In this document: positions 1 to 64,000 of the stretch, one piece after another
How the letters are laid out: every line of letters begins with the position of its first letter
Numbering within the stretch: the stretch's first letter is position 1
Assembly: GCF_900104795.1 (NCBI RefSeq)
Contig: NZ_FNTG01000002.1
Span: 1,488,001-1,552,000, forward strand
Reading direction: 5' to 3'
Origin: Burkholderia sp. WP9
Lineage (GTDB): Bacteria; Pseudomonadota; Gammaproteobacteria; Burkholderiales; Burkholderiaceae
Length of the DNA: 64,000 bases
Notes under the pieces: model-generated
What the model was told of the DNA's origin: nothing
Seen by the model: only the letters and a program-made list of their open reading frames with translations
Databases searched by the model: none
Made by a program: the position numbers and the translations under genes

Positions 1-1
1 G

Positions 2-1207
2 TTTCAGCATACGATCGTCATCACATCCGGGGCAGACCAGGGAATCTATCGCGGCTTTGCGGACCGCTACGGCCCGATCCTGAAACGCAAAGGCGTGACG
101 CTCGATATCCGCAGTTCTTCCGGTTCGATCGAAAATTATCAGCGGCTGAAGGATCCAGACAGCGCTTACCAGGTCGGCTTTATCCAGTCAGGCACGACCA
201 GTCCGAAAGAGACCGACAACCTCAAAACGATCGCCGCGGTGTCGTACGAACCGATCTGGGTGTTCTATCGCGGCGACACCACGATTGACCGGTTGGCGCA
301 ATTGCGTGGCAAGCGGATTTCCATTGGCGTTCCTGGCAGTGGTCTGCTGAACGTCGCGCTGCAATTGCTCGCCTACAGCGGTGTCTCCGGCGACGACGCC
401 AAGCTGTTGCAAATGGACGCTACCAAAGCGTATCAAGGTCTCGAAACGGGACAACTCGATGCGGCATTCTTTATTGGCAGGCCGGATGCCGATATGCAAC
501 GAACCCTGCTCAACAGCAATCTGAAGCTAATGAGCTTTGCTCAGGCCGACGCGCTAGTCCAAAAATTTCCGGCTCTCTCCAAAGTCATTTTTCCGCGCGG
601 CTCGACGAGCATTGCCAATGATCGTCCGTCGGCGGATGTCACCCTGCTCGCCGCAACGGCTTTGCTCGTGGCGAAAGACTCGTTGCACCCGGCCTTCGTC
701 TATCTGTTGCTGGATGCGGCCAGCGCCGTCCATGGCCGCGAAGATTACTTCACGCCACTCGGCACGTTTCCCAACGTCAACACCGACGAATTTCCCGTTT
801 CCGACGAAAGCATTCGCTACTTCAAATCTGGCCGTCCGTTCCTGCAACGCTACCTTCCGTTCTGGCTGGCCAGTTTTATCGAGCGGCGTCTTCTGATTCT
901 TCTGCCCTTCGCGGCTTTGCTGCTTGGCGTGCTTCAGGCGTTGCCCCGAATCGCGGAGACACGGATCAAAAACCGCCTCGTAGTCTGGTATCGCGAAGTG
1001 AAACTGCTGGAAGATGAGATATGGCGAAGTGAACGGCCGAGCCAGGAACAGATCTCGCAATGGAGCGCCGAGATCGAACAGATCGACGCGAACGCTAACC
1101 AGATACGCATGCCGCAGCGTTATCTTCCAGATGTGTACGCCCTCAAGCTGGCAATTGAAGTCGTTAGAGGGCGGATTTCCCACATGGCTGCGCAGATAAA
1201 TAAATAG
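2..1207 (+). CDS. TAXI-family TRAP transporter solute-binding protein, 5' truncated
   Basis: Periplasmic receptor of a tripartite (TRAP) carboxylate-type transporter. The frame is open from base 2, so the N-terminus and signal peptide lie outside the window. The visible part begins with a TAXI-like SGADQGIYRGFADRYGP stretch, followed by GSIENYQRL and QVGFIQSG, all typical of this family's substrate lobe. The last third is unusual: after the binding domain comes a hydrophobic segment (LLILLPFAALLLGVLQALP) and a basic, charged tail, so the protein is probably anchored in the inner membrane rather than free. No TRAP permease follows; the next gene is on the opposite strand. The substrate cannot be told. 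Confidence 0.82.
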   Translation, partial: FQHTIVITSGADQGIYRGFADRYGPILKRKGVTLDIRSSSGSIENYQRLKDPDSAYQVGFIQSGTTSPKETDNLKTIAAVSYEPIWVFYRGDTTIDRLAQLRGKRISIGVPGSGLLNVALQLLAYSGVSGDDAKLLQMDATKAYQGLETGQLDAAFFIGRPDADMQRTLLNSNLKLMSFAQADALVQKFPALSKVIFPRGSTSIANDRPSADVTLLAATALLVAKDSLHPAFVYLLLDAASAVHGREDYFTPLGTFPNVNTDEFPVSDESIRYFKSGRPFLQRYLPFWLASFIERRLLILLPFAALLLGVLQALPRIAETRIKNRLVVWYREVKLLEDEIWRSERPSQEQISQWSAEIEQIDANANQIRMPQRYLPDVYALKLAIEVVRGRISHMAAQINK

Positions 1208-1276
1208 CCTGACAGGAAAGTCGAAGGGCTCGGATCCCACGCGAGGCGGCCATGTCAGGTCGCCCTGCGAGATCGA

Positions 1277-2968
1277 CTACATGTTCGGATAATTCGGACC
1301 GCCGCCGCCTTCAGGCGTCACCCACACGATGTTCTGCGTCGGGTCCTTGATATCGCAGGTTTTGCAGTGCACGCAGTTCTGCGCGTTGATCACGAGACGT
1401 TCGGTGTTGTCGTCGTTCTTCACGAACTCATACACTGCTGCCGGACAGTAACGTGACTCCGGGCCGGCGTAGGTCTGCCAGTTCACGTTCACTGGCACCG
1501 AAGGGTCTTTCAGCGTCAGGTGAGCGGGCTGGTTCTCTTCGTGGTTCGTGTTCGAGATGAACACTGAAGAGAGCCGGTCAAACGTCAGCTTGCCATCGGG
1601 CTTCGGATAGACGATCGGCTTGCACTGCGAAGCCGGCTTCAGCATCTCGTGATCCGAATGCTGGTGATGCAGCGTCCACGGCACATTGCCGCCCAGCAGC
1701 TTCTGCTCGATGCCCACCATCAGCGTGCCGAGATACAGACCCTTGCTCATCCACTGCTTGAAGTTGCGCGCACGATTCAGTTCGGTATGCAGCCACGAGG
1801 TCTTGAAGCTCTCCGGGTACGCGGTGAGTTCATCACTGGTGCGTCCAGCCTGCACGGCTTCAAAAGCGGCGTCGGCGGCCAGCATGCCGGTCTTGATCGC
1901 CGCATGCGAACCCTTGATCCGCGATGCGTTCAGGAAGCCCGCATCGTCGCCGACCAGTGCGCCGCCCGGGAACACGAGCTTCGGCAGTGACATGAGGCCA
2001 CCGGCCGTGATCGCCCGTGCGCCGTACGACACCCGCTTGCCGCCTTCGAGCACCGCGCGGATTGCCGGATGTGTCTTGTAGCGCTGGAATTCCTCGAACG
2101 GCGACAGGTACGGATTCGTGTAGCCAAGTCCGACCACAAAACCCACCACCACCTGGTTGTTATCCATGTGATAGAGGAACGAGCCGCCATACGTGTCGTT
2201 CTCCAGCGGCCAGCCGGCGGTATGCATCACGAGACCCGGCTTGTGCTTCGACGGATCGATTTCCCACAGTTCCTTGATGCCGATACCGTAGACCTGCGGA
2301 TCGACGCCTTCGCGCAGCTTGAATTTATCGTTCAGTTGACGGCCAAGATGCCCACGCGCGCCCTCACAGAACAGCGTGTACTTCGCGTGCAGCTCCATGC
2401 CGAGCTGGAAGTTCTCGGTCGGTTCGCCATCCTTGCCGATGCCCAGGTTGCCGGTCGCGACGCCTTTGACCGAACCGTCGTCGTTATAAAGGATTTCGGC
2501 CGCAGGAAAGCCCGGGAAAATCTCCACGCCCAGCGCCTCAGCCTGCTGACCCAGCCAGCGCGTCACATTCGCGAGACTGATCACATAATTACCGTGATTC
2601 TTGAAGTTATCCGGCAACGCCCAGACCGGCACGCTCTTCGAACCGGTTTCGGTCAGGAACAGGAACTTGTCTTCGGTCACATCCACGGTCAGCGGTGCGC
2701 CTTTTTCTTTCCAGTCCGGAATCAGCTCGGTCATGGCGCGCGGATCCATGACCGCGCCCGAGAGGATATGCGCCCCGATCTCCGAGCCTTTTTCCAGTAC
2801 GCACACGCCAATTTCAGCGCCTTTTTCCGCCGCCAGCTGCTTCAGGCGAATCGCCGCGGACAGCCCAGCCGGGCCGCCGCCGACGATCACGACGTCGTAT
2901 TCGATTGCTTCGCGGGCGAACTCATCGTCACCCAGGAATGTCGGGATTGACACAGCACCGATCTCCAA
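1277..2968 (-). CDS. Electron transfer flavoprotein-ubiquinone oxidoreductase
   Basis: Inner-membrane flavoprotein that passes electrons from reduced ETF to ubiquinone, the exit point for acyl-CoA dehydrogenase electrons. The 563 residues match the family length. The N-terminus has the FAD dinucleotide fold (VVIVGGGPAGLSAAIRL, about residues 25-42). The C-terminus carries the 4Fe-4S ferredoxin-like cluster cysteines (RYCPAAVYE, then NCVHCKTCDIKDPTQN) and the conserved WVTPEGGGGPNYPNM end. It is monocistronic. It complements the four acyl-CoA dehydrogenases and the ETF pair further along, although ETF-QO is usually a single housekeeping copy, so the proximity may be incidental. Confidence 0.96.
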   Translation of the reverse strand: MEIGAVSIPTFLGDDEFAREAIEYDVVIVGGGPAGLSAAIRLKQLAAEKGAEIGVCVLEKGSEIGAHILSGAVMDPRAMTELIPDWKEKGAPLTVDVTEDKFLFLTETGSKSVPVWALPDNFKNHGNYVISLANVTRWLGQQAEALGVEIFPGFPAAEILYNDDGSVKGVATGNLGIGKDGEPTENFQLGMELHAKYTLFCEGARGHLGRQLNDKFKLREGVDPQVYGIGIKELWEIDPSKHKPGLVMHTAGWPLENDTYGGSFLYHMDNNQVVVGFVVGLGYTNPYLSPFEEFQRYKTHPAIRAVLEGGKRVSYGARAITAGGLMSLPKLVFPGGALVGDDAGFLNASRIKGSHAAIKTGMLAADAAFEAVQAGRTSDELTAYPESFKTSWLHTELNRARNFKQWMSKGLYLGTLMVGIEQKLLGGNVPWTLHHQHSDHEMLKPASQCKPIVYPKPDGKLTFDRLSSVFISNTNHEENQPAHLTLKDPSVPVNVNWQTYAGPESRYCPAAVYEFVKNDDNTERLVINAQNCVHCKTCDIKDPTQNIVWVTPEGGGGPNYPNM

Positions 2969-3060
2969 TATTTTCTAGTTGATAACACAACAACATGCCG
3001 CGCCTGAGCAAACGATTCGAACCCGTCGATCTCCGGCTTCCACCTCGAAGCGGACGCCGC

Positions 3061-3345
3061 TCAACCTGGCAACGCAACCGGTCCTGCCGCGCCGGGCAAT
3101 ACCGGCATGCGCGCCACGTTCATTGACGGCCGCTTTGTTTCCGGGGGAAACACCGACCACGAACCATCGTCGTGGCGGAAGAAAAAAATCGACAGCTCAC
3201 CGGTCGCCCGCCTCGACGCCACGCACACATAACGCCAACGGCCGGCCCGGGAGTGACTGAAAAGCGTCACCCGCGCCCGCATTTGCGATTCAGGTCCAAA
3301 CCACTTTTCCACGAGACCGCGCAACGATGTTTCCCGGGTATTCAC
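3061..3345 (-). CDS. Small hypothetical protein (94 aa)
   Basis: A small, arginine-rich protein of unknown function. I chose the GTG at 3345 because an AGGAGAG ribosome-binding site lies just upstream of it; the open frame extends further up without another good site. The body (VEKWFGPESQMRARVTLFS, then SIFFFRHDDGSWSVFPP) looks like a compact beta-rich domain without membrane segments or a signal peptide. It ends 93 bases from the start codon of the ETF-QO gene, on the same strand. A copy of the 17-bp CTACC...GGGTGG motif lies 95 bases upstream of the start, which suggests co-regulation with the LAL-linked catabolic genes. No function can be assigned. Confidence 0.6.
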   Translation of the reverse strand: MNTRETSLRGLVEKWFGPESQMRARVTLFSHSRAGRWRYVCVASRRATGELSIFFFRHDDGSWSVFPPETKRPSMNVARMPVLPGAAGPVALPG

Positions 3346-3439
3346 TGCCTCTCCTCTCATGAAGGCTGACACGGATCGGAACCGCGATCCCGCTCGATAC
3401 TTCATGGACTCACAGTAAGGCAATGCGCTTCCCGTGCCA

Positions 3440-3456
3440 CCACCCCGGTGGGGTAG
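3440..3456 (-). promoter_or_regulatory. Candidate LAL-regulator operator (site a)
   Basis: Read on the minus strand this is CTACCCCACCGGGGTGG. It differs from site c at 25475-25491 by one base in 17. It lies 95 bases upstream of the GTG start at 3345 and in the same orientation. The match to sites in other intergenic regions is directly visible; binding by a MalT-like regulator is inferred. Confidence 0.55.
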
Positions 3457-3532
3457 AACGCCGTTCCTCCGCGGCAACACCGCATGAATAACGGGACATT
3501 TCCCCATCCAGGGCAACAAGGTTTTCCCTAGC

Positions 3533-3549
3533 CTACCTGTTCCGGGTGG
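3533..3549 (+). promoter_or_regulatory. Candidate LAL-regulator operator (site b)
   Basis: CTACCTGTTCCGGGTGG, in the same orientation as the MFS/GMC/TauD/ALDH operon and ending 100 bases before its first start codon. It shares both outer half-sites (CTACC and GGGTGG) and the 17-bp length with sites c, d and g. Confidence 0.55.
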
Positions 3550-3648
3550 TTGCCCACCCTCGCGCACCCATTACCGTGGCGCTACAAAGTCCGCATTACC
3601 GGCCGGGACAGCGAAGTCCGCCGGGAGCAGGACTACCGGAGACAACCT

Positions 3649-4938
3649 ATGACCGCTTCCCCTGATTTCCAGGCAAAGTCCGCGTGGACGATGACCTTCC
3701 TGCTGACGGGGCTCGCCCTCATCAATTTCCTGGACAAGATCGTGCTCGGTCTGGTGGCCGTGCCGTTGACGGCCGAACTGCACCTGTCTCCGGAAAAATT
3801 CGGACTTGTCGCCGGCAGCTTCTTCTGGCTCTTTTCCATTTCGACCGTCCTCGTGGGGTTTCTTTCGAACCGCTTCCAGACCCGCTGGCTATTGCTGGCA
3901 ATGGGCCTCAGTTGGGCGGTACTTCAATTGCCGCAGGCCATGGCGACGAGCGCGCTGGGGCTGCTCATCTGCCGCGTGATCCTGGGCGCCGCCGAAGGCC
4001 CGGCGTTTCCGGTTTCCGTGCATGCGTTGTACAAGTGGTTCCCCGACCGCAAACGCAATCTGCCTGTCGCCATCATCAACCAGGGCGCGGCTTTCGGCAT
4101 GCTGCTGGCCGGCCTGCTGATTCCGCTCGTCACGAGACAGTGGGGATGGCGTATGAACTTTCTGCTCCTCGGCGCGATAGGCGCGACGTGGAGCGTACTG
4201 TGGGCATGTTTCGGGCGCGAGGGCGGCCTCGGTAGGCAGCAAGCCGCGCCGATCGCGCGAAACCGCACGTCGCGGCTACCGTATCGGAGAATCCTCACGG
4301 ACCGTTCGGTCCTCTCGGTGTTCGCACTCGGATTCACCGCCTACTGGACCTTGGGCCTGAGCCTGACCTGGATCCCCACCTACCTCGAAAAAGGGCTCGG
4401 ATTCAGCGGTGTCGATGCGGGTCGTTGCTTCGCCGTGGTGGTCGCGACCGCGACTCCGGTCAACGTGGGCCTGAGCTGGTTATCCCAACGCATGCTCGGA
4501 CGCGGCGTGTCCACACGCAAGGCGCGTGTCCATCTGATCTGTTTGTCGGCGGTTGCCGGGGCTCTGCTGTATATCACCCTCATGCTGCTTCACCTGCCGC
4601 CGTTGCAGAAAGTGGCGTTACTCGCGGTGGCCGGCGCATTGCCGACGTTGAGCTTCACGCTGGCTCCCGCGCTGCTCGCCGAAATGGTCCCGGACATTCA
4701 GCGCGGGGCGCTCGTCGCCATCCACACGGCACTCGCAAGTCTTGGCGCCGCATTCGCACCGGCCGTGATGGGACGGATCGTACAGGTCTATGGCGGCGGC
4801 AACAGCCATGCCTATGAACTCGGCTTCACGGTCAGCGCCGTCCTGCTAATCGCGGCCTCCCTCGCCGCCGTGCGCTGGCTTCATCCTGATCGCTCGCACA
4901 GAACCCTCAATCACTTCGCCACGCAAGCCGCCACTTGA
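3649..4938 (+). CDS. MFS transporter (ACS/anion-cation symporter type)
   Basis: Twelve-helix inner-membrane transporter, 429 residues. I chose the ATG at 3649, with GGAGA six bases upstream, over an upstream start in the same frame, because the hydrophobic protein begins there (SAWTMTFLLTGLALINFLDK). The N-terminal helix with LINFLDKIVLGL, the motif in the second loop and the ILGAAEGPAFPVSVHALYKWFP segment resemble anion:cation symporters that carry organic acids. It is the first gene of the operon with the GMC dehydrogenase, TauD dioxygenase and aldehyde dehydrogenase, so it probably imports their substrate. Site b lies 100 bases upstream. Confidence 0.88.
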   Translation: MTASPDFQAKSAWTMTFLLTGLALINFLDKIVLGLVAVPLTAELHLSPEKFGLVAGSFFWLFSISTVLVGFLSNRFQTRWLLLAMGLSWAVLQLPQAMATSALGLLICRVILGAAEGPAFPVSVHALYKWFPDRKRNLPVAIINQGAAFGMLLAGLLIPLVTRQWGWRMNFLLLGAIGATWSVLWACFGREGGLGRQQAAPIARNRTSRLPYRRILTDRSVLSVFALGFTAYWTLGLSLTWIPTYLEKGLGFSGVDAGRCFAVVVATATPVNVGLSWLSQRMLGRGVSTRKARVHLICLSAVAGALLYITLMLLHLPPLQKVALLAVAGALPTLSFTLAPALLAEMVPDIQRGALVAIHTALASLGAAFAPAVMGRIVQVYGGGNSHAYELGFTVSAVLLIAASLAAVRWLHPDRSHRTLNHFATQAAT

Positions 4939-5016
4939 TTGATCTGGCTATGGCTGCGGCGACAAAGACAACGGCCGCTGCGCGTGCACACATCCCTTTC
5001 AACGAACAGAGGCGCC

Positions 5017-6705
5017 ATGATCAGAACTGGTAACAACGCTCGCAACAGCATGATCGCGGCCGAGTACGACTATATCGTCGTCGGCGCAGGCTCCGCAGGC
5101 TGCGCGGTGGCCGCCAGACTGGCGGAGGACACATCGGTCACGGTCGCTCTGCTCGAGGCCGGCCCGCATGACCATCACATGAGCGTATGGGTGCCGATCG
5201 GTCTGGCATCGACCGTGCAAAAGGCCGGTCCGCGCAACTATGCTTACCTCACCGAACGTCAGCCCGGCCTTAACGAACGCCCATCCTTTCAGCCGCGCGG
5301 ACGCGGACTGGGCGGCAGTTCGTCGATCAACGGCATGGTCTACATTCGTGGACATCGCAACGATTACGACGAATGGGCCGCTCTGGGTTGTACGGGTTGG
5401 GGCTACGACGACGTCCTGCCCTACTTCCGGCGCAGTGAATGCAACCAGCGCCACGCCGGACGTACTGACGATCCGTGGCACGGTGGTGACGGTCCGCTGC
5501 ACGTGAGCGACCTGCGAACGCCCAACCCGTTCTCGCATCGTTTCGTCAATGCCGCGTTGCAAGCCGGATTGCCGCTGAACACGGACTTCAACGGCGCGGA
5601 GCAGGAAGGCGCCGGCCTTTATCAGGTCACGCAGTTCAATGGCGAACGCTGGAATGCCGCGCGTGCCTACCTGCACAACGGCAATGCGAAAGATCCGGAC
5701 CTGAACGGCGGCCGCCCGAACCTGCACGTGCTCCCGGACACGCAGGTGTTGCGTCTTGTCATCGAGAACAAACGTGCGCGCGGCGTCAGCGTGGTGCGGG
5801 CAGGCGTCAAGCAAACCTTGCGGGCGCGGCGCGAAGTCGTGCTCAGTTGTGGCGCCTTCAATTCGCCGCAGTTGCTGATGGCCTCGGGCATCGGTGCGGC
5901 CGGGCATCTGCGCAGCCACGGTATCGAGGTCGTGCAGGATCTGCCCGGCGTGGGCGAGAATCTGCAGGACCACCTCGACGTGATCGTCAACAAACAGGTC
6001 AAATCCAACGACCTCTATGGCTACTCCGCAGGCGGCTTTTTGCGGCTCGCATCCGGCATGTGGCGTTACCGGCGCGATCGCAGCGGCATGGTCAGTTCCA
6101 ATTTCGCGGAGGCAGGCGCCTTTGTGAAAAGCCGCCCCGACCTGGCCATCCCGGACGTGCAGTTAGCTTTCGTTCTCGCCTTGCTCGGCAATCGCAACGT
6201 GGCGAAACGCCGCAAACTCGGACATGGCTATTCCTGTCACGCCTATATTCTGCGCCCGCAGAGCCGCGGTCACGTGCGCCTACGTAGCGCGGACATGCGC
6301 GACGCGCCGTCGATCGATCCACGCTTTCTGTCAGCGGAAGCCGACATGGAAGCGCTGGTCGCCGGTGTCAGGATCGTCCGCCGTATTTTCGCGCAGCCGG
6401 CGCTGGCCGAAGCGGGCGGAAAGGAACTGTTGACGGACGATTTCGGACCGGACGATTCGAACGAAGAAGCGATCCGGGCGTTCGTGCGCAGCCATGCCGA
6501 CAGCGTCTTTCACCCGGTGGGCACCTGCAAGATGGGAATCGACGCAATGGCCGTGGTCGACCCGAGCCTGCGCGTGCGCGGCATTGAAGCGCTGCGCGTG
6601 GCCGACGCGTCGATCATGCCGACGCTGATCGGCGGCAACACGAATGCACCGGCCATCATGATCGGCGAGAAAGCCGCTGATCTGATCCGCGCCGACCACC
6701 GCTAG
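5017..6705 (+). CDS. GMC-family FAD-dependent alcohol dehydrogenase
   Basis: Oxidises a primary alcohol (choline-dehydrogenase or AlkJ-like family) to the aldehyde using FAD. The 562 residues match the family. The FAD fold YIVVGAGSAGCAVAARL starts near residue 20, GGSSSINGMVYIRG is the family signature around residue 100, and the C-terminal HPVGTCKMG (catalytic His about residue 499) is followed by GGNTNAPAIMIGEKAAD, which contributes the paired Asn. I chose the ATG at 5017, behind an AGAGG site; another ATG lies 33 bases on. The aldehyde dehydrogenase two genes downstream is the obvious next step. The true alcohol is unknown. Confidence 0.92.
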   Translation: MIRTGNNARNSMIAAEYDYIVVGAGSAGCAVAARLAEDTSVTVALLEAGPHDHHMSVWVPIGLASTVQKAGPRNYAYLTERQPGLNERPSFQPRGRGLGGSSSINGMVYIRGHRNDYDEWAALGCTGWGYDDVLPYFRRSECNQRHAGRTDDPWHGGDGPLHVSDLRTPNPFSHRFVNAALQAGLPLNTDFNGAEQEGAGLYQVTQFNGERWNAARAYLHNGNAKDPDLNGGRPNLHVLPDTQVLRLVIENKRARGVSVVRAGVKQTLRARREVVLSCGAFNSPQLLMASGIGAAGHLRSHGIEVVQDLPGVGENLQDHLDVIVNKQVKSNDLYGYSAGGFLRLASGMWRYRRDRSGMVSSNFAEAGAFVKSRPDLAIPDVQLAFVLALLGNRNVAKRRKLGHGYSCHAYILRPQSRGHVRLRSADMRDAPSIDPRFLSAEADMEALVAGVRIVRRIFAQPALAEAGGKELLTDDFGPDDSNEEAIRAFVRSHADSVFHPVGTCKMGIDAMAVVDPSLRVRGIEALRVADASIMPTLIGGNTNAPAIMIGEKAADLIRADHR

Positions 6706-6858
6706 ACGGCCGCCCCGCGCGCTGAAGCGGCGCGCAAACGGCGTCGCACGAAACCAGAACCCGGCATACGCGCACCGCGTGCGCCTGTGAAACTGCCGCA
6801 ACTGCCGCGAGCCCCACGCGCCGCGGCACATGCGGGCCCTGACAAATGGAGACATGAC

Positions 6859-7779
6859 ATGCAAGCAACAGAGATCGCGCCCGATTCGACAGCGGTGCAC
6901 GCCAATTCCAACGACGCCTGGCCGTTCGCCGTCGAACGCTATACACCGACAATCGGCGCGGAAATTCGCGGCGTCGATCTGCGCGATCCGCTCGACGACG
7001 ACACTTACGCTGCATTGCGCCGCGCACTGCTGAAGTTCAAGGTTCTGTTTTTCCGCGACCAGGACATCAGCCCAGCCCAGCACGTCGCCGTGGCAAAGCG
7101 ATTCGGTGAACTGGAGATTCATCCCGCGTTTCCGCATCACCCGGAGCATCCGGAACTGGTGATCCTCGGCCGCAACGATACCAAGCGCGGCCGGGAGAAC
7201 CTGTACCACTCCGACGTATCGTGGCGCGAGATTCCCTCCATGGGCTCCATGTTGCGATGCGTGCAATGCCCCGAGGTCGGCGGCGACACCATGTGGATCA
7301 ACATGGTCGCAGCCTACGAGAATTTGCCCGGCGACGTGAAGGCGAAAATCGCCGGCCTCAAGGCGGTCCACGACTTCCTTCCGCTATTCGGCATTGCGGT
7401 GCCCGTGGACCAGCACGCAACGATGCGCGCGAAGTTTCCGCCCGTCGAGCACCCGGTCGTGCGAGTCCACCCCGAAACTGGCGAGAATATCCTCTACGTC
7501 AACGAAGCGTTTACCACGCATCTGTCGAATTACGGCCATTTGACCGCGAAGGAGTATCGCGTTGGCTTCGACTACAAGCTCGCCGAAATGGAACTGCTGC
7601 AGTACCTGTTCCGCCAGGCCCAGGCGCCGGAATATCAGGTCCGCCTCAAGTGGCGCCCGAACACGATCGCCTTCTGGGATAACCGCTCGTGCCAGCACTA
7701 TGCGGTCCAGGACTACTTCCCGGCGCCGCGCCACATGATGCGTGCGACGGTGATCGGCGATCGTCCGGTGGCAGCCTGA
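6859..7779 (+). CDS. TauD/TfdA-family Fe(II)/2-oxoglutarate dioxygenase
   Basis: Non-haem iron oxygenase that couples 2-oxoglutarate decarboxylation to hydroxylation, often with cleavage of a C-O or C-S bond. In the 306-residue product the metal triad is visible as H117-S-D119 (NLYHSDVSW) and H280 (WDNRSCQHYAV), with the 2-oxoglutarate-binding R295 (RHMMRATV). I placed the start at 6859, behind GGAGA, rather than at an upstream GTG. It lies between an alcohol and an aldehyde dehydrogenase, so its product is likely an alcohol or aldehyde that they process. Family members act on taurine, 2,4-D and alkyl sulfates; sequence alone does not choose among these. Confidence 0.92.
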   Translation: MQATEIAPDSTAVHANSNDAWPFAVERYTPTIGAEIRGVDLRDPLDDDTYAALRRALLKFKVLFFRDQDISPAQHVAVAKRFGELEIHPAFPHHPEHPELVILGRNDTKRGRENLYHSDVSWREIPSMGSMLRCVQCPEVGGDTMWINMVAAYENLPGDVKAKIAGLKAVHDFLPLFGIAVPVDQHATMRAKFPPVEHPVVRVHPETGENILYVNEAFTTHLSNYGHLTAKEYRVGFDYKLAEMELLQYLFRQAQAPEYQVRLKWRPNTIAFWDNRSCQHYAVQDYFPAPRHMMRATVIGDRPVAA

Positions 7780-7813
7780 GTTCGACGCGCCCCACAGAAT
7801 CCCAGGAAACGAA

Positions 7814-9235
7814 ATGAAAACGCTGAACACCTTCTATATCGGCGGCCAATGGGTCGAGCCGTCCGCCGGCAGCACGCAGACGGACATCGTCAATCCCGCC
7901 ACCGAGACGCTGACCGGCCAGCTCACGATGGGAACCGCGCAAGACGCGGATCGCGCCGTCGCCGCGGCGCGATCCGCCTTTCCGGTCTGGTCGGAATCGA
8001 GTCGCGCCGAGCGGGTCGCGCTGCTCGAGCGGATCATCGAATGCTACCGCGCGCGGCTCGACGACATTGCCGAGGCGGTCCGTATCGAGATCGGCGCGCC
8101 CATTACGCTGTGCAAGCATCTGCAGGCCGCGATCGGCCTCTCGCAACTTCAGGCCGCAGTGGAGACGTTGCGCCATTTCGAGTTCGAGACTCAACACGAC
8201 AAGAGCTACGTGCGCCGCGAAGCGGTCGGCGTCGCGGCGCTGATCACGCCGTGGAACTGGCCGTTGAACCAGATCGCCGCCAAAGTCGCGCCGGCCCTGG
8301 CAGCGGGTTGCACCGTCGTGCTGAAGCCTTCCGAGATCGCTCCGCTCGATGCTGTGATCTTCGCGGAAATCATGCACGAAGCGGGCACGCCGCCCGGCGT
8401 CTTCAATATGATCTTTGGCGAAGGGCGCGTCGTCGGCGCACGGCTGTCGTCGCATCCCGACGTGGACATGGTGTCGATTACCGGCTCGACGCGTGCCGGC
8501 GTGGAAGTGGCCGTCAGCGCCGCGCCCACGGTCAAGCGCGTGGCGCAGGAACTCGGCGGCAAGTCGCCTCTGCTGATTCTCGACGACGCCGATCTGCAGG
8601 CCGCTGTGACGAGCGGCGTGGCCCAGTGCATGGTCAATTCAGGACAGACCTGTGTTGCGCCGACCCGCATGCTGGTGCCACGCGAACGATACGACGAGGC
8701 CATGGCGATTGCCGCGGCGGTCGCCAATGGGATCGTTGTCGGCGATCCCGCGGACCCGGCCACCAAGATGGGCCCGATCTCGAACCGAGCGCAATACGAG
8801 AAGGTGCAGCACATGATCCGGGCCGGCATCGAGGAAGGCGCGAGGGTCATTGCCGGCGGCCCCGGCAGGCCCGAAGGAATTGCGCGGGGCTTCTACGCGC
8901 GCCCTACTGTTTTCGCGGATGTCCGCAACGACATGAAGATCGCGCGCGAGGAAATTTTCGGACCGGTGCTGGTGACGATTCCATACGACAGCGAGGAACA
9001 CGCCATTACGATGGCCAACGACACGGAATACGGGCTCGCCGCCTATATCGCCACCAGCAACCCCGAACGCGCCCGCCGTGTGGCCGCGCGCCTGCGCGTG
9101 GGCTCGGTGCGGATCAACGGCGCGATGCTGGACATTACGGTTCCCTTCGGCGGCTATAAGACATCCGGGAACGGACGCGAGTATGGTCGAGAAGGGTTGG
9201 CCGAGTTTCTCGAATGCAAATCGGTGACAGGCTAA
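7814..9235 (+). CDS. NAD(P)-dependent aldehyde dehydrogenase
   Basis: Oxidises an aldehyde to the carboxylic acid. All hallmarks are present in 473 residues: oxyanion Asn148 in TPWNWP, general base Glu246 in QELGGKSP, nucleophile Cys280 in NSGQTCVAPTRM, and the late EEIFGPVL motif. It starts 34 bases after the dioxygenase stop with a GGAAACGAA region before the ATG, and it closes the four-gene operon; a strong stem-loop follows. The acid produced could feed the CoA ligases of the neighbouring island, which is inference. Confidence 0.94.
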   Translation: MKTLNTFYIGGQWVEPSAGSTQTDIVNPATETLTGQLTMGTAQDADRAVAAARSAFPVWSESSRAERVALLERIIECYRARLDDIAEAVRIEIGAPITLCKHLQAAIGLSQLQAAVETLRHFEFETQHDKSYVRREAVGVAALITPWNWPLNQIAAKVAPALAAGCTVVLKPSEIAPLDAVIFAEIMHEAGTPPGVFNMIFGEGRVVGARLSSHPDVDMVSITGSTRAGVEVAVSAAPTVKRVAQELGGKSPLLILDDADLQAAVTSGVAQCMVNSGQTCVAPTRMLVPRERYDEAMAIAAAVANGIVVGDPADPATKMGPISNRAQYEKVQHMIRAGIEEGARVIAGGPGRPEGIARGFYARPTVFADVRNDMKIAREEIFGPVLVTIPYDSEEHAITMANDTEYGLAAYIATSNPERARRVAARLRVGSVRINGAMLDITVPFGGYKTSGNGREYGREGLAEFLECKSVTG

Positions 9236-9248
9236 ACCCCTGAACAAA

Positions 9249-9277
9249 GGGCCCGCTCACACACCGTGAGCGGGCCC
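9249..9277. terminator. Bidirectional stem-loop terminator
   Basis: A perfect 12-bp inverted repeat (GGGCCCGCTCAC / GTGAGCGGGCCC) with a 5-base loop lies between the convergent aldehyde dehydrogenase and BON-domain genes. A short TTTGTT run follows on the minus strand, so it fits termination of the BON transcript best, but it can serve both. Confidence 0.75.
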
Positions 9278-9310
9278 CGACCTCGCTGCAGGAACGCCAG
9301 ATTCAACGCT

Positions 9311-9661
9311 TTACAACGTGGATAACGTCAATGCGTTCGTGACTGAGTCCACGCCTTCAACCCCTTCAGCAGCCTGAGTCGCCAGTCCGACCTGCGACTG
9401 TTCCGGCACTGTTCCTTCCAGGATCACCACGCCGTTATGCGCCCGCACCGTAATCGTGGTGGCCCTCAGCCCTTTCGTTTTGCTCAGCGCGCGAACCACG
9501 TTCTTCTGAAGCGCGCGGTCGGCGGCCTTAACGGCTTTCGCGTCCGACGCATATGAGCGGCCGGATGCAGGGGCCGCAGCGCTGCTCTGCGCGTGCACGT
9601 CGAGTGATGCCAGAACGAGCAGCGCGCTGCCTACCAGCGTGAATACCTTGTTTTGTTTCAT
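9311..9661 (-). CDS. Secreted BON-domain protein
   Basis: A 116-residue periplasmic protein. Residues 1-24 form a signal peptide ending in DVHAQ. The remainder is a single BON domain (about residues 45-114), recognisable from TTITVRAHNGVVILEGTVPEQSQ and the VEGVDSVTNAL ending. BON domains bind phospholipid or outer-membrane surfaces and are common in osmotic and envelope stress proteins such as OsmY. It is a stand-alone gene that converges on the aldehyde dehydrogenase. No specific partner can be named. Confidence 0.85.
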   Translation of the reverse strand: MKQNKVFTLVGSALLVLASLDVHAQSSAAAPASGRSYASDAKAVKAADRALQKNVVRALSKTKGLRATTITVRAHNGVVILEGTVPEQSQVGLATQAAEGVEGVDSVTNALTLSTL

Positions 9662-9760
9662 CGATGTTTTCCTGTTGTGATATCGGACCCGCTTAAAACC
9701 GTGACACAGTGCTCACGAACGACGCCGCCTCGCGGCGTCTTTCGTGAACGCATGCTGTCG

Positions 9761-10924
9761 TCAGAAACGATGTGTCATGCCGAGCACCGCAAGAACCTGC
9801 TTCGAACCGCTGGCGACGCCCGTCACACCAGGCCAGCTCATGTTCGCACTGCCGTTGTTCTTCAGGTAGCCCGCGCGCATGTAGAGACTCGTACGCTTTG
9901 ACAGACTGTGGTCGACGCCGACTTCGATACCCGGCGTATTGTCGTGAACGCCACGCACATCCCGTTCGATGCCGGCGATTTCGATCACGTCCGCGGGTGT
10001 GGCCTGGATCGTCGCGCCCAGCTCGATAATGCTGTACGAGTGAACCAGCGAAGCGAGCGGCAACTTGACTGCCGGCGTGATGGTGACGAGCGAGCCGGCA
10101 GGTGCATCCTTCGGCCGGTTATACGAATAGTTGAACTGAAAATTCACGATGCCCAGCCGGTATGCCAGCGCGCCGGTGAAGTGCTCCGTTCCCATCAGAT
10201 CGAATGTGGTCAGCAGCGTCGGCGCGGTTGGCACCAGCGGCGCACTCTCCTGCGATCCATGCTGATACTGGTAGCCAACGCCCGCATAGAAGCCGTAGCC
10301 CGAATAGTTCGCGGCCACGTCGACCATCGCGCCGGAGCGCACGGGCACGGGTTGCGTGACAGTGCCTGGCATCGCGTACATGGCGTAGACGTGCACGCCT
10401 CGCATGTCGGGTGACGAATAGAAGATCGAATTGCTGGTTCGCCCGGACACGTACTGCGTTGCGAGCGTGGAGCGGTCGGTTGCGCCGGCGAGGTCGGCCG
10501 CTGCCAGCGGCGACATGACTTCGTTACCGCGGAACGGGTCGGTGAAGTAGACAGCCCAGAAGCTCGGTTGATACTGACGCCCGAAACTCAGTTGGCCATA
10601 CGAATCGTGCTTCACTCCCACCCACGATTGCCGGTAGAACATTGCCGTGCTGTCCGCGAAGAAGCCTCCGTTGTTGATGTTGAAGCCGGTTTCGACGTCG
10701 AACACCGCCTTCAGACCGTTACCGAGGTCTTCGGATCCCTTCAGGCCGAACAGGGAACCCGTGGAGCCGCCACTTCGTTCGGAAAACGAATGTTTTCCGC
10801 CGTTATCCAGGTACTGGACGAATACGTCCGCCACCCCATATAGCGTCACGCTCGACTGGGCCGCCGCTCCTCCGGCGGCGAGAATCAATGTAGCTCCGCA
10901 AATGCTCTGACTCATGAAACGCAT
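9761..10924 (-). CDS. Gram-negative general porin (Burkholderia OmpC-like)
   Basis: Outer-membrane beta-barrel, 387 residues. The ATG at 10924 has AGAGGAGA upstream and begins a signal peptide ending in GGAAAQ. The mature protein opens with SSVTLYGVADVFVQYLDNGG, the standard first strand of this family, and ends in a terminal aromatic (VLGMTHRF), as expected for BAM-assembled porins. A typical GLKGSEDLGNGLKAVFDVETGFN segment follows the first loop. The long upstream region carries a weak copy of the 17-bp motif and a separate inverted repeat, so uptake of the island's substrate is a possible role, though unproven. Confidence 0.93.
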   Translation of the reverse strand: MRFMSQSICGATLILAAGGAAAQSSVTLYGVADVFVQYLDNGGKHSFSERSGGSTGSLFGLKGSEDLGNGLKAVFDVETGFNINNGGFFADSTAMFYRQSWVGVKHDSYGQLSFGRQYQPSFWAVYFTDPFRGNEVMSPLAAADLAGATDRSTLATQYVSGRTSNSIFYSSPDMRGVHVYAMYAMPGTVTQPVPVRSGAMVDVAANYSGYGFYAGVGYQYQHGSQESAPLVPTAPTLLTTFDLMGTEHFTGALAYRLGIVNFQFNYSYNRPKDAPAGSLVTITPAVKLPLASLVHSYSIIELGATIQATPADVIEIAGIERDVRGVHDNTPGIEVGVDHSLSKRTSLYMRAGYLKNNGSANMSWPGVTGVASGSKQVLAVLGMTHRF

Positions 10925-11063
10925 GCATGTCTCCTCTTTGTGTTTGCCGTGCCCCACGGACACGGGTAAAGCAAACTCATGCAGATGTCCGACGGGACGA
11001 CGGCCGGCACCAGCCCGGCCGGTCGTCGCGAGCCCATATTGCAGGGACGTCCGGGCAGATGAC

Positions 11064-11080
11064 CTACCCAAACAGAGGGG
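11064..11080 (+). promoter_or_regulatory. Weak candidate LAL-regulator operator (site f)
   Basis: CTACCCAAACAGAGGGG keeps the CTACCC half but departs from GGGTGG in the other half. It lies 140 bases upstream of the porin start. I list it as a degenerate match only. Confidence 0.25.
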
Positions 11081-11128
11081 GGACGGGAATACCCCGAGCG
11101 GTGAAAGATGTAGCGACATGCATCGAAC

Positions 11129-11152
11129 CCGCCCCCCCGATGCAGGGGGCGG
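11129..11152. repeat. GC-rich inverted repeat upstream of porin
   Basis: Perfect 8-bp arms CCGCCCCC and GGGGGCGG around an 8-base spacer (CCGATGCA), about 205 bases upstream of the porin start and 157 bases upstream of the DUF2889 gene. It could be a protein-binding site; no terminator role is expected there. Confidence 0.4.
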
Positions 11153-11308
11153 CTGGCGTTCTGCGCTCAAATAGGCTCGGTGATATCGATCGCTCAAGGG
11201 CCGACGTGCTCCTCGCGCTAAACCACGAGATGTCCGTGTGTTTCGATCGACACCCGGCCTGATTCGTCTTCCATCAATCGAATGACTGCTTCTGTCAACG
11301 AGGTACCT

Positions 11309-11926
11309 ATGCCTGCCATCCCATTGAATCCTTCAACGCGGCGGCTCGTTCACACCCGCCGGGTCGAGTGCATGGGCTTCGAACGAAGCGACGGCCTGTT
11401 CGATATCGAAGGTCGCATCCGCGATACGAAGGCGGAAGATGCCGATCTGCTCTTCAAGACCGTGCCGGCCGGCTCACCGATTCACGACATGCGCATCGTG
11501 GTCACGATCGATTCAAATCTCCTGATCCATCGCATCGAGGCGCATACCGACTCGTCACCGAGCCGCTATTGCACGGAAATCAACGAGGCTTATGCCGGCT
11601 TACAGGGCGTGACCATCGGCGCGGGCTTCATGAAGGAGGTCAAGAGCCGCCTTACCGGTCCGAAAGGCTGCACGCATCTGACCGAGTTGCTCGGCCCCAT
11701 CGCCACGACGGCTATCCAGACGTTGATGGGTTGGCGCAAAAGCGCCCCCGCCAACGGCGAGTCCGCCGACGGGGCAAACAACGTTCAGCCTCATCCCATG
11801 GTCGACACCTGTTATGCGTGGCGCGCGGGTGGCGACGTCGTGCAATTCGTGTCGCGGCGCAAGCAGGAATCCGTGCGCGATACAGCACACACCGCCGGCG
11901 CGACCCACCTGCCGGACCCAGGCTGA
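11309..11926 (+). CDS. DUF2889 domain protein
   Basis: A 205-residue cytoplasmic protein of the DUF2889 family, recognised from [27 protein letters not shown] and the later [26 protein letters not shown] segment. The family has no established biochemical function, but its members are often found beside aromatic or acyl-CoA catabolic genes. I prefer the ATG at 11309, with GAGG five bases upstream, over the in-frame ATG at 11282, which has no ribosome site. It lies immediately ahead of LAL regulator 1 on the same strand and may be co-transcribed with it. Confidence 0.8.
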
Positions 11927-12056
11927 TCCGGGAAGACACTCCCCTGTCCAACGTGAAAACGCTGCGAGCGCTGCGCTACAATGTGCCGATTATCATTTCG
12001 TCCTTTGGCCCTCGCCGACCCGGCGCGAAGCCAGGGCGCGCAAGGCGCAGGTCACG

Positions 12057-14903
12057 ATGTCGCAGAATTCCCCTCCCGTGGACCCACGCCGCTCCCAAGG
12101 CGGCTCCGCGGACTCCCGAGCTGATCCCCGATTGATTCCGCCACGTAATACCGCCCGCGTCGTCGCGCGCGAACGTCTGCTGGCCCAATTACTCGACGCC
12201 CGGCGCAACCGTTGCGTCGTGCTTCAGGGGCCGGCCGGCTGCGGCAAGACGAGCCTGCTGATCGCGTGGCGCGAAGCATTGCTTTCGCTCGGGTTCGACA
12301 TCGCCTGGCTGACACTCGCACCTGAGGACAACGAACTCGCGCACTTTCTCGACTACCTCGTCGCAAGTCTCGCCCAGGTCGACCCGGCGATGTGCCATGA
12401 AGCGGCCTTGCTAGGCGGCCGCGGTATGGACGACGAAGCGGTCGAGCGCACGATCATCGCGCTCGTGCGCGGTATCGCCGCCCATTCGAACGACGTCATG
12501 CTGGTGCTGGACGACCTGCATCACGTTGCCAATGCGCGCAATCACGAAGCATTGCAATGGCTGCTCGACTACGCGCCGGCGAATCTCCATCTCGTGCTCG
12601 TCTCGCGTGGCACCGTGCCGCTTTCGCTGGGGCGCCCGCGCGACCAGGGCCTCGTCCTGGAACTGGACATGCGCGATCTGCGCTTCACGGCCGCCGAATC
12701 CGAGGCGTTTCTCAAAGCGCAGTTGGGCGAGATCGGCCAGCGCGAAGCGCGGCACATGCATGAACTGACCGACGGCTGGGTGGCGGGACTGCAACTCTTC
12801 GCCATGCGTCTGAAGAGAAGAAAACAGGGCGCAACGGACCTCGCGCCGTCAGACCCGCTCGCGAACGCACAACTGCTGGACGCCCGCGGTTTTGCAACGT
12901 ATTTCGAACGCGAGGTGTTGTCGCGCCTTGCGCCCTCCGAAGTGGAAATGCTGGTCCGCATGGCGAGCTGCACGCGCGTCTGCGCGCCGCTGTGCATCGC
13001 CTTGATCGGCGACGAGCAGTCGCCTGCCGAAGTGCGTGCGTTGCTGACGAGACTGGAAAACGACAACCTGTTCATCGCCCCGATCGAGAGTTCGGGCAGC
13101 GAGACGTGGTATCGGCTGAACCCGCTTTTTCGCGAGACACTGCTCGAGCGTTTTCGCGCGCGCAGCGAACTGCATCAACGCGAGGTGCATCTGGCGGCAT
13201 GGATCTGGTTTCGCGACCACCGCCAGCACGACGACGCCGTGCGGCACGCCTTACTCGCGGGCGAGTCGGCGGCGGCCGCCGATCTCGTGCTACGCGTTGC
13301 GCGGACCATGCAGATTGAAGGCGACCTGCGTAAGCTCGTCGGGCTGATCCGCCTGCTCCCGCTCGCCGAAGTCCAGGCGCGCATCGGATTGCGCCTGTGG
13401 ATGGTGCACCTGCAACTGTATGCACGCGAATTCGACGCGTGCGCCGCGGCTATCGCGCGCCTGCAAACCGATATCCCCGAAAGCGATGCGAATTCGCGCT
13501 ATCGCCTCATCCTGTTACGCGCAGCGCTCGCCGTTCAGCGCGACGACACGGACGAGGCGATATCGGTCTTGCCGGACATGCGGCAAATTCCCGCTCACGC
13601 CGACAGCCTCACCGTGGGCGGCCGCAACAACCTGCTCTCGTGGATTCACATGCGCCGCGGCGAGTACGATGAAGCGCGGCGTGTTCAGAGCGAGGCGCCG
13701 CAACTTCTCGTGGACGGCGCGCCGCTCATGGGCACCTCGGCCGGCACGCTGAACGGCCGCTGCATTGCGGGGTTCAGCTATGCGTTGGAGGGCAAGTTCA
13801 TCCAGGTCGAGCGCATCAGTCGCGACGTGCTGTTCGAGGCGGATCAACACGGCAGCGCCACCGCCGAAGCGGCATGTTTCGCGGCAGCGCTGCTCGGCGA
13901 AGTGCTGTACGAATTCAACGAACTGGACGCGGCCCGCAAACTTCTGGAGGACCGCGTCGACGTGCTCGAACGCGTGTCCATTCCGGACTCCGTATTGCGC
14001 GTCCTGACCGTGCTGTCAGCGGTCCATTGGGCCGCGGGACACCGGCTCGATGCCTTCGCCTATCTCGAACGTCTCGAAGAATACGCGACCCAATACGGTT
14101 TGCAGCGGCTCATCGCGCATAGTGTGGCCGAGCAGATTCATCGCCATCTGCTGAGCGGTCAGTTCGACGCAGCGGAAGCCGGGCTCGCGCGGCTCGACAT
14201 GATCGCGGCGCGCGTGGTGAGCACACCGGTGGCCAGCACGGCGGGCACCGCTGCGGAAATCCACGCGATGGCGGAAAGCTCGCACATCAACTGGTGTATC
14301 GCTCACGAGGATTTCGAAGGCGCCGCGAGCCGTCTTCAGGCGCTGATTCCGTTCTGCGAGGCGCGCGGCTGGCAACGGCACCTTGCGCACTTCCAGATGC
14401 AAGCTGCGGTGGTCGACGCCCGTCGAGGCCGGGCCGAAGCCGCGCGCGAAGCCGTGCTCGCCGCGTTGCGCCGGGGCCACCGGCTGGGTCTCGTCCGCAG
14501 CCTGCTCGACGCCGATCCCGGCGCGCTGGACCTCATTACCGCCGTGGTGCAAGGCGAAGCGCACGATCCGGTCTTGTCCTTCTATGTGAGCCGGCTCCAG
14601 ACCGCGCACAAGGCCACCTCGGCAAGCGACGCGGAGCCGGCTGTCAAACCCGCCAACCGTAACTCGCAGCCCACCGCCGCCGAAACGCTGAGCGAGCGCG
14701 AAGCCCGGGTTGTCGGCCTGCTTGCGCAGGCGTTGCCCAACAAGAAAATCGCTCGCACGCTCGGCATTTCGCCTGAGACCGTCAAGTGGCATCTAAAGAA
14801 CATCTACGGCAAACTCGGCGTGACCAGCCGTGACGAAGCGGTCGCACGCGTCCGCGACCTCGAACTGGGCTCGACGCCCGTTGCCGGCGAAGAGACCGAC
14901 TGA
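12057..14903 (+). CDS. MalT-like (LAL) LuxR-family transcriptional activator, copy 1
   Basis: Large ATP-binding activator, 948 residues. Walker [10 protein letters not shown] is at about residues 58-66 and Walker [11 protein letters not shown] follows. A long helical-repeat (TPR-like) sensor region fills the middle, and a LuxR helix-turn-helix ends the protein ([14 protein letters not shown], then [22 protein letters not shown]). LAL proteins usually bind an inducer and ATP before activating catabolic operons, as MalT and AlkS do. The ATG at 12057 follows a modest CAGG site; a longer in-frame extension would overlap the DUF2889 gene and is unlikely. It is about 200 bases from the ligase-led operon and is paralogous to the regulator at 39936-42680. 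Confidence 0.93.
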
Positions 14904-14966
14904 CGCACCCGCGTCCTGACGTGCCCCGCCGGCTCGTCCTTCCTCGTTCGGCTCCATCCCTCCTCG

Positions 14967-14983
14967 CCACCCACCTCGGGTGG
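14967..14983 (+). promoter_or_regulatory. Candidate LAL-regulator operator (site g)
   Basis: CCACCCACCTCGGGTGG, 131 bases upstream of the feruloyl-CoA-synthase-like start and in the same orientation. It matches site d in 13 of 17 positions, including the whole right half TCGGGTGG. Confidence 0.5.
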
Positions 14984-15113
14984 TTCGCTCGTCGCCACGA
15001 GCCACTATGCTCTAAGTCAAGGGGTCGCGCGCAGCCCTTCACGGCGTGCGCGCCTCACACAACAAACGCCGGTGCGCACCCTGTCGCGCGCTGAAGCTCA
15101 GGAGACAAGCGTA

Positions 15114-16994
15114 ATGAGTACGCTCATGGCTAGTGAATACACGGCAGCCCCTTACCGTCCCGTACGCTTTCCGGAACGGCGTCCGCTCGTCGAACGCCGC
15201 GCCGACGGCACGTTGATGCTGAGTTCCGCCAGTCCGCCCCCCGACATCGCACACAACAGCTTCGCCGATTTCATCCCCGAATGGGCCGAGCGCCGCGGTG
15301 ATAGTCCGGCATTCTGCGAACGCGATGGCAGCGGCGCCTGGCGCACGATCAGTTGGCGCGACCTGTGGCATCAGGTGCAAACGGTCGCTGCCCGCCTGCT
15401 GGAAATGGGCCTCGGCCAGCAGCACCCGCTGGTTCTGCTCTCGGGCAATTCGATCGAGCAGGCCGTGCTTCTGCTCGCAGCCGAGTATGTAGGCATTCCC
15501 GCTGCACCGGTTTCGCCCGCCTATTCCACGCTCAGCAAAAACTTCGCACGTCTGAAGGGCGTGCTCGAACTGGTGCCGCCGGCGGCGGTGTTCGTGCAGG
15601 ACGCGGCGTCGTTCGAACGCGCGCTCGCGATCACCGAACTGGCGGCAACGCCGGTTATCGCGGTACGCAACGCGCAGCCTTCGCAACACGCATGGGCCGA
15701 CCTGCTTGCCGTCGACATGACGCCGGCACGCGCCGCCGCCGTTGCCGCAGCGCACGCGGCGATCCGCAAGGACGATACCGTGCGCGTCCTCTTCACGTCG
15801 GGTTCGACCGGAACGCCGAAAGGCGTGCCGCTCGCCTACAGCAACTTCAAGGCAGTCGCCGCCTATTACGCCGACAATCTCGGCTGGCTGGGCGAATCGC
15901 AGCCGGTGTTCCTCGACTGGCTGCCGTGGCACCACGGCCTTGGCGGCGTGCTGAACATCGGCCGCTCCGTCCAGTTCGGCGCAACGCACTATATCGACGA
16001 CGGACGCCCGCTCCCTGGCATGATCGAGCGCACCGTGCGCAACCTGCGTGAAGTGTCGCCCACGGTCTTTACCAGCGTCCCCTCCGCATGGGCCGTGCTG
16101 GCCGGCGAACTCGAGCGCGACCCCGTGCTCGCCCGCAGCCTGTTCGCCAATGTGCAGTACTTCGGCTATGGCGGCGCAAGCTTGCCGACGGACGTGTGGC
16201 ATCGCATCCAGCGCGTGGCGGTGGACACGATCGGCAAGCGCATCGTCTTTTCGACAGGCCTTGCCTGCACCGAGACGAGCGGAATGGGCACCTACTGCGG
16301 CTGGCCCGCGACCGATCTCGGCAACATCGGCGGCCCTGTGCCGGGTTCGGAAGTGAAGCTGCTGCCGCTCGAAGGCGGCGACGGCCGCTACGAAATCCGC
16401 ATGCGCGGCGCGAACGTGTTCGGCGGCTACATCGGCAATGCGGCGCTCACCGCCGCCGCTTTCGACGAAGAAGGTTACTTCCGGCTCGGCGACGCCGTGC
16501 GCCTTGCGAATCCGGACGATCCGGCGCAAGGCCTGCTGTTCGCAGGGCGGGTGGTCGAGGACTTCAAGCTGACGAACGGCACCTGGGTTCGAACCGGCGC
16601 GGTGCGGCTCGGTTTGCTCGATCAATGCGCCCCGCTCATTTCAGATGCCGTGATCTGCGGCCATGACCACGAATTTCTCGCCGCGCTCGCCTGGCCTAAC
16701 GTGGCCGCCTGCCGGCGCCTCGCGCCCGAACTCGCCGAGCTCGACGCGGCTGCGCTGGTCGAGCATCCGCTCGTGGTCGCCGCGCTGCGCGAACGCCTCG
16801 CCGGCCACAAAGGCGGCGGCGCGAGCCGCACGATCGAACGCCTGATGCTGATGGCCGAGCCCCCGTCGATCGACGCCAATGAGATCGCCGAGAAAGGCTA
16901 CGTGAACCAGGCCGTGACCCGCGCGCGCCGCGCTCATCTGATCGAACAGCTCTACCACACCGAACCTGCGGCACATATCGCCTGCGCGCGATAA
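15114..16994 (+). CDS. Feruloyl-CoA-synthase-like acyl-CoA ligase
   Basis: ATP-dependent CoA ligase, 626 residues, that activates a carboxylic acid through an acyl-adenylate. The AMP-binding signature LFTSGSTGTPKGVPLAYSNFK lies near residue 225. The long N-terminal part (YRPVRFPERRPLVERRADGT, and LLSGNSIEQAVLLLAAEYVGIP) is characteristic of the feruloyl-CoA synthase subgroup. The ATG at 15114 is preceded by AGGAGA. The gene opens the left-arm operon with site g upstream. No enoyl-CoA hydratase/aldolase or vanillin dehydrogenase follows, so the substrate is probably another aryl or alkyl acid that is processed by beta-oxidation. Confidence 0.88.
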   Translation: MSTLMASEYTAAPYRPVRFPERRPLVERRADGTLMLSSASPPPDIAHNSFADFIPEWAERRGDSPAFCERDGSGAWRTISWRDLWHQVQTVAARLLEMGLGQQHPLVLLSGNSIEQAVLLLAAEYVGIPAAPVSPAYSTLSKNFARLKGVLELVPPAAVFVQDAASFERALAITELAATPVIAVRNAQPSQHAWADLLAVDMTPARAAAVAAAHAAIRKDDTVRVLFTSGSTGTPKGVPLAYSNFKAVAAYYADNLGWLGESQPVFLDWLPWHHGLGGVLNIGRSVQFGATHYIDDGRPLPGMIERTVRNLREVSPTVFTSVPSAWAVLAGELERDPVLARSLFANVQYFGYGGASLPTDVWHRIQRVAVDTIGKRIVFSTGLACTETSGMGTYCGWPATDLGNIGGPVPGSEVKLLPLEGGDGRYEIRMRGANVFGGYIGNAALTAAAFDEEGYFRLGDAVRLANPDDPAQGLLFAGRVVEDFKLTNGTWVRTGAVRLGLLDQCAPLISDAVICGHDHEFLAALAWPNVAACRRLAPELAELDAAALVEHPLVVAALRERLAGHKGGGASRTIERLMLMAEPPSIDANEIAEKGYVNQAVTRARRAHLIEQLYHTEPAAHIACAR

Positions 16995-17039
16995 CGCCAT
17001 CTATCCGCTCATGCCGCACTCATCCTCAGGAATTTAGTG

Positions 17040-18179
<1,140 letters not shown>

Positions 18180-18210
18180 TTCGAACATTCCATTTTCAAG
18201 GAGCAGTGAT

Positions 18211-19395
18211 ATGACTCGTAACGTGTTCGTCGCCGGCGTCGGCATGATTCCGTTCAAGAAGCCCGGCACCAGCGACCCGTACGACGTGATGGGCGCGGGC
18301 GCCGTGCGCGAAGCACTGGCCGATGCCGGAATCGACTACGCGGATGTGCAGCAGGCCTACGCCGGCTATGTGTACGGCGACTCGACCTGCGGTCAGAAAG
18401 CGCTTTATCACGTCGGCATGAGCGGCATTCCCGTCATCAACGTGAACAACAACTGCGCGACGGGTTCGTCGGCGCTGTTCCTCGCGCGTCAGGCGGTGCA
18501 AAGCGGCGTGGTCGATTGCGCGCTCGCCGTCGGATTCGAATTCATGCAGCCGGGCGCGCTGTCGTCGAAGTGGAGCGACCGTGCGCCGGCGCTCGAACGT
18601 GCGCTGAATCTGGTCAACGAACTGGTGGATCGCACCGATCTGCCGAGCGCGATCCGTCAGTTCAGCGGCGCGGGCCGGGCTCACATGGAAAAGTACGGCA
18701 CGAAGCTGGAGACGTTCGCGAAGATTCGCGCGAAGGCGAGCCGGCACGCGGCGCGCAATCCGCTCGCCGTGTTCCGCACCGTCGTAACGCCGGAAGAAGT
18801 GCTCGCCTCGCCGATGATCTGGGAAGGCGTGCTCACGCGTCTGATGGCCTGCCCGCCGACCTGCGGCGCGGCCGCGGCCATCGTGGTGTCGGAGGAATTC
18901 GCCCGCAAACGCGGCCTGCGCACCGACGTGCTGATCGCCGGCCAGTCCCTCACCACCGATCTGCCCAGCACCTACGACTCGCGCGACATGATCCGCGTGG
19001 TCGGATTCGACATGACGCGCGCCGGCGCGAAGCTCGCTTATGAGCAGGCCGGCGTCGGCCCGGAAGATATCGACGTGATCGAACTGCACGACTGCTTCGC
19101 GCAAAACGAGCTGCTGACCTACGAAGGTCTGGGTCTGTGCGGAGAAGGCGAAGCGGAAAAACTCGTCAACGACGGCGACAACACGTATGGCGGCAAGTGG
19201 GTGGTCAACCCGTCGGGCGGTTTGCTGTCGAAAGGGCATCCGTTGGGCGCGACCGGTCTTGCGCAGTGCTACGAACTGACGCATCAGTTGCGCGGCACGG
19301 CCGAGCAACGCCAGGTGGAAGGCGCGAAGGTCGCGCTTGCGCACAATCTGGGGCTCGGCGGAGCATGCGTCACGACCGTGTACAAGGCCGCGTAG
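18211..19395 (+). CDS. SCP-x-type thiolase / lipid-transfer protein (copy 1)
   Basis: Thiolase-fold enzyme, 394 residues, of the non-specific lipid-transfer (SCP-x, Ltp) branch, which performs thiolytic or retro-aldol C-C cleavage of 3-oxo- or 3-hydroxyacyl-CoA. The active Cys82 is in NNNCATGSSALFLARQA. The family motifs VIELHDCFAQNE and NPSGGLLSKGHPLGATGLAQCYEL give the remaining catalytic His residues. The ATG at 18211 follows AAGGAG. A DUF35 partner, often required by Ltp aldolases, is not present nearby, which favours the thiolase reaction. A paralog lies at 37428-38615. Confidence 0.92.
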   Translation: MTRNVFVAGVGMIPFKKPGTSDPYDVMGAGAVREALADAGIDYADVQQAYAGYVYGDSTCGQKALYHVGMSGIPVINVNNNCATGSSALFLARQAVQSGVVDCALAVGFEFMQPGALSSKWSDRAPALERALNLVNELVDRTDLPSAIRQFSGAGRAHMEKYGTKLETFAKIRAKASRHAARNPLAVFRTVVTPEEVLASPMIWEGVLTRLMACPPTCGAAAAIVVSEEFARKRGLRTDVLIAGQSLTTDLPSTYDSRDMIRVVGFDMTRAGAKLAYEQAGVGPEDIDVIELHDCFAQNELLTYEGLGLCGEGEAEKLVNDGDNTYGGKWVVNPSGGLLSKGHPLGATGLAQCYELTHQLRGTAEQRQVEGAKVALAHNLGLGGACVTTVYKAA

Positions 19396-19422
19396 TGCGC
19401 CACCTCTAACGGAGTGCCCGAC

Positions 19423-19863
19423 ATGATCGATAAAAAACACATCGGCAAAGTCATTCCCGCGTTTCGCACCGTGACCGACGCGGCCCGGCTGCGGTTCTTC
19501 GCCAAGGCAACCGGCGAAACCAACCCGGTCTACTTCGACGAATCCGCTGCCCGCGACGCGGGTCACCCGGGTCTGCCCTTGCCGCCCACGTTCCTGTTCT
19601 CGCTCGAACTGGAGCAGCCGGACAAAAGCTGGCGCGACGAGATCGGCATCCTGGTTGCGCGCATCCTGCATGGCGAACAGTCGTTCACCTATCACCGGAT
19701 GGCCTACGCCGGCGACGTGCTGCTCTTCGAATGCCACATCGCCGACATCTACGACAAGAAAGGTGGCGCGCTCGATTTCGTGGTGCGCGAAACGCGGGTG
19801 ACCAACCAGAAAGGCGAGCATGTGGCCGACATGCGCAGCGTGCTGGTCCACCGCAACGGCTGA
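19423..19863 (+). CDS. MaoC-like dehydratase, N-terminal (FAS1) hot-dog type
   Basis: A 146-residue hot-dog protein of the MaoC_dehydrat_N type, recognised from IPAFRTVTDAARLRFFAKATGETNPVYFDESAARDAGHPGLPLPPTF. These proteins usually pair with a second MaoC subunit to form a heteromeric enoyl-CoA hydratase that accepts bulky substrates. The partner follows 12 bases downstream. It lacks the canonical hydratase Asp-x4-His pattern found in the partner, so it is probably the structural or substrate-binding half. The ATG at 19423 has GGAG eight bases upstream. Confidence 0.87.
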   Translation: MIDKKHIGKVIPAFRTVTDAARLRFFAKATGETNPVYFDESAARDAGHPGLPLPPTFLFSLELEQPDKSWRDEIGILVARILHGEQSFTYHRMAYAGDVLLFECHIADIYDKKGGALDFVVRETRVTNQKGEHVADMRSVLVHRNG

Positions 19864-19875
19864 GAGGAGACACGA

Positions 19876-20292
19876 ATGAGCACATTGAGCTTCGACGACG
19901 TCAAGGTGGGCGACACGCTGCCGCCGCTGACGCTCGCGCCGATCGACCGCACGACGCTGGCGCTCTTTGCCGGCGCTTCGGGCGATCACAACGCGGTCCA
20001 CATCGACCTCGACTTCGCGCGCCGCAGCGGCATGCCCGACGTATTCGCCCACGGCATGCTGTCGATGGCGTATCTCGGACGCTTGCTGAACGCCTGGGTC
20101 GATCAGCGGCAACTGCGGCAATTCGGCGTGCGCTTTGTCGGCATCACGCATCTCGGACACCGGATCACGTGCAGTGGCCGGGTCGTCGAGAAGTTCGAAG
20201 CCGAAGGAGAGCGCCGCGTGAAAGTAGAGATTCGGACGGCCAATCAATATGGCGAACCGCGCGTCCTCGGCGACGCCGTGATCGCCCTGTAA
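19876..20292 (+). CDS. MaoC-type (R)-enoyl-CoA hydratase
   Basis: A 138-residue hot-dog hydratase. The catalytic motif is visible as SGDHNAVHIDLDFARRSGMPDVFAHGMLSMA, with the Asp-His dyad expected of R-specific hydratases. It lies directly after the N-type MaoC protein behind an AGAGGAG site, and the two probably form one complex, as in the steroid ChsH1/ChsH2-like or double-hot-dog hydratases. In the pathway it would hydrate the double bond made by the acyl-CoA dehydrogenase. Confidence 0.9.
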   Translation: MSTLSFDDVKVGDTLPPLTLAPIDRTTLALFAGASGDHNAVHIDLDFARRSGMPDVFAHGMLSMAYLGRLLNAWVDQRQLRQFGVRFVGITHLGHRITCSGRVVEKFEAEGERRVKVEIRTANQYGEPRVLGDAVIAL

Positions 20293-20317
20293 CCTGCATC
20301 AATCAAGGAGACAACAC

Positions 20318-21142
20318 ATGGGAAAGCTTGACGGCAAGGTGGCGCTGGTCACCGGTTCGGGTCGCGGCATCGGCCGCGCGATCGCCGAGAAACTGGCGAG
20401 CGAAGGCGCACGCCTCGTGATCAACGACCTCGACGCCGATCCGGCGCACGAAACGGTCGAAGTGCTGAAGAAGATGGGCGCGGAAGCAGTAGCGTGCCCT
20501 GGCAACGTGAGCGCACCGGATTTCGCTGAGCGTTTCGTCAACACGGCGATGAGCACGTTCAAGAGCATCGACATCATCGTCAACAATGCCGGCTATACGT
20601 GGGATGACGTGGTCCAGAAGATGACCGACGAGCAGTGGTACGCGATCATCGACTGCCACATGACTGCACCCTTTCGCATCCTGCGTGCGGCGTACCCGCA
20701 CATCAAGGCGCTGCATGCCGCCGACAAGGAAGCCGGCCGCGACGTGTACCGCAAGATCGTCAACATCTCGTCGACGTCCGCGCTTAACGGTAATGCCGGG
20801 CAGATGAATTACTCGTCGGCCAAGGCCGGCGTGATCGGCATGACCCGCGCGCTGAGCCGCGAATGGGGGCGCTTCAACGTCAACGTGAATTGCGTGGCGT
20901 TCGGTCTGATCCACACACGTATGACCTCGGCTGATGCGAAGGCCGGGGCGACGGTCTCGATCGAAGGCCGGGATATCCGCGTCGGCCTGAATCCGGAATT
21001 GCTCAAGTCGCACGCGCAGCGCAATCCGCTCGGTCGCGGCGGCACGCCTGAAGAAGCGGCCGGCGGTGTCTACCTGTTCTGCTCGCCCGAGTCGAACTAC
21101 ATCACCGGTCAGACCATCGCGGTCGCGGGCAATCTGCAGTAA
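20318..21142 (+). CDS. SDR-family 3-hydroxyacyl-CoA-type dehydrogenase
   Basis: Short-chain dehydrogenase of 274 residues. The nucleotide motif TGSGRGIG is at residues 13-20, NNAG follows near residue 89, and the catalytic Tyr165-x3-Lys169 pair is in MNYSSAKAGVIG. By position, after a hydratase and in one operon with a thiolase, it most likely oxidises the 3-hydroxyacyl-CoA to 3-oxoacyl-CoA. The start follows AAGGAGACAAC. It is the last closely spaced gene of the operon, and a stem-loop follows. Confidence 0.9.
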   Translation: MGKLDGKVALVTGSGRGIGRAIAEKLASEGARLVINDLDADPAHETVEVLKKMGAEAVACPGNVSAPDFAERFVNTAMSTFKSIDIIVNNAGYTWDDVVQKMTDEQWYAIIDCHMTAPFRILRAAYPHIKALHAADKEAGRDVYRKIVNISSTSALNGNAGQMNYSSAKAGVIGMTRALSREWGRFNVNVNCVAFGLIHTRMTSADAKAGATVSIEGRDIRVGLNPELLKSHAQRNPLGRGGTPEEAAGGVYLFCSPESNYITGQTIAVAGNLQ

Positions 21143-21180
21143 TTCCACACGGTCCCGGCATTCGACCGGGCCTCGTCTGC

Positions 21181-21208
21181 GCTGGCATGTGTCGTCACGC
21201 ATGCCGGC
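21181..21208 (+). terminator. Putative stem-loop terminator after the SDR gene
   Basis: GCTGGCATG pairs with CATGCCGGC (nine pairs with one G-T wobble) around a 10-base loop, followed by GTTTGCATTT. This is a weak T-rich tail, so only partial termination before the hydrolase gene is likely. Confidence 0.45.
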
Positions 21209-21299
21209 GTTTGCATTTCAACGACCGGGTGTACGCACTTCGTGCCGTCTGCTTACTCGCCCTGTCGACTAGCCGACGTCTTCCGGAGCCAAACCAATC

Positions 21300-22376
21300 A
21301 TGACCGATGACACCCGCGTCGCGCCGGCCGGCAGCGCGCTTCCTTCCGTGAGCTATCCCTTCGAGTCGCCGCCAACGTCCGGCAACGTGTTGGAGGTTGC
21401 GCCAGGTGTGCAATGGATTCGCATGCCGCTGCCCTACTCGCTCGATCACATCAACGTGTGGACGATCGCGGACGGTGACGGCTGGGCTATCGTCGACACG
21501 GGAGCACGCACGGATGCCGCCACGGCCTTATGGCGTCGCCTTTGCACCGAGTCTTCCGCGAGCCGCCCTGTCACGCGCGTGTTCGTCACGCACATGCACC
21601 CCGATCACGTGGGAATGGCAGGCTGGCTCACGCGGACTTTCGACTGCCGTCTGTGGATGACGCGCCTCGAATACCTCAATTGCCGCGTCGCCGCGTCGGA
21701 CACCGGCCGCGAGGCGCCCGACGACGGCGTGGCGTTCTACCGTCGCGCCGGCTGGAGCGCGGCGGCGATCGAACTCTATCGCGCACGCTTCGGCCGCTTC
21801 GGGCAGCATATTCATGCGCTGCCGGACAGTTTTCGGCGCGTGCATGACGCGGAGGAAATCGTGATTGGCCGGCACACGTGGCATGTGATCGTCGGCACCG
21901 GCCATTCGCCGGAGCACGCGTGTCTGTATTGCCCGGAGTTGAAGGTGTTGATTTCCGGCGATCAGGTGCTGCCGCGAATCTCATCGAATGTCTCGGTGTA
22001 TCCGCTCGAACCGGACGCCAACCCGATGGCGGACTGGTATGCGTCGATCGCAAAACTGAAGGAGCAGGTCCCGGACGACGTGCTCGTGCTGCCCGCCCAT
22101 AACGACTGTTTCCGCGGCCTGCATGCGCGGCTGGATCATCTGCGACGCAGCCAGGACCGCAGCCTCGATCGGTTGCGGCAAGCGCTCAGCGAACCGCGGC
22201 GCGCCGTCGACGTGTTCGGCGCGCTGTTTGCGCGCAAGATCGGCGAAGAGGATATGTCGCAAATGAGCCTCGCGACAGGCGAAAGCCTCGCGTGCCTGAA
22301 CTACCTGATCGGGCGTGGTGAAGTTCGGCGCGAACTTCGTAATGACGGGACCAACTGGTATTCGCTGGTGTCGTAA
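21300..22376 (+). CDS. Metallo-beta-lactamase-fold hydrolase
   Basis: A 358-residue hydrolase. The zinc motif is THMHPDHVGMAGWL, with H98, H100, D102 and H103. Further metal ligands appear in GTGHSPEHACLY and LISGDQVLP, and LPAHNDCF supplies the last His. It could act as an acyl-CoA thioesterase or lactone or ester hydrolase within the pathway, but the fold is promiscuous and no reaction is certain. It lies 157 bases after the SDR gene, on the same strand, and converges on etfA. Confidence 0.88.
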   Translation: MTDDTRVAPAGSALPSVSYPFESPPTSGNVLEVAPGVQWIRMPLPYSLDHINVWTIADGDGWAIVDTGARTDAATALWRRLCTESSASRPVTRVFVTHMHPDHVGMAGWLTRTFDCRLWMTRLEYLNCRVAASDTGREAPDDGVAFYRRAGWSAAAIELYRARFGRFGQHIHALPDSFRRVHDAEEIVIGRHTWHVIVGTGHSPEHACLYCPELKVLISGDQVLPRISSNVSVYPLEPDANPMADWYASIAKLKEQVPDDVLVLPAHNDCFRGLHARLDHLRRSQDRSLDRLRQALSEPRRAVDVFGALFARKIGEEDMSQMSLATGESLACLNYLIGRGEVRRELRNDGTNWYSLVS

Positions 22377-22384
22377 AAATGCAG

Positions 22385-22421
22385 AAGGGGGCATCGCCGC
22401 GCGACGCGGCGATGCCCCCTT
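22385..22421. terminator. Strong bidirectional terminator
   Basis: A perfect 17-bp inverted repeat with a 3-base loop lies between the convergent hydrolase and etfA genes. Its outermost pairs are AA/TT, so each strand reads A-stem-T (CTT on one side, TTC on the other). This suits termination in both directions. Confidence 0.85.
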
Positions 22422-22449
22422 CTTGCCTTCCATGCTGCGTTGAGAAGCC

Positions 22450-23394
22450 TCAGATCGCGTTGACCAGTTGCGGCACGGCATCGAACAGATCGGCTTCCAG
22501 GCCGTAATCGGCGATGCTGAAGATCGGCGCCTCCGGATCCTTGTTGATTGCGACAATGACCTTCGAATCCTTCATGCCCGCCAGATGCTGAATCGCCCCC
22601 GAGATTCCGCACGCCACATACAGTTGCGGCGCGACGATCTTGCCCGTCTGGCCCACTTGCCAGTCGTTCGGCGCAAATCCCGCGTCCACCGCCGCGCGGC
22701 TCGCGCCCAGCGCGGCACCGAGCTTGTCGGCGAGCGGTGTGAGGACTTCGTTGAATCGATCGCTGCTGCCAAGCGCACGCCCGCCGCTCACGACGATCTG
22801 TGCGCCGGCGAGCTCCGGCCGGTCGCTTTTCGCGACCACGCGTTCGACGAAGGTGGACAAACCACTGTCCGCAACCGCGTCGACCGTTTCAATGTGCGCC
22901 GCGCCGCCTTCGGCCGGCACGGCATCGAATCCCGTCACGCGCACGGTCAGCACCTTCACCGGGTCGCTGCTTTGCACCGTCACCAGCGCATTGCCCGCGT
23001 AGATGGGACGCTGGAACGTGTCCGGACTCACCACCCGAACGATATCCGAGACCTGCGCCACGTCGAGCAGCGCCGCGACGCGCGGCGCGACGTTCTTGCC
23101 AGCGCTAGTGGACGGAAACAGGATATGGCCGTAACCCGCGGCGAGCGCGAGAACCTGAGCCGCGATATTCTCGGCGAGACCGTCGCCGAGATGCGGCGCG
23201 TCTGCGTGCAGCACGCGCTTCACGCCTGTGATCGCAGCGGCGGCTTTTGCCGCACCGGTTGCTTCATGCCCGGCTACGAGCACATGAACCTCGGCGCCGC
23301 ATTGCAGGGCGGCCGCAACCGTGTTCAGCGTGGCGGTCCTGATCGAAACCTGGTCGTGTTCAGCCACGACCAGCACTTGATTGGATGCAGTCAT
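22450..23394 (-). CDS. etfA: Electron transfer flavoprotein subunit alpha
   Basis: FAD-binding subunit of the ETF heterodimer, 314 residues, that accepts electrons from acyl-CoA dehydrogenases. The C-terminal FAD domain is clear: VVSGGRALGS, VGQTGKIVAPQLYVACGISGAIQHLAGM and VAINKDPEAPIFSIADYGLEADLFDAVP. I chose the ATG at 23394, behind GAGGGA, over an upstream in-frame start. It lies 10 bases after etfB and forms an operon with the racemase gene. A dedicated ETF pair inside a catabolic island suggests high electron flux from the local dehydrogenases. Confidence 0.96.
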   Translation of the reverse strand: MTASNQVLVVAEHDQVSIRTATLNTVAAALQCGAEVHVLVAGHEATGAAKAAAAITGVKRVLHADAPHLGDGLAENIAAQVLALAAGYGHILFPSTSAGKNVAPRVAALLDVAQVSDIVRVVSPDTFQRPIYAGNALVTVQSSDPVKVLTVRVTGFDAVPAEGGAAHIETVDAVADSGLSTFVERVVAKSDRPELAGAQIVVSGGRALGSSDRFNEVLTPLADKLGAALGASRAAVDAGFAPNDWQVGQTGKIVAPQLYVACGISGAIQHLAGMKDSKVIVAINKDPEAPIFSIADYGLEADLFDAVPQLVNAI

Positions 23395-23404
23395 ATCGAT
23401 TCCC

Positions 23405-24154
23405 TCAGATGACTTTCGCTTCGTTCTTGAGCTTCGCGACCAGCGCCGCGACATCGGGCACCTTCACGCCCGCACTGCGCGCGGCCGGCTCCGTCGTGCT
23501 GAGCGCCTTCAGACGCGGCGCGACATCCACGCCGAGTTGTTCCGGCGTGACGACATCGAGCGGCTTTTTCTTCGCCTTCATGATGTTGGGCAGCGTCGCA
23601 TAGCGCGGTTCGTTCAGGCGCAAGTCGCTCGTAACCACCGCCGGCAGCTTGAGCCGCAACGTCTCGAGCCCCCCATCGATTTCGCGCGTCACCGTCGCGC
23701 AATCGTTCGACACCTCCACCCGGCTTGCAAATGTAGCCTGCGGAAAACCAGCGAGCGCCGCCAGCATCTGCCCGGTCTGGTTGCAGTCGTTATCGATCGC
23801 CTGTTTGCCGAGGATCACCAGCTGCGGTTGCTCCTTGTCGACCAGCGCCTTCAGCAGCTTGGCGACGGCGAGCGGCTGCAACTCTGCATCCGTCTCGACC
23901 AGAATGCCGCGATCGGCGCCGATCGCCATCGCCGTGCGCAAAGTCTCCTGAGAGGCGCCCGTGCCGCACGACACCGCGATCACTTCGCTGACCACGCCTT
24001 TTTCCCGCAGACGCACCGCTTCTTCGACGGCGATTTCATCAAACGGATTGATGCTCATCTTGACGTTCGCCAACTCGACGCCAGAGCCGTCCGACTTGAC
24101 TCGAACCTTGACGTTGAAGTCCACCACGCGTTTCACCGCGACCAGTACTTTCAT
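23405..24154 (-). CDS. etfB: Electron transfer flavoprotein subunit beta
   Basis: AMP-binding subunit of ETF, 249 residues. It begins with [20 protein letters not shown] and has the family stretches [42 protein letters not shown] and [36 protein letters not shown] sequence. The start follows GGAGACAAAAG. It lies between the alpha-methylacyl-CoA racemase gene and etfA with gaps of 40 and 10 bases. Confidence 0.96.
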
Positions 24155-24194
24155 CTTTTGTCTCCAAACCCAACTTGTCTTTTCTGATGGCGCT

Positions 24195-25355
24195 TTACGC
24201 TTCAGGCCGGTAGCCCAAGCCGTGATCGCGCATGCGTGCAACAGCGGCTTCGTCGAAGCCCCAATCGCGTAATGCGGCCAGGCCGTGTTCACCGCGCTGC
24301 GGGGCCGGCTGCGCGATCTTCGAAGGCGTCGCGGAAAAGCGCGGCGCAGGCGCCGGCTGCACGACACCCGCTACCTCGACGAAGCTGCCGCGAGCACGGT
24401 GTTGCGGATGCGCCGGCGCTTCCGAGAAGCTCAACACCGGCGCAACACATGCATCGCTGCCTTCGAACACCGCACACCATTCATCGCGCGTGCGCGTGAG
24501 AAAGGCCGCTGTGAAGCGTTCGCGCAGCACGGGCCAGCCGCTGCGATCGTGCTGCGCCGGCAGGCCCGCTTGCGCGAGGCCGAGCTTCGACAGAAGCTCC
24601 GCGTAAAAGCGCGCTTCGACCGCGCCAACCGCCATGTAGCCGCCGTCTTTCGTGCGATAACTGTCGTACCAGGGCGTGCCGCCATCCAGCAGATTGCTGG
24701 CGCGCTCTTCCCGCCAGTTACCCGAGGCGAGCAGACCCCAGATCACCGAGCCCAACTGCGCCGCGCCTTCGATCATCGCGGCGTCGACGACCTGGCCTTC
24801 GCCGCCGCGCTGCACGTTGAACAATGCCGCCACCACACCCAACGCCAGCAGCATGCCACCACCGCCGTAGTCGCCCACGAGGTTCAACGGCGGCACGGGC
24901 GGCTCACCGGCGCGGCCAATACCCGACAACACGCCGGACAGTGCGATGTAGTTCAGATCGTGGCCAGCCCGCTCGGCGAGTGGCCCGGTTTGCCCCCACC
25001 CCGTCATGCGCCCGTACACGAGCCGGGGATTGCGAGCCAAAGCGGCTTGCGGTCCAAGCCCGAGACGCTCCATCGTGCCGGGGCGAAACCCTTCGATCAC
25101 GACATCGGCGCGCGACATCAGATCCAGCGCGGCCTCGACCGCCTGCGGCTGCTTCAGATCGAGCGTGACCGAGCGACGGCCGCGCCCTGTGACGTCCGCA
25201 CGCTTGCCGTTGGTCTTCGGACCCAGATCGGCAGGTGGAAGCGGCCGGTCGATACGCAAGACATCTGCGCCCATATCGGCCAGCAACATGGCGCCGAAGG
25301 GCCCCGGACCGATCGCCTCGAATTCCAGCACGCGAATACCGCTCAAAACACCCAT
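24195..25355 (-). CDS. Alpha-methylacyl-CoA racemase (CaiB/BaiF family)
   Basis: Interconverts (R)- and (S)-2-methylacyl-CoA so that methyl-branched chains can be beta-oxidised. The 386 residues start [32 protein letters not shown]. The catalytic pair seen in the characterised mycobacterial enzyme is retained: H132 in [11 protein letters not shown] and D162 in [11 protein letters not shown]. This separates it from CoA-transferases of the same superfamily, which use an Asp nucleophile. The ATG at 25355 has GGAGGG upstream. Site c lies 120 bases upstream, so the racemase-etfB-etfA operon probably has its own regulated promoter. Its presence hints at a methyl-branched substrate. Confidence 0.92.
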
Positions 25356-25474
25356 CGTCCCTCCACTCTGCGTTTTGCATGACGGTGCGCCGCGCGCACC
25401 GTTATTGGTTGGCACCCACCGTTGAAGTCGGCCCTGCCTGAGTAGAAGTAAGCCAGAATGCGCGCAAACCGGCA

Positions 25475-25491
25475 CCACCCCGGTCGGGTAG
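25475..25491 (-). promoter_or_regulatory. Candidate LAL-regulator operator (site c)
   Basis: Read on the minus strand this is CTACCCGACCGGGGTGG, in the same orientation as the racemase-etfBA operon and 120 bases upstream of its start. It differs from site a by one base. Confidence 0.6.
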
Positions 25492-25561
25492 CAGGGCGGA
25501 TCAATCTAACGGCCACTGATACAGCGCGGGCTCTTTTTGACAGAACGCTGACCCGCTGTCA

Positions 25562-27130
25562 CTAGCTGACCTGGCGATCCTGACCCACCCAGTACTTTGC
25601 GCGAATGGCTTTCTTGTCGACCTTGCCGATCGCCGTCAGAGGCAAAGCAGTTTCGAAGAATAGAGTCTTCGGCGCCGACACAACGCCCTTGCGCGCAGCA
25701 ACGAACTCGATCAACGCGCTTGCGCTCACCGTCGCCTGTGGTTTCAGCACGACCACGGCGGTCACCGCTTCGCCCCACTTCGGGTCGGGCACGCCAATCA
25801 CGGCAGACATGGCCACCGCCGGATGGAGCGCGAGACAGTTCTCCACTTCGCTGGAATAGACGTTGAAACCGCCGGAAATAATCATGTCCTTGGCCCGGTC
25901 GACCAGATACACATAGCCCTCGGCATCCCTACGTGCCATGTCGCCCGTGTGCAGCCAGCCACCCGCGAAGGCTTTATCGGTTTCGTCAGGCCGGTTCAGG
26001 TAACCCGACATGACCAGCGATCCACGCACGCAAAGCTCGCCGACCTCGCCGGCCGGCACTTCCGCGTGATCGGCGTCGAGCAGTTTGACTTCGTTGCCGG
26101 GAAGTACACGGCCACAAGAAGCCAGCAAATGCGGCCTCGCAGGATCGTGCTCGTCCGAGCGCAGATAGCTCACCGTCATGGGGGCTTCCACCTGACCATA
26201 AATCTGCCCAAAGATCTGACCGAACTTCTGCAGTCCCTCCTGCAGACGCGCGGGCGTGATAGGAGACGCCCCGTACCAGAGGCGTTGCAGACTCGCCAGG
26301 TTGTAGTCGCCGAGGACCGGCGACTCGAGGAGCCCGTAGATCTGGCTGGGCACAAGAAACGTGCAATTAATGCCGTGGGTCTGAATAGTCTCGAGGAATC
26401 GCTCCGGGTGGTACTTGTCCATAAAGAAGACCGTGCCGCCGCGTAGAAAGGTGGGCAGGATGAACGCGCCCGCTGCGTGGGAGATCGGCGTTGCCGCGAG
26501 GAAACGAGGCTGCGCCGGCCATTCCCAGCACGCCAGTTGCTGCAGTGTCATCGTTACGATTGCGCGATGCCGTTGGAGCACGCCCTTGGATTGCCCAGTT
26601 GTGCCTCCGGTATAGGAGATCTTCGCAATGTCGTCGGGCTGGGCGTCATATTCCGCTTCGGAAGGATCCATGCTGGCCGAGGCCACCCGGATATCTGTGC
26701 CAAACGCAGACGGACCCAGCGTGAGCACGTGCCCGACGATACCCAGGCGTGCCAATGCGGCCCCGCGCTCGGCATAGCGGGCGGTGTCCACCACCAGCAC
26801 TTTCATTCCGCTATCGCGCAGCACATACGCTTGATCATCCTCAGAGCCAAGCGGATGCAACGGGATAAGACGCAGTCCGAACAGTTGCGCGGCGATCAGC
26901 ACGACCACCGCATCAGGACTGTTGCCTGACAATAGCCCGATGCCATCCTGGGGGCGAACTCCGACGGACTCGAAATACGCCACCATACGCTTACAACGGC
27001 AAGCAAGCTCTTCATAACTTAGCCGCACGCCATCACCCACGAGGGCTTCGCGCGACGCAAAGGCCTTAAAGGCCGAACGGTACAGCGCGCCTACCGTGGC
27101 GCCTTCATGGGGGGCAATCTTGCTGGGCAT
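25562..27130 (-). CDS. AMP-dependent acyl-CoA ligase (ligase 2)
   Basis: A 522-residue ANL-superfamily CoA ligase. The phosphate-binding loop is ISYTGGTTGQSKGVLQ, the A5-like motif is IYGQVEAPMT, and the hinge region GWLHTGDMARRDAEGYVYLVDRAKDMIISGG is complete, as is the catalytic lysine segment TAIGKVDKKAIRAKYW. Its start at 27130 follows AAGGAC; a longer GTG-initiated form is possible. It is 141 bases after the MFS transporter gene on the same strand, so transporter and ligase may take up and activate the same acid. Substrate unknown. Confidence 0.9.
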   Translation of the reverse strand: MPSKIAPHEGATVGALYRSAFKAFASREALVGDGVRLSYEELACRCKRMVAYFESVGVRPQDGIGLLSGNSPDAVVVLIAAQLFGLRLIPLHPLGSEDDQAYVLRDSGMKVLVVDTARYAERGAALARLGIVGHVLTLGPSAFGTDIRVASASMDPSEAEYDAQPDDIAKISYTGGTTGQSKGVLQRHRAIVTMTLQQLACWEWPAQPRFLAATPISHAAGAFILPTFLRGGTVFFMDKYHPERFLETIQTHGINCTFLVPSQIYGLLESPVLGDYNLASLQRLWYGASPITPARLQEGLQKFGQIFGQIYGQVEAPMTVSYLRSDEHDPARPHLLASCGRVLPGNEVKLLDADHAEVPAGEVGELCVRGSLVMSGYLNRPDETDKAFAGGWLHTGDMARRDAEGYVYLVDRAKDMIISGGFNVYSSEVENCLALHPAVAMSAVIGVPDPKWGEAVTAVVVLKPQATVSASALIEFVAARKGVVSAPKTLFFETALPLTAIGKVDKKAIRAKYWVGQDRQVS

Positions 27131-27246
27131 TTCAACGTCCTTTTTGCTGTAGTGCTCGGGCACACGGGAGCTGACCGGTGCCCGGGATCGTTGCGCTGCC
27201 TCGCGGGAGGCAGCTTATACAATCGATCCACGCCTGAGCGCGTGAC

Positions 27247-27279
27247 GGTTCACGCGAGGTTCACGCGAGGTTCACGCGA
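27247..27279. repeat. Three tandem copies of an 11-bp repeat at an MFS stop codon
   Basis: GGTTCACGCGA is repeated three times without change, and a fourth partial copy (GGTTC) follows. The array covers the last codons and TGA stop of the minus-strand MFS gene. Since 11 is not a multiple of three, gain or loss of a unit would change the C-terminus or its stop. Confidence 0.85.
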
Positions 27280-28630
27280 GGTTCGACGGGTATTCGACCG
27301 GTGCGGAGCCGTCGGTTGCGGAACGTTTCAGCCACAGCGCCACCGCCTGGATCAACAGTGGAATCGCCAGCAGCGAAAACACCGTGCTCACGTCGAGGTT
27401 GAATTTCAGCATCAACCCGCCTGCAACCGGACCCAACATACCGCCGAACCGGCCCATGCCGGTCATCCACGACACGCCGGTCGCGCGGCCACTGGTTGGA
27501 TAGAACGACGCTGCCAAAGCCGCCATCGACATCACCGCGCCATTCACGCACACGCCGGCAGCAAACGTACTGACCGCGAGAAGCATGAGACTGCCCTTTT
27601 GCTCGCCGAGTAGCCAGATGGCCAGCGCCCCGCCGGCAACGGCAATCGCCACGACGCTGTTCTTCTCGAAGCGCCCCATCAACCACCCCAGACAAAGGGT
27701 GCCTGCCATTCCGCCTAGCGAGAACAGCCCGGTAATGAAGGAAGCCTGACTAGTGGTAACGCCGCTGCCCCGAAGCAACAGCGGCATCCAGCCGTTCAAC
27801 AGGTAATACACAAACGCAGCACAGAAGTAGGCGCACCACAGCATCAGCGTACCGAACCGGAAACCGCGCGACAAAATCACTGACACGCCCTGCTTTCCCC
27901 GGGTTTCCGCGTCCTCTGAAATCACGAAGTGAGCCCCGTCGAAGGATGTATCGGGGGCGATGCGTCGCAGCACAGTTGCCACGCGCTCAGACGGCAAGCC
28001 TCGCGATACCATGAATCGCAGCGGCTCGGACAGCACGAATATCGACACTACGGCGAGGACAAGCGGTACCACGCCGCCGACGACAAAAATGCTCGCCCAG
28101 CCAAACGCGGGGACCAGGACCGCCGCAATCAGTCCACACGCCGCCGCGCCCAGCATGACGCCACAATTCACAAAATTGACGAGAAGCGGACCGCGGCGAG
28201 TCGGGGTGTATTCGTACACAACCGTTAAAGCCACCGGCATCGCCGCCCCCAACCCCAGGCCGGTGATAAAGCGCAGTGCCGCGAGTGCGGCAACGCTGCC
28301 GGCCAACGCGGTCAGAATGCTCCCGATTGCGGACGTCATCATCATGATGATCAACACCCGTTTAGGGCTGCTCCAGTCTGACAGCGCCCCCCCGAGCAGC
28401 GCGCCAGCCGTCATTCCCAGCACGCCAGCACTCATTGCAGTGCCCAATTGGGCTTTCGTGATATGCCACTCGCCAATGAGTGATGGCGCCGCATAGCCGA
28501 TGGCGGCAATGTCATACGCGTCGACTGTGAGAATCAGAAAACACAACGCGATGACGAGCCATTGATAGTGCGAGAAGCTTCGGTTGTCGATGAACTGCTT
28601 TACGTCTATTGTCTGCGATGGCAAATGCAT
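27272..28630 (-). CDS. MFS transporter, aromatic acid:H+ symporter type
   Basis: A 452-residue twelve-helix transporter of the PcaK/VanK/MhpT-like AAHS group. Typical features are the DAYDIAAIGYAAPSL stretch in helix 1 (the Asp is needed for transport in PcaK), LGMTAGALLGGALSDWSSPKRVLI as the first-loop motif A, and VVYEYTPTRRGPLLVNFVNCGVMLGA in helix 4. The start follows AGGAGACGGGC. It heads a likely two-gene unit with ligase 2. An 11-bp tandem repeat overlaps the stop codon. Confidence 0.9.
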   Translation of the reverse strand: MHLPSQTIDVKQFIDNRSFSHYQWLVIALCFLILTVDAYDIAAIGYAAPSLIGEWHITKAQLGTAMSAGVLGMTAGALLGGALSDWSSPKRVLIIMMMTSAIGSILTALAGSVAALAALRFITGLGLGAAMPVALTVVYEYTPTRRGPLLVNFVNCGVMLGAAACGLIAAVLVPAFGWASIFVVGGVVPLVLAVVSIFVLSEPLRFMVSRGLPSERVATVLRRIAPDTSFDGAHFVISEDAETRGKQGVSVILSRGFRFGTLMLWCAYFCAAFVYYLLNGWMPLLLRGSGVTTSQASFITGLFSLGGMAGTLCLGWLMGRFEKNSVVAIAVAGGALAIWLLGEQKGSLMLLAVSTFAAGVCVNGAVMSMAALAASFYPTSGRATGVSWMTGMGRFGGMLGPVAGGLMLKFNLDVSTVFSLLAIPLLIQAVALWLKRSATDGSAPVEYPSNLA

Positions 28631-28974
28631 GCCCGTCTCCTATTCTTACCGGTCCGCAACATTCACGGAGTTTTAGAAATATCGTCATTCATGGCACGCG
28701 GAATGAGTGAACCGCCGACCTCATTCGACTGCTACTGGGAACATCAAGCAGGCAATTCGATTCCGCCTGGAAGGTTTGTCGCATCCCTAGATCCACACCC
28801 GTCGCTCCGCTTGCCATGTCCATCAGCGTCATTGCCAGAGCGACTTCCTCACAGATTTTTCTCCTTTTGTATTAGTTATACTTATTTAAAAAATAACAAC
28901 TCAATCCATTTGGTATGGGTAGTACTGGTGTCCTCAACCACATCGAACGCCATGGCGCGCGATGGCGAGGCTGG
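28631..28974. other. Intergenic region with an AT-rich block
   Basis: A 344-base gap upstream of the MFS transporter and downstream of ligase 4. Bases from about 28846 to 28920 are strikingly AT-rich for this genome and include a short palindrome, TTATTT-AAA-AAATAA (28882-28896). It could hold promoter or nucleoid-protein sites for the MFS gene. I see no gene and no clear full-length copy of the 17-bp motif. Confidence 0.45.
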
Positions 28975-30531
28975 TTAATTAATGTTGCGTTGCCTGCCCG
29001 CCCAGTACGGCGCACGGATGTCCCGCTTCAGAACCTTGCCGGCAGCCGACAACGGCAGTTGCTCCCGGAACTCGACGGTCTTCGGGCACTTATAGGCGGC
29101 GATGAACAGGCGGCAATGTCCGCGAATATCGTCTTCGCCGAGCGTCTCGCCAGGCTTGCAGACCACCACGGCATGCACGGCCTCGCCCCACGTGTCGTGC
29201 GGAATTCCGATGACCGCGCAGGCGGCGACCGCGGGATGCCGCGCGATCACGCTCTCCACTTCGGCGGAGTAAACGTTCTCGCCACCGCTGACGATCATGT
29301 CCTTGATGCGGTCCACAATGTAGAGATAACCCTGCGCGTCCATGTACGCGCCGTCGCCGGTATGCAGCCAGCCGTCGCGAACGGCCTGCGCGGTCTCCTC
29401 GGGCTTCTTCCAGTAGCCGGCCATGACGTTCGGCCCGCGCACGACGATCTCGCCGACCGTGCCACGCGGCACTTCCTCGCCGTCGCTATCGACCACCTTC
29501 ACCATCAGTCCCGGCAAGCCGCGACCGATCGAGCGGTACAGGCCGCTTTTGCGGCCCGCTTCATCGTGGTTGGAAGGTGAGTTCGCCGAAATGCTCGGAC
29601 ACGCCTCGGTCATCCCGTAAGAATGCGCGAGCTGCAGACCAGGCAGGGCTTCGATCAGCCGGTCCAATAGCGTTTCCGGGATCGGCGACGCGCCGTAGGT
29701 GAGGCGCTTCAGGCTGGTCAGATCGGTGCGGGCAAAGTCGGGATGATTGAGCACCGTCTGGATCATGGTCGGCACGAGCAGCGTGTCGCTTACGCGCTCC
29801 TCGCCGATCGCCTTGAGCACCTCGCCCGCGTCGAAGGCCGGAATGACGACATGCGCCTCGCCGGCGATGAACTGCACGAGCGCGCGTCCGAGCCCGGCGA
29901 CATGGAAGAACGGCGCCGCATGCAAAACCGCGCTATCGGGCAAGGGCGCGGACTCGGCAATCCGCATGATGCACGACGACCAGACGTTCAGATGCGTCTG
30001 CATCACGCCCTTCGGAAAACCGGTCGTGCCGCCGGTGTACATGATGCACGCGAGATCGGCGCCACCACGGCCGGCGTCCGGCATCGGCGCAGCGGCCGCG
30101 ATCAACGCGTCGAACGAGAGCATGCCGGGCGGCGCCGCGCCGTCGCCGGCATGAATCAGGATCGGCGCGGTCCGGGCGAGCGCGCACACTTCCGGCGCGA
30201 TATTGGCGAAGTGGTCGTCGACGATCAGGATGCGCGTGTCGCAATCGTTCAGCGAATAGGCGATCTCCGCCACGCTCCAACGAATGTTGACCGGGTTCAG
30301 CACGCCACCGCCCCACCACACGCCCATTACGTATTCGAGGTAGCGGTCGGAATTGAGCGCGAGCATGGCGACGCGATCATCCGCTGCCATGCCGATTCCA
30401 CGCAACGCGGCCGCCAGACGCGCGGCCCGATCCGCGAACTCGCGAAACGTCCGCCGACGTCCCTTGAACGAAATCGCCACCCGGTCCGGGTTCTGCTGAA
30501 GCGAGCGATGCAGGCCCTGGGTCAGATACAT
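28975..30531 (-). CDS. AMP-dependent acyl-CoA ligase (ligase 4)
   Basis: A 518-residue long-chain-type CoA ligase, the last gene of the nine-gene minus operon. The ATP loop is CIMYTGGTTGFPKGVMQTH, AHSYGMTEACP is the adenine-binding motif, and GWLHTGDGAYMDAQGYLYIVDRIKDMIVSGGENVYSAEVE is the hinge. The C-terminal catalytic Lys is in LSAAGKVLKRDIR. The start at 30531 follows AAGGAGACCAGC. It is 89 bases downstream of the nitronate-monooxygenase-like gene. Confidence 0.92.
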   Translation of the reverse strand: MYLTQGLHRSLQQNPDRVAISFKGRRRTFREFADRAARLAAALRGIGMAADDRVAMLALNSDRYLEYVMGVWWGGGVLNPVNIRWSVAEIAYSLNDCDTRILIVDDHFANIAPEVCALARTAPILIHAGDGAAPPGMLSFDALIAAAAPMPDAGRGGADLACIMYTGGTTGFPKGVMQTHLNVWSSCIMRIAESAPLPDSAVLHAAPFFHVAGLGRALVQFIAGEAHVVIPAFDAGEVLKAIGEERVSDTLLVPTMIQTVLNHPDFARTDLTSLKRLTYGASPIPETLLDRLIEALPGLQLAHSYGMTEACPSISANSPSNHDEAGRKSGLYRSIGRGLPGLMVKVVDSDGEEVPRGTVGEIVVRGPNVMAGYWKKPEETAQAVRDGWLHTGDGAYMDAQGYLYIVDRIKDMIVSGGENVYSAEVESVIARHPAVAACAVIGIPHDTWGEAVHAVVVCKPGETLGEDDIRGHCRLFIAAYKCPKTVEFREQLPLSAAGKVLKRDIRAPYWAGRQRNIN

Positions 30532-30620
30532 GCTGGTCTCCTTGGCTGTGTATGAGCGTTTAAGGCCGCCGTGCTGCGAACCTCACCGGATCTCGTGCAC
30601 GCACGCGAGGCAAGAGGTGT

Positions 30621-31706
30621 TCAGGCCACGGACGTGGACGCGGGACACGAGCGCGCGTCCGCGCCGACAACGCGCTGCGCGAACGCGTGCGCTGCCTGCG
30701 CCGCGTCGCCGATCAATTGCTCGACGATCTGCGCGGCCGGAACAATCGCGTCCGCGAAGCCGCCTGCCGGTCCGAGCGACACGATGCCGGCCTCCACGTC
30801 GCCGTCCTGATAGACGCGTTGCCGCGTCCGCGACGACAGGATCAGATCGCCGAAGTCACTGTGCCGGCGAGCACCCGCGGCTTCGAGCCGCTGGACCTCG
30901 CGCGCCGCCTCGTTATCCAGCACGCGCCAGGTATCGCCGAGCGATGCGAGGATCGCGGTCGAGCAATGCGCGTCGGCGGCGACAATGCGCTGCTTCAACG
31001 CATCGTGTGCGGCGATTTCCGAGGCGACCATGAAGCGGCTGCCCATCACCACGCCGTCGGCGCCTAGCGCAAGCGCGGCGGCAATCTGACGACCGTTGCC
31101 GATACCGCCGCCGATCACGAGCGGAACATGAATCTTCTCTAGCGCATAAGCCCCGTTCACGAATGCGGAAAGCTGATTGGCGCCGGGATGGCCGCCTTCT
31201 TCAAGGCCGACCAACGCGAGTGCATCCACACCGAGGCGCTGCGCGCTCACCGCATGGCGCACGCTCGGGCATTTGTGAATCAACACACCGCCGCCCTGTC
31301 GAATCGGCTCTACCAGTTGCTCGGGCGACGCGCCCGCGCTTTCAAAGTGACGCACGCCCTCTTCGAGCGCGATCCTGATCCAGTCGGCGACGTCGCGATT
31401 CAGTTCCGCGCGGCGCGACAACGTCAGATTCACGCCGAAGGGCCGGCCCTCGGTCAGCGTTCTGCAACGGCGTAGATCGCCGCGCAGTGCATCCGCACTG
31501 CTGAACGAGCGCGCGGTGATAAAGCCCATCGCACCCGCGTTCACCACCGCCGCGACAATGCCCGACTGGCCGAGGTGATGCATGCCGCCGAGCAGGATCG
31601 GATGGCGAATGCCGAAGCAATCGGTAATGCGTGTGCGAAAGCGCTGCGTGGTTGCCGGCTCGCGAGCGCCTTCGCATGCCAGACGATCGGCGGCCGCTCT
31701 ATCCAT
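30621..31706 (-). CDS. Nitronate monooxygenase-like FMN enzyme
   Basis: A 361-residue TIM-barrel flavoprotein of the NMO/2-nitropropane-dioxygenase family. ITDCFGIRHPILLGGMHHLGQ, GVNLTLS, ALVGLEEGGHPG (with the family His) and VPLVIGGGIGNGRQIAAALALGADGVVMGSRFM are recognisable. The ATG at 31706 overlaps the preceding hydratase stop by eight bases (ATGGATAG), which implies translational coupling. In acyl-CoA operons such proteins are sometimes trans-2-enoyl-CoA reductases (FabK-like) rather than nitronate oxidases. That is a realistic alternative here. Confidence 0.85.
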   Translation of the reverse strand: MDRAAADRLACEGAREPATTQRFRTRITDCFGIRHPILLGGMHHLGQSGIVAAVVNAGAMGFITARSFSSADALRGDLRRCRTLTEGRPFGVNLTLSRRAELNRDVADWIRIALEEGVRHFESAGASPEQLVEPIRQGGGVLIHKCPSVRHAVSAQRLGVDALALVGLEEGGHPGANQLSAFVNGAYALEKIHVPLVIGGGIGNGRQIAAALALGADGVVMGSRFMVASEIAAHDALKQRIVAADAHCSTAILASLGDTWRVLDNEAAREVQRLEAAGARRHSDFGDLILSSRTRQRVYQDGDVEAGIVSLGPAGGFADAIVPAAQIVEQLIGDAAQAAHAFAQRVVGADARSCPASTSVA

Positions 31707-32493
31707 TGAACGACGGCGACCGTTTCTCGATGAACGCCGCAACCGCCTCGCGATGGTCTGCCGTTTGATGCGAGAGCGCCTGATAAGCCGCCGACATTTC
31801 CAGTAGCGTATCCAGCCGGCAATGCATGCCTTCGCGCAGTAAGCGCTTGGCCAGCCGCACTGCGTGAGGCGGGTTGGCGGCGATCGAACGCGCGAGGCCT
31901 TGCGCGACGGTGAGGAGTTCGCCGTGTGGCACGACGCGGGAAACCAGATTCCATTCGAGCGCCTGTTGCGCGTCGATCATCTGGCCCGTGAAGGTCAACT
32001 CCGCGGCGCGCGACAAACCGATGATGCGCGGTAGCAGCCACGCGCCGCCGTCGCCGGGAATGATGCCGAGCTTGACGAAGCTCTCGGCGAATTTTGCAAG
32101 CTCGGACGCAATGCGGATATCGCACATGCAGGCAAGGTCGAGTCCCGCGCCGATCGCCGCGCCATTCACGGCGGCAATGACCGGCACCTCCAGATTGAAC
32201 AACGCCAGCGGAAGTTGCTGAATACCGCGCCGGTAGTCCTGGCGAATTTCCATGCCGGGCAGCGTGCCCGACGCATGCCGTTCCATGTCGTGGATATTGC
32301 CGCCCGACGAGAACGCCGTGCCGGCGCCCGTCAGGATAACGGCCCGCACGGAACGGTCGGCTTCGATGCGCGCGATCGCCGTCAGAAACTCCTCCACCGC
32401 TGTGTTGCCGGTGAGCGGATTGCGCCGTTCCGGTTCGTTCATCGTCAGCGTGACGATGTGTCCGTCCTGTTCGTACTTCAGAAATTGGCTCAT
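31699..32493 (-). CDS. Enoyl-CoA hydratase/isomerase (crotonase family)
   Basis: A 264-residue crotonase-fold enzyme. The oxyanion-hole segments are GTAFSSGGNIHDM and NGAAIGAGLDLACMCDIRIAS. At the acid-base position there is GIIPGDGGAWLLPRIIG, in which one of the two usual Glu residues becomes Asp/Gly. This suggests an isomerase or hydrolase-like variant rather than a classical hydratase. It is the only crotonase in the window and differs in type from the MaoC hydratases of the left arm. Confidence 0.88.
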   Translation of the reverse strand: MSQFLKYEQDGHIVTLTMNEPERRNPLTGNTAVEEFLTAIARIEADRSVRAVILTGAGTAFSSGGNIHDMERHASGTLPGMEIRQDYRRGIQQLPLALFNLEVPVIAAVNGAAIGAGLDLACMCDIRIASELAKFAESFVKLGIIPGDGGAWLLPRIIGLSRAAELTFTGQMIDAQQALEWNLVSRVVPHGELLTVAQGLARSIAANPPHAVRLAKRLLREGMHCRLDTLLEMSAAYQALSHQTADHREAVAAFIEKRSPSFNG

Positions 32494-32580
32494 AGGATGT
32501 CTAATCGTCTCCGCTGCTGTACAGGTTTTCCGCTGACGCCGGAGCGGCGTGAGCAGATGCGCTCTCTGCCATTCGCCTCT

Positions 32581-33579
32581 TCATGCGGCGGCGCATGGCG
32601 CGGTTCGCGCGAAGTCCGCGAACGTGCCGTGCTCCTGCGCGAGCACCGCGTTCCCCACCATGCGATTCCAGAATGCCTCCGAGCCGTCCGCCATGCGCCA
32701 TTCATGCAGCCTGCGCGTATAGAGCTGGAGATCGTATTCGGCGGTGACGCCGATTGCGCCATGCAACGCATGCGCCGTCGACGCCACCAGCGGCACCGCC
32801 ATGCTCGTGCGCGCTTTGGCGATCGCTGTCGCGAGCCGCTCGGGCACGGCGCCCGCGCCCGAGAACGCCAGTTCGGATGCCATCCCGGCCGACGCCACGT
32901 GCTGGGCCATCACGCTCAACTGATGCTGCACCGCCTGAAATTTGCCAATCGACTTGCCGAATTGCGAGCGATCGTTGCAGTACTGCAGCGTCATGGCGAA
33001 CACGCGATCCATCGCGCCGGCGATAGCTGCCGCATGGATCGCAGCACTAAACCGCAGCACCTCTTCGCCGTTCGCGCCGAGCGGCGCGGGCACGGCATTG
33101 ATGCCCCAACTCAGCGTGCCGCTAAAGCTGCCGTGCACGCCGCAGGGTTTGCGTTCGGCTCGCGCGGCGTCGAGCAGCAGCAAATCACCGTCGACATTGG
33201 CCAGTACGTGATCACAGGTCATGCCGAACGGCACCTGAGGCGCCTCCAACGCGCCGTTCTCGCCACTGCGGCAAGCGCCGGCGAGCGTCGTCATGCCGCC
33301 AGGCGCTGCGACTCCGGTGCCGCGCAGAAGCGCGCGCGCCGCGATGCTCTGTGCGAGCGGCACGGGGACCGCATAGCGCCCAAGGGCCGTGAAAACCGGC
33401 GCGCTTGCCGGCAACGACAGTCCGGCGCCGCCGTCGCTTTCCGGCGTCAGCAACTCCAGAAAGCCGGCCTCCTCCACTGCGTTCCAGATAGACGCGGGCG
33501 TGCCGCCGTTCTCGATCGCGCGGATCGCTTCGGGGGTGGCGCGGTCGCGCAGAATAGCTTCAATGGCTTCGGTGAACAT
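32581..33579 (-). CDS. Acyl-CoA dehydrogenase, short form (subunit of a likely heteromer)
   Basis: A 332-residue acyl-CoA dehydrogenase family protein, shorter and more divergent than the others. LLTPESDGGAGLSLPASAPVFTALGRYAVPVPLAQSIAARAL and HALHGAIGVTAEYDLQLYTRRLHEW resemble the FadE27/FadE29-type subunits of actinobacterial steroid catabolism, which form alpha2-beta2 complexes with a longer partner. That partner is probably the gene 26 bases upstream (33606-34763). ETF is the expected electron acceptor. Heteromer formation is inferred from order and length. Confidence 0.88.
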   Translation of the reverse strand: MFTEAIEAILRDRATPEAIRAIENGGTPASIWNAVEEAGFLELLTPESDGGAGLSLPASAPVFTALGRYAVPVPLAQSIAARALLRGTGVAAPGGMTTLAGACRSGENGALEAPQVPFGMTCDHVLANVDGDLLLLDAARAERKPCGVHGSFSGTLSWGINAVPAPLGANGEEVLRFSAAIHAAAIAGAMDRVFAMTLQYCNDRSQFGKSIGKFQAVQHQLSVMAQHVASAGMASELAFSGAGAVPERLATAIAKARTSMAVPLVASTAHALHGAIGVTAEYDLQLYTRRLHEWRMADGSEAFWNRMVGNAVLAQEHGTFADFARTAPCAAA

Positions 33580-33605
33580 GCAGGTCTCTTCCTCGTCCAG
33601 ATGGG

Positions 33606-34763
33606 TTAGCGCAAACCAAGACCGCGCGCGATCATGCCGCGCAGCACTTCGCGCGTGCCGCCGCGCAGCGAGAAGGTCGGCGAGATCTGGCTGAGGTAGG
33701 CCACCGTGCGATACAACTCGGGATCGATGGTCTGGGCAGCGTCGGCGCTGATCGCCGCTTCCAGTTGCGCGGGAATGGCCTGTTCGAACTCGGTGCCGAT
33801 GTCCTTGACGAGCGCCGCCTCGACCACCGGGCTTTCGCCATGCGCGAGTCTCGCGGTCACCGCGATCGACAGGCAGCGCAGCGTGGCCAGTTGCGTTGCG
33901 AAGCCGCCGAGCAAGGCGAGGTCGGCGTCGTTCGCGCCGTGGCGGCGCAGTTGCGCGCGCCAGCAGTCGAGCAGCACCACGCTCGAATAAAGCCGCTCAG
34001 GGCCGCTGCGTTCGAAAGCCAGTTCGGCTGTGACCTGCTGCCAGCCGGCGCCTTCGTCGCCGATCAACGCATCGTCGGCTAGGAATACGTTGTCGAACGT
34101 CACTTCGGAGAAGTGGGCGTCGCCAGTGAGATCCACGATCGGCCGCACGTCGACGCCGGGCAGCGACAGATCGACGATGAACTGCGACAGCCCCTTCTGC
34201 CGATCCTCCGGCACGCCCGACGATCGCACCAGCGCGATCATGTACTGGCAATGCTGCGCGTTGGTCGTCCAGATCTTGCGCCCGGTCAGACGCCAGCCGC
34301 CGTCGCAGCGCACCGCACGGGTTCGCACGCTCGCGAGATCGGAACCCGAGTCGGGCTCGCTCATGCCGATGCAAAAGAACGCGCTCGCAGCACAGATGCG
34401 CGGCAGGTAGAAGTCCTTCTGTGCCTCGGTGCCGTAGCGCAGAATCAATGGGCCGCTTTGACGGTCGGCGATCCAGTGTGCCGCGACCGGTGCACCCGCG
34501 GCCAGCAGTTCCTCGACCAGCACGAAGCGACGAAACGCGTCCATGCCCGCGCCGCCGTAACTCGCCGGCAGGGTCAACCCGATCCAGCCGCGCGCCGCGA
34601 GACGTCGGCTGAATTCCGCGTCGAAGCCCATCCAGGAACGGGCACGAACATCGTCCGGCGCCGCTGGCAGGTGCTCGTCAAGAAAGTGCTTCACGTCCGC
34701 ACGGAACGCTTCGGCCGCGGCGGGCAGCGCCGTCAGGTGGAAAGCATCCAACAGGTTGTTCAC
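33606..34763 (-). CDS. Acyl-CoA dehydrogenase, long form (partner subunit)
   Basis: A 385-residue acyl-CoA dehydrogenase. LPASYGGAGMDAFRRFVLVEELLAAGAP, CIGMSEPDSGSDLASVRTRAV and GRKIWTTNAQHCQYMI are FAD- and substrate-site segments. At the position where medium-chain enzymes carry the catalytic Glu (YEGT) it has LRGGT, so the base must lie elsewhere, perhaps in AFERSGPERL, or come from the partner subunit. It lies between ligase 3 (48 bases upstream) and the short subunit (26 bases downstream). Confidence 0.92.
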   Translation of the reverse strand: MNNLLDAFHLTALPAAAEAFRADVKHFLDEHLPAAPDDVRARSWMGFDAEFSRRLAARGWIGLTLPASYGGAGMDAFRRFVLVEELLAAGAPVAAHWIADRQSGPLILRYGTEAQKDFYLPRICAASAFFCIGMSEPDSGSDLASVRTRAVRCDGGWRLTGRKIWTTNAQHCQYMIALVRSSGVPEDRQKGLSQFIVDLSLPGVDVRPIVDLTGDAHFSEVTFDNVFLADDALIGDEGAGWQQVTAELAFERSGPERLYSSVVLLDCWRAQLRRHGANDADLALLGGFATQLATLRCLSIAVTARLAHGESPVVEAALVKDIGTEFEQAIPAQLEAAISADAAQTIDPELYRTVAYLSQISPTFSLRGGTREVLRGMIARGLGLR

Positions 34764-34811
34764 GTCTCACTCCAGATTTTTGTAGTCGCCTCGCCGCTGC
34801 GCGTCTGCGGG

Positions 34812-36380
34812 TTATGAATCCGCACGCTCCGCTCGTGCGTCATAGCGCTCGCGCAGTGCCTGCTTGTACAGCTTGCCGGTAGGCAGGCGCGGCATCGCGT
34901 CGATGAAATCGATCGAGCGCGGCACCATGTAGCGCGCCACTCGCGTACGCAGGTAGGCCAATAGCCGTTCCGCGAGCGCGTCCGACGGCACCACGCCGGG
35001 CATCGGTTCGACAATCGCTTTGACCTGCTCGCCCATCTCGGCGTCGGGCACGCCGATCACCGCCGCATCCTGCACATCGGGATGCACGGCCAGCGCGTCT
35101 TCGATCGCTTGCGGATAGATGTTGACTCCGCCGGAGATGATCATGAACGCCTTGCGATCGGTCAGATACAGATAGCCGTCGCTATCCACATGACCTATGT
35201 CGCCGACCGCCGTCCACGCCGGATAGCGGGGATGTTGTGCGGCACGGGTCTTGTCGGGATCGTTGTGGTAGTGGAACGGCAACTGGTCCCGCTCGAAATA
35301 GACGGTGCCGGTTTCGCCGACCGGCAACTCGTTGCCGTCGTCATCGCAGATATGAATGACGCCGAGCAGCGGGCGGCCCACCGAACCGGGATGCGCGAGC
35401 CACTCCTCGGTGCTGAGCGTGGTCACGCCATTGCCCTCAGTCGACGAGTAATACTCCTCGATGATCGGCCCCCACCAGTCGATCATCTGCCGCTTGACCT
35501 CCTGTGGGCACGGTGCGGCCGCATGAATCGCCACCCGGTGGCTCGACAGGTCGAATGCATCGCGCAGCGAGGGGCCGAGCTTGAGCAGGCGGATCAACAT
35601 GGTCGGCACCCACTGGCTGTGCGTGACGCGATAGCGCTCGATCGCCCGCAGCGCTTCGAGCGGATCGAACTTCTCCATGAAGACCACGGTGCCACCGCCA
35701 AACTGCGTCTCGATTCCGTAGCCGAGCGGCGCGGTGTGATAGAGCGGAGCCGGTGACAGATACACCGTTTGCGCGTCAAAACCATAGCGCTCGAACTGCG
35801 GGCGGCGCGCGGAACCGGAACCTTCTGTCACCCGGCCCTGAGGCTGCGCGCGAATAATGCCCTTCGGACGGCCGGTCGTGCCCGAGCTATAGATCATCAT
35901 GGCGCCCAGCCATTCGTCCTCAAGACGACTGGCGGGATAGCGGCCGGTCATGGCTTCATAGCTTTCCCAGCCGGCAATGGTGCCGTCGACCATCAGCCGC
36001 AGACGGCACGTCGGCATCATGCTGGTCAGTCCGGCCGCGAGCTCGCGCATTGCATACGAACTGACCACCACTTGCGCGTTGCTGTCCTCGATGATGCCGG
36101 CTGCTTCCGCCGCGGTCAGATAGCGGTTGACCGGCGTGATCATCAAGCCGGAACGCAGCGCCGCCCAACACACCTCGAAGCAGCGCATGTTGTTCTCGAG
36201 CACCATCGCGATATGGTCGCCGCGCCGCAGCCCCGCTGCGTACAGACACTGCGCGAAGCGATTCGAACGCTCGTCGAGTTCGCGATAGGTCAACACCTCG
36301 CCGCTCGTGCTGTTGATCGCGGCGGCCTTATCCGGTGTCAGTTCGGCATGGTCGCCGAGGTATTTCGGGGTTCCGCTCAT
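34812..36380 (-). CDS. AMP-dependent acyl-CoA ligase (ligase 3)
   Basis: A 522-residue CoA ligase. It shows MMIYSSGTTGRPKGIIRAQPQG at the ATP loop, EYYSSTEGNGVTTLS at the adenine motif, and VGDIGHVDSDGYLYLTDRKAFMIISGGVNIYPQAIEDAL at the hinge; the catalytic Lys is in LPTGKLYKQALRERY. The overall pattern resembles FadD-type ligases that work on bulky or cyclic acids. The start at 36380 is preceded by AGGAGAG. It is 36 bases after the SDR gene in the same operon. Confidence 0.92.
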   Translation of the reverse strand: MSGTPKYLGDHAELTPDKAAAINSTSGEVLTYRELDERSNRFAQCLYAAGLRRGDHIAMVLENNMRCFEVCWAALRSGLMITPVNRYLTAAEAAGIIEDSNAQVVVSSYAMRELAAGLTSMMPTCRLRLMVDGTIAGWESYEAMTGRYPASRLEDEWLGAMMIYSSGTTGRPKGIIRAQPQGRVTEGSGSARRPQFERYGFDAQTVYLSPAPLYHTAPLGYGIETQFGGGTVVFMEKFDPLEALRAIERYRVTHSQWVPTMLIRLLKLGPSLRDAFDLSSHRVAIHAAAPCPQEVKRQMIDWWGPIIEEYYSSTEGNGVTTLSTEEWLAHPGSVGRPLLGVIHICDDDGNELPVGETGTVYFERDQLPFHYHNDPDKTRAAQHPRYPAWTAVGDIGHVDSDGYLYLTDRKAFMIISGGVNIYPQAIEDALAVHPDVQDAAVIGVPDAEMGEQVKAIVEPMPGVVPSDALAERLLAYLRTRVARYMVPRSIDFIDAMPRLPTGKLYKQALRERYDARAERADS

Positions 36381-36416
36381 GCAGACTCTCCTGCGATGCG
36401 TGAGGGTTTCGGGCGC

Positions 36417-37352
36417 TTACGCTACCGTCTCCGGAATTTCGCCGGAGGTCAGCGCATTCGGCGCGGCCTGCTCCACCAACCCCGGTATCAAAGCACCGAG
36501 TTCCGCCGCATCCCAACGCCCGTCCTTCTCGATGCGCGGGCCGGCATGCCAGCCTTCGGCCACCGTGATACGGCCACCGCGCACGCCAAACACACGCCCG
36601 GTGATACCGCTCGACGCACTGCTGCCCAGCCATCCCACGAGGGGCGCGACATTGCCGGCATCCAGCGGATCGAAGCCCGGTGCGGCGCCCGCGGTGAATT
36701 CGTCGCGCCGCTTCGCGAAGATGTCCTCAGTGAGCCGGCTCATTGCGGTCGGATAGATCGCATTCACGGTCACACCATAGCGCTCCAGTTCGCGAGCCGC
36801 AATCACCGACATGGCGGCGATACCGGCCTTTGCCGCGCCATAGTTGGCCTGGCCAGGATTGCAGTACAGACCCGACGACGAACTGGTGTTGATGAGCCGC
36901 GCCACCCGCTCGCGACCCGCCTTGGCCTCCTCGCGCCAATATGCGGCGGCGTGGCGTGACGGCGCAAAAGTGCCGCGCATGTGCACGCGAATCACCGAGT
37001 CCCAGTCTTCCTCGCTCATGTTGACCAGCGTGCGATCGCGCAGAATGCCCGCGTTGTTGACCAGCACGTCGAGTCCGCCGAAAACGGAAATCGCCGTGTC
37101 GATCATGTTCTTCGCGCCCTGCCAGTCGGCCACGTCGTCGAAGTTCGCGACAGCTTCGCCGCCGAGCGCTTCGATTTCGGCGACCACATCAAGCGCGGGG
37201 CCGCTCGCCGCGCCCGAACCATCTCCCTTGCCGCCGAGATCGTTGACGACGACTTTCGCCCCCTGACGGGCGAACTCCAGAGCGTATTCACGTCCGAGGC
37301 CTCGACCGGCGCCGGTGACGACTACAACGCGATTCTTGCAAAGCTGCTGCAT
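36417..37352 (-). CDS. SDR dehydrogenase, peroxisomal 17beta-HSD4/MFE-2-like
   Basis: A 311-residue short-chain dehydrogenase. TGAGRGLGREYALEFARQGAKVVVNDLGG is typical of the 3-hydroxyacyl-CoA dehydrogenase domain of MFE-2/FOX2-type enzymes. The active Tyr171 and Lys175 lie in ANYGAAKAG, and NNAG is at residues 99-102. The extended C-terminus (after GVRGGRITVAEGWHAGP) also fits that subgroup. It probably oxidises a (3R)-hydroxyacyl-CoA in the right-arm pathway. It is flanked by a thiolase and a ligase gene. Confidence 0.92.
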   Translation of the reverse strand: MQQLCKNRVVVVTGAGRGLGREYALEFARQGAKVVVNDLGGKGDGSGAASGPALDVVAEIEALGGEAVANFDDVADWQGAKNMIDTAISVFGGLDVLVNNAGILRDRTLVNMSEEDWDSVIRVHMRGTFAPSRHAAAYWREEAKAGRERVARLINTSSSSGLYCNPGQANYGAAKAGIAAMSVIAARELERYGVTVNAIYPTAMSRLTEDIFAKRRDEFTAGAAPGFDPLDAGNVAPLVGWLGSSASSGITGRVFGVRGGRITVAEGWHAGPRIEKDGRWDAAELGALIPGLVEQAAPNALTSGEIPETVA

Positions 37353-37427
37353 GGGAAATCCTCAGTGCTGTTTGCTATCCAGACGTTTGCGCAGGAGACG
37401 ACTTGCCGCCGGCCTGCGCTCACGCGT

Positions 37428-38615
37428 TCAGTGCTTGCCGTACAGCGTCACGACACACGCGCCGCCCAGGCCCAGGTTGTGTTGAAGCGCGAGCTTCGCG
37501 CCTTGCACCTGGCGCTGGTCAGCGGTGCCGCGCAACTGCTGGGTCAACTCATAACACTGCGCGAGGCCGGTCGCGCCCAACGGATGCCCCTTGGAAAGCA
37601 GGCCGCCCGACGGATTGACCACCACCTTGCCGCCATACGTGTTGTCACCGTCGTTGACGAACTTCTCGGCGCCGCCTTCCGGGCAGAACCCAAGCGATTC
37701 GTAGCAGATGACTTCGTTGTGCGCGAAACAGTCGTGCAGCTCGCACACGTCGATGTCTTCCGGTCCGATACCGGCCTGTTCATAGACCTTGTTCGCGGCC
37801 GAACGCGTCATGTGCGTGCCGACGTAGTTCAGCATCGACGGCGGATCGAACGAAGCCGGCGGATCCGTCGTGAGGGATTGCGCAACGATCTGCACACCGG
37901 TGCGCAAGCCATGCTTCTTCGCAAACTTCTCGGAGACGAGGATCGCCGCCGCGCCGCCGCATGTCGGCGGGCAGGCCATCAGACGCGTCATCACGCCGGG
38001 TATCAGCACCGTGTCGTTCATCACGTCTTCGGTCGTCACCTGTTTGCGGAACAGTGCGAGCGGGTTGTTGGCCGCGTGGCGGCTCGCCTTCGCGCGCACC
38101 GCGGCGAAGGTTTCCATGCGCGTGCCGTAACGCTGCATATGCTCGCGGCCCGCGCCGCCGAACGTGCGCAGTGCCTGCGGAAGATGCGCCAGGTCGGCGG
38201 TGAGGCCGTGCATGATCGGCACGAAACGCGCACGCGTCACCGGCCGGTCGTCCCAGTGCGATTTCAATGCACCCGCCTGCATCTGCTCGAAGCCGAGCGC
38301 GAGCACGCAGTCGGCGTCGCCGGTCGCGATTGCCTGGCGCGCCAGATAAAGCGCGGTCGAACCCGTCGAGCAATTGTTATTGACGTTGACGATCGGAATG
38401 CCCGTCATGCCCACTTCGTACAGCGCGGTCTGGCCGCACGTGGAGTCCCCGTAGACGTAGCCCGCGAATGCCTGCTCTACGAGGTCGTACGCAATGCCCG
38501 CATCGGCCAGCGCGCGGCGGGTCGCTTCAGCGCCCATTTCGGTGTAGCTCTGGCTCGCGCCGGGCTTGGCGAACTGGATCATGCCGACGCCCGCCACCAG
38601 TACTTTTTCGCTCAT
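37428..38615 (-). CDS. SCP-x-type thiolase / lipid-transfer protein (copy 2)
   Basis: A 395-residue paralog of the enzyme at 18211-19395. The active Cys82 is in NNNCSTGSTALYLARQA, with CELHDCFAHNEVICYESLG and NPSGGLLSKGHPLGATGLAQCYELTQQLRG retained. It cleaves a 3-oxo- or 3-hydroxyacyl-CoA. The pairing with an upstream acyl-CoA dehydrogenase repeats the left-arm order. The two copies are clearly homologous along their whole length but differ in many positions, so the duplication is not recent. Confidence 0.92.
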   Translation of the reverse strand: MSEKVLVAGVGMIQFAKPGASQSYTEMGAEATRRALADAGIAYDLVEQAFAGYVYGDSTCGQTALYEVGMTGIPIVNVNNNCSTGSTALYLARQAIATGDADCVLALGFEQMQAGALKSHWDDRPVTRARFVPIMHGLTADLAHLPQALRTFGGAGREHMQRYGTRMETFAAVRAKASRHAANNPLALFRKQVTTEDVMNDTVLIPGVMTRLMACPPTCGGAAAILVSEKFAKKHGLRTGVQIVAQSLTTDPPASFDPPSMLNYVGTHMTRSAANKVYEQAGIGPEDIDVCELHDCFAHNEVICYESLGFCPEGGAEKFVNDGDNTYGGKVVVNPSGGLLSKGHPLGATGLAQCYELTQQLRGTADQRQVQGAKLALQHNLGLGGACVVTLYGKH

Positions 38616-38641
38616 GATGCTGCCTCAAAAGGTAAGGAGAC

Positions 38642-39781
38642 TTAAAGCTTGCGCGAGATCAGATCCCGCAGAACCTCGCTGGTCCCACCGAAAATGCGCG
38701 TGACGCGCATGTCGGCAAAGGCACGGGCAATCGGATACTCCAGCATGTAGCCGTAACCGCCATGCAACTGGACCATTTCGTCGATGCACTTCCACATCGC
38801 TTCGGTCGCGAAGAGCTTGGCGATGGCCGCTTCCTGCAGCGTGAGCTTGCGCTCCATGTGCTCGCGGATGTAGTAATCGACCAGCGTGCGGACCGCGACG
38901 GCTTGCGCCTTCACATCGGCCAGCTTGAATTTGGTGTTCTGGAAGTCCCACACGGTTTGATTGAAAGCGCGTCGGTCCTTCACGTATTGCAACGTCAGTT
39001 CGAGTTGCCGCTCCAGCTTCGCGGCGCAATACACCGCGATGATCAGGCGCTCTTGCGGCAACTCTTCCATCAGGTGAATGAAGCCGCCGTTCTCGTTACC
39101 GATCAGGTTGCTTGCCGGTACGCGCACGTTGTCGAAAAAGAGTTCGGCAGTGTCAGCCGCGGCCTGCCCGACTTTCTCGAGCTTGCGGCCACGGCGAAAA
39201 CCGGCACGGTCGGTTTCGACCATGATCAGGCTCACGCCCTTCGCACCCGCCGACGGGTCGGTCTTGCAGACCACCACCACCATGTCGCAGTTCAGGCCGT
39301 TGGAGATGAAAGTCTTGCTGCCGTTGATCACGTAGTCGTCGCCATCGCGCACCGCGGTGGTACGGATCGACTTCAGATCAGAGCCCGTGCCGGGCTCGGT
39401 CATCGCGATGGCGAGAATCTTTTCGCCGCGGCAAATGGGCGGCAACCAGTTGCGTTTCTGCTCTTCGGTGCCGAGGCGCACGATGTACGGCGCGGTGATA
39501 TCGGAGTGCACGGAATAGCTGAAACCCGACACGCCCGCACGATGCAACTCTTCCGCGACGATCGCCGAATGACCGAAATCGCCGCCGCCACCGCCGTATT
39601 CTTCCGGGACGGTCACGCACAGCAGACCTTCCCGCCCGGCCTTCAACCACGTCTCGCGATCGACACAGCCGGCCTCGTCCCACTGCGCCTGACGCGGCAG
39701 GCATTCCCGTTCGAAGAAACGCCGCGCGGTTTCACGCAGCATCTCGTGATCCTCGCGATAGACATTACGTTTGACTTCCAC
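38642..39781 (-). CDS. Acyl-CoA dehydrogenase (copy 2)
   Basis: A 379-residue paralog of the enzyme at 17040-18179, with the same length and very similar motifs: [38 protein letters not shown] and [38 protein letters not shown] chose the GTG at 39781 because AAGGAG lies six bases upstream and the resulting N-terminus ([15 protein letters not shown]) aligns with copy 1; the upstream ATG lacks support. It is the first gene of the nine-gene operon that runs to 28975, and a 27-bp inverted repeat lies about 100 bases upstream. Confidence 0.94.
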
Positions 39782-39880
39782 CGCACGCTCCTTATCGATT
39801 GAATGCGTTGGCAGCGCGGACCGGGTTTGCCGGCCGGCTGCTTCCATAAACGCATTGTGCGTGGCGGGGGTGGGGAGCGA

Positions 39881-39907
39881 GCCTACCCCCGTAGAGTGGG
39901 GGTAGGC
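39881..39907. promoter_or_regulatory. Inverted-repeat operator ahead of the nine-gene operon (site e)
   Basis: Perfect 10-bp arms, GCCTACCCCC and GGGGGTAGGC, surround a 7-base spacer (GTAGAGT). It contains the CTACCC half of the 17-bp motif on both strands and lies 100 bases upstream of the GTG at 39781. A terminator for the regulator gene (ending 39936 on the same strand) is an alternative, but no T run follows. Confidence 0.55.
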
Positions 39908-39935
39908 GGATGGAGGACTGCGGATGAGACGGCGG

Positions 39936-42680
39936 TTATCGCGCGCCCGCGTCGCGCATCCTGGCGACGGCGCCGTCGCGGCCCGACACTTCGAGCTTTC
40001 TGTAGATGTTCTTCAGGTGCCACTTCACCGTATCGAGCGAAACGTCCATGACCCGCGCAATCTTCTTGTTGGGCAATGCAAGTGCAAGCAGACCCAGGAC
40101 CTCGTTTTCACGTTCGCTGAGCGACTGGATCGGCACGTGCATCGCAGCCGTCTGTGGCGCGGCAGGTGCCGTTGCCTGTCCGGCTTCGATCAGCCGTTGG
40201 GCATAGAAAGCGAGGACGGGATCGAAGCCCTGTTCCGACGGCAGCGGGTCGAGAATCTGCCGGCAGGGTCCAAGCTCGTCCAGCAGGCTGCGCATCAGCC
40301 CCAGCCGGTGCCCGAGACGCAGCGCCTCGACCAGATGCTCACGCGCCGCTCTCTCGTTGTGGCGCCCCATCTCGGCAATCGACATCTGCAACCGCAACCC
40401 GGCTACGCGGCACCACCGCCCTCCCGCTTCGGACAGCGCGCTGAGGGGCTTCAGCCGGTTCATCGCGCCGTCGAAATCGTTCAGATGCAGGCACATGCGA
40501 ATGCGCGCAAGATCGGCGCAGACGCTGATTTCCCATGCCGTGCTGCGTGCCGCGCCGGCATAACGCGCCGCGAGCGCTTCGCAGCGCAGCAGCGCCGCCT
40601 CGGCTTCATCGAGACTGCCTTCTTCCAGCAGCCAGCGGGAGCGCAAGCAGAGTGCGTTGGCGAGTAGACGATCCACACCATGACGCTTCGCATAGTCTTC
40701 GAGTCGATCGAGATAGTCGCGCGCCTCGAGCCGACGGCCCGCGAACCAGTGCGCGCCGGCGAGCACCACCAGCGCTCGCAACACGGTGTCCGGAATCGAC
40801 ACACGCTCTAGCACGTCGATGCGTTCGTCCAACAGACCGAGTGCGGCATCGACATCGTTCAGTTCGTAGAGCGCTTCGCCAAGCAGCGCCGCGGCCATGC
40901 ACGCAATGCCGACGTAGGCCGGCCCCTGTTTTTCCGCTTCCGCCAGCACGTCGCAAAAGACCCGCTCGGCGAGCAGCACCTGCCCCTCGGCGGCGTGCGT
41001 CATACCGCTCATGCACCGGCCAAGCAGAATGCCGCGCGGCGCGCCGCCATGCGGCGCACCTTCCTCCAACACCTTGCGCGCCTGTTCATATTCACCACGA
41101 TGGATGAACATCCACGAGAGAATATTGCCGCGACCCGCACGGGTGAAATCGTCCGCGTCCGCGGGGACGCGCTGCAGTTCAGGCAATAGCGCGACGACCG
41201 AATCCGTGTCGTCGCGCTGTAGCGCGAGGCCACCGCGAAGCAGCGCGAGCGCGTAGCGCTGACGCGGGTCCGGCCGCTCGCTGCGCGACGCTATCTGCTG
41301 GATGCTCTGCATGAGCGCATCGGTTTCCCCCGCATACATTTGCAGATAGGCGGTGATCACGCGCAGATCGAAACGCGCCGTGATCTGCGCCGGAGGCAAC
41401 CGGCGCACCAGGCCCGCCAGCTGCCGGAGTTCGCCGCGCGCGAGCAGATCGTGCGCGCAGCCCTCCACGAGGTCGGCGGCAGCCTGTGCGTTGTCGGCCA
41501 GCACGGCGTGATGCACGGCTTCGTCGACATAACCTTGCTCACTGAGCCACAGCCAGGCCGCCGCATGCAGTTCGCGCAATTCCGCGGCCGGCAGCCCGGC
41601 GACCCGGCGCTGCAGCACCTCGCGCAGCAGAGGATGCAGGCGATACCAGGTTTCGCCGTCCTGTCCGACACCAATCTGGCTGATGAACAGATTGTCGCCC
41701 TCCAGGCGACTGAGTCGGGAGGCGACGTCTGCAACCGCATCTGCATGCTGCATCAAGCTCGCGCAAAGGCGTGCGCAAAATCGTTCGCACAACGCCGCGC
41801 GAGTAAGCAGAAGCAGATCGTCCGGCGCGAGGCGCACCAGCACTTCGCGTTCGAAGTAGCGGGCGAACGTCTCGGCGTCGCGCACCGTTGCAGGCGCGAA
41901 GGCCGCACCTTTGCGGGTCTTCAGGTCGATCGCGAACAATTGCAGGCCCGCCGCCCAGCCGTCGGTCAGTTCATGCACGACCTGCGCGTCCCGTTTGGCG
42001 ATGTCGCCGAGTTGTTCGCGCAAGAACCGCTCTGATTCTTCGGCCGAAAAGCGCAGATCCCGTCGATCGAGTTCGGTCGCGAGACCCTGCGAGCGCAGGC
42101 GCGCCAGCGAAACGGGCAACGCCCGCCGCGAAGCCAGTACGACATGAAGCTGTGGTGGCGCGTAATCGAGCAGCCAGCGCATCGCTTCGAGAATCCGGGC
42201 GTTCTGAAGGTAATGAACGTCGTCTAGCATCAGCACGAGCTCGCGCTTGCGGCGCGCAATCCCACGAACGAGCGTGATTACCCAATGCTCGACCGCCGTC
42301 TCGTCGCTTTCACGGCCGACCAGCAGTTCCGCTTCGCGCGCGATCGCCGGATCCACGCTGGCAAGGCTCGCGAGCAGACCGTGAAAGAACGCGGTCAGGT
42401 CGTCGTCCTCAGGCGCGAGCGACAGCCAGGCCACGTCGAAATCCAGCGTCAGCATGGCTTGCCGCAGGGCCAGCATCGTGCTGGTTTTGGCGCTGCCGGC
42501 CGGCCCCTGAATCACCACGCAACGCTGCCGCCGCGCTTCGAGCAGGCGCGCCATCAAGGCTTCGCGCGGCATGAGCTGGCGCGCCGCCCGAGGCGGAATC
42601 AATCTCGTACCGGTGACGGGCTCGATAGCGAGTCTGGGGGAGACGCGCACGTCTCCTGAGTGTTCATTGGATTCGGGCAT
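39936..42680 (-). CDS. MalT-like (LAL) LuxR-family transcriptional activator, copy 2
   Basis: A 914-residue paralog of the regulator at 12057-14903. Walker A is GPAGSAKTS (residues 59-67), Walker B is LVLMLDDVHYL, and the C-terminal helix-turn-helix reads [45 protein letters not shown]. The helical-repeat sensor region aligns throughout, including FDVAWLSLAPEDDDL. The recognition helices differ slightly (ISPETVKWH against VSLDTVKWH), so the two may share operators. Site d is 122 bases upstream of its start, which suggests auto- or cross-regulation. The ribosome site is weak. Confidence 0.93.
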   Translation of the reverse strand: MPESNEHSGDVRVSPRLAIEPVTGTRLIPPRAARQLMPREALMARLLEARRQRCVVIQGPAGSAKTSTMLALRQAMLTLDFDVAWLSLAPEDDDLTAFFHGLLASLASVDPAIAREAELLVGRESDETAVEHWVITLVRGIARRKRELVLMLDDVHYLQNARILEAMRWLLDYAPPQLHVVLASRRALPVSLARLRSQGLATELDRRDLRFSAEESERFLREQLGDIAKRDAQVVHELTDGWAAGLQLFAIDLKTRKGAAFAPATVRDAETFARYFEREVLVRLAPDDLLLLTRAALCERFCARLCASLMQHADAVADVASRLSRLEGDNLFISQIGVGQDGETWYRLHPLLREVLQRRVAGLPAAELRELHAAAWLWLSEQGYVDEAVHHAVLADNAQAAADLVEGCAHDLLARGELRQLAGLVRRLPPAQITARFDLRVITAYLQMYAGETDALMQSIQQIASRSERPDPRQRYALALLRGGLALQRDDTDSVVALLPELQRVPADADDFTRAGRGNILSWMFIHRGEYEQARKVLEEGAPHGGAPRGILLGRCMSGMTHAAEGQVLLAERVFCDVLAEAEKQGPAYVGIACMAAALLGEALYELNDVDAALGLLDERIDVLERVSIPDTVLRALVVLAGAHWFAGRRLEARDYLDRLEDYAKRHGVDRLLANALCLRSRWLLEEGSLDEAEAALLRCEALAARYAGAARSTAWEISVCADLARIRMCLHLNDFDGAMNRLKPLSALSEAGGRWCRVAGLRLQMSIAEMGRHNERAAREHLVEALRLGHRLGLMRSLLDELGPCRQILDPLPSEQGFDPVLAFYAQRLIEAGQATAPAAPQTAAMHVPIQSLSERENEVLGLLALALPNKKIARVMDVSLDTVKWHLKNIYRKLEVSGRDGAVARMRDAGAR

Positions 42681-43010
42681 ACGGGGAAAGCTGAGAGACC
42701 GGATAACGTGAGAGAAGTCTCGCGACGCGTACCGTCACGCCGGAACGCGCTTTGCCGAGTATAGGAGTGCGACGCCACCCGTCGGGCAATTTAGCGCCCA
42801 CCTACCCGATTCGGGTGGGTAAAAGGCGCAGGGAGGGTTCGACTCTATGGAAGCCGTGGGTCACTTGTGCCGCGCTCAGTGAGCCAGCCACCCGCCGCCG
42901 CAGGCGCAATAGCGCATGCTTCTTGCTTCGGCAATGTGCTTGTCGGGAAGGCGACGCGCGATCATCCCGCAACGTGGCCGGACCTCCCCGCCAGTTCAGG
43001 GAGAGTCGTT
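42681..43010. other. Divergent intergenic region between LAL-2 and the GDSL lipoprotein
   Basis: A 330-base gap without a convincing gene. It contains site d (42802-42818), which is placed to serve the regulator (122 bases away) and less likely the lipoprotein gene (193 bases away). Confidence 0.5.
42802..42818 (+). promoter_or_regulatory. Candidate LAL-regulator operator (site d)
   Basis: CTACCCGATTCGGGTGG, with a perfect central palindrome ACCCGA-T-TCGGGT. This is the most symmetric copy of the motif, so either strand orientation is acceptable. It lies 122 bases upstream of the second LAL gene. Confidence 0.6.
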
Positions 43011-44030
43011 ATGCGAGGAATGAATGACACGGTACGCGCTGCAATTTTTGCCGTCGCGGTCTCACTGCTTTCGGCGTGCGGTGGGCACGACGGCAGTTCG
43101 AATAATGGCCGCACGGCGACGCCGGCAGGCGGCGTCCATCTGCAAATTGTCTCGTTCGGAGACAGCCTTTCGGATGTCGGAACCTACGCGCCAATCGCCG
43201 GCGCGGTTGGCGGAGGGCGTTTCACGACCAATCCCGGACAGGTGTGGACTCAGAATATCGCGCAATACTACGGCGACACGCTAAATGTCGCGTACACCAT
43301 CGACATCACGCATAAGCTCAGCGCGCAAGGCGGCCTCGGCTATGCGGAGGGTGGCGCCACGGTGGCGACGCCGGCAAACCAGTCCGATTTTCTGACCAGC
43401 GTGATCGGCAACATCGAAATGCCGGTGAATCAGCAGGTTTCGAGCTATCTGGCCGCTCACGGGAGTTTCAACTCGAATCAACTAGTGCTCGTCTGGGCGG
43501 GCGCGAACGATGTGCTACGCGCCGGGGCTCTGCCAGCGGCTGCACAGACGGTCAACACGGCGGCTGCCACCCTCGCTCAGGTTGTCGGTCAGATCGTCCA
43601 GAACGGCGCCACGCATGTCGTGGTGGTCAATGTGCCGAATATCGGACTGTCGCCGCACGGCATCGCCTCGTCCGATGGCGGGGCTAACTTGACCCAGTTA
43701 TCGCAGCTGTTCAACAGCAGCCTTAACGCCGCTTTGCAGACCGATGGCCTGCAGGGCAAGGTCATCCAGATCGATTCCTATACCTGGCTGAACGGAATCA
43801 TGGCGAATTTTCAGGCCAACGGCTTCGCCGTGTCGAACACCGGCGTTGCTTGCGACCCCAAGAAAACGCCCGACGACACGGCACTGCTGTGCTCGCCGCC
43901 AACCTACGTGAGCGCCAACGCGGACCAGACGTACATGTTCGCCGACGACCTTCATCCGACCACGCACCTGCACGCGCTATTCGCGCAGTACGTGGAGCAC
44001 CAGATCGCCAGCACCGGCCTGGGCCATTGA
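43011..44030 (+). CDS. GDSL-family lipase/esterase lipoprotein
   Basis: A 339-residue SGNH hydrolase. It begins with a lipoprotein signal ending LLSAC (lipidated Cys23). Block I is SFGDSLSDVGTY (nucleophile Ser52), block III is WAGANDVLR, and block V with the Asp-x2-His pair is ADDLHPTTHLHALFAQYV. It probably hydrolyses esters at the outer membrane or cell surface. The ATG at 43011 follows GGGAGAG. It is transcribed divergently from LAL-2, and one could imagine it releasing an acid for the island; this is speculative. Confidence 0.9.
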   Translation: MRGMNDTVRAAIFAVAVSLLSACGGHDGSSNNGRTATPAGGVHLQIVSFGDSLSDVGTYAPIAGAVGGGRFTTNPGQVWTQNIAQYYGDTLNVAYTIDITHKLSAQGGLGYAEGGATVATPANQSDFLTSVIGNIEMPVNQQVSSYLAAHGSFNSNQLVLVWAGANDVLRAGALPAAAQTVNTAAATLAQVVGQIVQNGATHVVVVNVPNIGLSPHGIASSDGGANLTQLSQLFNSSLNAALQTDGLQGKVIQIDSYTWLNGIMANFQANGFAVSNTGVACDPKKTPDDTALLCSPPTYVSANADQTYMFADDLHPTTHLHALFAQYVEHQIASTGLGH

Positions 44031-44202
44031 CGCAGCACCCGGAGGCTGTCGATCTGATGAGCGCGGAGAAGGCCGCCGCGCAGCCCTTTTCGCCGATGCC
44101 TGGGGGAAGCCGCTGGCCGCGAGAGACCGTTCCCGGCCAATGTGCCGAAGCGGCCCTGTCGAATCGTTACAATGGCCAGATGACCTCCCCTAACAGCATC
44201 AA

Positions 44203-44916
44203 GTGCCGGACATACTGACTTCCCATTTCTGGAGTGGCGACGCCATTCGCAGTCGACGCGTGAGCGACATCGTGCTCTCAGGCTCGCTCGACGTACCTGT
44301 CCCACCTGTACGCCTGCTTGCGGATTGGGAACGGGAAATAGCGTCGCACATGGTCCTCGAACCCGGAGACGTGGAAGCCATGCCTCTCGCGCGGGCGCGG
44401 ATGCGCTGGCCCGACTATTCGCGCTGCGTGCAGGCCGTGTCCGACTGGACCTCCGCGCTAGGAATGCCGGCGGTACTTGCCGCCAGCGACGTCGCCCTGA
44501 TGGTCTGCCGCGGCGCGCGGTATCATCAAGACGCCGAACAATATGGCAGTGCGGCCTTCTGCAATCTCTTCATGAGTGAGGACAAGGGGCTGGACCTGCA
44601 TTTCCCGTCTTTGGGCCGGCGCATTCCTCTCTCGCGAGGAACGGTCGTGATATTCGACACGGGCCAGCCACATGGCGTCATTCAGCGCCACAGCAGCGGT
44701 TTTGATGCAGCCGAGTTCGCGCCTGATCGGGATTGCATCCAGATCTTCCTGACCTGGGAGCTCCCCATCGAAAATACCCATGTGGCGCATGCACTGGGTG
44801 TCACCTTCGACACGGCCCCTTCGACCTCATTGCACCTGGATGCGGAACAAATCCGGGTGAACGGCGAACAGGCCATTGTGTGCCCCGATTCCGGCCGCTG
44901 GTGCCGGGCTGACTGA
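44203..44916 (+). CDS. Uncharacterised protein with a possible 2-oxoglutarate-oxygenase-like core
   Basis: A 237-residue cytoplasmic protein that I do not recognise by name. The middle looks like a double-stranded beta-helix metal site: H108-Q-D110 in GARYHQDAEQYG, then H157 in GTVVIFDTGQPHGVIQR with R162 close behind, the spacing and order used by Fe(II)/2-oxoglutarate oxygenases. The frame starts at a GTG (44203) without a strong ribosome site. It is flanked by the GDSL lipoprotein gene and the convergent cytochrome b561 gene. The enzymatic call is inference from four residues and needs a structure comparison. Confidence 0.65.
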   Translation: MPDILTSHFWSGDAIRSRRVSDIVLSGSLDVPVPPVRLLADWEREIASHMVLEPGDVEAMPLARARMRWPDYSRCVQAVSDWTSALGMPAVLAASDVALMVCRGARYHQDAEQYGSAAFCNLFMSEDKGLDLHFPSLGRRIPLSRGTVVIFDTGQPHGVIQRHSSGFDAAEFAPDRDCIQIFLTWELPIENTHVAHALGVTFDTAPSTSLHLDAEQIRVNGEQAIVCPDSGRWCRAD

Positions 44917-44932
44917 TCGTCGGGGCCAGACC

Positions 44933-45508
44933 TCAGCGGTTTCGCGGCGAATTATTCGACGGCCCCGCTTGGGGCAGCATGCGTTGGAGTACGTGGTCTT
45001 TCAGAACAACGCGATGGAACACCGCCGCGGCCACATGCAGCGCAATCAGCGCGAACAGCACCCATGCGAGAACGCCGTGCACATCACCCATTTCGTGGCC
45101 AAAAGCCGAGCCCTGTTCGCTGAGTGCCGGATATGGCACAAGGCCCAGCAAACTGACTGTCCAGCCGCGTGAAGACGCGTTGATCCAGCCAAGCAGCGGC
45201 ACCACCACCAGCGCAGCGTAAAGCAGAAAATGCGTGATGCGCGAGACGACGCTCAATAGCGGCGGCAACTCGTCCGGCGTCGGCCAGTGAGTCAAACGCC
45301 AGATCACTCTAATCACCATGACGGCGATCAGCGCCGAGCCGACGCCGAGATGCCAGGCAATCAGGCCAACGGGCTGTGTGTCCTTGTGTATGTCCGGCAT
45401 CGTCCAGCCGATCACGAACTGCACCGCGATCAACAGGACAGTTAGCCAATGTAGCGTGCGTGCGACTGCGTCATAGGCCGGACGCGTACCTTGCAGAACT
45501 TTAGCCAC
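44933..45508 (-). CDS. Cytochrome b561-family membrane protein
   Basis: Four-helix inner-membrane di-haem b cytochrome, 191 residues. Helices begin RTLHWLTVLLIAVQFVIGW, LIAWHLGVGSALIAVMVIRVIW, RITHFLLYAALVVVPLLGW and VLAWVLFALIALHVAAAVFHRVVLKD. His residues sit at the expected haem positions in helices 1, 2 and 4. Bacterial members oxidise quinol or act as superoxide:quinone oxidoreductases. I prefer the GTG at 45508 because GAGGAGAGGGA precedes it. It is divergent from the sorbosone-dehydrogenase-like gene. Confidence 0.9.
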   Translation of the reverse strand: MAKVLQGTRPAYDAVARTLHWLTVLLIAVQFVIGWTMPDIHKDTQPVGLIAWHLGVGSALIAVMVIRVIWRLTHWPTPDELPPLLSVVSRITHFLLYAALVVVPLLGWINASSRGWTVSLLGLVPYPALSEQGSAFGHEMGDVHGVLAWVLFALIALHVAAAVFHRVVLKDHVLQRMLPQAGPSNNSPRNR

Positions 45509-45616
45509 TCCCTCTCCTCGATGTTTCCCGTACCGCATTGAATTGATAAAACGCGTGGCCGGCGACCCAGATCGACTGCCGACAAACAGATATCCATTCT
45601 AAACAATGCTAACGAC

Positions 45617-45629
45617 CTTATCTTAAGGA
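45617..45629. repeat. Short palindrome between cytochrome b561 and the sugar dehydrogenase-like gene
   Basis: CCTTA-TCT-TAAGG, with perfect 5-bp arms, lies in the divergent promoter region about 110-120 bases from each start. It may be an operator; the evidence is only its symmetry and place. Confidence 0.25.
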
Positions 45630-45749
45630 AATCTGATGCCGCGCATGGAACCGGGAAATTGGCCAATGCCGCGTCCTGCCACCTGATAGGCAGGCTTCTT
45701 GCTGCACAGCTTTCAGCAGCATCCCCAAAGCCGATCGCCAAGAGAAAAA

Positions 45750-47066
45750 ATGCGCCTATTCAAACGTCTGGTAGTTTTACTGATCTTGCCGCTGACCGCG
45801 TGCGCGATCGGCCCATCGAGTTCTGCTGATAACGGTTTCGGCGCCTCGCCCGCCATGCCGGCTCCGCAATCGACGCTGCTTCCGATGGTCAACATCGCGC
45901 CTGTTCAGGCGCGCCCAGATGGCTCTATGCCGAGCGCCCCCGACGGTTTTTCCGTCACCCGGTTCGCCGGCGGCCTCGCGCACCCACGCTGGATTTACAC
46001 GCTGCCCAACGGTGACGTGCTCGTGGCGGAAAGCGATGCACCGAAAGAACACGACGAAGGAAGCGGCCTGTTCGGCTGGGTCAGACGGCAGGTAATGAAG
46101 CGCGCGGGCGCGGGCGTGAGCAGTCCCGATCGTATCGTGCTACTACGCGACGCGAACAACACGGGCGTTGCCCAGATGCAAACCGTGTTTATTGGCGGCC
46201 TGCATTCGCCGTTCGGAATGGCGCTGATTGGCAATGAACTCTACGTGGCCGATACGGACGCTCTCCTGCGTTTCGACTATGTCGAAGGCGCCACACAGAT
46301 CACCGGCCCCGGGGTCAAGGTCGCCGATTTGCCAGCCGGTCCGATCAACCACCACTGGACCAAGAATATTCTCGCCGACCGCTCGGGCAAGCACCTCTAT
46401 ATCACGGTGGGATCGAATAGCAACGCGGGCGAAAATGGCATCGACGCCGAGCAGGACCGCGCACGGATACTCGAGTTCGACGTGAAAACCGGCGGTTTGC
46501 GTCCGTATGCGACGGGACTGCGCAATCCCAATGGCCTCTCGTGGCAACCCGACAGCGGCGCATTGTGGACGGCGGTCAACGAGCGGGACGATCTGGGCAA
46601 CAACCTCGTACCGGACTACATGACCGCGGTAAAAGATGGCGCGTTTTATGGCTTTCCCTACAGCTACTACGGCCAGCACGTCGACCAGCGAGTCAAACCG
46701 CAACGTCCCGACCGCGTTGCTGCGGCGATTGCACCGGACTATGCGCTGGGCAATCATACGGCTTCGCTAGGTCTCGTCTTTTACGACCGAACGCTGTTTC
46801 CCGCGCACTATCGAGGCGGCGCATTTGTCGGCCAGCACGGCTCGTGGAACCGCAAGCCGCACGCTGGTTACAAGGTTGTGTTCGTGCCTTTCGTCGACGG
46901 AAAACCTGCTGGCGCTCCTGAGGATTTCCTGAGCGGCTTTCTGACCGCGGATGGCCACGCGGTAGGACGGCCCGTTGGCGTCGCACTGGATGCGCACGGG
47001 GCGTTGCTCGTGGCGGACGACGTAGGTAACACTGTCTGGCGAATCGCGCCACGTAGCAGCATGTGA
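45750..47066 (+). CDS. L-sorbosone-dehydrogenase-like (PQQ-type beta-propeller) lipoprotein
   Basis: A 438-residue periplasmic, lipid-anchored protein. The signal ends LPLTAC (Cys18). The six-bladed propeller is recognised from [72 protein letters not shown] and [35 protein letters not shown]. The family includes soluble glucose and sorbosone dehydrogenases that use PQQ. The start at 45750 follows AAGAGAAAAA. The divergent cytochrome b561 could accept its electrons, which is inference from position. Confidence 0.88.
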
Positions 47067-47129
47067 CGGATGCGCACTTGTGCGAACGGGTTTCGGGAAC
47101 GGCCAAGGTCGATGCTGACGTTCAGCCGT

Positions 47130-47165
47130 GCCCGATTTACAGCCCGATTCACAGCCCGATCGCAT
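47130..47165. repeat. Three imperfect tandem copies of a 12-bp repeat
   Basis: GCCCGATTTACA, GCCCGATTCACA and GCCCGATCGCAT follow one another downstream of the sugar-dehydrogenase-like gene. The copies share the GCCCGAT core. No function is evident. Confidence 0.5.
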
Positions 47166-47364
47166 TACCCATGTCAAACCAGTTGATCCTGGTCAACCGC
47201 CTCCAGCGCCCAAGGCGCCAAATAGACGTTGATGACCCCATTGCACTGTCTGCCATGTCTCTTTCGAAGATCGGGGCCGGAGATTGGTCGCCAATGGCCG
47301 TCAATCCGCGCTACTAGCGGATAGAAACTTTTCTTTGACGCCTTGACCTTCTGGAGGTACCAGC

Positions 47365-47634
47365 ATGAAAAGAATTCTCCCGGCCCTATTGATTGTGCTC
47401 GCGTCTGTCGGCACGACGCAGGCTTGGGCTCAAAACGCCGCACCGTCCGGTGCACCGGGCGCTGAATCCAGCGACACCATTGTGCAAATGAGAAGTGAAA
47501 TCCGTGCCGCAAATGAGACTTACCGTGCGAAAGTACGCGCGGCGAACAAAGTCCGGGATCGCGAAGTTGCCAAGGCGCAAGCCGAGCGGACCAAAGCCAT
47601 CGAGGCCGCCCACTCGGGAGGAGGTAGTAGCTGA
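47365..47634 (+). CDS. Small secreted hypothetical protein, coiled-coil
   Basis: An 89-residue protein with a signal peptide (residues 1-22, ending AWAQ). The mature part is a strongly charged helix, MRSEIRAANETYRAKVRAANKVRDREVAKAQAERTKA-like in composition, with RAAN appearing twice at an 11-residue spacing. A Gly/Ser tail ends it. The start has a good CTGGAGG site. It is probably periplasmic; the function is unknown. Confidence 0.75.
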   Translation: MKRILPALLIVLASVGTTQAWAQNAAPSGAPGAESSDTIVQMRSEIRAANETYRAKVRAANKVRDREVAKAQAERTKAIEAAHSGGGSS

Positions 47635-47726
47635 AGTGGCCGGAAGCCGACTCTGGCGTAGGCCACAGTCGGCTCGCAGTCGGCTGTTTCCTTGCGCCAC
47701 TTCTCGTCCAAGCCAACGGAGTTCCT

Positions 47727-48314
47727 GTGGAAGAGCGGATACAGCATCTCTTGAACCAGATCAGCGTACTGGAGTCCGAACTGCAGACGGAGCTGCATCA
47801 ACGCGAAATCAAGCTTTTCTATCGAATCACCGGCAAACGTGTCGAATTCGACGAAGCGGTGGGCAAGGTCCACCGGGAATTGAAAGTGAGCATTGTTAGC
47901 TGGATTCTTTCCAGCCGTCCACAGAACTTTCTCGCGGCTCCGTTCGTCTATGGGCTCGTTTTCCCTTTGCTATTTCTCGATGTTTGCATTTCGGCTTACC
48001 AGGCAATCTGCTTCCCGATCTACGGCATCATCAAAGTCAAACGTGCGGACTATATCGTGACGGATCGCTGGCAACTGCGCTATCTGAACTTTATGGAACG
48101 ATTCCATTGCGCATATTGTGAATATGCCAACGGCCTCATCGCTTACGCTACAGAAATCGCCGCGCGCACTGAGCAGTACTGGTGTCCCATCAAACACGCT
48201 CGCAAAGTGTTAGGCACTCATGCAAGGTATGAGCGATTTCTGACTTACGGCGAAGCGGAGCAGTATCAGGCACATCTTGCGCAGTTTCGCGACGCACTGC
48301 GTAAGCAGGAGTGA
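47727..48314 (+). CDS. Hypothetical membrane protein with conserved cysteines
   Basis: A 195-residue protein. The N-terminus is a predicted coiled coil (HLLNQISVLESELQTELHQRE). A hydrophobic hairpin follows (FLAAPFVYGLVFPLLFLDVCISAYQAICFP). The soluble C-terminal part has FHCAYCEYANGLIAYATEIAARTEQYWCPIKHAR, whose His and three Cys residues could bind a metal or haem. The GTG start at 47727 has CGGAG upstream. I do not know its function. Confidence 0.75.
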   Translation: MEERIQHLLNQISVLESELQTELHQREIKLFYRITGKRVEFDEAVGKVHRELKVSIVSWILSSRPQNFLAAPFVYGLVFPLLFLDVCISAYQAICFPIYGIIKVKRADYIVTDRWQLRYLNFMERFHCAYCEYANGLIAYATEIAARTEQYWCPIKHARKVLGTHARYERFLTYGEAEQYQAHLAQFRDALRKQE

Positions 48315-48354
48315 TAGTGCGTGGTGGACTGGTCTCCTGAATTGTCTGGATGGC

Positions 48355-49008
48355 TCAGATTGCTTCGAGACCGCCATCCTCAAAGAGGTTGTGGTGCACC
48401 GCGTATCGCACAAGGGCCGCGTCGTTAGGAAGGCTCGATTTTTCCAGAATCTTCGTCCTGTGGGTGCTGACCGTTTTCGCGCTCAACCCTAGTTTCTCGG
48501 CGATAGCAGTCACGGATTCGCCTGCCGCGATCAGAAGAAATACTTCGAATTCCCTCGCCGACAAACGCTGGTGAGGCAATGCGGAACCCGTATCGGCGAG
48601 GCCGTGGGCGAATTGATCGGCCATTGCAACACTCACATATATACCGCCTGTCCCAACCTTTCTCGCGGCGTCGAGGAATTCCGCGGCCGAGCAATTTTTG
48701 GTGATGTACCCGGATGCTCCCGCTTTGAATGCACGGGCCGCAAACGATTCCTCGGCGCGCATGGTGACAACGAGAATGCGCAGCGCGGGATTTTCGCTCT
48801 TGATCAGGGAAATGAGATCGAGTCCGTGGACGCCAGGCATGAGCAAGCCGAGCGTCAAAACGGCCGCATCAGTTGTTCCCGCAAGCAAGAGCGTGCTTGC
48901 GCCATCAAAGGCCTCGCCAACGATGCTGAAGTCCCCCGCGCAACGGAGAATCGCGCGTAAACCCTCCCGCACGACGCCGTGCGCATCAGATATTGCCACC
49001 TTGATCAT
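48355..49008 (-). CDS. NarL/FixJ-type response regulator with a degenerate receiver
   Basis: A 217-residue regulator with a receiver domain (about 1-120) and a LuxR helix-turn-helix (LSAREFEVFLLIAAGESVTAIAEKLGLSAKTVSTHRTKILEKS). The normal phosphorylation site is missing: where family members have a D-L-x-M-P motif this protein reads GLLMP, and the N-terminal acidic pair is D-A instead of D-D. The conserved Lys is kept in GYITKN. It may therefore act without phosphorylation. No histidine kinase is adjacent. I chose the ATG at 49008 for alignment with the family; in-frame ATGs lie upstream. Confidence 0.88.
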   Translation of the reverse strand: MIKVAISDAHGVVREGLRAILRCAGDFSIVGEAFDGASTLLLAGTTDAAVLTLGLLMPGVHGLDLISLIKSENPALRILVVTMRAEESFAARAFKAGASGYITKNCSAAEFLDAARKVGTGGIYVSVAMADQFAHGLADTGSALPHQRLSAREFEVFLLIAAGESVTAIAEKLGLSAKTVSTHRTKILEKSSLPNDAALVRYAVHHNLFEDGGLEAI

Positions 49009-49341
49009 GGAAACTCTCATGGAAAGGGAGCGAGATTGCCCTTTCATCATGTTCCGTTGACTGCGCATGTCGAACGCTATTTTGTAACTGTCCGGACCTT
49101 CCGGTTTGTTTCTTGCAGAGAGCGGATTTCACCTGTGAGCGCCTGGAACTGGGTACTTATGATTTAGAACGTCACAGCTTTGTCCGTGATGTGTTGAAAA
49201 CACGTCTCGAACGAATCGAATGTCAAAGGCTAATGAACCGCTATCGACCCGGCCAGGACGCTCAACCTGAGCGAGTCGACTGTTCTTCTCCTGCTCATCG
49301 GCGACGAGATGCCAGTAAGGTTGCCCCCACGCTACCGCTAC
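49009..49341. other. Intergenic region, nothing recognised
   Basis: A 333-base gap between the start of the response regulator and the end of the MHS transporter. I see no gene, tRNA or terminator of any strength. The response regulator's promoter should be in its left part. Confidence 0.4.
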
Positions 49342-50724
49342 TCAATCATCTGCCAGCGGACTGCGCGACGTCTCCTTACTCGCGAGCATCGCCACGAGTG
49401 CAATGCCTGCCGCACCTACCAGATACCACGCTGGCGCGAGCTTGTTGCCCGTCACGCCAATCAACCACGTGGCGACCAGCGGCGCCGTGCCGCCGAATAG
49501 CGCATTCGCCGCATTGAAGCAGAACGCAAAGCCGCTGTAGCGCACGCGCGTCGGAAAGATCTCGGACAGAAAGCACGGCAGCGTACCGTCGTTCATCGTT
49601 AGCAACGCGCCGAAGGCAATCTGAATCATGACAATCGTCACGAAGTTTGCGCCAACCAGGCTCTTGAAAAGCGGCACGGTCAGCACCGCGAACAGAATCG
49701 ACGCGCCAATCAACATCGTCTTGCGGCCGACGCGATCGGACAGCGCCCCCATCAGGAAGATGAGCCCGATGTATGCGGCAAGCGAAATCGTTGCGGCGAT
49801 GAACGACTCCGTTTCGCCCACGCCCATTTCCGTCGACAGATACGTCGGCATATAGCTGAGCACCAGATAAAACGCCACCGCATTCAGGCAGGTCACGCCG
49901 AAAGCGACCAGCATCTTGCCGCGATGTACGCTCATCAACTCTTTTACCGGTGCGCGCGGAACGTGATGCGACGCTTCCATGGCCTTGAACTTTGGCGTGT
50001 CTTCGAGACGCACGCGAATATATCGCCCAATCAGTCCGAATGGCGCGGCAAGGAGGAAAGGCAAACGCCAGCCGAATGAGTGCAGTTGTTCTGTCGTCAG
50101 CACGCCGTGCAACACCGCCACGAACACCGAGCCGAACAGCAGCCCCGCCGCGGTGCTCGCCGGCACGATGCTCGTATAGACGCCGCGTTTGCCCTCGGGC
50201 GCGTACTCGGCGAGGAAGGCGGACGCACCGGCATATTCGCCGGAAGCCGAAAAGCCCTGCACCACGCGAACCAGCAAAAGCAGGACCGGCGCGAGCACGC
50301 CGACTTGCGCATACGTAGGCAGAAACGCGATGACGAATGTCGAGCAGGACATGATCAGGATAGAAAGCGAAAGTGCCGTTCTACGCCCGATCTTGTCGCC
50401 GAAATGGCCCCAGACTATGCCGCCAATCGGCCTGACGATAAATGAAATCGCGAACACGCCGTACGCGGCAAGCAGTCCTGTCGCCGAATCCGTCTTCGGG
50501 AAAAAGACGACCGCAATGATCGTCGCAAGATAGCCGTACGACGCGTAATCGAACCACTCGACAAAGTTGCCGATAAAGCTCGCCGTCGCCGCGCGTTTAA
50601 GCAGACGTCCGTCGGCATGGTTACGCCCCTGCGCGGCGCCCGATCCTTGCAATGGAGCGACGCCACCCGGCTCCATCACGCCGGCACCTGCTGAATGACC
50701 TGAAACCGCTTTTCTGGTACTCAT
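49342..50724 (-). CDS. MFS transporter, metabolite:H+ symporter (MHS/ProP-like)
   Basis: A 460-residue twelve-helix transporter. It shows the MHS start of helix 1, ASFIGNFVEWFDYASYGYLATIIAVVFFP, the loop motif GHFGDKIGRRTALSLSI, and VRVVQGFSASGEYAGASAFLAEYAPEGKRG, all typical of ProP, ShiA and dicarboxylate carriers. A soluble N-terminal stretch of about 40 residues precedes helix 1. The start follows GGAGATCGTAG. Its position beside glyA and creatinase genes suggests uptake of creatine, sarcosine or a betaine-like solute. Confidence 0.9.
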   Translation of the reverse strand: MSTRKAVSGHSAGAGVMEPGGVAPLQGSGAAQGRNHADGRLLKRAATASFIGNFVEWFDYASYGYLATIIAVVFFPKTDSATGLLAAYGVFAISFIVRPIGGIVWGHFGDKIGRRTALSLSILIMSCSTFVIAFLPTYAQVGVLAPVLLLLVRVVQGFSASGEYAGASAFLAEYAPEGKRGVYTSIVPASTAAGLLFGSVFVAVLHGVLTTEQLHSFGWRLPFLLAAPFGLIGRYIRVRLEDTPKFKAMEASHHVPRAPVKELMSVHRGKMLVAFGVTCLNAVAFYLVLSYMPTYLSTEMGVGETESFIAATISLAAYIGLIFLMGALSDRVGRKTMLIGASILFAVLTVPLFKSLVGANFVTIVMIQIAFGALLTMNDGTLPCFLSEIFPTRVRYSGFAFCFNAANALFGGTAPLVATWLIGVTGNKLAPAWYLVGAAGIALVAMLASKETSRSPLADD

Positions 50725-50963
50725 CTACGATCTCCAAACGTGAAAGCATGAAACTGTCAGGATGCCTTGACGACTCTTGAGACGGTCTCTACGGGTCTCG
50801 TTTGCTCGACACACGCGTAGGCCGTTTGCGCCAATCATCGGTAGCCAAGTGCGCTGTGGCGCCGGTCAGCTTGACGCCGAGCGCCCGCATCGGTTGGTAG
50901 GGTTGGCGTCAATCGGGGCACGAGCAAATTCGAAAGTGCTGCCGCTCACCTCGCGGCTTACGC

Positions 50964-52223
50964 TCAAAAACCCGCATACACCGGAAAGCGTGCGCACAAT
51001 TGCGACACCTGTTCGCGCACACGGTTTTCGGTTTCTGCGTCGTTAAGGTTGTCGAGCAGGTCGCAGATCAGCGTCGCGGTCAGTGCCGCTTGAGCCTCTC
51101 CGAATCCGCGCGTCGTGATCGCGGGTGTGCCGATGCGGATGCCGCTTGTCACGAAGGGCGACTGCGGATCGTTCGGCACCGCATTCTTGTTGACCGTGAT
51201 ATGCGCGCGCCCAAGCGCAGCGTCCGCGTCTTTGCCGGTGATGCCGTTTGCGATCAGGCTCACCAGGAACAGATGATCGTCGGTCCCGCCGGACACGACG
51301 TCGTAGCCGCGCTCGTTGAATACGGTCACCATCGCACGTGCATTCGCCAGCGTTGCCTGTTGATAGGCCCTGAATTCCGGGCCCGACGCTTCCTTGAACG
51401 CCACCGCCTTGGCCGCGATTACGTGCATCAATGGGCCACCCTGCGTGCCGGGAAACACCATCGAGTTCAGCTTTTTCTCGATCGCCTCGTTCGCCTTCGT
51501 GAGAATCAGGCCGCCACGTGGCCCGCGCAGTGTCTTGTGCGTGGTCGTCGTGACCACGTCCGCAAACGGCAGCGGGTTCGGATAAAGGCCTGCGGCAACC
51601 AGTCCCGCCACATGCGCCATATCGACAAGAAGATAAGCGCCCACACGATCCGCAATCTGCCGGAAACGCGCAAAGTCGAGTACACGCGAATACGCGGAGA
51701 AGCCGGCCACGATCATTTTCGGCTGATGTTCGACGGCCAGACGTTCAATCTCGTCGTAGTCGATCAGACCGGTTTGCGGATCCACGCCGTATTGCACGGC
51801 GTTGTAGAGCTTGCCCGAGAAGGACACCTTCGCGCCGTGTGTGAGGTGGCCGCCATGCGCGAGACTCATGCCGAGAACCGTGTCGCCGGGTGCGAGGAGT
51901 GCCAGATACACCGCCGCGTTCGCCTGTGAGCCGCTATGCGGTTGCACGTTTGCATAATCCGCGCCGAAGAGAAGCTTGGCCCGCTCGATAGCCAGCGACT
52001 CGACTACATCCACGTGTGCGCAGCCGCCGTAATACCGCTTGCCCGGATAGCCCTCCGCATACTTGTTCGTCAGCACCGAACCCTGCGCTTCCAGCACACG
52101 CGGGCTCGCGTAGTTTTCCGACGCAATCAGCTCAATATGCGCTTCCTGACGCTTGCGCTCGAGGCGCATTGCGTCGGACAACTCCGGATCGAATCCGGCG
52201 ATGGTGTGTTCTTTTGAAAACAT
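50964..52223 (-). CDS. glyA: Serine hydroxymethyltransferase
   Basis: PLP enzyme interconverting serine and glycine with tetrahydrofolate, 419 residues. The PLP lysine is K230 in [33 protein letters not shown] and [11 protein letters not shown] are family signatures. The start has AGGAGACGTTTCG. In this context it probably disposes of glycine and the one-carbon unit produced from sarcosine, so it may be an accessory copy in addition to a housekeeping glyA elsewhere. The gene is 79 bases after the creatinase gene. Confidence 0.96.
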
Positions 52224-52302
52224 CGAAACGTCTCCTGCAACATCATGTTTACGCCTGCGGCCCCAGCCGCAGGACCAGGTCGCGACTGATCCGGTTCAGC
52301 CC

Positions 52303-53517
52303 CTAGCGAGCTTTGATGATGTTGTGGTCTGGGCCGTACTTGAAACCGGTGATGTTGGTGGCGTCTTTTTCGCCCACCACCAGGATGTCGTGCTCGCGGT
52401 AACCGCCCGCACCGGGCAAGCCTTGCGGCACCATGATCATCGGCTCCATTGAAACGACCATGTTCGGTTCGAGTACGGTGTCGATGTCTTCACGCAGTTC
52501 GAGCCCCGCTTCGCGGCCGTAGTAGTGCGAAAGCACACCGAACGAATGGCCGTAGCCAAACGTGCGGTATTGCAGCAGGTTGTACGCCGCGTAAATCTTG
52601 TTCAATTCGTGAGCGATATCGCTGCATCGGGCACCGGGTTTGATCAGCTTCAAACCGGCTTCATGCACTTCGACGTTGACCTTCCACAACCGCAAATGCG
52701 CATCGGAACAGTGATCGAAGAACATGGTGCGCTCGAGCGCCGTGTAGTACCCGGCAATCATCGAGAAGCAGTTCAGGCTAAGAATGTCGCCCTTCTGAAC
52801 TTTGCGCGTAGTGACCGGATTGTGGGCACCGTCCGTGTTGATTCCGGACTGGAACCATGTCCACGTATCCATCAGTTCGGAATCGGGGAAACGTTTGGCG
52901 ATTTCGCGGACCATCGCCTGAGTCGAGGCCAGCGCGACTTCATGTTCGGGCACGCCTTCGTGCACGGCCGCCGCGAGGGCCGCGCCGCCCACGTCGCAAA
53001 CGTTGGCACCGTGCTTGATGATTTCGATTTCTTCGGCCGACTTGATCATGCGCATGCGCATGGTTTGCGCGCTGATATCCACGAACTCCACGGACGGAAG
53101 CGCCGCTTTGAGTTTTTCCAGCACCTCCACCGGCACGTGATCGAACTCGATGCCCACGCGCCCCCTGTTAGCGATTTCCTGCTGCACGCCGCGAAAGAAG
53201 TTGTCGCGCTGCCAGTCTGTATAGACCACGTTGTAGTCGCCGACCGTTCGACGCCATGGCTGGCCACCGTCGATATTCGCCGAAATGGAGACCACTTTTC
53301 CCGGCGTCACGACGAGCCCGTACTTACGGCCGAACGAGCAATACAGGAAGTCCGCGTAGTAGTTGATGTTGTGATACGACGTGAATAGCACGGCGTCGAT
53401 ATTCTCGTTGGCCATCAACGCGCGCAGCTTGCCTTGGCGGTTCGCATATTCCGCATCCGAGAAGGTGTGCTTTACCTTTTCGCCATTCTCGATTCGAATC
53501 AGATTTTCCAGTTTCAT
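52303..53517 (-). CDS. Creatinase (creatine amidinohydrolase)
   Basis: Hydrolyses creatine to sarcosine and urea; 404 residues, pita-bread (M24-like) fold. The catalytic His232 falls at the same number as in the Pseudomonas putida enzyme, in FQSGINTDGAHNPVTTRKV. Other family segments are MRMRMIKSAEEIEIIKHGANVCDVGG, LERTMFFDHCSDAHLRLWKVNVEVHEAGL and YGHSFGVLSHYYGREAGLELRED. The metal ligands of M24 aminopeptidases are absent, as expected for creatinases. The start has AAGGAGCGAGCGC. It is the first gene of the creatinase-glyA pair. Confidence 0.94.
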   Translation of the reverse strand: MKLENLIRIENGEKVKHTFSDAEYANRQGKLRALMANENIDAVLFTSYHNINYYADFLYCSFGRKYGLVVTPGKVVSISANIDGGQPWRRTVGDYNVVYTDWQRDNFFRGVQQEIANRGRVGIEFDHVPVEVLEKLKAALPSVEFVDISAQTMRMRMIKSAEEIEIIKHGANVCDVGGAALAAAVHEGVPEHEVALASTQAMVREIAKRFPDSELMDTWTWFQSGINTDGAHNPVTTRKVQKGDILSLNCFSMIAGYYTALERTMFFDHCSDAHLRLWKVNVEVHEAGLKLIKPGARCSDIAHELNKIYAAYNLLQYRTFGYGHSFGVLSHYYGREAGLELREDIDTVLEPNMVVSMEPMIMVPQGLPGAGGYREHDILVVGEKDATNITGFKYGPDHNIIKAR

Positions 53518-53662
53518 GCGCTCGCTCCTTGGTGAAAACGCCAGTAGGTGTGAGCGAATGGTAGGAGTTCGGTGGTTTCGAAAGTTTTCTAAAGCGACAC
53601 TACATTAATTGAATTCGACATCGAGGGTTTACCACGGCGGGGGGCTTTCCGGCTATACAGCT

Positions 53663-54673
53663 TTACAGTGCGTTCTGGTAGCGCCGGCGGTCCGCCATCG
53701 GCGAAATCTGGAACTGCGCCTTGTAGCGCGTCGCGAAGTGCGTCATGGAAGCGAAGCCAGTGCGCGCGCACACTTCTTCGAGCGGCTTGCCGGTGCGATA
53801 GAGCAACTGCCGGGCACGCAGCAGCCGGATCTCCAGATACGCCTGAGCCGGTGTCTTGCCGAGCCGCTCACTGAACCAGCGTTCGAGCTGGCGTTGCGAG
53901 ACGCCCAGATAAGAAGCGACTTCCGCCACGGAGAGTGGCTCTTCCACGTTGCTCTCCATGATTTGCAGCGCCTCGTCGAGCTTGACATGTTCGGCGCCCA
54001 TGTATTGCCGCAGCGACGTACGTTGCCGTTGCTCGTGACTGCGCCGCTCGGCGACCAGCAATTCGAGCACGCGCGCAGCAAGTGACCGGCTGCCGGGCGG
54101 CATGCCGAGCAGATGCACCATCAGGTCCAGTGGCGCGACGCCGCCGCTGCAGGTATAGCGGTCACGATCCACCTCGTAGAGACGGTTGGAGACGATCAGT
54201 TTCGGGAATTGCCCTAGCAATACATCCTGATCTTCCCAGTGAATCGTACAGCGGTAACCATTCAGCAAACCCGCACGGGCGAGAAAGTAGCTGCCCGTGT
54301 CGAGACCGCCTAACGCCGTGCCGCTGCGTGCGTGCAGACGGAGCCAGTCGAGCACCGCGCCAATGCCTTTGCGTGGAATCGGATTGGGGCCGACCACGAA
54401 CACGGCGTCGAACGACCCCGAGTCGGCGATCGTTGCATCGGGCAGGACCTTGATGCCGTCGCTGGACTGCGCATAGTCCCCGCCCGTTCCGATCAACTGA
54501 TAGTCGTAGACTCTGCGCCCAACGATCATGTTCGCGATTCGCAAAGGATCGACTGCAGCGCCAAGCGCGATCAGGGAGAAATTGTCTAGCAGCAGAAATC
54601 CATATTTTCTGACGCCAAGGTCATGCAGCCCGTTCGGGTTGGATTCTTCAGACGCGACCACAGTGGCTGGCAT
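53663..54673 (-). CDS. GlxA-family (DJ-1/PfpI + AraC) transcriptional regulator
   Basis: A 336-residue regulator. The N-terminal DJ-1/PfpI-like sensor domain (residues 24-190) has GGLDTGSYFLARAGLL at the nucleophile elbow, with Asp instead of Cys, so it is not a protease. The C-terminal AraC helix-turn-helix pair reads LSVAEVASYLGVSQRQLERWFSERLGKTPAQAYLEIRLLRARQLL and ARTGFASMTHFATRYKAQF. GbdR, SouR and CdhR, which sense betaine, sarcosine and carnitine derivatives, belong to this family. Its position upstream of the creatinase gene suggests it senses creatine or sarcosine. Confidence 0.92.
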   Translation of the reverse strand: MPATVVASEESNPNGLHDLGVRKYGFLLLDNFSLIALGAAVDPLRIANMIVGRRVYDYQLIGTGGDYAQSSDGIKVLPDATIADSGSFDAVFVVGPNPIPRKGIGAVLDWLRLHARSGTALGGLDTGSYFLARAGLLNGYRCTIHWEDQDVLLGQFPKLIVSNRLYEVDRDRYTCSGGVAPLDLMVHLLGMPPGSRSLAARVLELLVAERRSHEQRQRTSLRQYMGAEHVKLDEALQIMESNVEEPLSVAEVASYLGVSQRQLERWFSERLGKTPAQAYLEIRLLRARQLLYRTGKPLEEVCARTGFASMTHFATRYKAQFQISPMADRRRYQNAL

Positions 54674-54978
54674 AAATGGAATGCGGACGGGACGAACAAT
54701 GGAAGGCGCTTGATGGTGCAGCCACCATCATAACGGCGTTTCCTTCGACTGCCGCAGAGATCAAAATTCCCAGCCGGACAAGGCCTCGGCGCTTTCTGTC
54801 AATCTTGTAATCAAGCGGTGGGCGTCGCGTCACCTTCAAAGTCGCAATATGGTGTCCAGACGTTCACGGAAAGCGAGCCCGGAGCGCCTCTCTCCGATGA
54901 TAGTTCGACATGCAGCCCCAAGTATTCTCGCAAAATGCTCGCCAATTAAACATCGCATTTATTTAGGAGTATCAAATC
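54674..54978. other. Divergent intergenic region between the GlxA regulator and DUF4148 gene
   Basis: A 305-base gap without a convincing gene. A 20-bp palindrome lies at 54711-54730, close to the regulator's start. The DUF4148 gene's ribosome site (TTAGGAG) is at its right end. Confidence 0.4.
54711..54730. promoter_or_regulatory. Palindromic operator candidate upstream of the GlxA regulator
   Basis: TGATGGTG-CAGC-CACCATCA, with perfect 8-bp arms, lies 38-57 bases upstream of the regulator start. The place fits an autoregulatory or repressor site. I found no second copy upstream of the creatinase gene. Confidence 0.45.
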
Positions 54979-55329
54979 ATGAAGAAAGCTCTTGTTTGTC
55001 TCGCCCTCGCCGCAAGCGCCCTGTCCGCACCGATGCTCGCCCTCGCGCAATCAAACGCGCCGGTGACACGCGCCGAAGTTCGCAGCGATCTCGTGAAGAT
55101 TGAAAAGGCAGGCTACAACCCGGCCGAACGTGATGACGCTACCTATCCGGCTGATATCCAGGCCGCAGAAGCGAAGGTCGTGGCGCAAACCAGCCAGCAA
55201 CAGGCGACGCAGGGTTATGGCGGTTTGGCGCACAGCGGCAGTTCGTCCTCGGGTTCGCGCTCGTACGCCGCGACGCATACCAACTGCGTCGGTCCGGCCA
55301 GCTTCTGTACGCCGTACTTCGGCAGCTGA
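54979..55329 (+). CDS. DUF4148 domain secreted protein
   Basis: A 116-residue periplasmic protein of the DUF4148 family, common and multicopy in Burkholderiaceae. A signal peptide (1-23, ending LALAQ) precedes the domain, recognised from VTRAEVRSDLVKIEKAGYNPAERDDATYPADIQAAEAKV. A low-complexity Ser/Gly stretch and a C-terminal Cys pair (HTNCVGPASFCTPYFGS) follow, which could form a disulfide. TTAGGAG precedes the ATG. The function is unknown. Confidence 0.88.
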   Translation: MKKALVCLALAASALSAPMLALAQSNAPVTRAEVRSDLVKIEKAGYNPAERDDATYPADIQAAEAKVVAQTSQQQATQGYGGLAHSGSSSSGSRSYAATHTNCVGPASFCTPYFGS

Positions 55330-55462
55330 ATGGTGCAGTCTCAGGTCTCTTTCGGGTCTCGTGCCGTCACTGCGCGCGCGGGGCCTGACTTGATCCTGAT
55401 GTGATCTTCGCCATTTGATTTTCAACACCACTCACTCGCTTTCGTCGAAAACGGAGTCTCTC

Positions 55463-56257
55463 GTGAGATTGATGCCTCTCTTAGCCTCAGCCTTGTCATT
55501 GTCAGCCGGTCTTCTCGCGTCGAGCGGCGCAATGGCACAAAGCGCCCCGCCCAAAACCGCTGCAATCAAGAATATCGTTCTGGTGCACGGAGCGTGGGTG
55601 GACGGATCCGGCTGGAAACCGGTGTACGACATTCTGACCAAAGACGGCTACCACGTCAGCCTTGTGCAGGAACCGTTGACGTCACTTGAAGACGACGTAG
55701 CCGCAACGAAGCGCGTTCTCGATTTGCAGAACGGCCCGACCATCCTCGTGGCTCACAGCTATGGCGGCTCCGTCATCACGGAGGCGGGCGTTCATCCGAA
55801 TGTGGTCGGACTGGTCTATGTCGCCGCGCATGCGCCGAACGTCGGCGAAGACGAAGCGGCGCTCGGCAAAGGCATGCCCAGTTACACGTCGCAACAGGCC
55901 GGCGCGATCAGGAAAACCGACGATGGCTACACGTACTTGAACCCCGCGGATTTTCCGAAGGACTTCGCCGCCGACCTGCCGCTCAAGACAGCAACATTCG
56001 AATCGAATGCTCAGATCCTGACTGCGGCGAAGGTGTTCTCGACCCCGCTGACGGCCGCCGCCTGGACGACCAAGCCGAGTTGGGGCATCGTGGCCGCCGA
56101 CGACAAGATCATCAATCCCGATCTCGAGCGCTGGTACTACGCGCGAGCGCATAGCCACACGACGGTCATTCCCGGCGCGAGCCACTCGGTGTATGAGTCG
56201 CGTCCGAAGGAAGTGGCGGCAGTCATCGAAGACGCCGCACGGCACGCGCACGACTAA
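55463..56257 (+). CDS. Secreted alpha/beta hydrolase (salicylate-esterase-like)
   Basis: A 264-residue hydrolase with a signal peptide ending SGAMAQ. NIVLVHGAWVDGSGWKPVYDIL, then the nucleophile Ser99 in VAHSYGGS, the Asp in VAADDKIINPDLERW and the His in GASHSVYESRPKEV complete the triad. This pattern resembles plant methyl-salicylate esterase-like and bacterial periplasmic esterases. I chose the GTG at 55463 with ACGGAG upstream; an upstream in-frame ATG would bury the signal peptide. It is 133 bases after DUF4148, on the same strand. Confidence 0.87.
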   Translation: MRLMPLLASALSLSAGLLASSGAMAQSAPPKTAAIKNIVLVHGAWVDGSGWKPVYDILTKDGYHVSLVQEPLTSLEDDVAATKRVLDLQNGPTILVAHSYGGSVITEAGVHPNVVGLVYVAAHAPNVGEDEAALGKGMPSYTSQQAGAIRKTDDGYTYLNPADFPKDFAADLPLKTATFESNAQILTAAKVFSTPLTAAAWTTKPSWGIVAADDKIINPDLERWYYARAHSHTTVIPGASHSVYESRPKEVAAVIEDAARHAHD

Positions 56258-56366
56258 CGCGCGACAGGGTCGGGAATCCGCACGCAATAGGCGTCCGGAC
56301 AGCACGTCCGACCGTCCCTCGCTGCCCGCGTCCCGGCAAGGAACGCGGGCACGCCGCACTCCGCGC

Positions 56367-56756
56367 CTATACCCCCGCCAGCGCAGGCAGATCTATCGCG
56401 AACGAAACGCTGTCGCGTCGGCCGCTTACCTCATGCGGACGTGTCACCTGCGTCGAACGCGGCGCGTCCTCCATACGTCGTGGCAAAGGCGCTGGATAGC
56501 GCGCGCGTTTTTTTCCGAGAATGGCCTGACTCAGAAACTCGGCGCTATAGGCGTTCAGCAAGTGCCCATGGTGCGCTTCGATATACGCGGCGATCTGCGC
56601 CTGTTCGCCGTCGATCATAGCCAGCGACGCGAGCGTATGCGCATCCCAGCGGAAGCGCAGGCCGAGTTCGTCGAAGGCGGCGTTGTAAGCGCATAGTTGC
56701 GCCTGGATTTCAGCATCATGCGCGCTGTCGCCAGCGTTAGATTGGGCGGGATTCAC
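56367..56756 (-). CDS. Hypothetical protein divergent from the oxalate operon
   Basis: A 129-residue soluble protein of unknown function. The best-defined part is helical: LCAYNAAFDELGLRFRWDAHTLASLAMIDGEQAQIAAYIEAHHGHLLNAYSAEFLSQAI. I chose the GTG at 56756, preceded by AAGGAGAAGACC, over an upstream ATG. It is divergent from the oxlT-oxc-frc operon across a 430-base region and so may share its control. No motif allows a functional guess. Confidence 0.7.
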   Translation of the reverse strand: MNPAQSNAGDSAHDAEIQAQLCAYNAAFDELGLRFRWDAHTLASLAMIDGEQAQIAAYIEAHHGHLLNAYSAEFLSQAILGKKRARYPAPLPRRMEDAPRSTQVTRPHEVSGRRDSVSFAIDLPALAGV

Positions 56757-57186
56757 GGTCTTCTCCTTCAGGCAGGTAGCAGGACGAAGAGTAGAAGCAC
56801 GCACGAATAAACAACAGTTAAAGTTATTTCGAAAAACAATAACCTATTGTTTATATTTTGGTTTACCCCAACCCGCAAAAAGCGATCGAAATCCGTCCGT
56901 CCGCAGAGGGATTCCCACCCCAGATCGCCCTATGGATAAGGGCTGCGCCCCATCCATTATGAATACCTAATGCAAACCATAAAATGTTTTAACTTTCCCT
57001 TATTCCTGTTCTCGCGCAGCATCTTCTCAGACGTGCTGCACCTACGATTAGGGTTTTCATTGGTGCAGTTCTTTCTGGCCGACCATTGGCGCTTCACTGC
57101 CTGACAACCAACCGGCGACGAAGCGATTCGATCATGTAAGTCCAGCGTGCCGCTCGAGCGCGACGGAAGAGACAGGAGACGGAGAC
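56757..57186. other. Divergent AT-rich regulatory region of the oxalate operon
   Basis: A 430-base gap between the hypothetical gene and the oxalate antiporter gene. Its left half is AT-rich and contains the 19-bp palindrome at 56834-56852. No gene is apparent. The operon's ribosome site (AGGAGACGGAGAC) is at the right end. Confidence 0.5.
56834..56852. promoter_or_regulatory. Palindromic operator candidate, oxalate operon
   Basis: AAACAATA-ACC-TATTGTTT, with perfect 8-bp arms, lies in the AT-rich part of the divergent region, 78 bases upstream of the hypothetical gene and 335 upstream of the antiporter gene. The binding factor is unknown. Confidence 0.45.
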
Positions 57187-58518
57187 ATGGGACATTCCGA
57201 CGTATCGGACAGAGGCCGTACCGTGTTCACACATCACCGCTGGGTGCAACTCGCCATCGGCATTGTCTGCATGGGGCTCGTCGCGAATCTGCAGTATGCG
57301 TGGACGCTGTTCGTCGTGCCGATGGACAACGCCCACCATTGGGGACAAGCGGCGATCCAGAGCGCGTTCACGATCTTCATCGTTACCGAAACCTGGCTCG
57401 TGCCAGTCGAAGGCTGGCTCGTCGACAAGTTCGGGCCGCGCCCGGTTGTGATCGGCGGTTCGGTATGCGCGGCGCTCGGCTGGATCATCGACGCGCATGC
57501 CAGCAGTCTGACCGCGCTGTACGTTGCAGCGGTCATTGCCGGCATCGGCGCCGGCTGCGTGTACGGCACGTGCGTCGGCACGGCGCTCAAATGGTTTCCG
57601 GACAAACGCGGTCTCGCGGCAGGCTTGACCGCGGCGGGTTTCGGCGCAGGCGCGGCAGTCACCGTGATTCCAATCGCCGACATGATCCAGCGTTCGGGCT
57701 ACGAGCACACGTTCATGTTCTTCGGCATTTTCCAGGGTGTTTGCATCCTGTTGCTCGCCACCATGCTGATTCGGCCGAAGCCGCCCGCCACCGCGGTCGT
57801 CGCCAAGCGCGTGGTGGCAAGCAAGATCGACTACACACCTGGCGAAATGATCCGCTCGCCGCTCTTCTGGGTGCTGTATCTGATGTTCGTGTTCGTCGCC
57901 GCTGGCGGCATCATCGCGACCGCGCAGCTCGGGCCGATTGCGAAAGAGTTCGGCTTTGCCAAGCTGCCGGTGAGTCTCATGGGCATCACGCTGCCGCTGC
58001 TCACCATGACGCTCTCGATCGACAACCTCTGCAACGGCTTCACCCGTCCCCTGTGCGGCTTTCTGTCTGACCGCATAGGCCGCGAGAACACGATGTTCAT
58101 GATCTTTCTCGGCGAAGGGGTCGCGTTGCTGGGATTGATGCAGTTCGGCCATAACCCCTACGCATTCATGTTCTTCGCAGCCGCCGTGTTCCTGTGCTGG
58201 GGCGAGATCTTCTCGATCTTCCCCGCCACCTGCGCCGACACGTTCGGCAGCAAATACGCCGCCGCCAACGCCGGGACGCTTTATACCGCGAAGGGCACCG
58301 CTTCGATGCTGGTGCCGATTGCCTCGGTGTTGTCGGCGAACGGCGGGTGGAGCACGGTGTTCATCTCGGCGGCCGTGGTGTCGATCGCGGCAGCCGTGTC
58401 CGCCAAGTTCGTCCTCGCCCCCATGAGAAAGCGCTGGATCGAAAACTCGGGTGCGCGAGCCGGCGTGGTCATGGCCGAAGCGCGGCTGCAGCCGTCGTCC
58501 GGCGGCTCCCCCGAATAA
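57187..58518 (+). CDS. Oxalate:formate antiporter (OxlT family)
   Basis: A 443-residue MFS antiporter that exchanges external oxalate for internal formate. The two basic residues essential in Oxalobacter OxlT have clear counterparts: R287 in [16 protein letters not shown] and K369 in [14 protein letters not shown]. Helix 2 has the [26 protein letters not shown] loop motif. It is followed after 64 bases by the decarboxylase gene, and the three oxalate genes together give decarboxylative proton consumption and electrogenic exchange. Confidence 0.93.
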
Positions 58519-58582
58519 CCGACACCGTGAGCACCCAGCTCGCGACACACCCCACAACGCCCCGCCAACAAGGAGAGATGTC

Positions 58583-60325
58583 ATGGCAGAAGCCGACCAG
58601 CCCACAACAGACGAAACGTTGAAACAACAGGCGACCGAAACGACCGACGGATTCCATCTCGTCATCGATGCGCTGAAACTGAACGACATCGACACGATCT
58701 TCGGCCTGGTCGGCATTCCGATCACCGACCTGGCGCGGCTAGCACAAGCGGAAGGAATGCGTTTCATCGGCTTTCGCCATGAACAACACGCGGGCAACGC
58801 GGCGGCCATTTCCGGCTATATGACGCAGAAGCCGGGGATTTGCCTGACGGTCTCGGCGCCGGGCTTTCTGAACGGCCTGACCGCGCTTGCCAACGCGACC
58901 ACCAACTGCTTCCCGATGATCCTGATCAGCGGCTCCAGTGAACGCGAAATTGTCGACTTGCAGCAAGGCGATTACGAAGAAATGGATCAGTTGAACGCGG
59001 CCAAGCCTTATGCGAAGGCCGCTTATCGCGTGCTGCACGCGGAGGATATCGGCATCGGCGTAGCGCGGGCGATTCGAGCCGCCGTGTCGGGACGACCCGG
59101 TGGTGTGTATCTGGACTTGCCCGCCAAGTTGCTCGCACAAACGCTGGATGCCGTGAAGGCGCAGCAGTCGCTGGTACGAGTGGTCGACGCGGCGCCGCGC
59201 CAGTTGCCGGCACCGGAGTCGGTCAAGCGCGCAATCGATGTCCTCAAGAGCGCCAAACGGCCGCTGATTCTGCTCGGCAAGGGCGCCGCATACGCCCAGG
59301 CTGACGCGGAGATTCGCGCGTTCGTGGAAGAAAGCGGCATTCCGTATCTGCCGATGTCGATGGCCAAAGGCCTGTTGCCGGACACGCACGAGCAATCCGC
59401 CTCGGCGGCGCGCTCGTTCGTGCTGCAGGAAGCCGACGTCGTCGTGTTGATCGGCGCGCGTCTGAACTGGCTGCTGTCGCATGGCAAGGGAAAAACGTGG
59501 GGCGCGGCACCGAAGAAGTTCGTTCAGGTGGATATCTCGCCGACCGAAATCGACAGCAACGTGGCGATTGCCGCGCCGGTGATCGGCGACATCGGTTCGT
59601 GCGTAGCGGCGCTGCGCGCCGGCATCGCTGCGGGTTTCACGAAGCCGGCCACGGAGTGGACCGGTGCAATCGCGGAGCGCAAGAACAAGAATCTCGCCAA
59701 GATGGCCGCGACGCTCGACAAGAACCCGTCGCCGATGAATTTCCACAGCGCGTTGCGCGCGATCCGCGATGTGCTGAAAACACGCCCTGACATCAACGTC
59801 GTGAATGAAGGCGCGAACACGCTCGACTACGCGCGCAGCATCATCGACATGTATGAACCGCGCAAACGCTTCGATTCGGGCACGTGGGGAATCATGGGTA
59901 TCGGCATGGGCTTCGCGATCGGCGCGGCGGTCACGAGCGGCAAACCCGTCGTCGCGATCGAAGGCGATAGCGCATTCGGCTTCAGCGGCATGGAGCTCGA
60001 AACCATCTGCCGTTACGAGTTGCCGGTCTGCACGATCGTATTCAACAACAACGGCGTGTATCGCGGCACGGACGTGAACCCGACCGGCGGCAAGGATGTC
60101 GCGCCGACCGTGTTCGTGAAGAACGCGCGCTACGACAAGATGATCGAGGCATTCGGCGGCGTCGGCTATCACGCCACCACGCCGGAAGAACTGACGAAGG
60201 CACTGCTCGAATCGATCGCCTCAGGCAAACCGAGCCTGATCAACGCCGTCATCGACGAAGCGGCCGGCACCGAAAGCGGTCGACTGACCAATCTGAATCC
60301 GCAAAGCGCGGCAATGAAAAAGTAA
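58583..60325 (+). CDS. oxc: Oxalyl-CoA decarboxylase
   Basis: ThDP enzyme converting oxalyl-CoA to formyl-CoA and CO2; 580 residues. The ThDP-activating Glu67 is in [17 protein letters not shown], and the diphosphate-binding segment is [55 protein letters not shown] is typical for the family, as is the C-terminal RLTNLNP. I placed the start at 58583, behind AAGGAGAGATGTC. It lies 25 bases before frc. Confidence 0.96.
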
Positions 60326-60350
60326 TCTGGGCAACCACGGAGATTTCAAC

Positions 60351-61601
60351 ATGACCAAACCTCTCGAAGGCATCAGGATCATCGACTTCACCCATGTTCA
60401 AGCCGGTCCCGCCTGCACCCAGTTGCTCGCCTGGTTCGGCGCGGACGTCATCAAGGTGGAACGGCCGGGTTCGGGCGACGTGACGCGCAATCAGTTGCGC
60501 GACATTCCCGACGCCGACGCGTTGTACTTCACGATGCTCAACAGCAACAAGAAGTCGCTGACGTTGGACACAAAGAAGCCCGAAGGCAAGGAAGTCCTCG
60601 AAAAGTTGATCCGCGAGTCCGACGTGCTGGTGGAGAACTTCGGCCCGGGCGCGCTGGACCGGATGGGCTTTTCGTGGGAACGCCTGAACGAACTCAATCC
60701 GAAGATGATCGTCGCCTCGGTGAAGGGCTTCAGCGACGGTCACCACTACGACGACCTGAAAGTCTACGAGAACGTGGCGCAATGCGCGGGCGGGGCGGCC
60801 TCCACTACCGGCTTCTGGGACGGTCCGCCGACTATCAGCGCGGCCGCGCTCGGTGACAGCAATACCGGCATGCATCTGGCCATCGGCATTCTGACCGCGC
60901 TTCTCGGCCGCGACAAAACGGGCAAAGGCCAGAAGGTCGCCGTGTCGATGCAGGATAGCGTGCTGAATCTGTGCCGCGTGAAGCTGCGCGACCAGCAGCG
61001 GCTGGAGCGCGTCGGCTATCTCGAGGAGTACCCGCAATATCCGCACGGCGAATTCAGCGACGTGGTGCCGCGCGGCGGCAATGCGGGCGGCGGCGGCCAG
61101 CCGGGTTGGGTGCTCAAGTGCAAAGGCTGGGAAACGGATCCGAATGCGTACATCTACTTCACGATTCAGGGCCACGCGTGGGAGCCGATCTGCAAGGCGC
61201 TCGGCAAGCCCGAGTGGATCGATGACCCGGCCTACAAGACCGCGGAAGCACGTCAACCGCATATCTTCGATATCTTCCAGACCATCGAAGCCTGGCTCGC
61301 CGACAAAACCAAATTCGAGGCGGTCGACATCTTGCGCAAGTTCGACATTCCGTGCGCGCCAGTGCTGACCATGAAGGAACTGGCCAACGACCCGTCGTTG
61401 CGCGCGAGCGGCACGATCGTCGAAGTGCCGCACAAGAAACGCGGCACGTATCTGACTGTCGGCAGCCCGATCAAGTTTTCGGATCTGAAGCCGGAAGTCA
61501 CCGCGTCGCCGCTGCTCGGCGAACACACCGAGGAAGTGTTGGCGAGCCTCGGCTACAGCCAGCAGCAAATCTTCAACCTGCGCGAAGTCAAAGCGGTTTG
61601 A
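60351..61601 (+). CDS. frc: Formyl-CoA:oxalate CoA-transferase
   Basis: Family III CoA-transferase, 416 residues, that transfers CoA from formyl-CoA to oxalate. The catalytic Asp169 ([13 protein letters not shown]) has exactly the residue number known from Oxalobacter, and the glycine loop [12 protein letters not shown] that closes over the active site is present. The start is 25 bases after oxc with an ACGGAG site. It completes the oxalate catabolic cycle; formate dehydrogenase must be elsewhere. Confidence 0.97.
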
Positions 61602-61638
61602 TGGTGCTACGCTAGCCCGGCCATCGGCTCGGGCTTGC

Positions 61639-61668
61639 GGATACGGCGTCGCTGGCGACGCCGTATCC
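61639..61668. terminator. Stem-loop after frc
   Basis: A perfect 14-bp inverted repeat (GGATACGGCGTCGC / GCGACGCCGTATCC) around two bases lies between frc and the PAS gene. No T run follows, so termination may be partial or factor-dependent. Confidence 0.55.
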
Positions 61669-61706
61669 CATTCAGGCATCCGTGTTTTCACAATCGGGGG
61701 GGCGTC

Positions 61707-62138
61707 ATGCAACATGCCATCGACTTCGAGCAACTTGCCAACGCAATCGGCGACGCGATCGTCATTTCGGATGCTCAAGGCAGCATCACATTCTGGAACC
61801 CCGCGGCCGAACGCATGTTCGGGTTTGCGCCAGGCGAAGCGCTCGGCAAGTCGCTCGACCTGATCATTCCGGAACGGTTGCGCGGCCGCCATTGGGACGG
61901 CTACCACAAGACCATGGCAACGGGCGAAACCCGCTATGGCAACGACGTGCTGCGTGTGCCCGCGGTGCACAAGGACGGGCGGTCCATGTCGATTGCCTTT
62001 ACGGTCGCGTTGCTGCATTCGCCGCAACACGAGCTCACCGGCATTGTCGCCGTGATCCGTGACGAAACCAGCCGCTTTCAGGAGGATCGTCTGCTTCGCA
62101 AACGGCTCGCGGAACTGGAGGCGTCCGCCGGCGCATGA
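61707..62138 (+). CDS. Solitary PAS-domain protein
   Basis: A 143-residue cytoplasmic protein consisting of one PAS domain (about residues 8-120: DAIVISDAQGSITFWNPAAERMFGFAPGEALGKSLDLIIPERLR) and a short C-terminal helix (DETSRFQEDRLLRKRLAELEAS). There is no kinase, cyclase or DNA-binding output domain. It may be a small redox, haem or ligand sensor acting through a partner. It lies 105 bases after frc across a stem-loop, so read-through could link it to oxalate metabolism. ATG 61707 follows a G-rich site. Confidence 0.87.
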   Translation: MQHAIDFEQLANAIGDAIVISDAQGSITFWNPAAERMFGFAPGEALGKSLDLIIPERLRGRHWDGYHKTMATGETRYGNDVLRVPAVHKDGRSMSIAFTVALLHSPQHELTGIVAVIRDETSRFQEDRLLRKRLAELEASAGA

Positions 62139-62193
62139 GCACGCGCATTGGCACACGCACACACGCATAATCCGATACCCACAGACCCACTGA

Positions 62194-62227
62194 AGGCCGG
62201 CGCGAGCCGCATCACCTGCGCCGGCTT
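62194..62227 (+). terminator. Stem-loop after the PAS gene
   Basis: GCCGGCGC pairs with GCGCCGGC (8 bp, extendable by a wobble and an A-T pair) around a 14-base loop, followed by TTCAAA. It is a moderate terminator candidate between the PAS and LysR genes. Confidence 0.45.
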
Positions 62228-62307
62228 CAAACCGTTCTCGCCGCTGCCCGCGTCCACGCTGTAAACTCTGCCGAATCCCGCTCTCAATCACGCCCGGATC
62301 AGGCAAC

Positions 62308-63234
62308 ATGGACCGCATCGACGCAATGAAGGTGTTCGTCGCCACGCTCGACGAAGGGAGCCTGGTCGGCGCGAGCCGTCGACTCGGCCGCTCACCTGCG
62401 GCGGTGAGCCGGGCTATCGCGTTCCTCGAAGAACATGTCGGAACGGCTCTGCTGCATCGCACGACGCGGACGATCAGACTGAGCGAAGCCGGCGAACGAT
62501 ACGCCGCCGCTTGCCGCCGCATTCTCACCGACCTGGAAGAAGCCGATCTGCTGATCGCCGGCGAGCGCTCCGCACCGCGCGGGCTGCTCACGATCACCGC
62601 ACCGGTGGCGGCCGGTCAGGACATGCTGCGGGCGATCATCGACGATTTCATCGATCGCTATCCGGCCGTCTCGGTCCGGCTGGATATGCTCGACCGCCCA
62701 GTGAGCCTGATCGACGAAGGAATCGACGTGGCGCTGCGCATCGCTCACCTGCCCGATTCGACGCTCGTGGCGATCCCGGTGGGCGAAACGCGGCGGGTCG
62801 TCACGGCGTCGCCTCGCTACCTGGCCAAGCACCCGCCGATCGTCGAACCCGCCGATCTTGCCCGGCATCAGATCATCTCCATGAGCCACTTCGGCCTGGA
62901 TTCATGGAGCTTTCCGCCGCCGAATGGCTCGACGATTCCACGTGTCGTGCAGTTCACTCCGCGCTTTATCGTCAACAGTATTCAGGCGGCCGTGGCTTCG
63001 GCCGTCGCGGGACATGGCGTCACCCGCATGTTTTCCTATCACGTCGCCGAGCAGGTCAAGGAAGGATCGCTCGAGATCGTCCTGAGCGACAACGAACCCG
63101 CCCCGCTACCAGTCCACCTGTTGACGCCGCAAGGGCGTCTCGCGGTTCCCAAGGTGCGAGAATTCGTCGATTTCGCGGCGCCGCGCCTGCGCCGCCACTT
63201 CACGCAACCCCAGCGGACTACGAAGCGCAATTGA
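62308..63234 (+). CDS. LysR-family transcriptional regulator (CrgA-like)
   Basis: A 308-residue LTTR. The helix-turn-helix is MDRIDAMKVFVATLDEGSLVGASRRLGRSPAAVSRAIAFLEEHVGTALLHRTTRTIRLSEAG, and the effector domain starts GLLTITAPVAAGQDMLRAIIDDFIDRYPAVSVRLDM. This layout is common to the large CrgA/YafC-type subgroup. It precedes an MFS transporter gene on the same strand and most likely controls it. A role in the upstream oxalate operon is possible but less likely. Confidence 0.93.
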   Translation: MDRIDAMKVFVATLDEGSLVGASRRLGRSPAAVSRAIAFLEEHVGTALLHRTTRTIRLSEAGERYAAACRRILTDLEEADLLIAGERSAPRGLLTITAPVAAGQDMLRAIIDDFIDRYPAVSVRLDMLDRPVSLIDEGIDVALRIAHLPDSTLVAIPVGETRRVVTASPRYLAKHPPIVEPADLARHQIISMSHFGLDSWSFPPPNGSTIPRVVQFTPRFIVNSIQAAVASAVAGHGVTRMFSYHVAEQVKEGSLEIVLSDNEPAPLPVHLLTPQGRLAVPKVREFVDFAAPRLRRHFTQPQRTTKRN

Positions 63235-63588
63235 ATCGACTCGCGGAAGAATGTCTGCCGGTCTACGTGGATTCTCTCTGCAATCGGTTCAATCTAGACT
63301 GTGTTCATCGAGATTGCACAGCTCATGCCTTCGGGCCGTACCGGCGAATTCACTGACACGCCCTTCCCCGCACCCGACTCGAACCGGCATTCCTCGTAAC
63401 GGGCATTAGCCCACGCATAGACGGCGGCAACGGCGTCGACGCCCAAGGCACTGCATGTCACGTTGCAACTCATTGTGGATTTGATTTGCGATCCTCATGA
63501 AATGCATGGCGAGCTGTGAGTTTCGCGCTTATCGCGTCGCGGCCGCCCGGCGGCCGGGTCGGCGCGTAACGGAACAGTGGAGGCAGTC
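63235..63588. other. Intergenic region, nothing recognised
   Basis: A 354-base gap between the LysR gene and the partial MFS gene. No gene is convincing. A sequence resembling a tRNA T-loop near 63378 does not fold into a tRNA. It should contain the MFS gene promoter. Confidence 0.4.
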
Positions 63589-64000
63589 ATGCAACGAGCA
63601 GTCGCCAATGGATCGATCGCGCCCGCATTCAATGTCTGGCGCGGCACGCTGGCGGGAGCCAGCGCGAGCCTTGTCGGGATAGGCCTCGCGCGTTTCGCCT
63701 ATACCCCGTTATTGCCGGCTATCGTCAGCGCGCACTGGTTTCCGGCGTCGACTGCAGCCTATCTCGGCGCAGCCAATCTCGGCGGCTATCTGGCCGGCGC
63801 GCTCGCAGGCGGCTGGCTGGCGCGGCGATTCGACGCCGCGTCCGTGCTGCGCGCGATGATGCTGCTCGCGACCGTTGCGTTCGTCGCCTGCGCCTTTCCG
63901 GTTTCCTTTCTCTGGTTCTTCGTCTGGCGCTTCGCATCCGGCTTGTCGGGCGGTGCACTGATGGTGCTGGCCGCGCCGACGATCCTCGCCCATGTGAACC
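63589..64000 (+). CDS. YbfB/YjiJ-family MFS transporter, 3' truncated by the window
   Basis: The N-terminal 137 residues of a transporter. The ATG at 63589 has GGAGG upstream. The first helices read VWRGTLAGASASLVGIGLARFAYTPLLPAIVSAHWFP, then AAYLGAANLGGYLAGALAGGWLARRF, the pattern of the YbfB/YjiJ group, with the typical GIGLARFAYTPLLP. The frame stays open to the window edge. Genes of this group very often sit next to a LysR regulator, as here. Substrate unknown. Confidence 0.85.
   Translation, partial: MQRAVANGSIAPAFNVWRGTLAGASASLVGIGLARFAYTPLLPAIVSAHWFPASTAAYLGAANLGGYLAGALAGGWLARRFDAASVLRAMMLLATVAFVACAFPVSFLWFFVWRFASGLSGGALMVLAAPTILAHVN

Follow-up and report, generated by a model that had tools for sequence, protein, structure and literature searches.

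The window analysed here, a 64,000-nt stretch of the Burkholderia sp. WP9 genome, carries in its intergenic regions a shared 17-bp palindrome with the core CYACCC-N5-GGGTRG. This palindrome is in all probability the operator of two large LAL/MalT-type regulators, LAL1 and LAL2, and the genes it faces would form an AlkS-like regulon, with class II activation at the catabolic promoters and a class I-like arrangement at the LAL1 gene. Because the site keeps a fixed distance to promoters and travels with the LAL family, it is very probably a LAL switch. From the site, its placement and spacing, its co-occurrence with LALs and the recognition helix shared by both proteins, all of which can be read directly in the DNA, we infer LAL binding, activation and the existence of an inducer. 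A LAL-controlled regulon across 39 kb had been proposed in the first-pass annotation, and the proposal gains support from the intergenic bias of the motif, its tracking of LALs in whole genomes, its kept place in other genera and the GMC sites on other contigs.

All seven sites of that annotation (five strong copies, a longer inverted form and a weak copy) were found at their positions (Table 1). A genome scan, which it had called for, located the exact core at six places in 9.02 Mb, four of them within the 39 kb. Arithmetic on this density gives p ~2e-8 for at least four exact places in any given 39 kb, for a stretch chosen post hoc. With up to three mismatches the window holds 20 places against a shuffle mean of 11.7 (2 of 100 shuffles reach 20), a mild enrichment, and when one mismatch is allowed genome-wide, the motif has 41 matches and its reversed control 55, so it is the strict palindrome, together with where it lies, that carries the signal. 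Across the window and 79 LAL neighbourhoods from relatives, 66 of the 68 exact copies lie between genes in sequence that is 89 % coding, a fraction that is approximate, as are the start codons, because both come from a small codon-bias gene caller trained on 23 window genes. An equal density inside coding regions, named in the first-pass annotation as the observation that would speak against the regulon, was thus not seen with the exact motif. In the same set, scrambled palindromes (reversed, swapped, permuted) gave 0 exact copies each, and spacers of 3, 4, 6 and 7 nt gave 0, 0, 1 and 0. The 6-nt spacer at one mismatch matched 31 places, 23 of them intergenic, which may reflect a loose spacer rule or shifted readings of the same sites. 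We rejected a chance origin of the motif on the own-genome density, the intergenic bias and the co-occurrence with LALs.

Table 1. Regulators, putative operators and target genes in the window; nt distances run from the site to the −10-like hexamer
Feature	Position	Strand	Remarks
LAL1, LAL/MalT-type regulator	39936..42680	-	914 aa; AAA, TPR_MalT, GerE
LAL2, LAL/MalT-type regulator	12132..14903	+	same recognition helix as LAL1; longer frame 11814-14903
Operator, exact	3440..3456	-	faces 99-aa ORF (3061-3360) and ETF-QO (1277-2953); TACTGT 3412-3417, 22 nt
Operator, 1 mismatch	3533..3549	+	faces MFS-GMC-TauD-ALDH; TACCGT 3572-3577, 22 nt
Weak operator, 2 mismatches	11064..11080	-	faces porin gene; CAATAT 11036-11041, 22 nt
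Operator, exact	14967..14983	+	faces acyl-CoA synthetase operon (15114 onward); TATGCT 15006-15011, 22 nt
Operator, exact	25475..25491	-	faces alpha-methylacyl-CoA racemase-ETF operon; TTACTT, 23 nt
Operator, 1 mismatch	39883..39899	-	faces ACAD38 operon; CACAAT, 23 nt; core of 39881-39907 form
Operator, exact	42802..42818	.	between LAL1 and GDSL lipase gene; TATACT 42758-42763, 38 nt towards LAL1
MFS, GMC oxidoreductase, TauD-type dioxygenase, aldehyde dehydrogenase operon	3691..9235	+	family searches
Porin, target	9761..10963	-	weak site, stronger in some relatives
Acyl-CoA synthetase, ACAD, SCP-x-type thiolase, FAS1_DH and MaoC hydratases, SDR operon	15114..21142	+	
Alpha-methylacyl-CoA racemase (CaiB fold)	24195..25355	-	E 8e-120 to 1x74
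ACAD38, thiolase, SDR, FadD, split ACAD pair, enoyl-CoA hydratase, NMO, FadD operon	28975..39847	-	

Several single sites deserve comment. The site at 3440 points leftward and the one at 3533 rightward; ETF-QO is faced directly by a site in two loci of relatives (L147 and L148). The weak copy is a porin site, and the same place holds an exact or one-mismatch site in some relatives and a two-mismatch site in the nearest ones. As for the long inverted form, its inner 17 bp are conserved; the outer arms lack conservation in relatives and appear incidental, and we rejected the 27-bp form as a special site. The operons of both LALs had been named as targets, which fits the site found at LAL1; the site at 14967 lies downstream of LAL2 and points towards the gene for the acyl-CoA synthetase, and LAL2 is therefore left without a clear driving site. 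At the racemase promoter, the TTACTT hexamer has a weak score of 1.2 and lies within TGGCTTACTT, which recurs in most orthologous promoters. The ACAD38 start is likely near 39781, judging from an RBS-like AAGGAG and a spacing of ~100 nt in relatives. The 42640-42900 stretch had no match in the plasmid collection.

The regular feature of the sites is their distance to the −10 element and not to the start codon, for which a spacing of 95-140 bp had been taken as an activator hallmark. Using a scoring matrix of E. coli-like frequencies, we found a −10-like hexamer (score at least 1.0) 22-23 nt downstream of the site in 70 of 83 non-redundant catabolic promoters and none at that distance in the remaining 13. 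On the far side, the same test gave 18 of 83, partly because some sites are divergent. The operator thus stands at a fixed place beside the −10-like hexamer and would overlap the −35, as in LuxR-type class II activation. The promoter of LAL1 itself is built differently: the −10 lies 37-40 nt from the site in 10 of 11 cases, and at 42802..42818 no −10 scoring at least 1 is present at 22-23 nt in either direction. In three genomes a GMC gene lies on a separate contig and still has an exact site in front of it, followed 23 nt on by TATCGT or TATTGT. By eye, the promoter regions display poor −35 hexamers beside decent −10s, as in activator-dependent promoters.

We compared motif places with LALs in 77 genus genomes chosen irrespective of LALs. 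Of the 73 exact places, 34 have a LAL of at least 44 % identity no more than 15 kb away; of the 56 places of the reversed control, 0 do. The count may miss LALs because only 11 candidates were scored per genome. Split by genome, 50 motif and 11 control places fall in the 17 genomes that carry such a LAL, and 23 and 45 in the remaining 60. We then looked within 450 nt of 88 LAL gene calls for sites with no more than one mismatch and found them at 29/33 for identities of at least 60 %, 23/37 at 40-60 % and 8/18 below 40 %, with 0-2 per identity band for three control motifs. The 28 calls that have no such site within 450 nt include two LALs (L055 and L093, 59-60 % identity) with the same recognition helix. 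Nine further LAL stretches of the 77 genomes comprise three without a site of at most one mismatch, five with one-mismatch sites only and one with an exact site. In genome G076 a close LAL is present but the exact site is absent. At orthologous genes of other genera the motif stands in the corresponding position, and it adjoins LAL genes in five genera whose neighbouring genes differ. Chromosome 2 of P. xenovorans LB400 carries a LAL1 of 93 % identity together with similar sites.

Both proteins have the build of the LAL family (~900 aa, N-terminal ATPase, MalT-like TPR, C-terminal GerE). In profile searches GerE, TPR_MalT and AAA_22 were above cut-off in both, and AAA_16 was above it in LAL2 and 3 bits below in LAL1. 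In the MalT alignment, the Walker A position of LAL1 (GxxxxGK[ST]) reads GPAGSAKTS, with A replacing the last G. The NCBIfam MalT equivalog cut-off was missed by both LALs (259 and 273 vs 537 bits). Residues 30-429 of LAL1 align with MalT 8bob (E 1.8e-29), and its DNA-binding domain aligns with NarL, with TVKxHxK kept. The recognition helix is identical in LAL1 and LAL2; its constancy among loci is partly due to selection because part of the helix was contained in the LAL patterns used to pick them. Either LAL, or both, may read the sites.

In the mechanism that we propose, a pair of GerE domains would sit on the two half-sites (TACCC...GGGTA/G). At catabolic promoters the site would span approximately −51 to −35, centred near −43 if the hexamer is set as −12 to −7, and the bound LAL, beside the sigma-70 −10, would replace a good −35 and act as a class II activator that recruits RNA polymerase. 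In front of LAL1 the site would lie ~16 bp further up, centred near −59, in a class I-like position that would give positive feedback.

The closest parallel is AlkS of Pseudomonas putida GPo1 (PalkB-PalkS2), likewise a LAL regulator of a catabolic cluster, for which an inverted-repeat operator at the catabolic and its own promoter with positive feedback has been described (PMC8784404). An inverted repeat at both kinds of promoter was found for LAL1 and was not seen for LAL2 in the window. Our case differs in having two LALs instead of one, and the window genes that we scanned include no recognisable alkane hydroxylase. MalT of Escherichia coli has the same protein build as LAL1, but its sites are described as decanucleotides in direct repeat (PMC6099782), whereas ours are inverted. 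TpdR of Rhodococcus jostii TMP1 is also a LAL activator of a catabolic operon, but belongs to the tetramethylpyrazine pathway and is assigned 15-nt direct-repeat boxes plus short inverted repeats (PMC6099782). NarL recognises TACYYMT heptamers and has been studied on an inverted TACCCCTAAAGGGGTA site (PMC4886647, PMC4549865). Its 7-2-7 sites resemble our inverted half-site TACCC/GGGTA, and it shares the GerE domain and the TVKxHxK helix; however, the heptamers here are arranged 7-1-7, and NarL is a response regulator, not a LAL.

Three other readings of the palindrome were weighed. A different regulator, unlinked or overlooked, could use it as its operator and serve the same gene clusters. The operator cluster of genome G043 would fit this, since its sites are retained and the fetched stretch (L136) contains no LAL; the LAL that G043 has on another contig is only 60 % like LAL2 and lacks an adjoining site (L184). 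Likewise, in five genus genomes CCACCC-N5-GGGTGG, with a −10-like hexamer 22 nt away, precedes a 597-codon gene and adjoins a 335-codon gene, and the fetched stretches carry no LAL; in L109 the two genes encode an acyl-CoA dehydrogenase and an AraC-type protein, respectively. We nevertheless regard another regulator as unlikely, as the motif follows LALs in whole genomes and adjoins LAL genes across genera, and the half-site agrees with GerE/NarL logic. Moreover, no other DNA-binding domain was reported for the gene products scanned over ~0-44 kb of the window (with an E limit of 1e-8 for part of them, and ACAD38 against NCBIfam only).

That a LAL binds as a repressor, blocking RNA polymerase until the inducer arrives, is very unlikely. 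The site does occupy the −35 location, and a LAL repressor, SCO6993, has been published (PMC9628970). However, the poor −35s noted above by eye typify activator-dependent promoters, the LAL1 site is clear of the core promoter, and MalT (PMC6099782) and AlkS (PMC8784404) are described as activators. Transcription terminators or other hairpins are hardly credible for the LAL-linked sites: a T-run is present within 12 nt at only 5 of 94, the sites precede genes and keep a fixed distance to a −10, and the half-site letters are conserved beyond what pairing needs. We rejected terminators there and accepted them for some matches elsewhere, which by eye are stems followed by T-runs (L104, L114, L115, L133).

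Beyond the putative LAL operator itself, we tentatively entertain a wider reading, which we hold to be somewhat less probable than its opposite. One operator code may extend across a LAL clade of Burkholderiales (Paraburkholderia, Caballeronia, Cupriavidus, Variovorax and others), with two paralogous LALs, one per catabolic module, using the same sites. Two inducers or mixed LAL assembly might then be summed on one methyl-branched alkyl/alkyl-sulfate regulon, class II at the enzymes and class I at LAL1. To our knowledge, few of these large and common regulators besides MalT, AlkS and the Streptomyces ones have a known operator. Literature searches on LALs, alkyl sulfatases and the motif letters, in which subscription journals are thinly covered, yielded no paper whose title or opening abstract lines deal with this operator or regulon. 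With operator, spacing and gene set legible, exact predictions of transcription starts and targets can be made, and the approach could be used to find what many unnamed LALs control. The window is also a case of two paralogous activators that apparently share one site.

Outside the window, 35 places in the own genome (33 one-mismatch, 2 exact) include three with a −10 score of at least 2.5 in one direction or the other, compared with 9.2 % of intergenic window positions drawn at random, and we therefore claim no remote members. The exact place at C1:4051830 is held as chance, with no −10 at 22-23 nt and no window-like neighbour by tblastn, as is C5:176741, with a weak −10 (2.9, GATCTT) and, by eye, adjoining transposase-like frames. 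The sole alkyl sulfatase found in the genome (PF14863, C2:2519172) was also rejected, having a one-mismatch place ~310 nt upstream of its start and no −10 at 22-23 nt.

The regulon serves as a substrate clue for a Burkholderiales pathway. Its GMC, ALDH, acyl-CoA synthetase, racemase, ACAD, hydratases, SCP-x thiolase and ETF/ETF-QO point to methyl-branched alcohols or acids. In relatives, operator-bearing operons include an SdsA-type alkyl sulfatase, and together with the TauD enzyme of the window this suggests alkyl-sulfate esters as a possible substrate.

Insofar as sequence alone can establish it, the regulon proposed in the first-pass annotation, with probably LAL-controlled operons spread over 39 kb, is real. 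The explanation with the best support is LAL control, which we consider very likely. All the listed sites were found in the window, and they share a palindromic core, CYACCC-N5-GGGTRG. When up to three mismatches are allowed, this core shows only a mild excess (20 copies in the window vs 11.7 in shuffles). The strict palindrome is rare, with six exact places in the 9,023,533-base WP9 genome, four of them inside these 39 kb. Thirty-five further places in this genome carry one mismatch, two of them in the window; because the reversed control pattern itself gives one exact place and 55 with at most one mismatch, those outside the window are mostly background. The sequence CCACCTTTTCGGGGTGG, with one variant, occurs at seven places in the WP9 genome (stretches L156, L159, L163, L166, L169, L170 and L172), each with a low coding score and an identical CCTGAC at 22 nt. 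These matches look like a dispersed repeat rather than operators.

We searched for relatives of LAL1 and obtained 79 loci, from the best 80 of 193 stretches, which span Paraburkholderia, Caballeronia, Cupriavidus, Variovorax and others; the LAL of P. xenovorans LB400 is 93 % identical to LAL1. Together with the window they make up 1.74 Mb. Equal density in coding DNA, which would speak against an operator, was not found, as 66 of the 68 exact copies are intergenic although 89 % of this set is coding according to our gene caller. One-mismatch copies number 72 (64 intergenic). Thinned counts are also reported because some loci overlap or derive from near relatives: with near-identical contexts removed there were 55 intergenic and 2 coding exact copies, and 54 and 8 one-mismatch copies. 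In the same set, reversed, block-swapped and permuted palindromes gave no exact copies, the direct-repeat arrangement gave two, and spacers of 3, 4, 6 and 7 nt gave 0, 0, 1 and 0. Allowing one mismatch, the 6-nt spacer was found at 31 places, 23 of them intergenic. In Variovorax (L076-L081), CCACCC-N5-GGGTGG sites lie near 9876-9930 and separate the LAL gene from a divergent neighbour, which in L080 encodes a methyl-accepting chemotaxis protein.

When the sites were aligned towards the gene they face, a -10-like hexamer appeared at exactly 22 (or 23) nt, and the mean -10 score at offset 22 was 16 sd over shuffles (100 sequences). Of the 83 non-redundant catabolic promoters, 70 reach a score of 1.0 or higher at 22-23 nt on the gene side and 18 on the side facing away. 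Five of the six window sites with at most one mismatch score so, the site at 25475 barely (1.2); random intergenic window positions reach this score in 8.8 % of cases in one direction. The copy at 11064, with its two mismatches, is followed at 22 nt by CAATAT ahead of the porin gene, an arrangement shared with several relatives. If the hexamer is numbered -12 to -7, the site extends from -51 to -35. The promoter of LAL1 itself is built differently: TATACT, TATAAT or TATCAT stands 37-40 nt away in 10 of 11 cases, which would place the site near -59.

In 77 genus genomes sampled without reference to LALs, we found 73 exact motif places and 56 reversed-control places. LAL1 relatives were counted at 44 % identity or more, with 11 candidates scored per genome. 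Such a LAL lies no more than 15 kb from 34 of the 73 motif places and from none of the 56 control places (no more than 1 kb: 20 and none). Seventeen genomes carry such a LAL and together contain 50 motif and 11 control places, compared with 23 and 45 in the remaining 60; G076, one of these 17, lacks an exact site. Clusters of motif places within 20 kb were seen 13 times, those of control places once, and in 12 of the 13 a LAL lies on the cluster's own contig, about 23 kb away or nearer. The exception is G043, where the stretch fetched around the operator cluster contains no LAL; the one on a different contig resembles LAL2 at only 60 % and lacks a site. In this cluster (L136), the acyl-CoA synthetase gene and the DUF2889 gene stand without LAL2 between them. 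The 39 motif places outside the 15-kb range include orphan GMC sites and stems with T-runs, and some are probably chance matches. A like palindrome, CCACCC-N5-GGGTGG, was seen in five genus genomes (L109:9841, L111:2034, L112:9027, L122:9719 and L138:2334), where a 597-codon gene follows and the hexamer 22 nt away is CAGAAT or TAGAAT. In L109 this gene encodes an acyl-CoA dehydrogenase, and in L109 and L122 ETF-QO comes next. A 335-codon gene, AraC-type in L109, adjoins these sites, and the fetched stretches contain no LAL.

Regarding the individual regulators, a site differing by no more than one mismatch lies within 450 nt of 29 of the 33 LAL genes with identities of 60 % or more, 23 of the 37 at 40-60 % and 8 of the 18 below 40 %; three scrambled controls gave 0 to 2 per band. 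The other 28 of these 88 genes have no such site, including some with the same recognition helix, whose conservation owes part to the search patterns used to pick the relatives. Nine more LAL stretches comprised three without a site at up to one mismatch, five with one-mismatch sites only and one with an exact site. Since six genomes (G001, G053, G042, G011, G002 and G004) each show a single LAL of at least 44 % among the 11 candidates scored, and their fetched stretches hold one of the LAL2 kind, LAL2 by itself is probably enough there. LAL1 seems tied to the module of ACAD38, the acyl-CoA dehydrogenase heading the operon that site 39883-39899 faces, as all nine LAL1 calls reaching 75 % identity, including that of the window, adjoin it.

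The two LAL regulators of the window
Feature	Position	Strand	Domains
LAL1	39936-42680	minus	AAA, MalT-like TPR, GerE
LAL2	12132-14903	plus	AAA, MalT-like TPR, GerE

The P-loop of LAL1 reads GPAGSAKTS, with A in place of the expected last G of Walker A. The recognition helix is common to both LALs and aligns with TVKVHVKHML of NarL. NarL recognises TACYYMT heptamers and was examined on the inverted site TACCCCTAAAGGGGTA (PMC4886647, PMC4549865); its half-site is the same as that of the present operator, which has a 7-1-7 build. From its sequence, the regulon is best read as AlkS-like, a type in which a LAL activator acts with an inverted-repeat operator and positive feedback (PMC8784404); such feedback is probable here too. 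The sites of MalT are direct repeats (PMC6099782), unlike the present inverted repeat. The regulon has operator letters of its own, two LALs and a branched-chain gene set.

Around both LALs we found a porin, MFS transporters, a GMC oxidoreductase, a TauD-type dioxygenase, an aldehyde dehydrogenase, four acyl-CoA synthetases, acyl-CoA dehydrogenases, hydratases, SDRs, ETF subunits, ETF-QO and two thiolases of the lipid-transfer (SCP-x-like) kind. The nearest known structure to the CaiB-called protein is alpha-methylacyl-CoA racemase (E 8e-120), and the pathway therefore probably handles methyl-branched chains. One acyl-CoA dehydrogenase is split (32581-34763), with the N and middle domains in one protein and the C domain alone in the next. 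A NarL-type response regulator with a GerE domain (48355-49008) lies 5.5 kb past the last site, outside the regulon as far as seen.

Three genomes, G001, G053 and G043, carry a GMC gene (65-66 % identical) on a contig other than that of the main cluster. It is preceded by an exact site, and TATCGT or TATTGT stands 23 nt away. The gene after it in G001 is an SdsA-type alkyl sulfatase (Pfam PF14863, PF14864, PF00753), and tblastn placed relatives of 94 % and 91 % at the same place in G053 and G043. Stretches L103, L116 and L135 show this orphan operon, in which the GMC oxidoreductase and the SdsA-type alkyl sulfatase stand behind an exact operator, apart from the main cluster. The operon offers a clue to the substrate. 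The same sulfatase family occurs in the fetched LAL neighbourhood of 5 of the 79 loci (L029, L030, L034, L035 and L039), and also in L190 and L191, among the nine additional LAL stretches.
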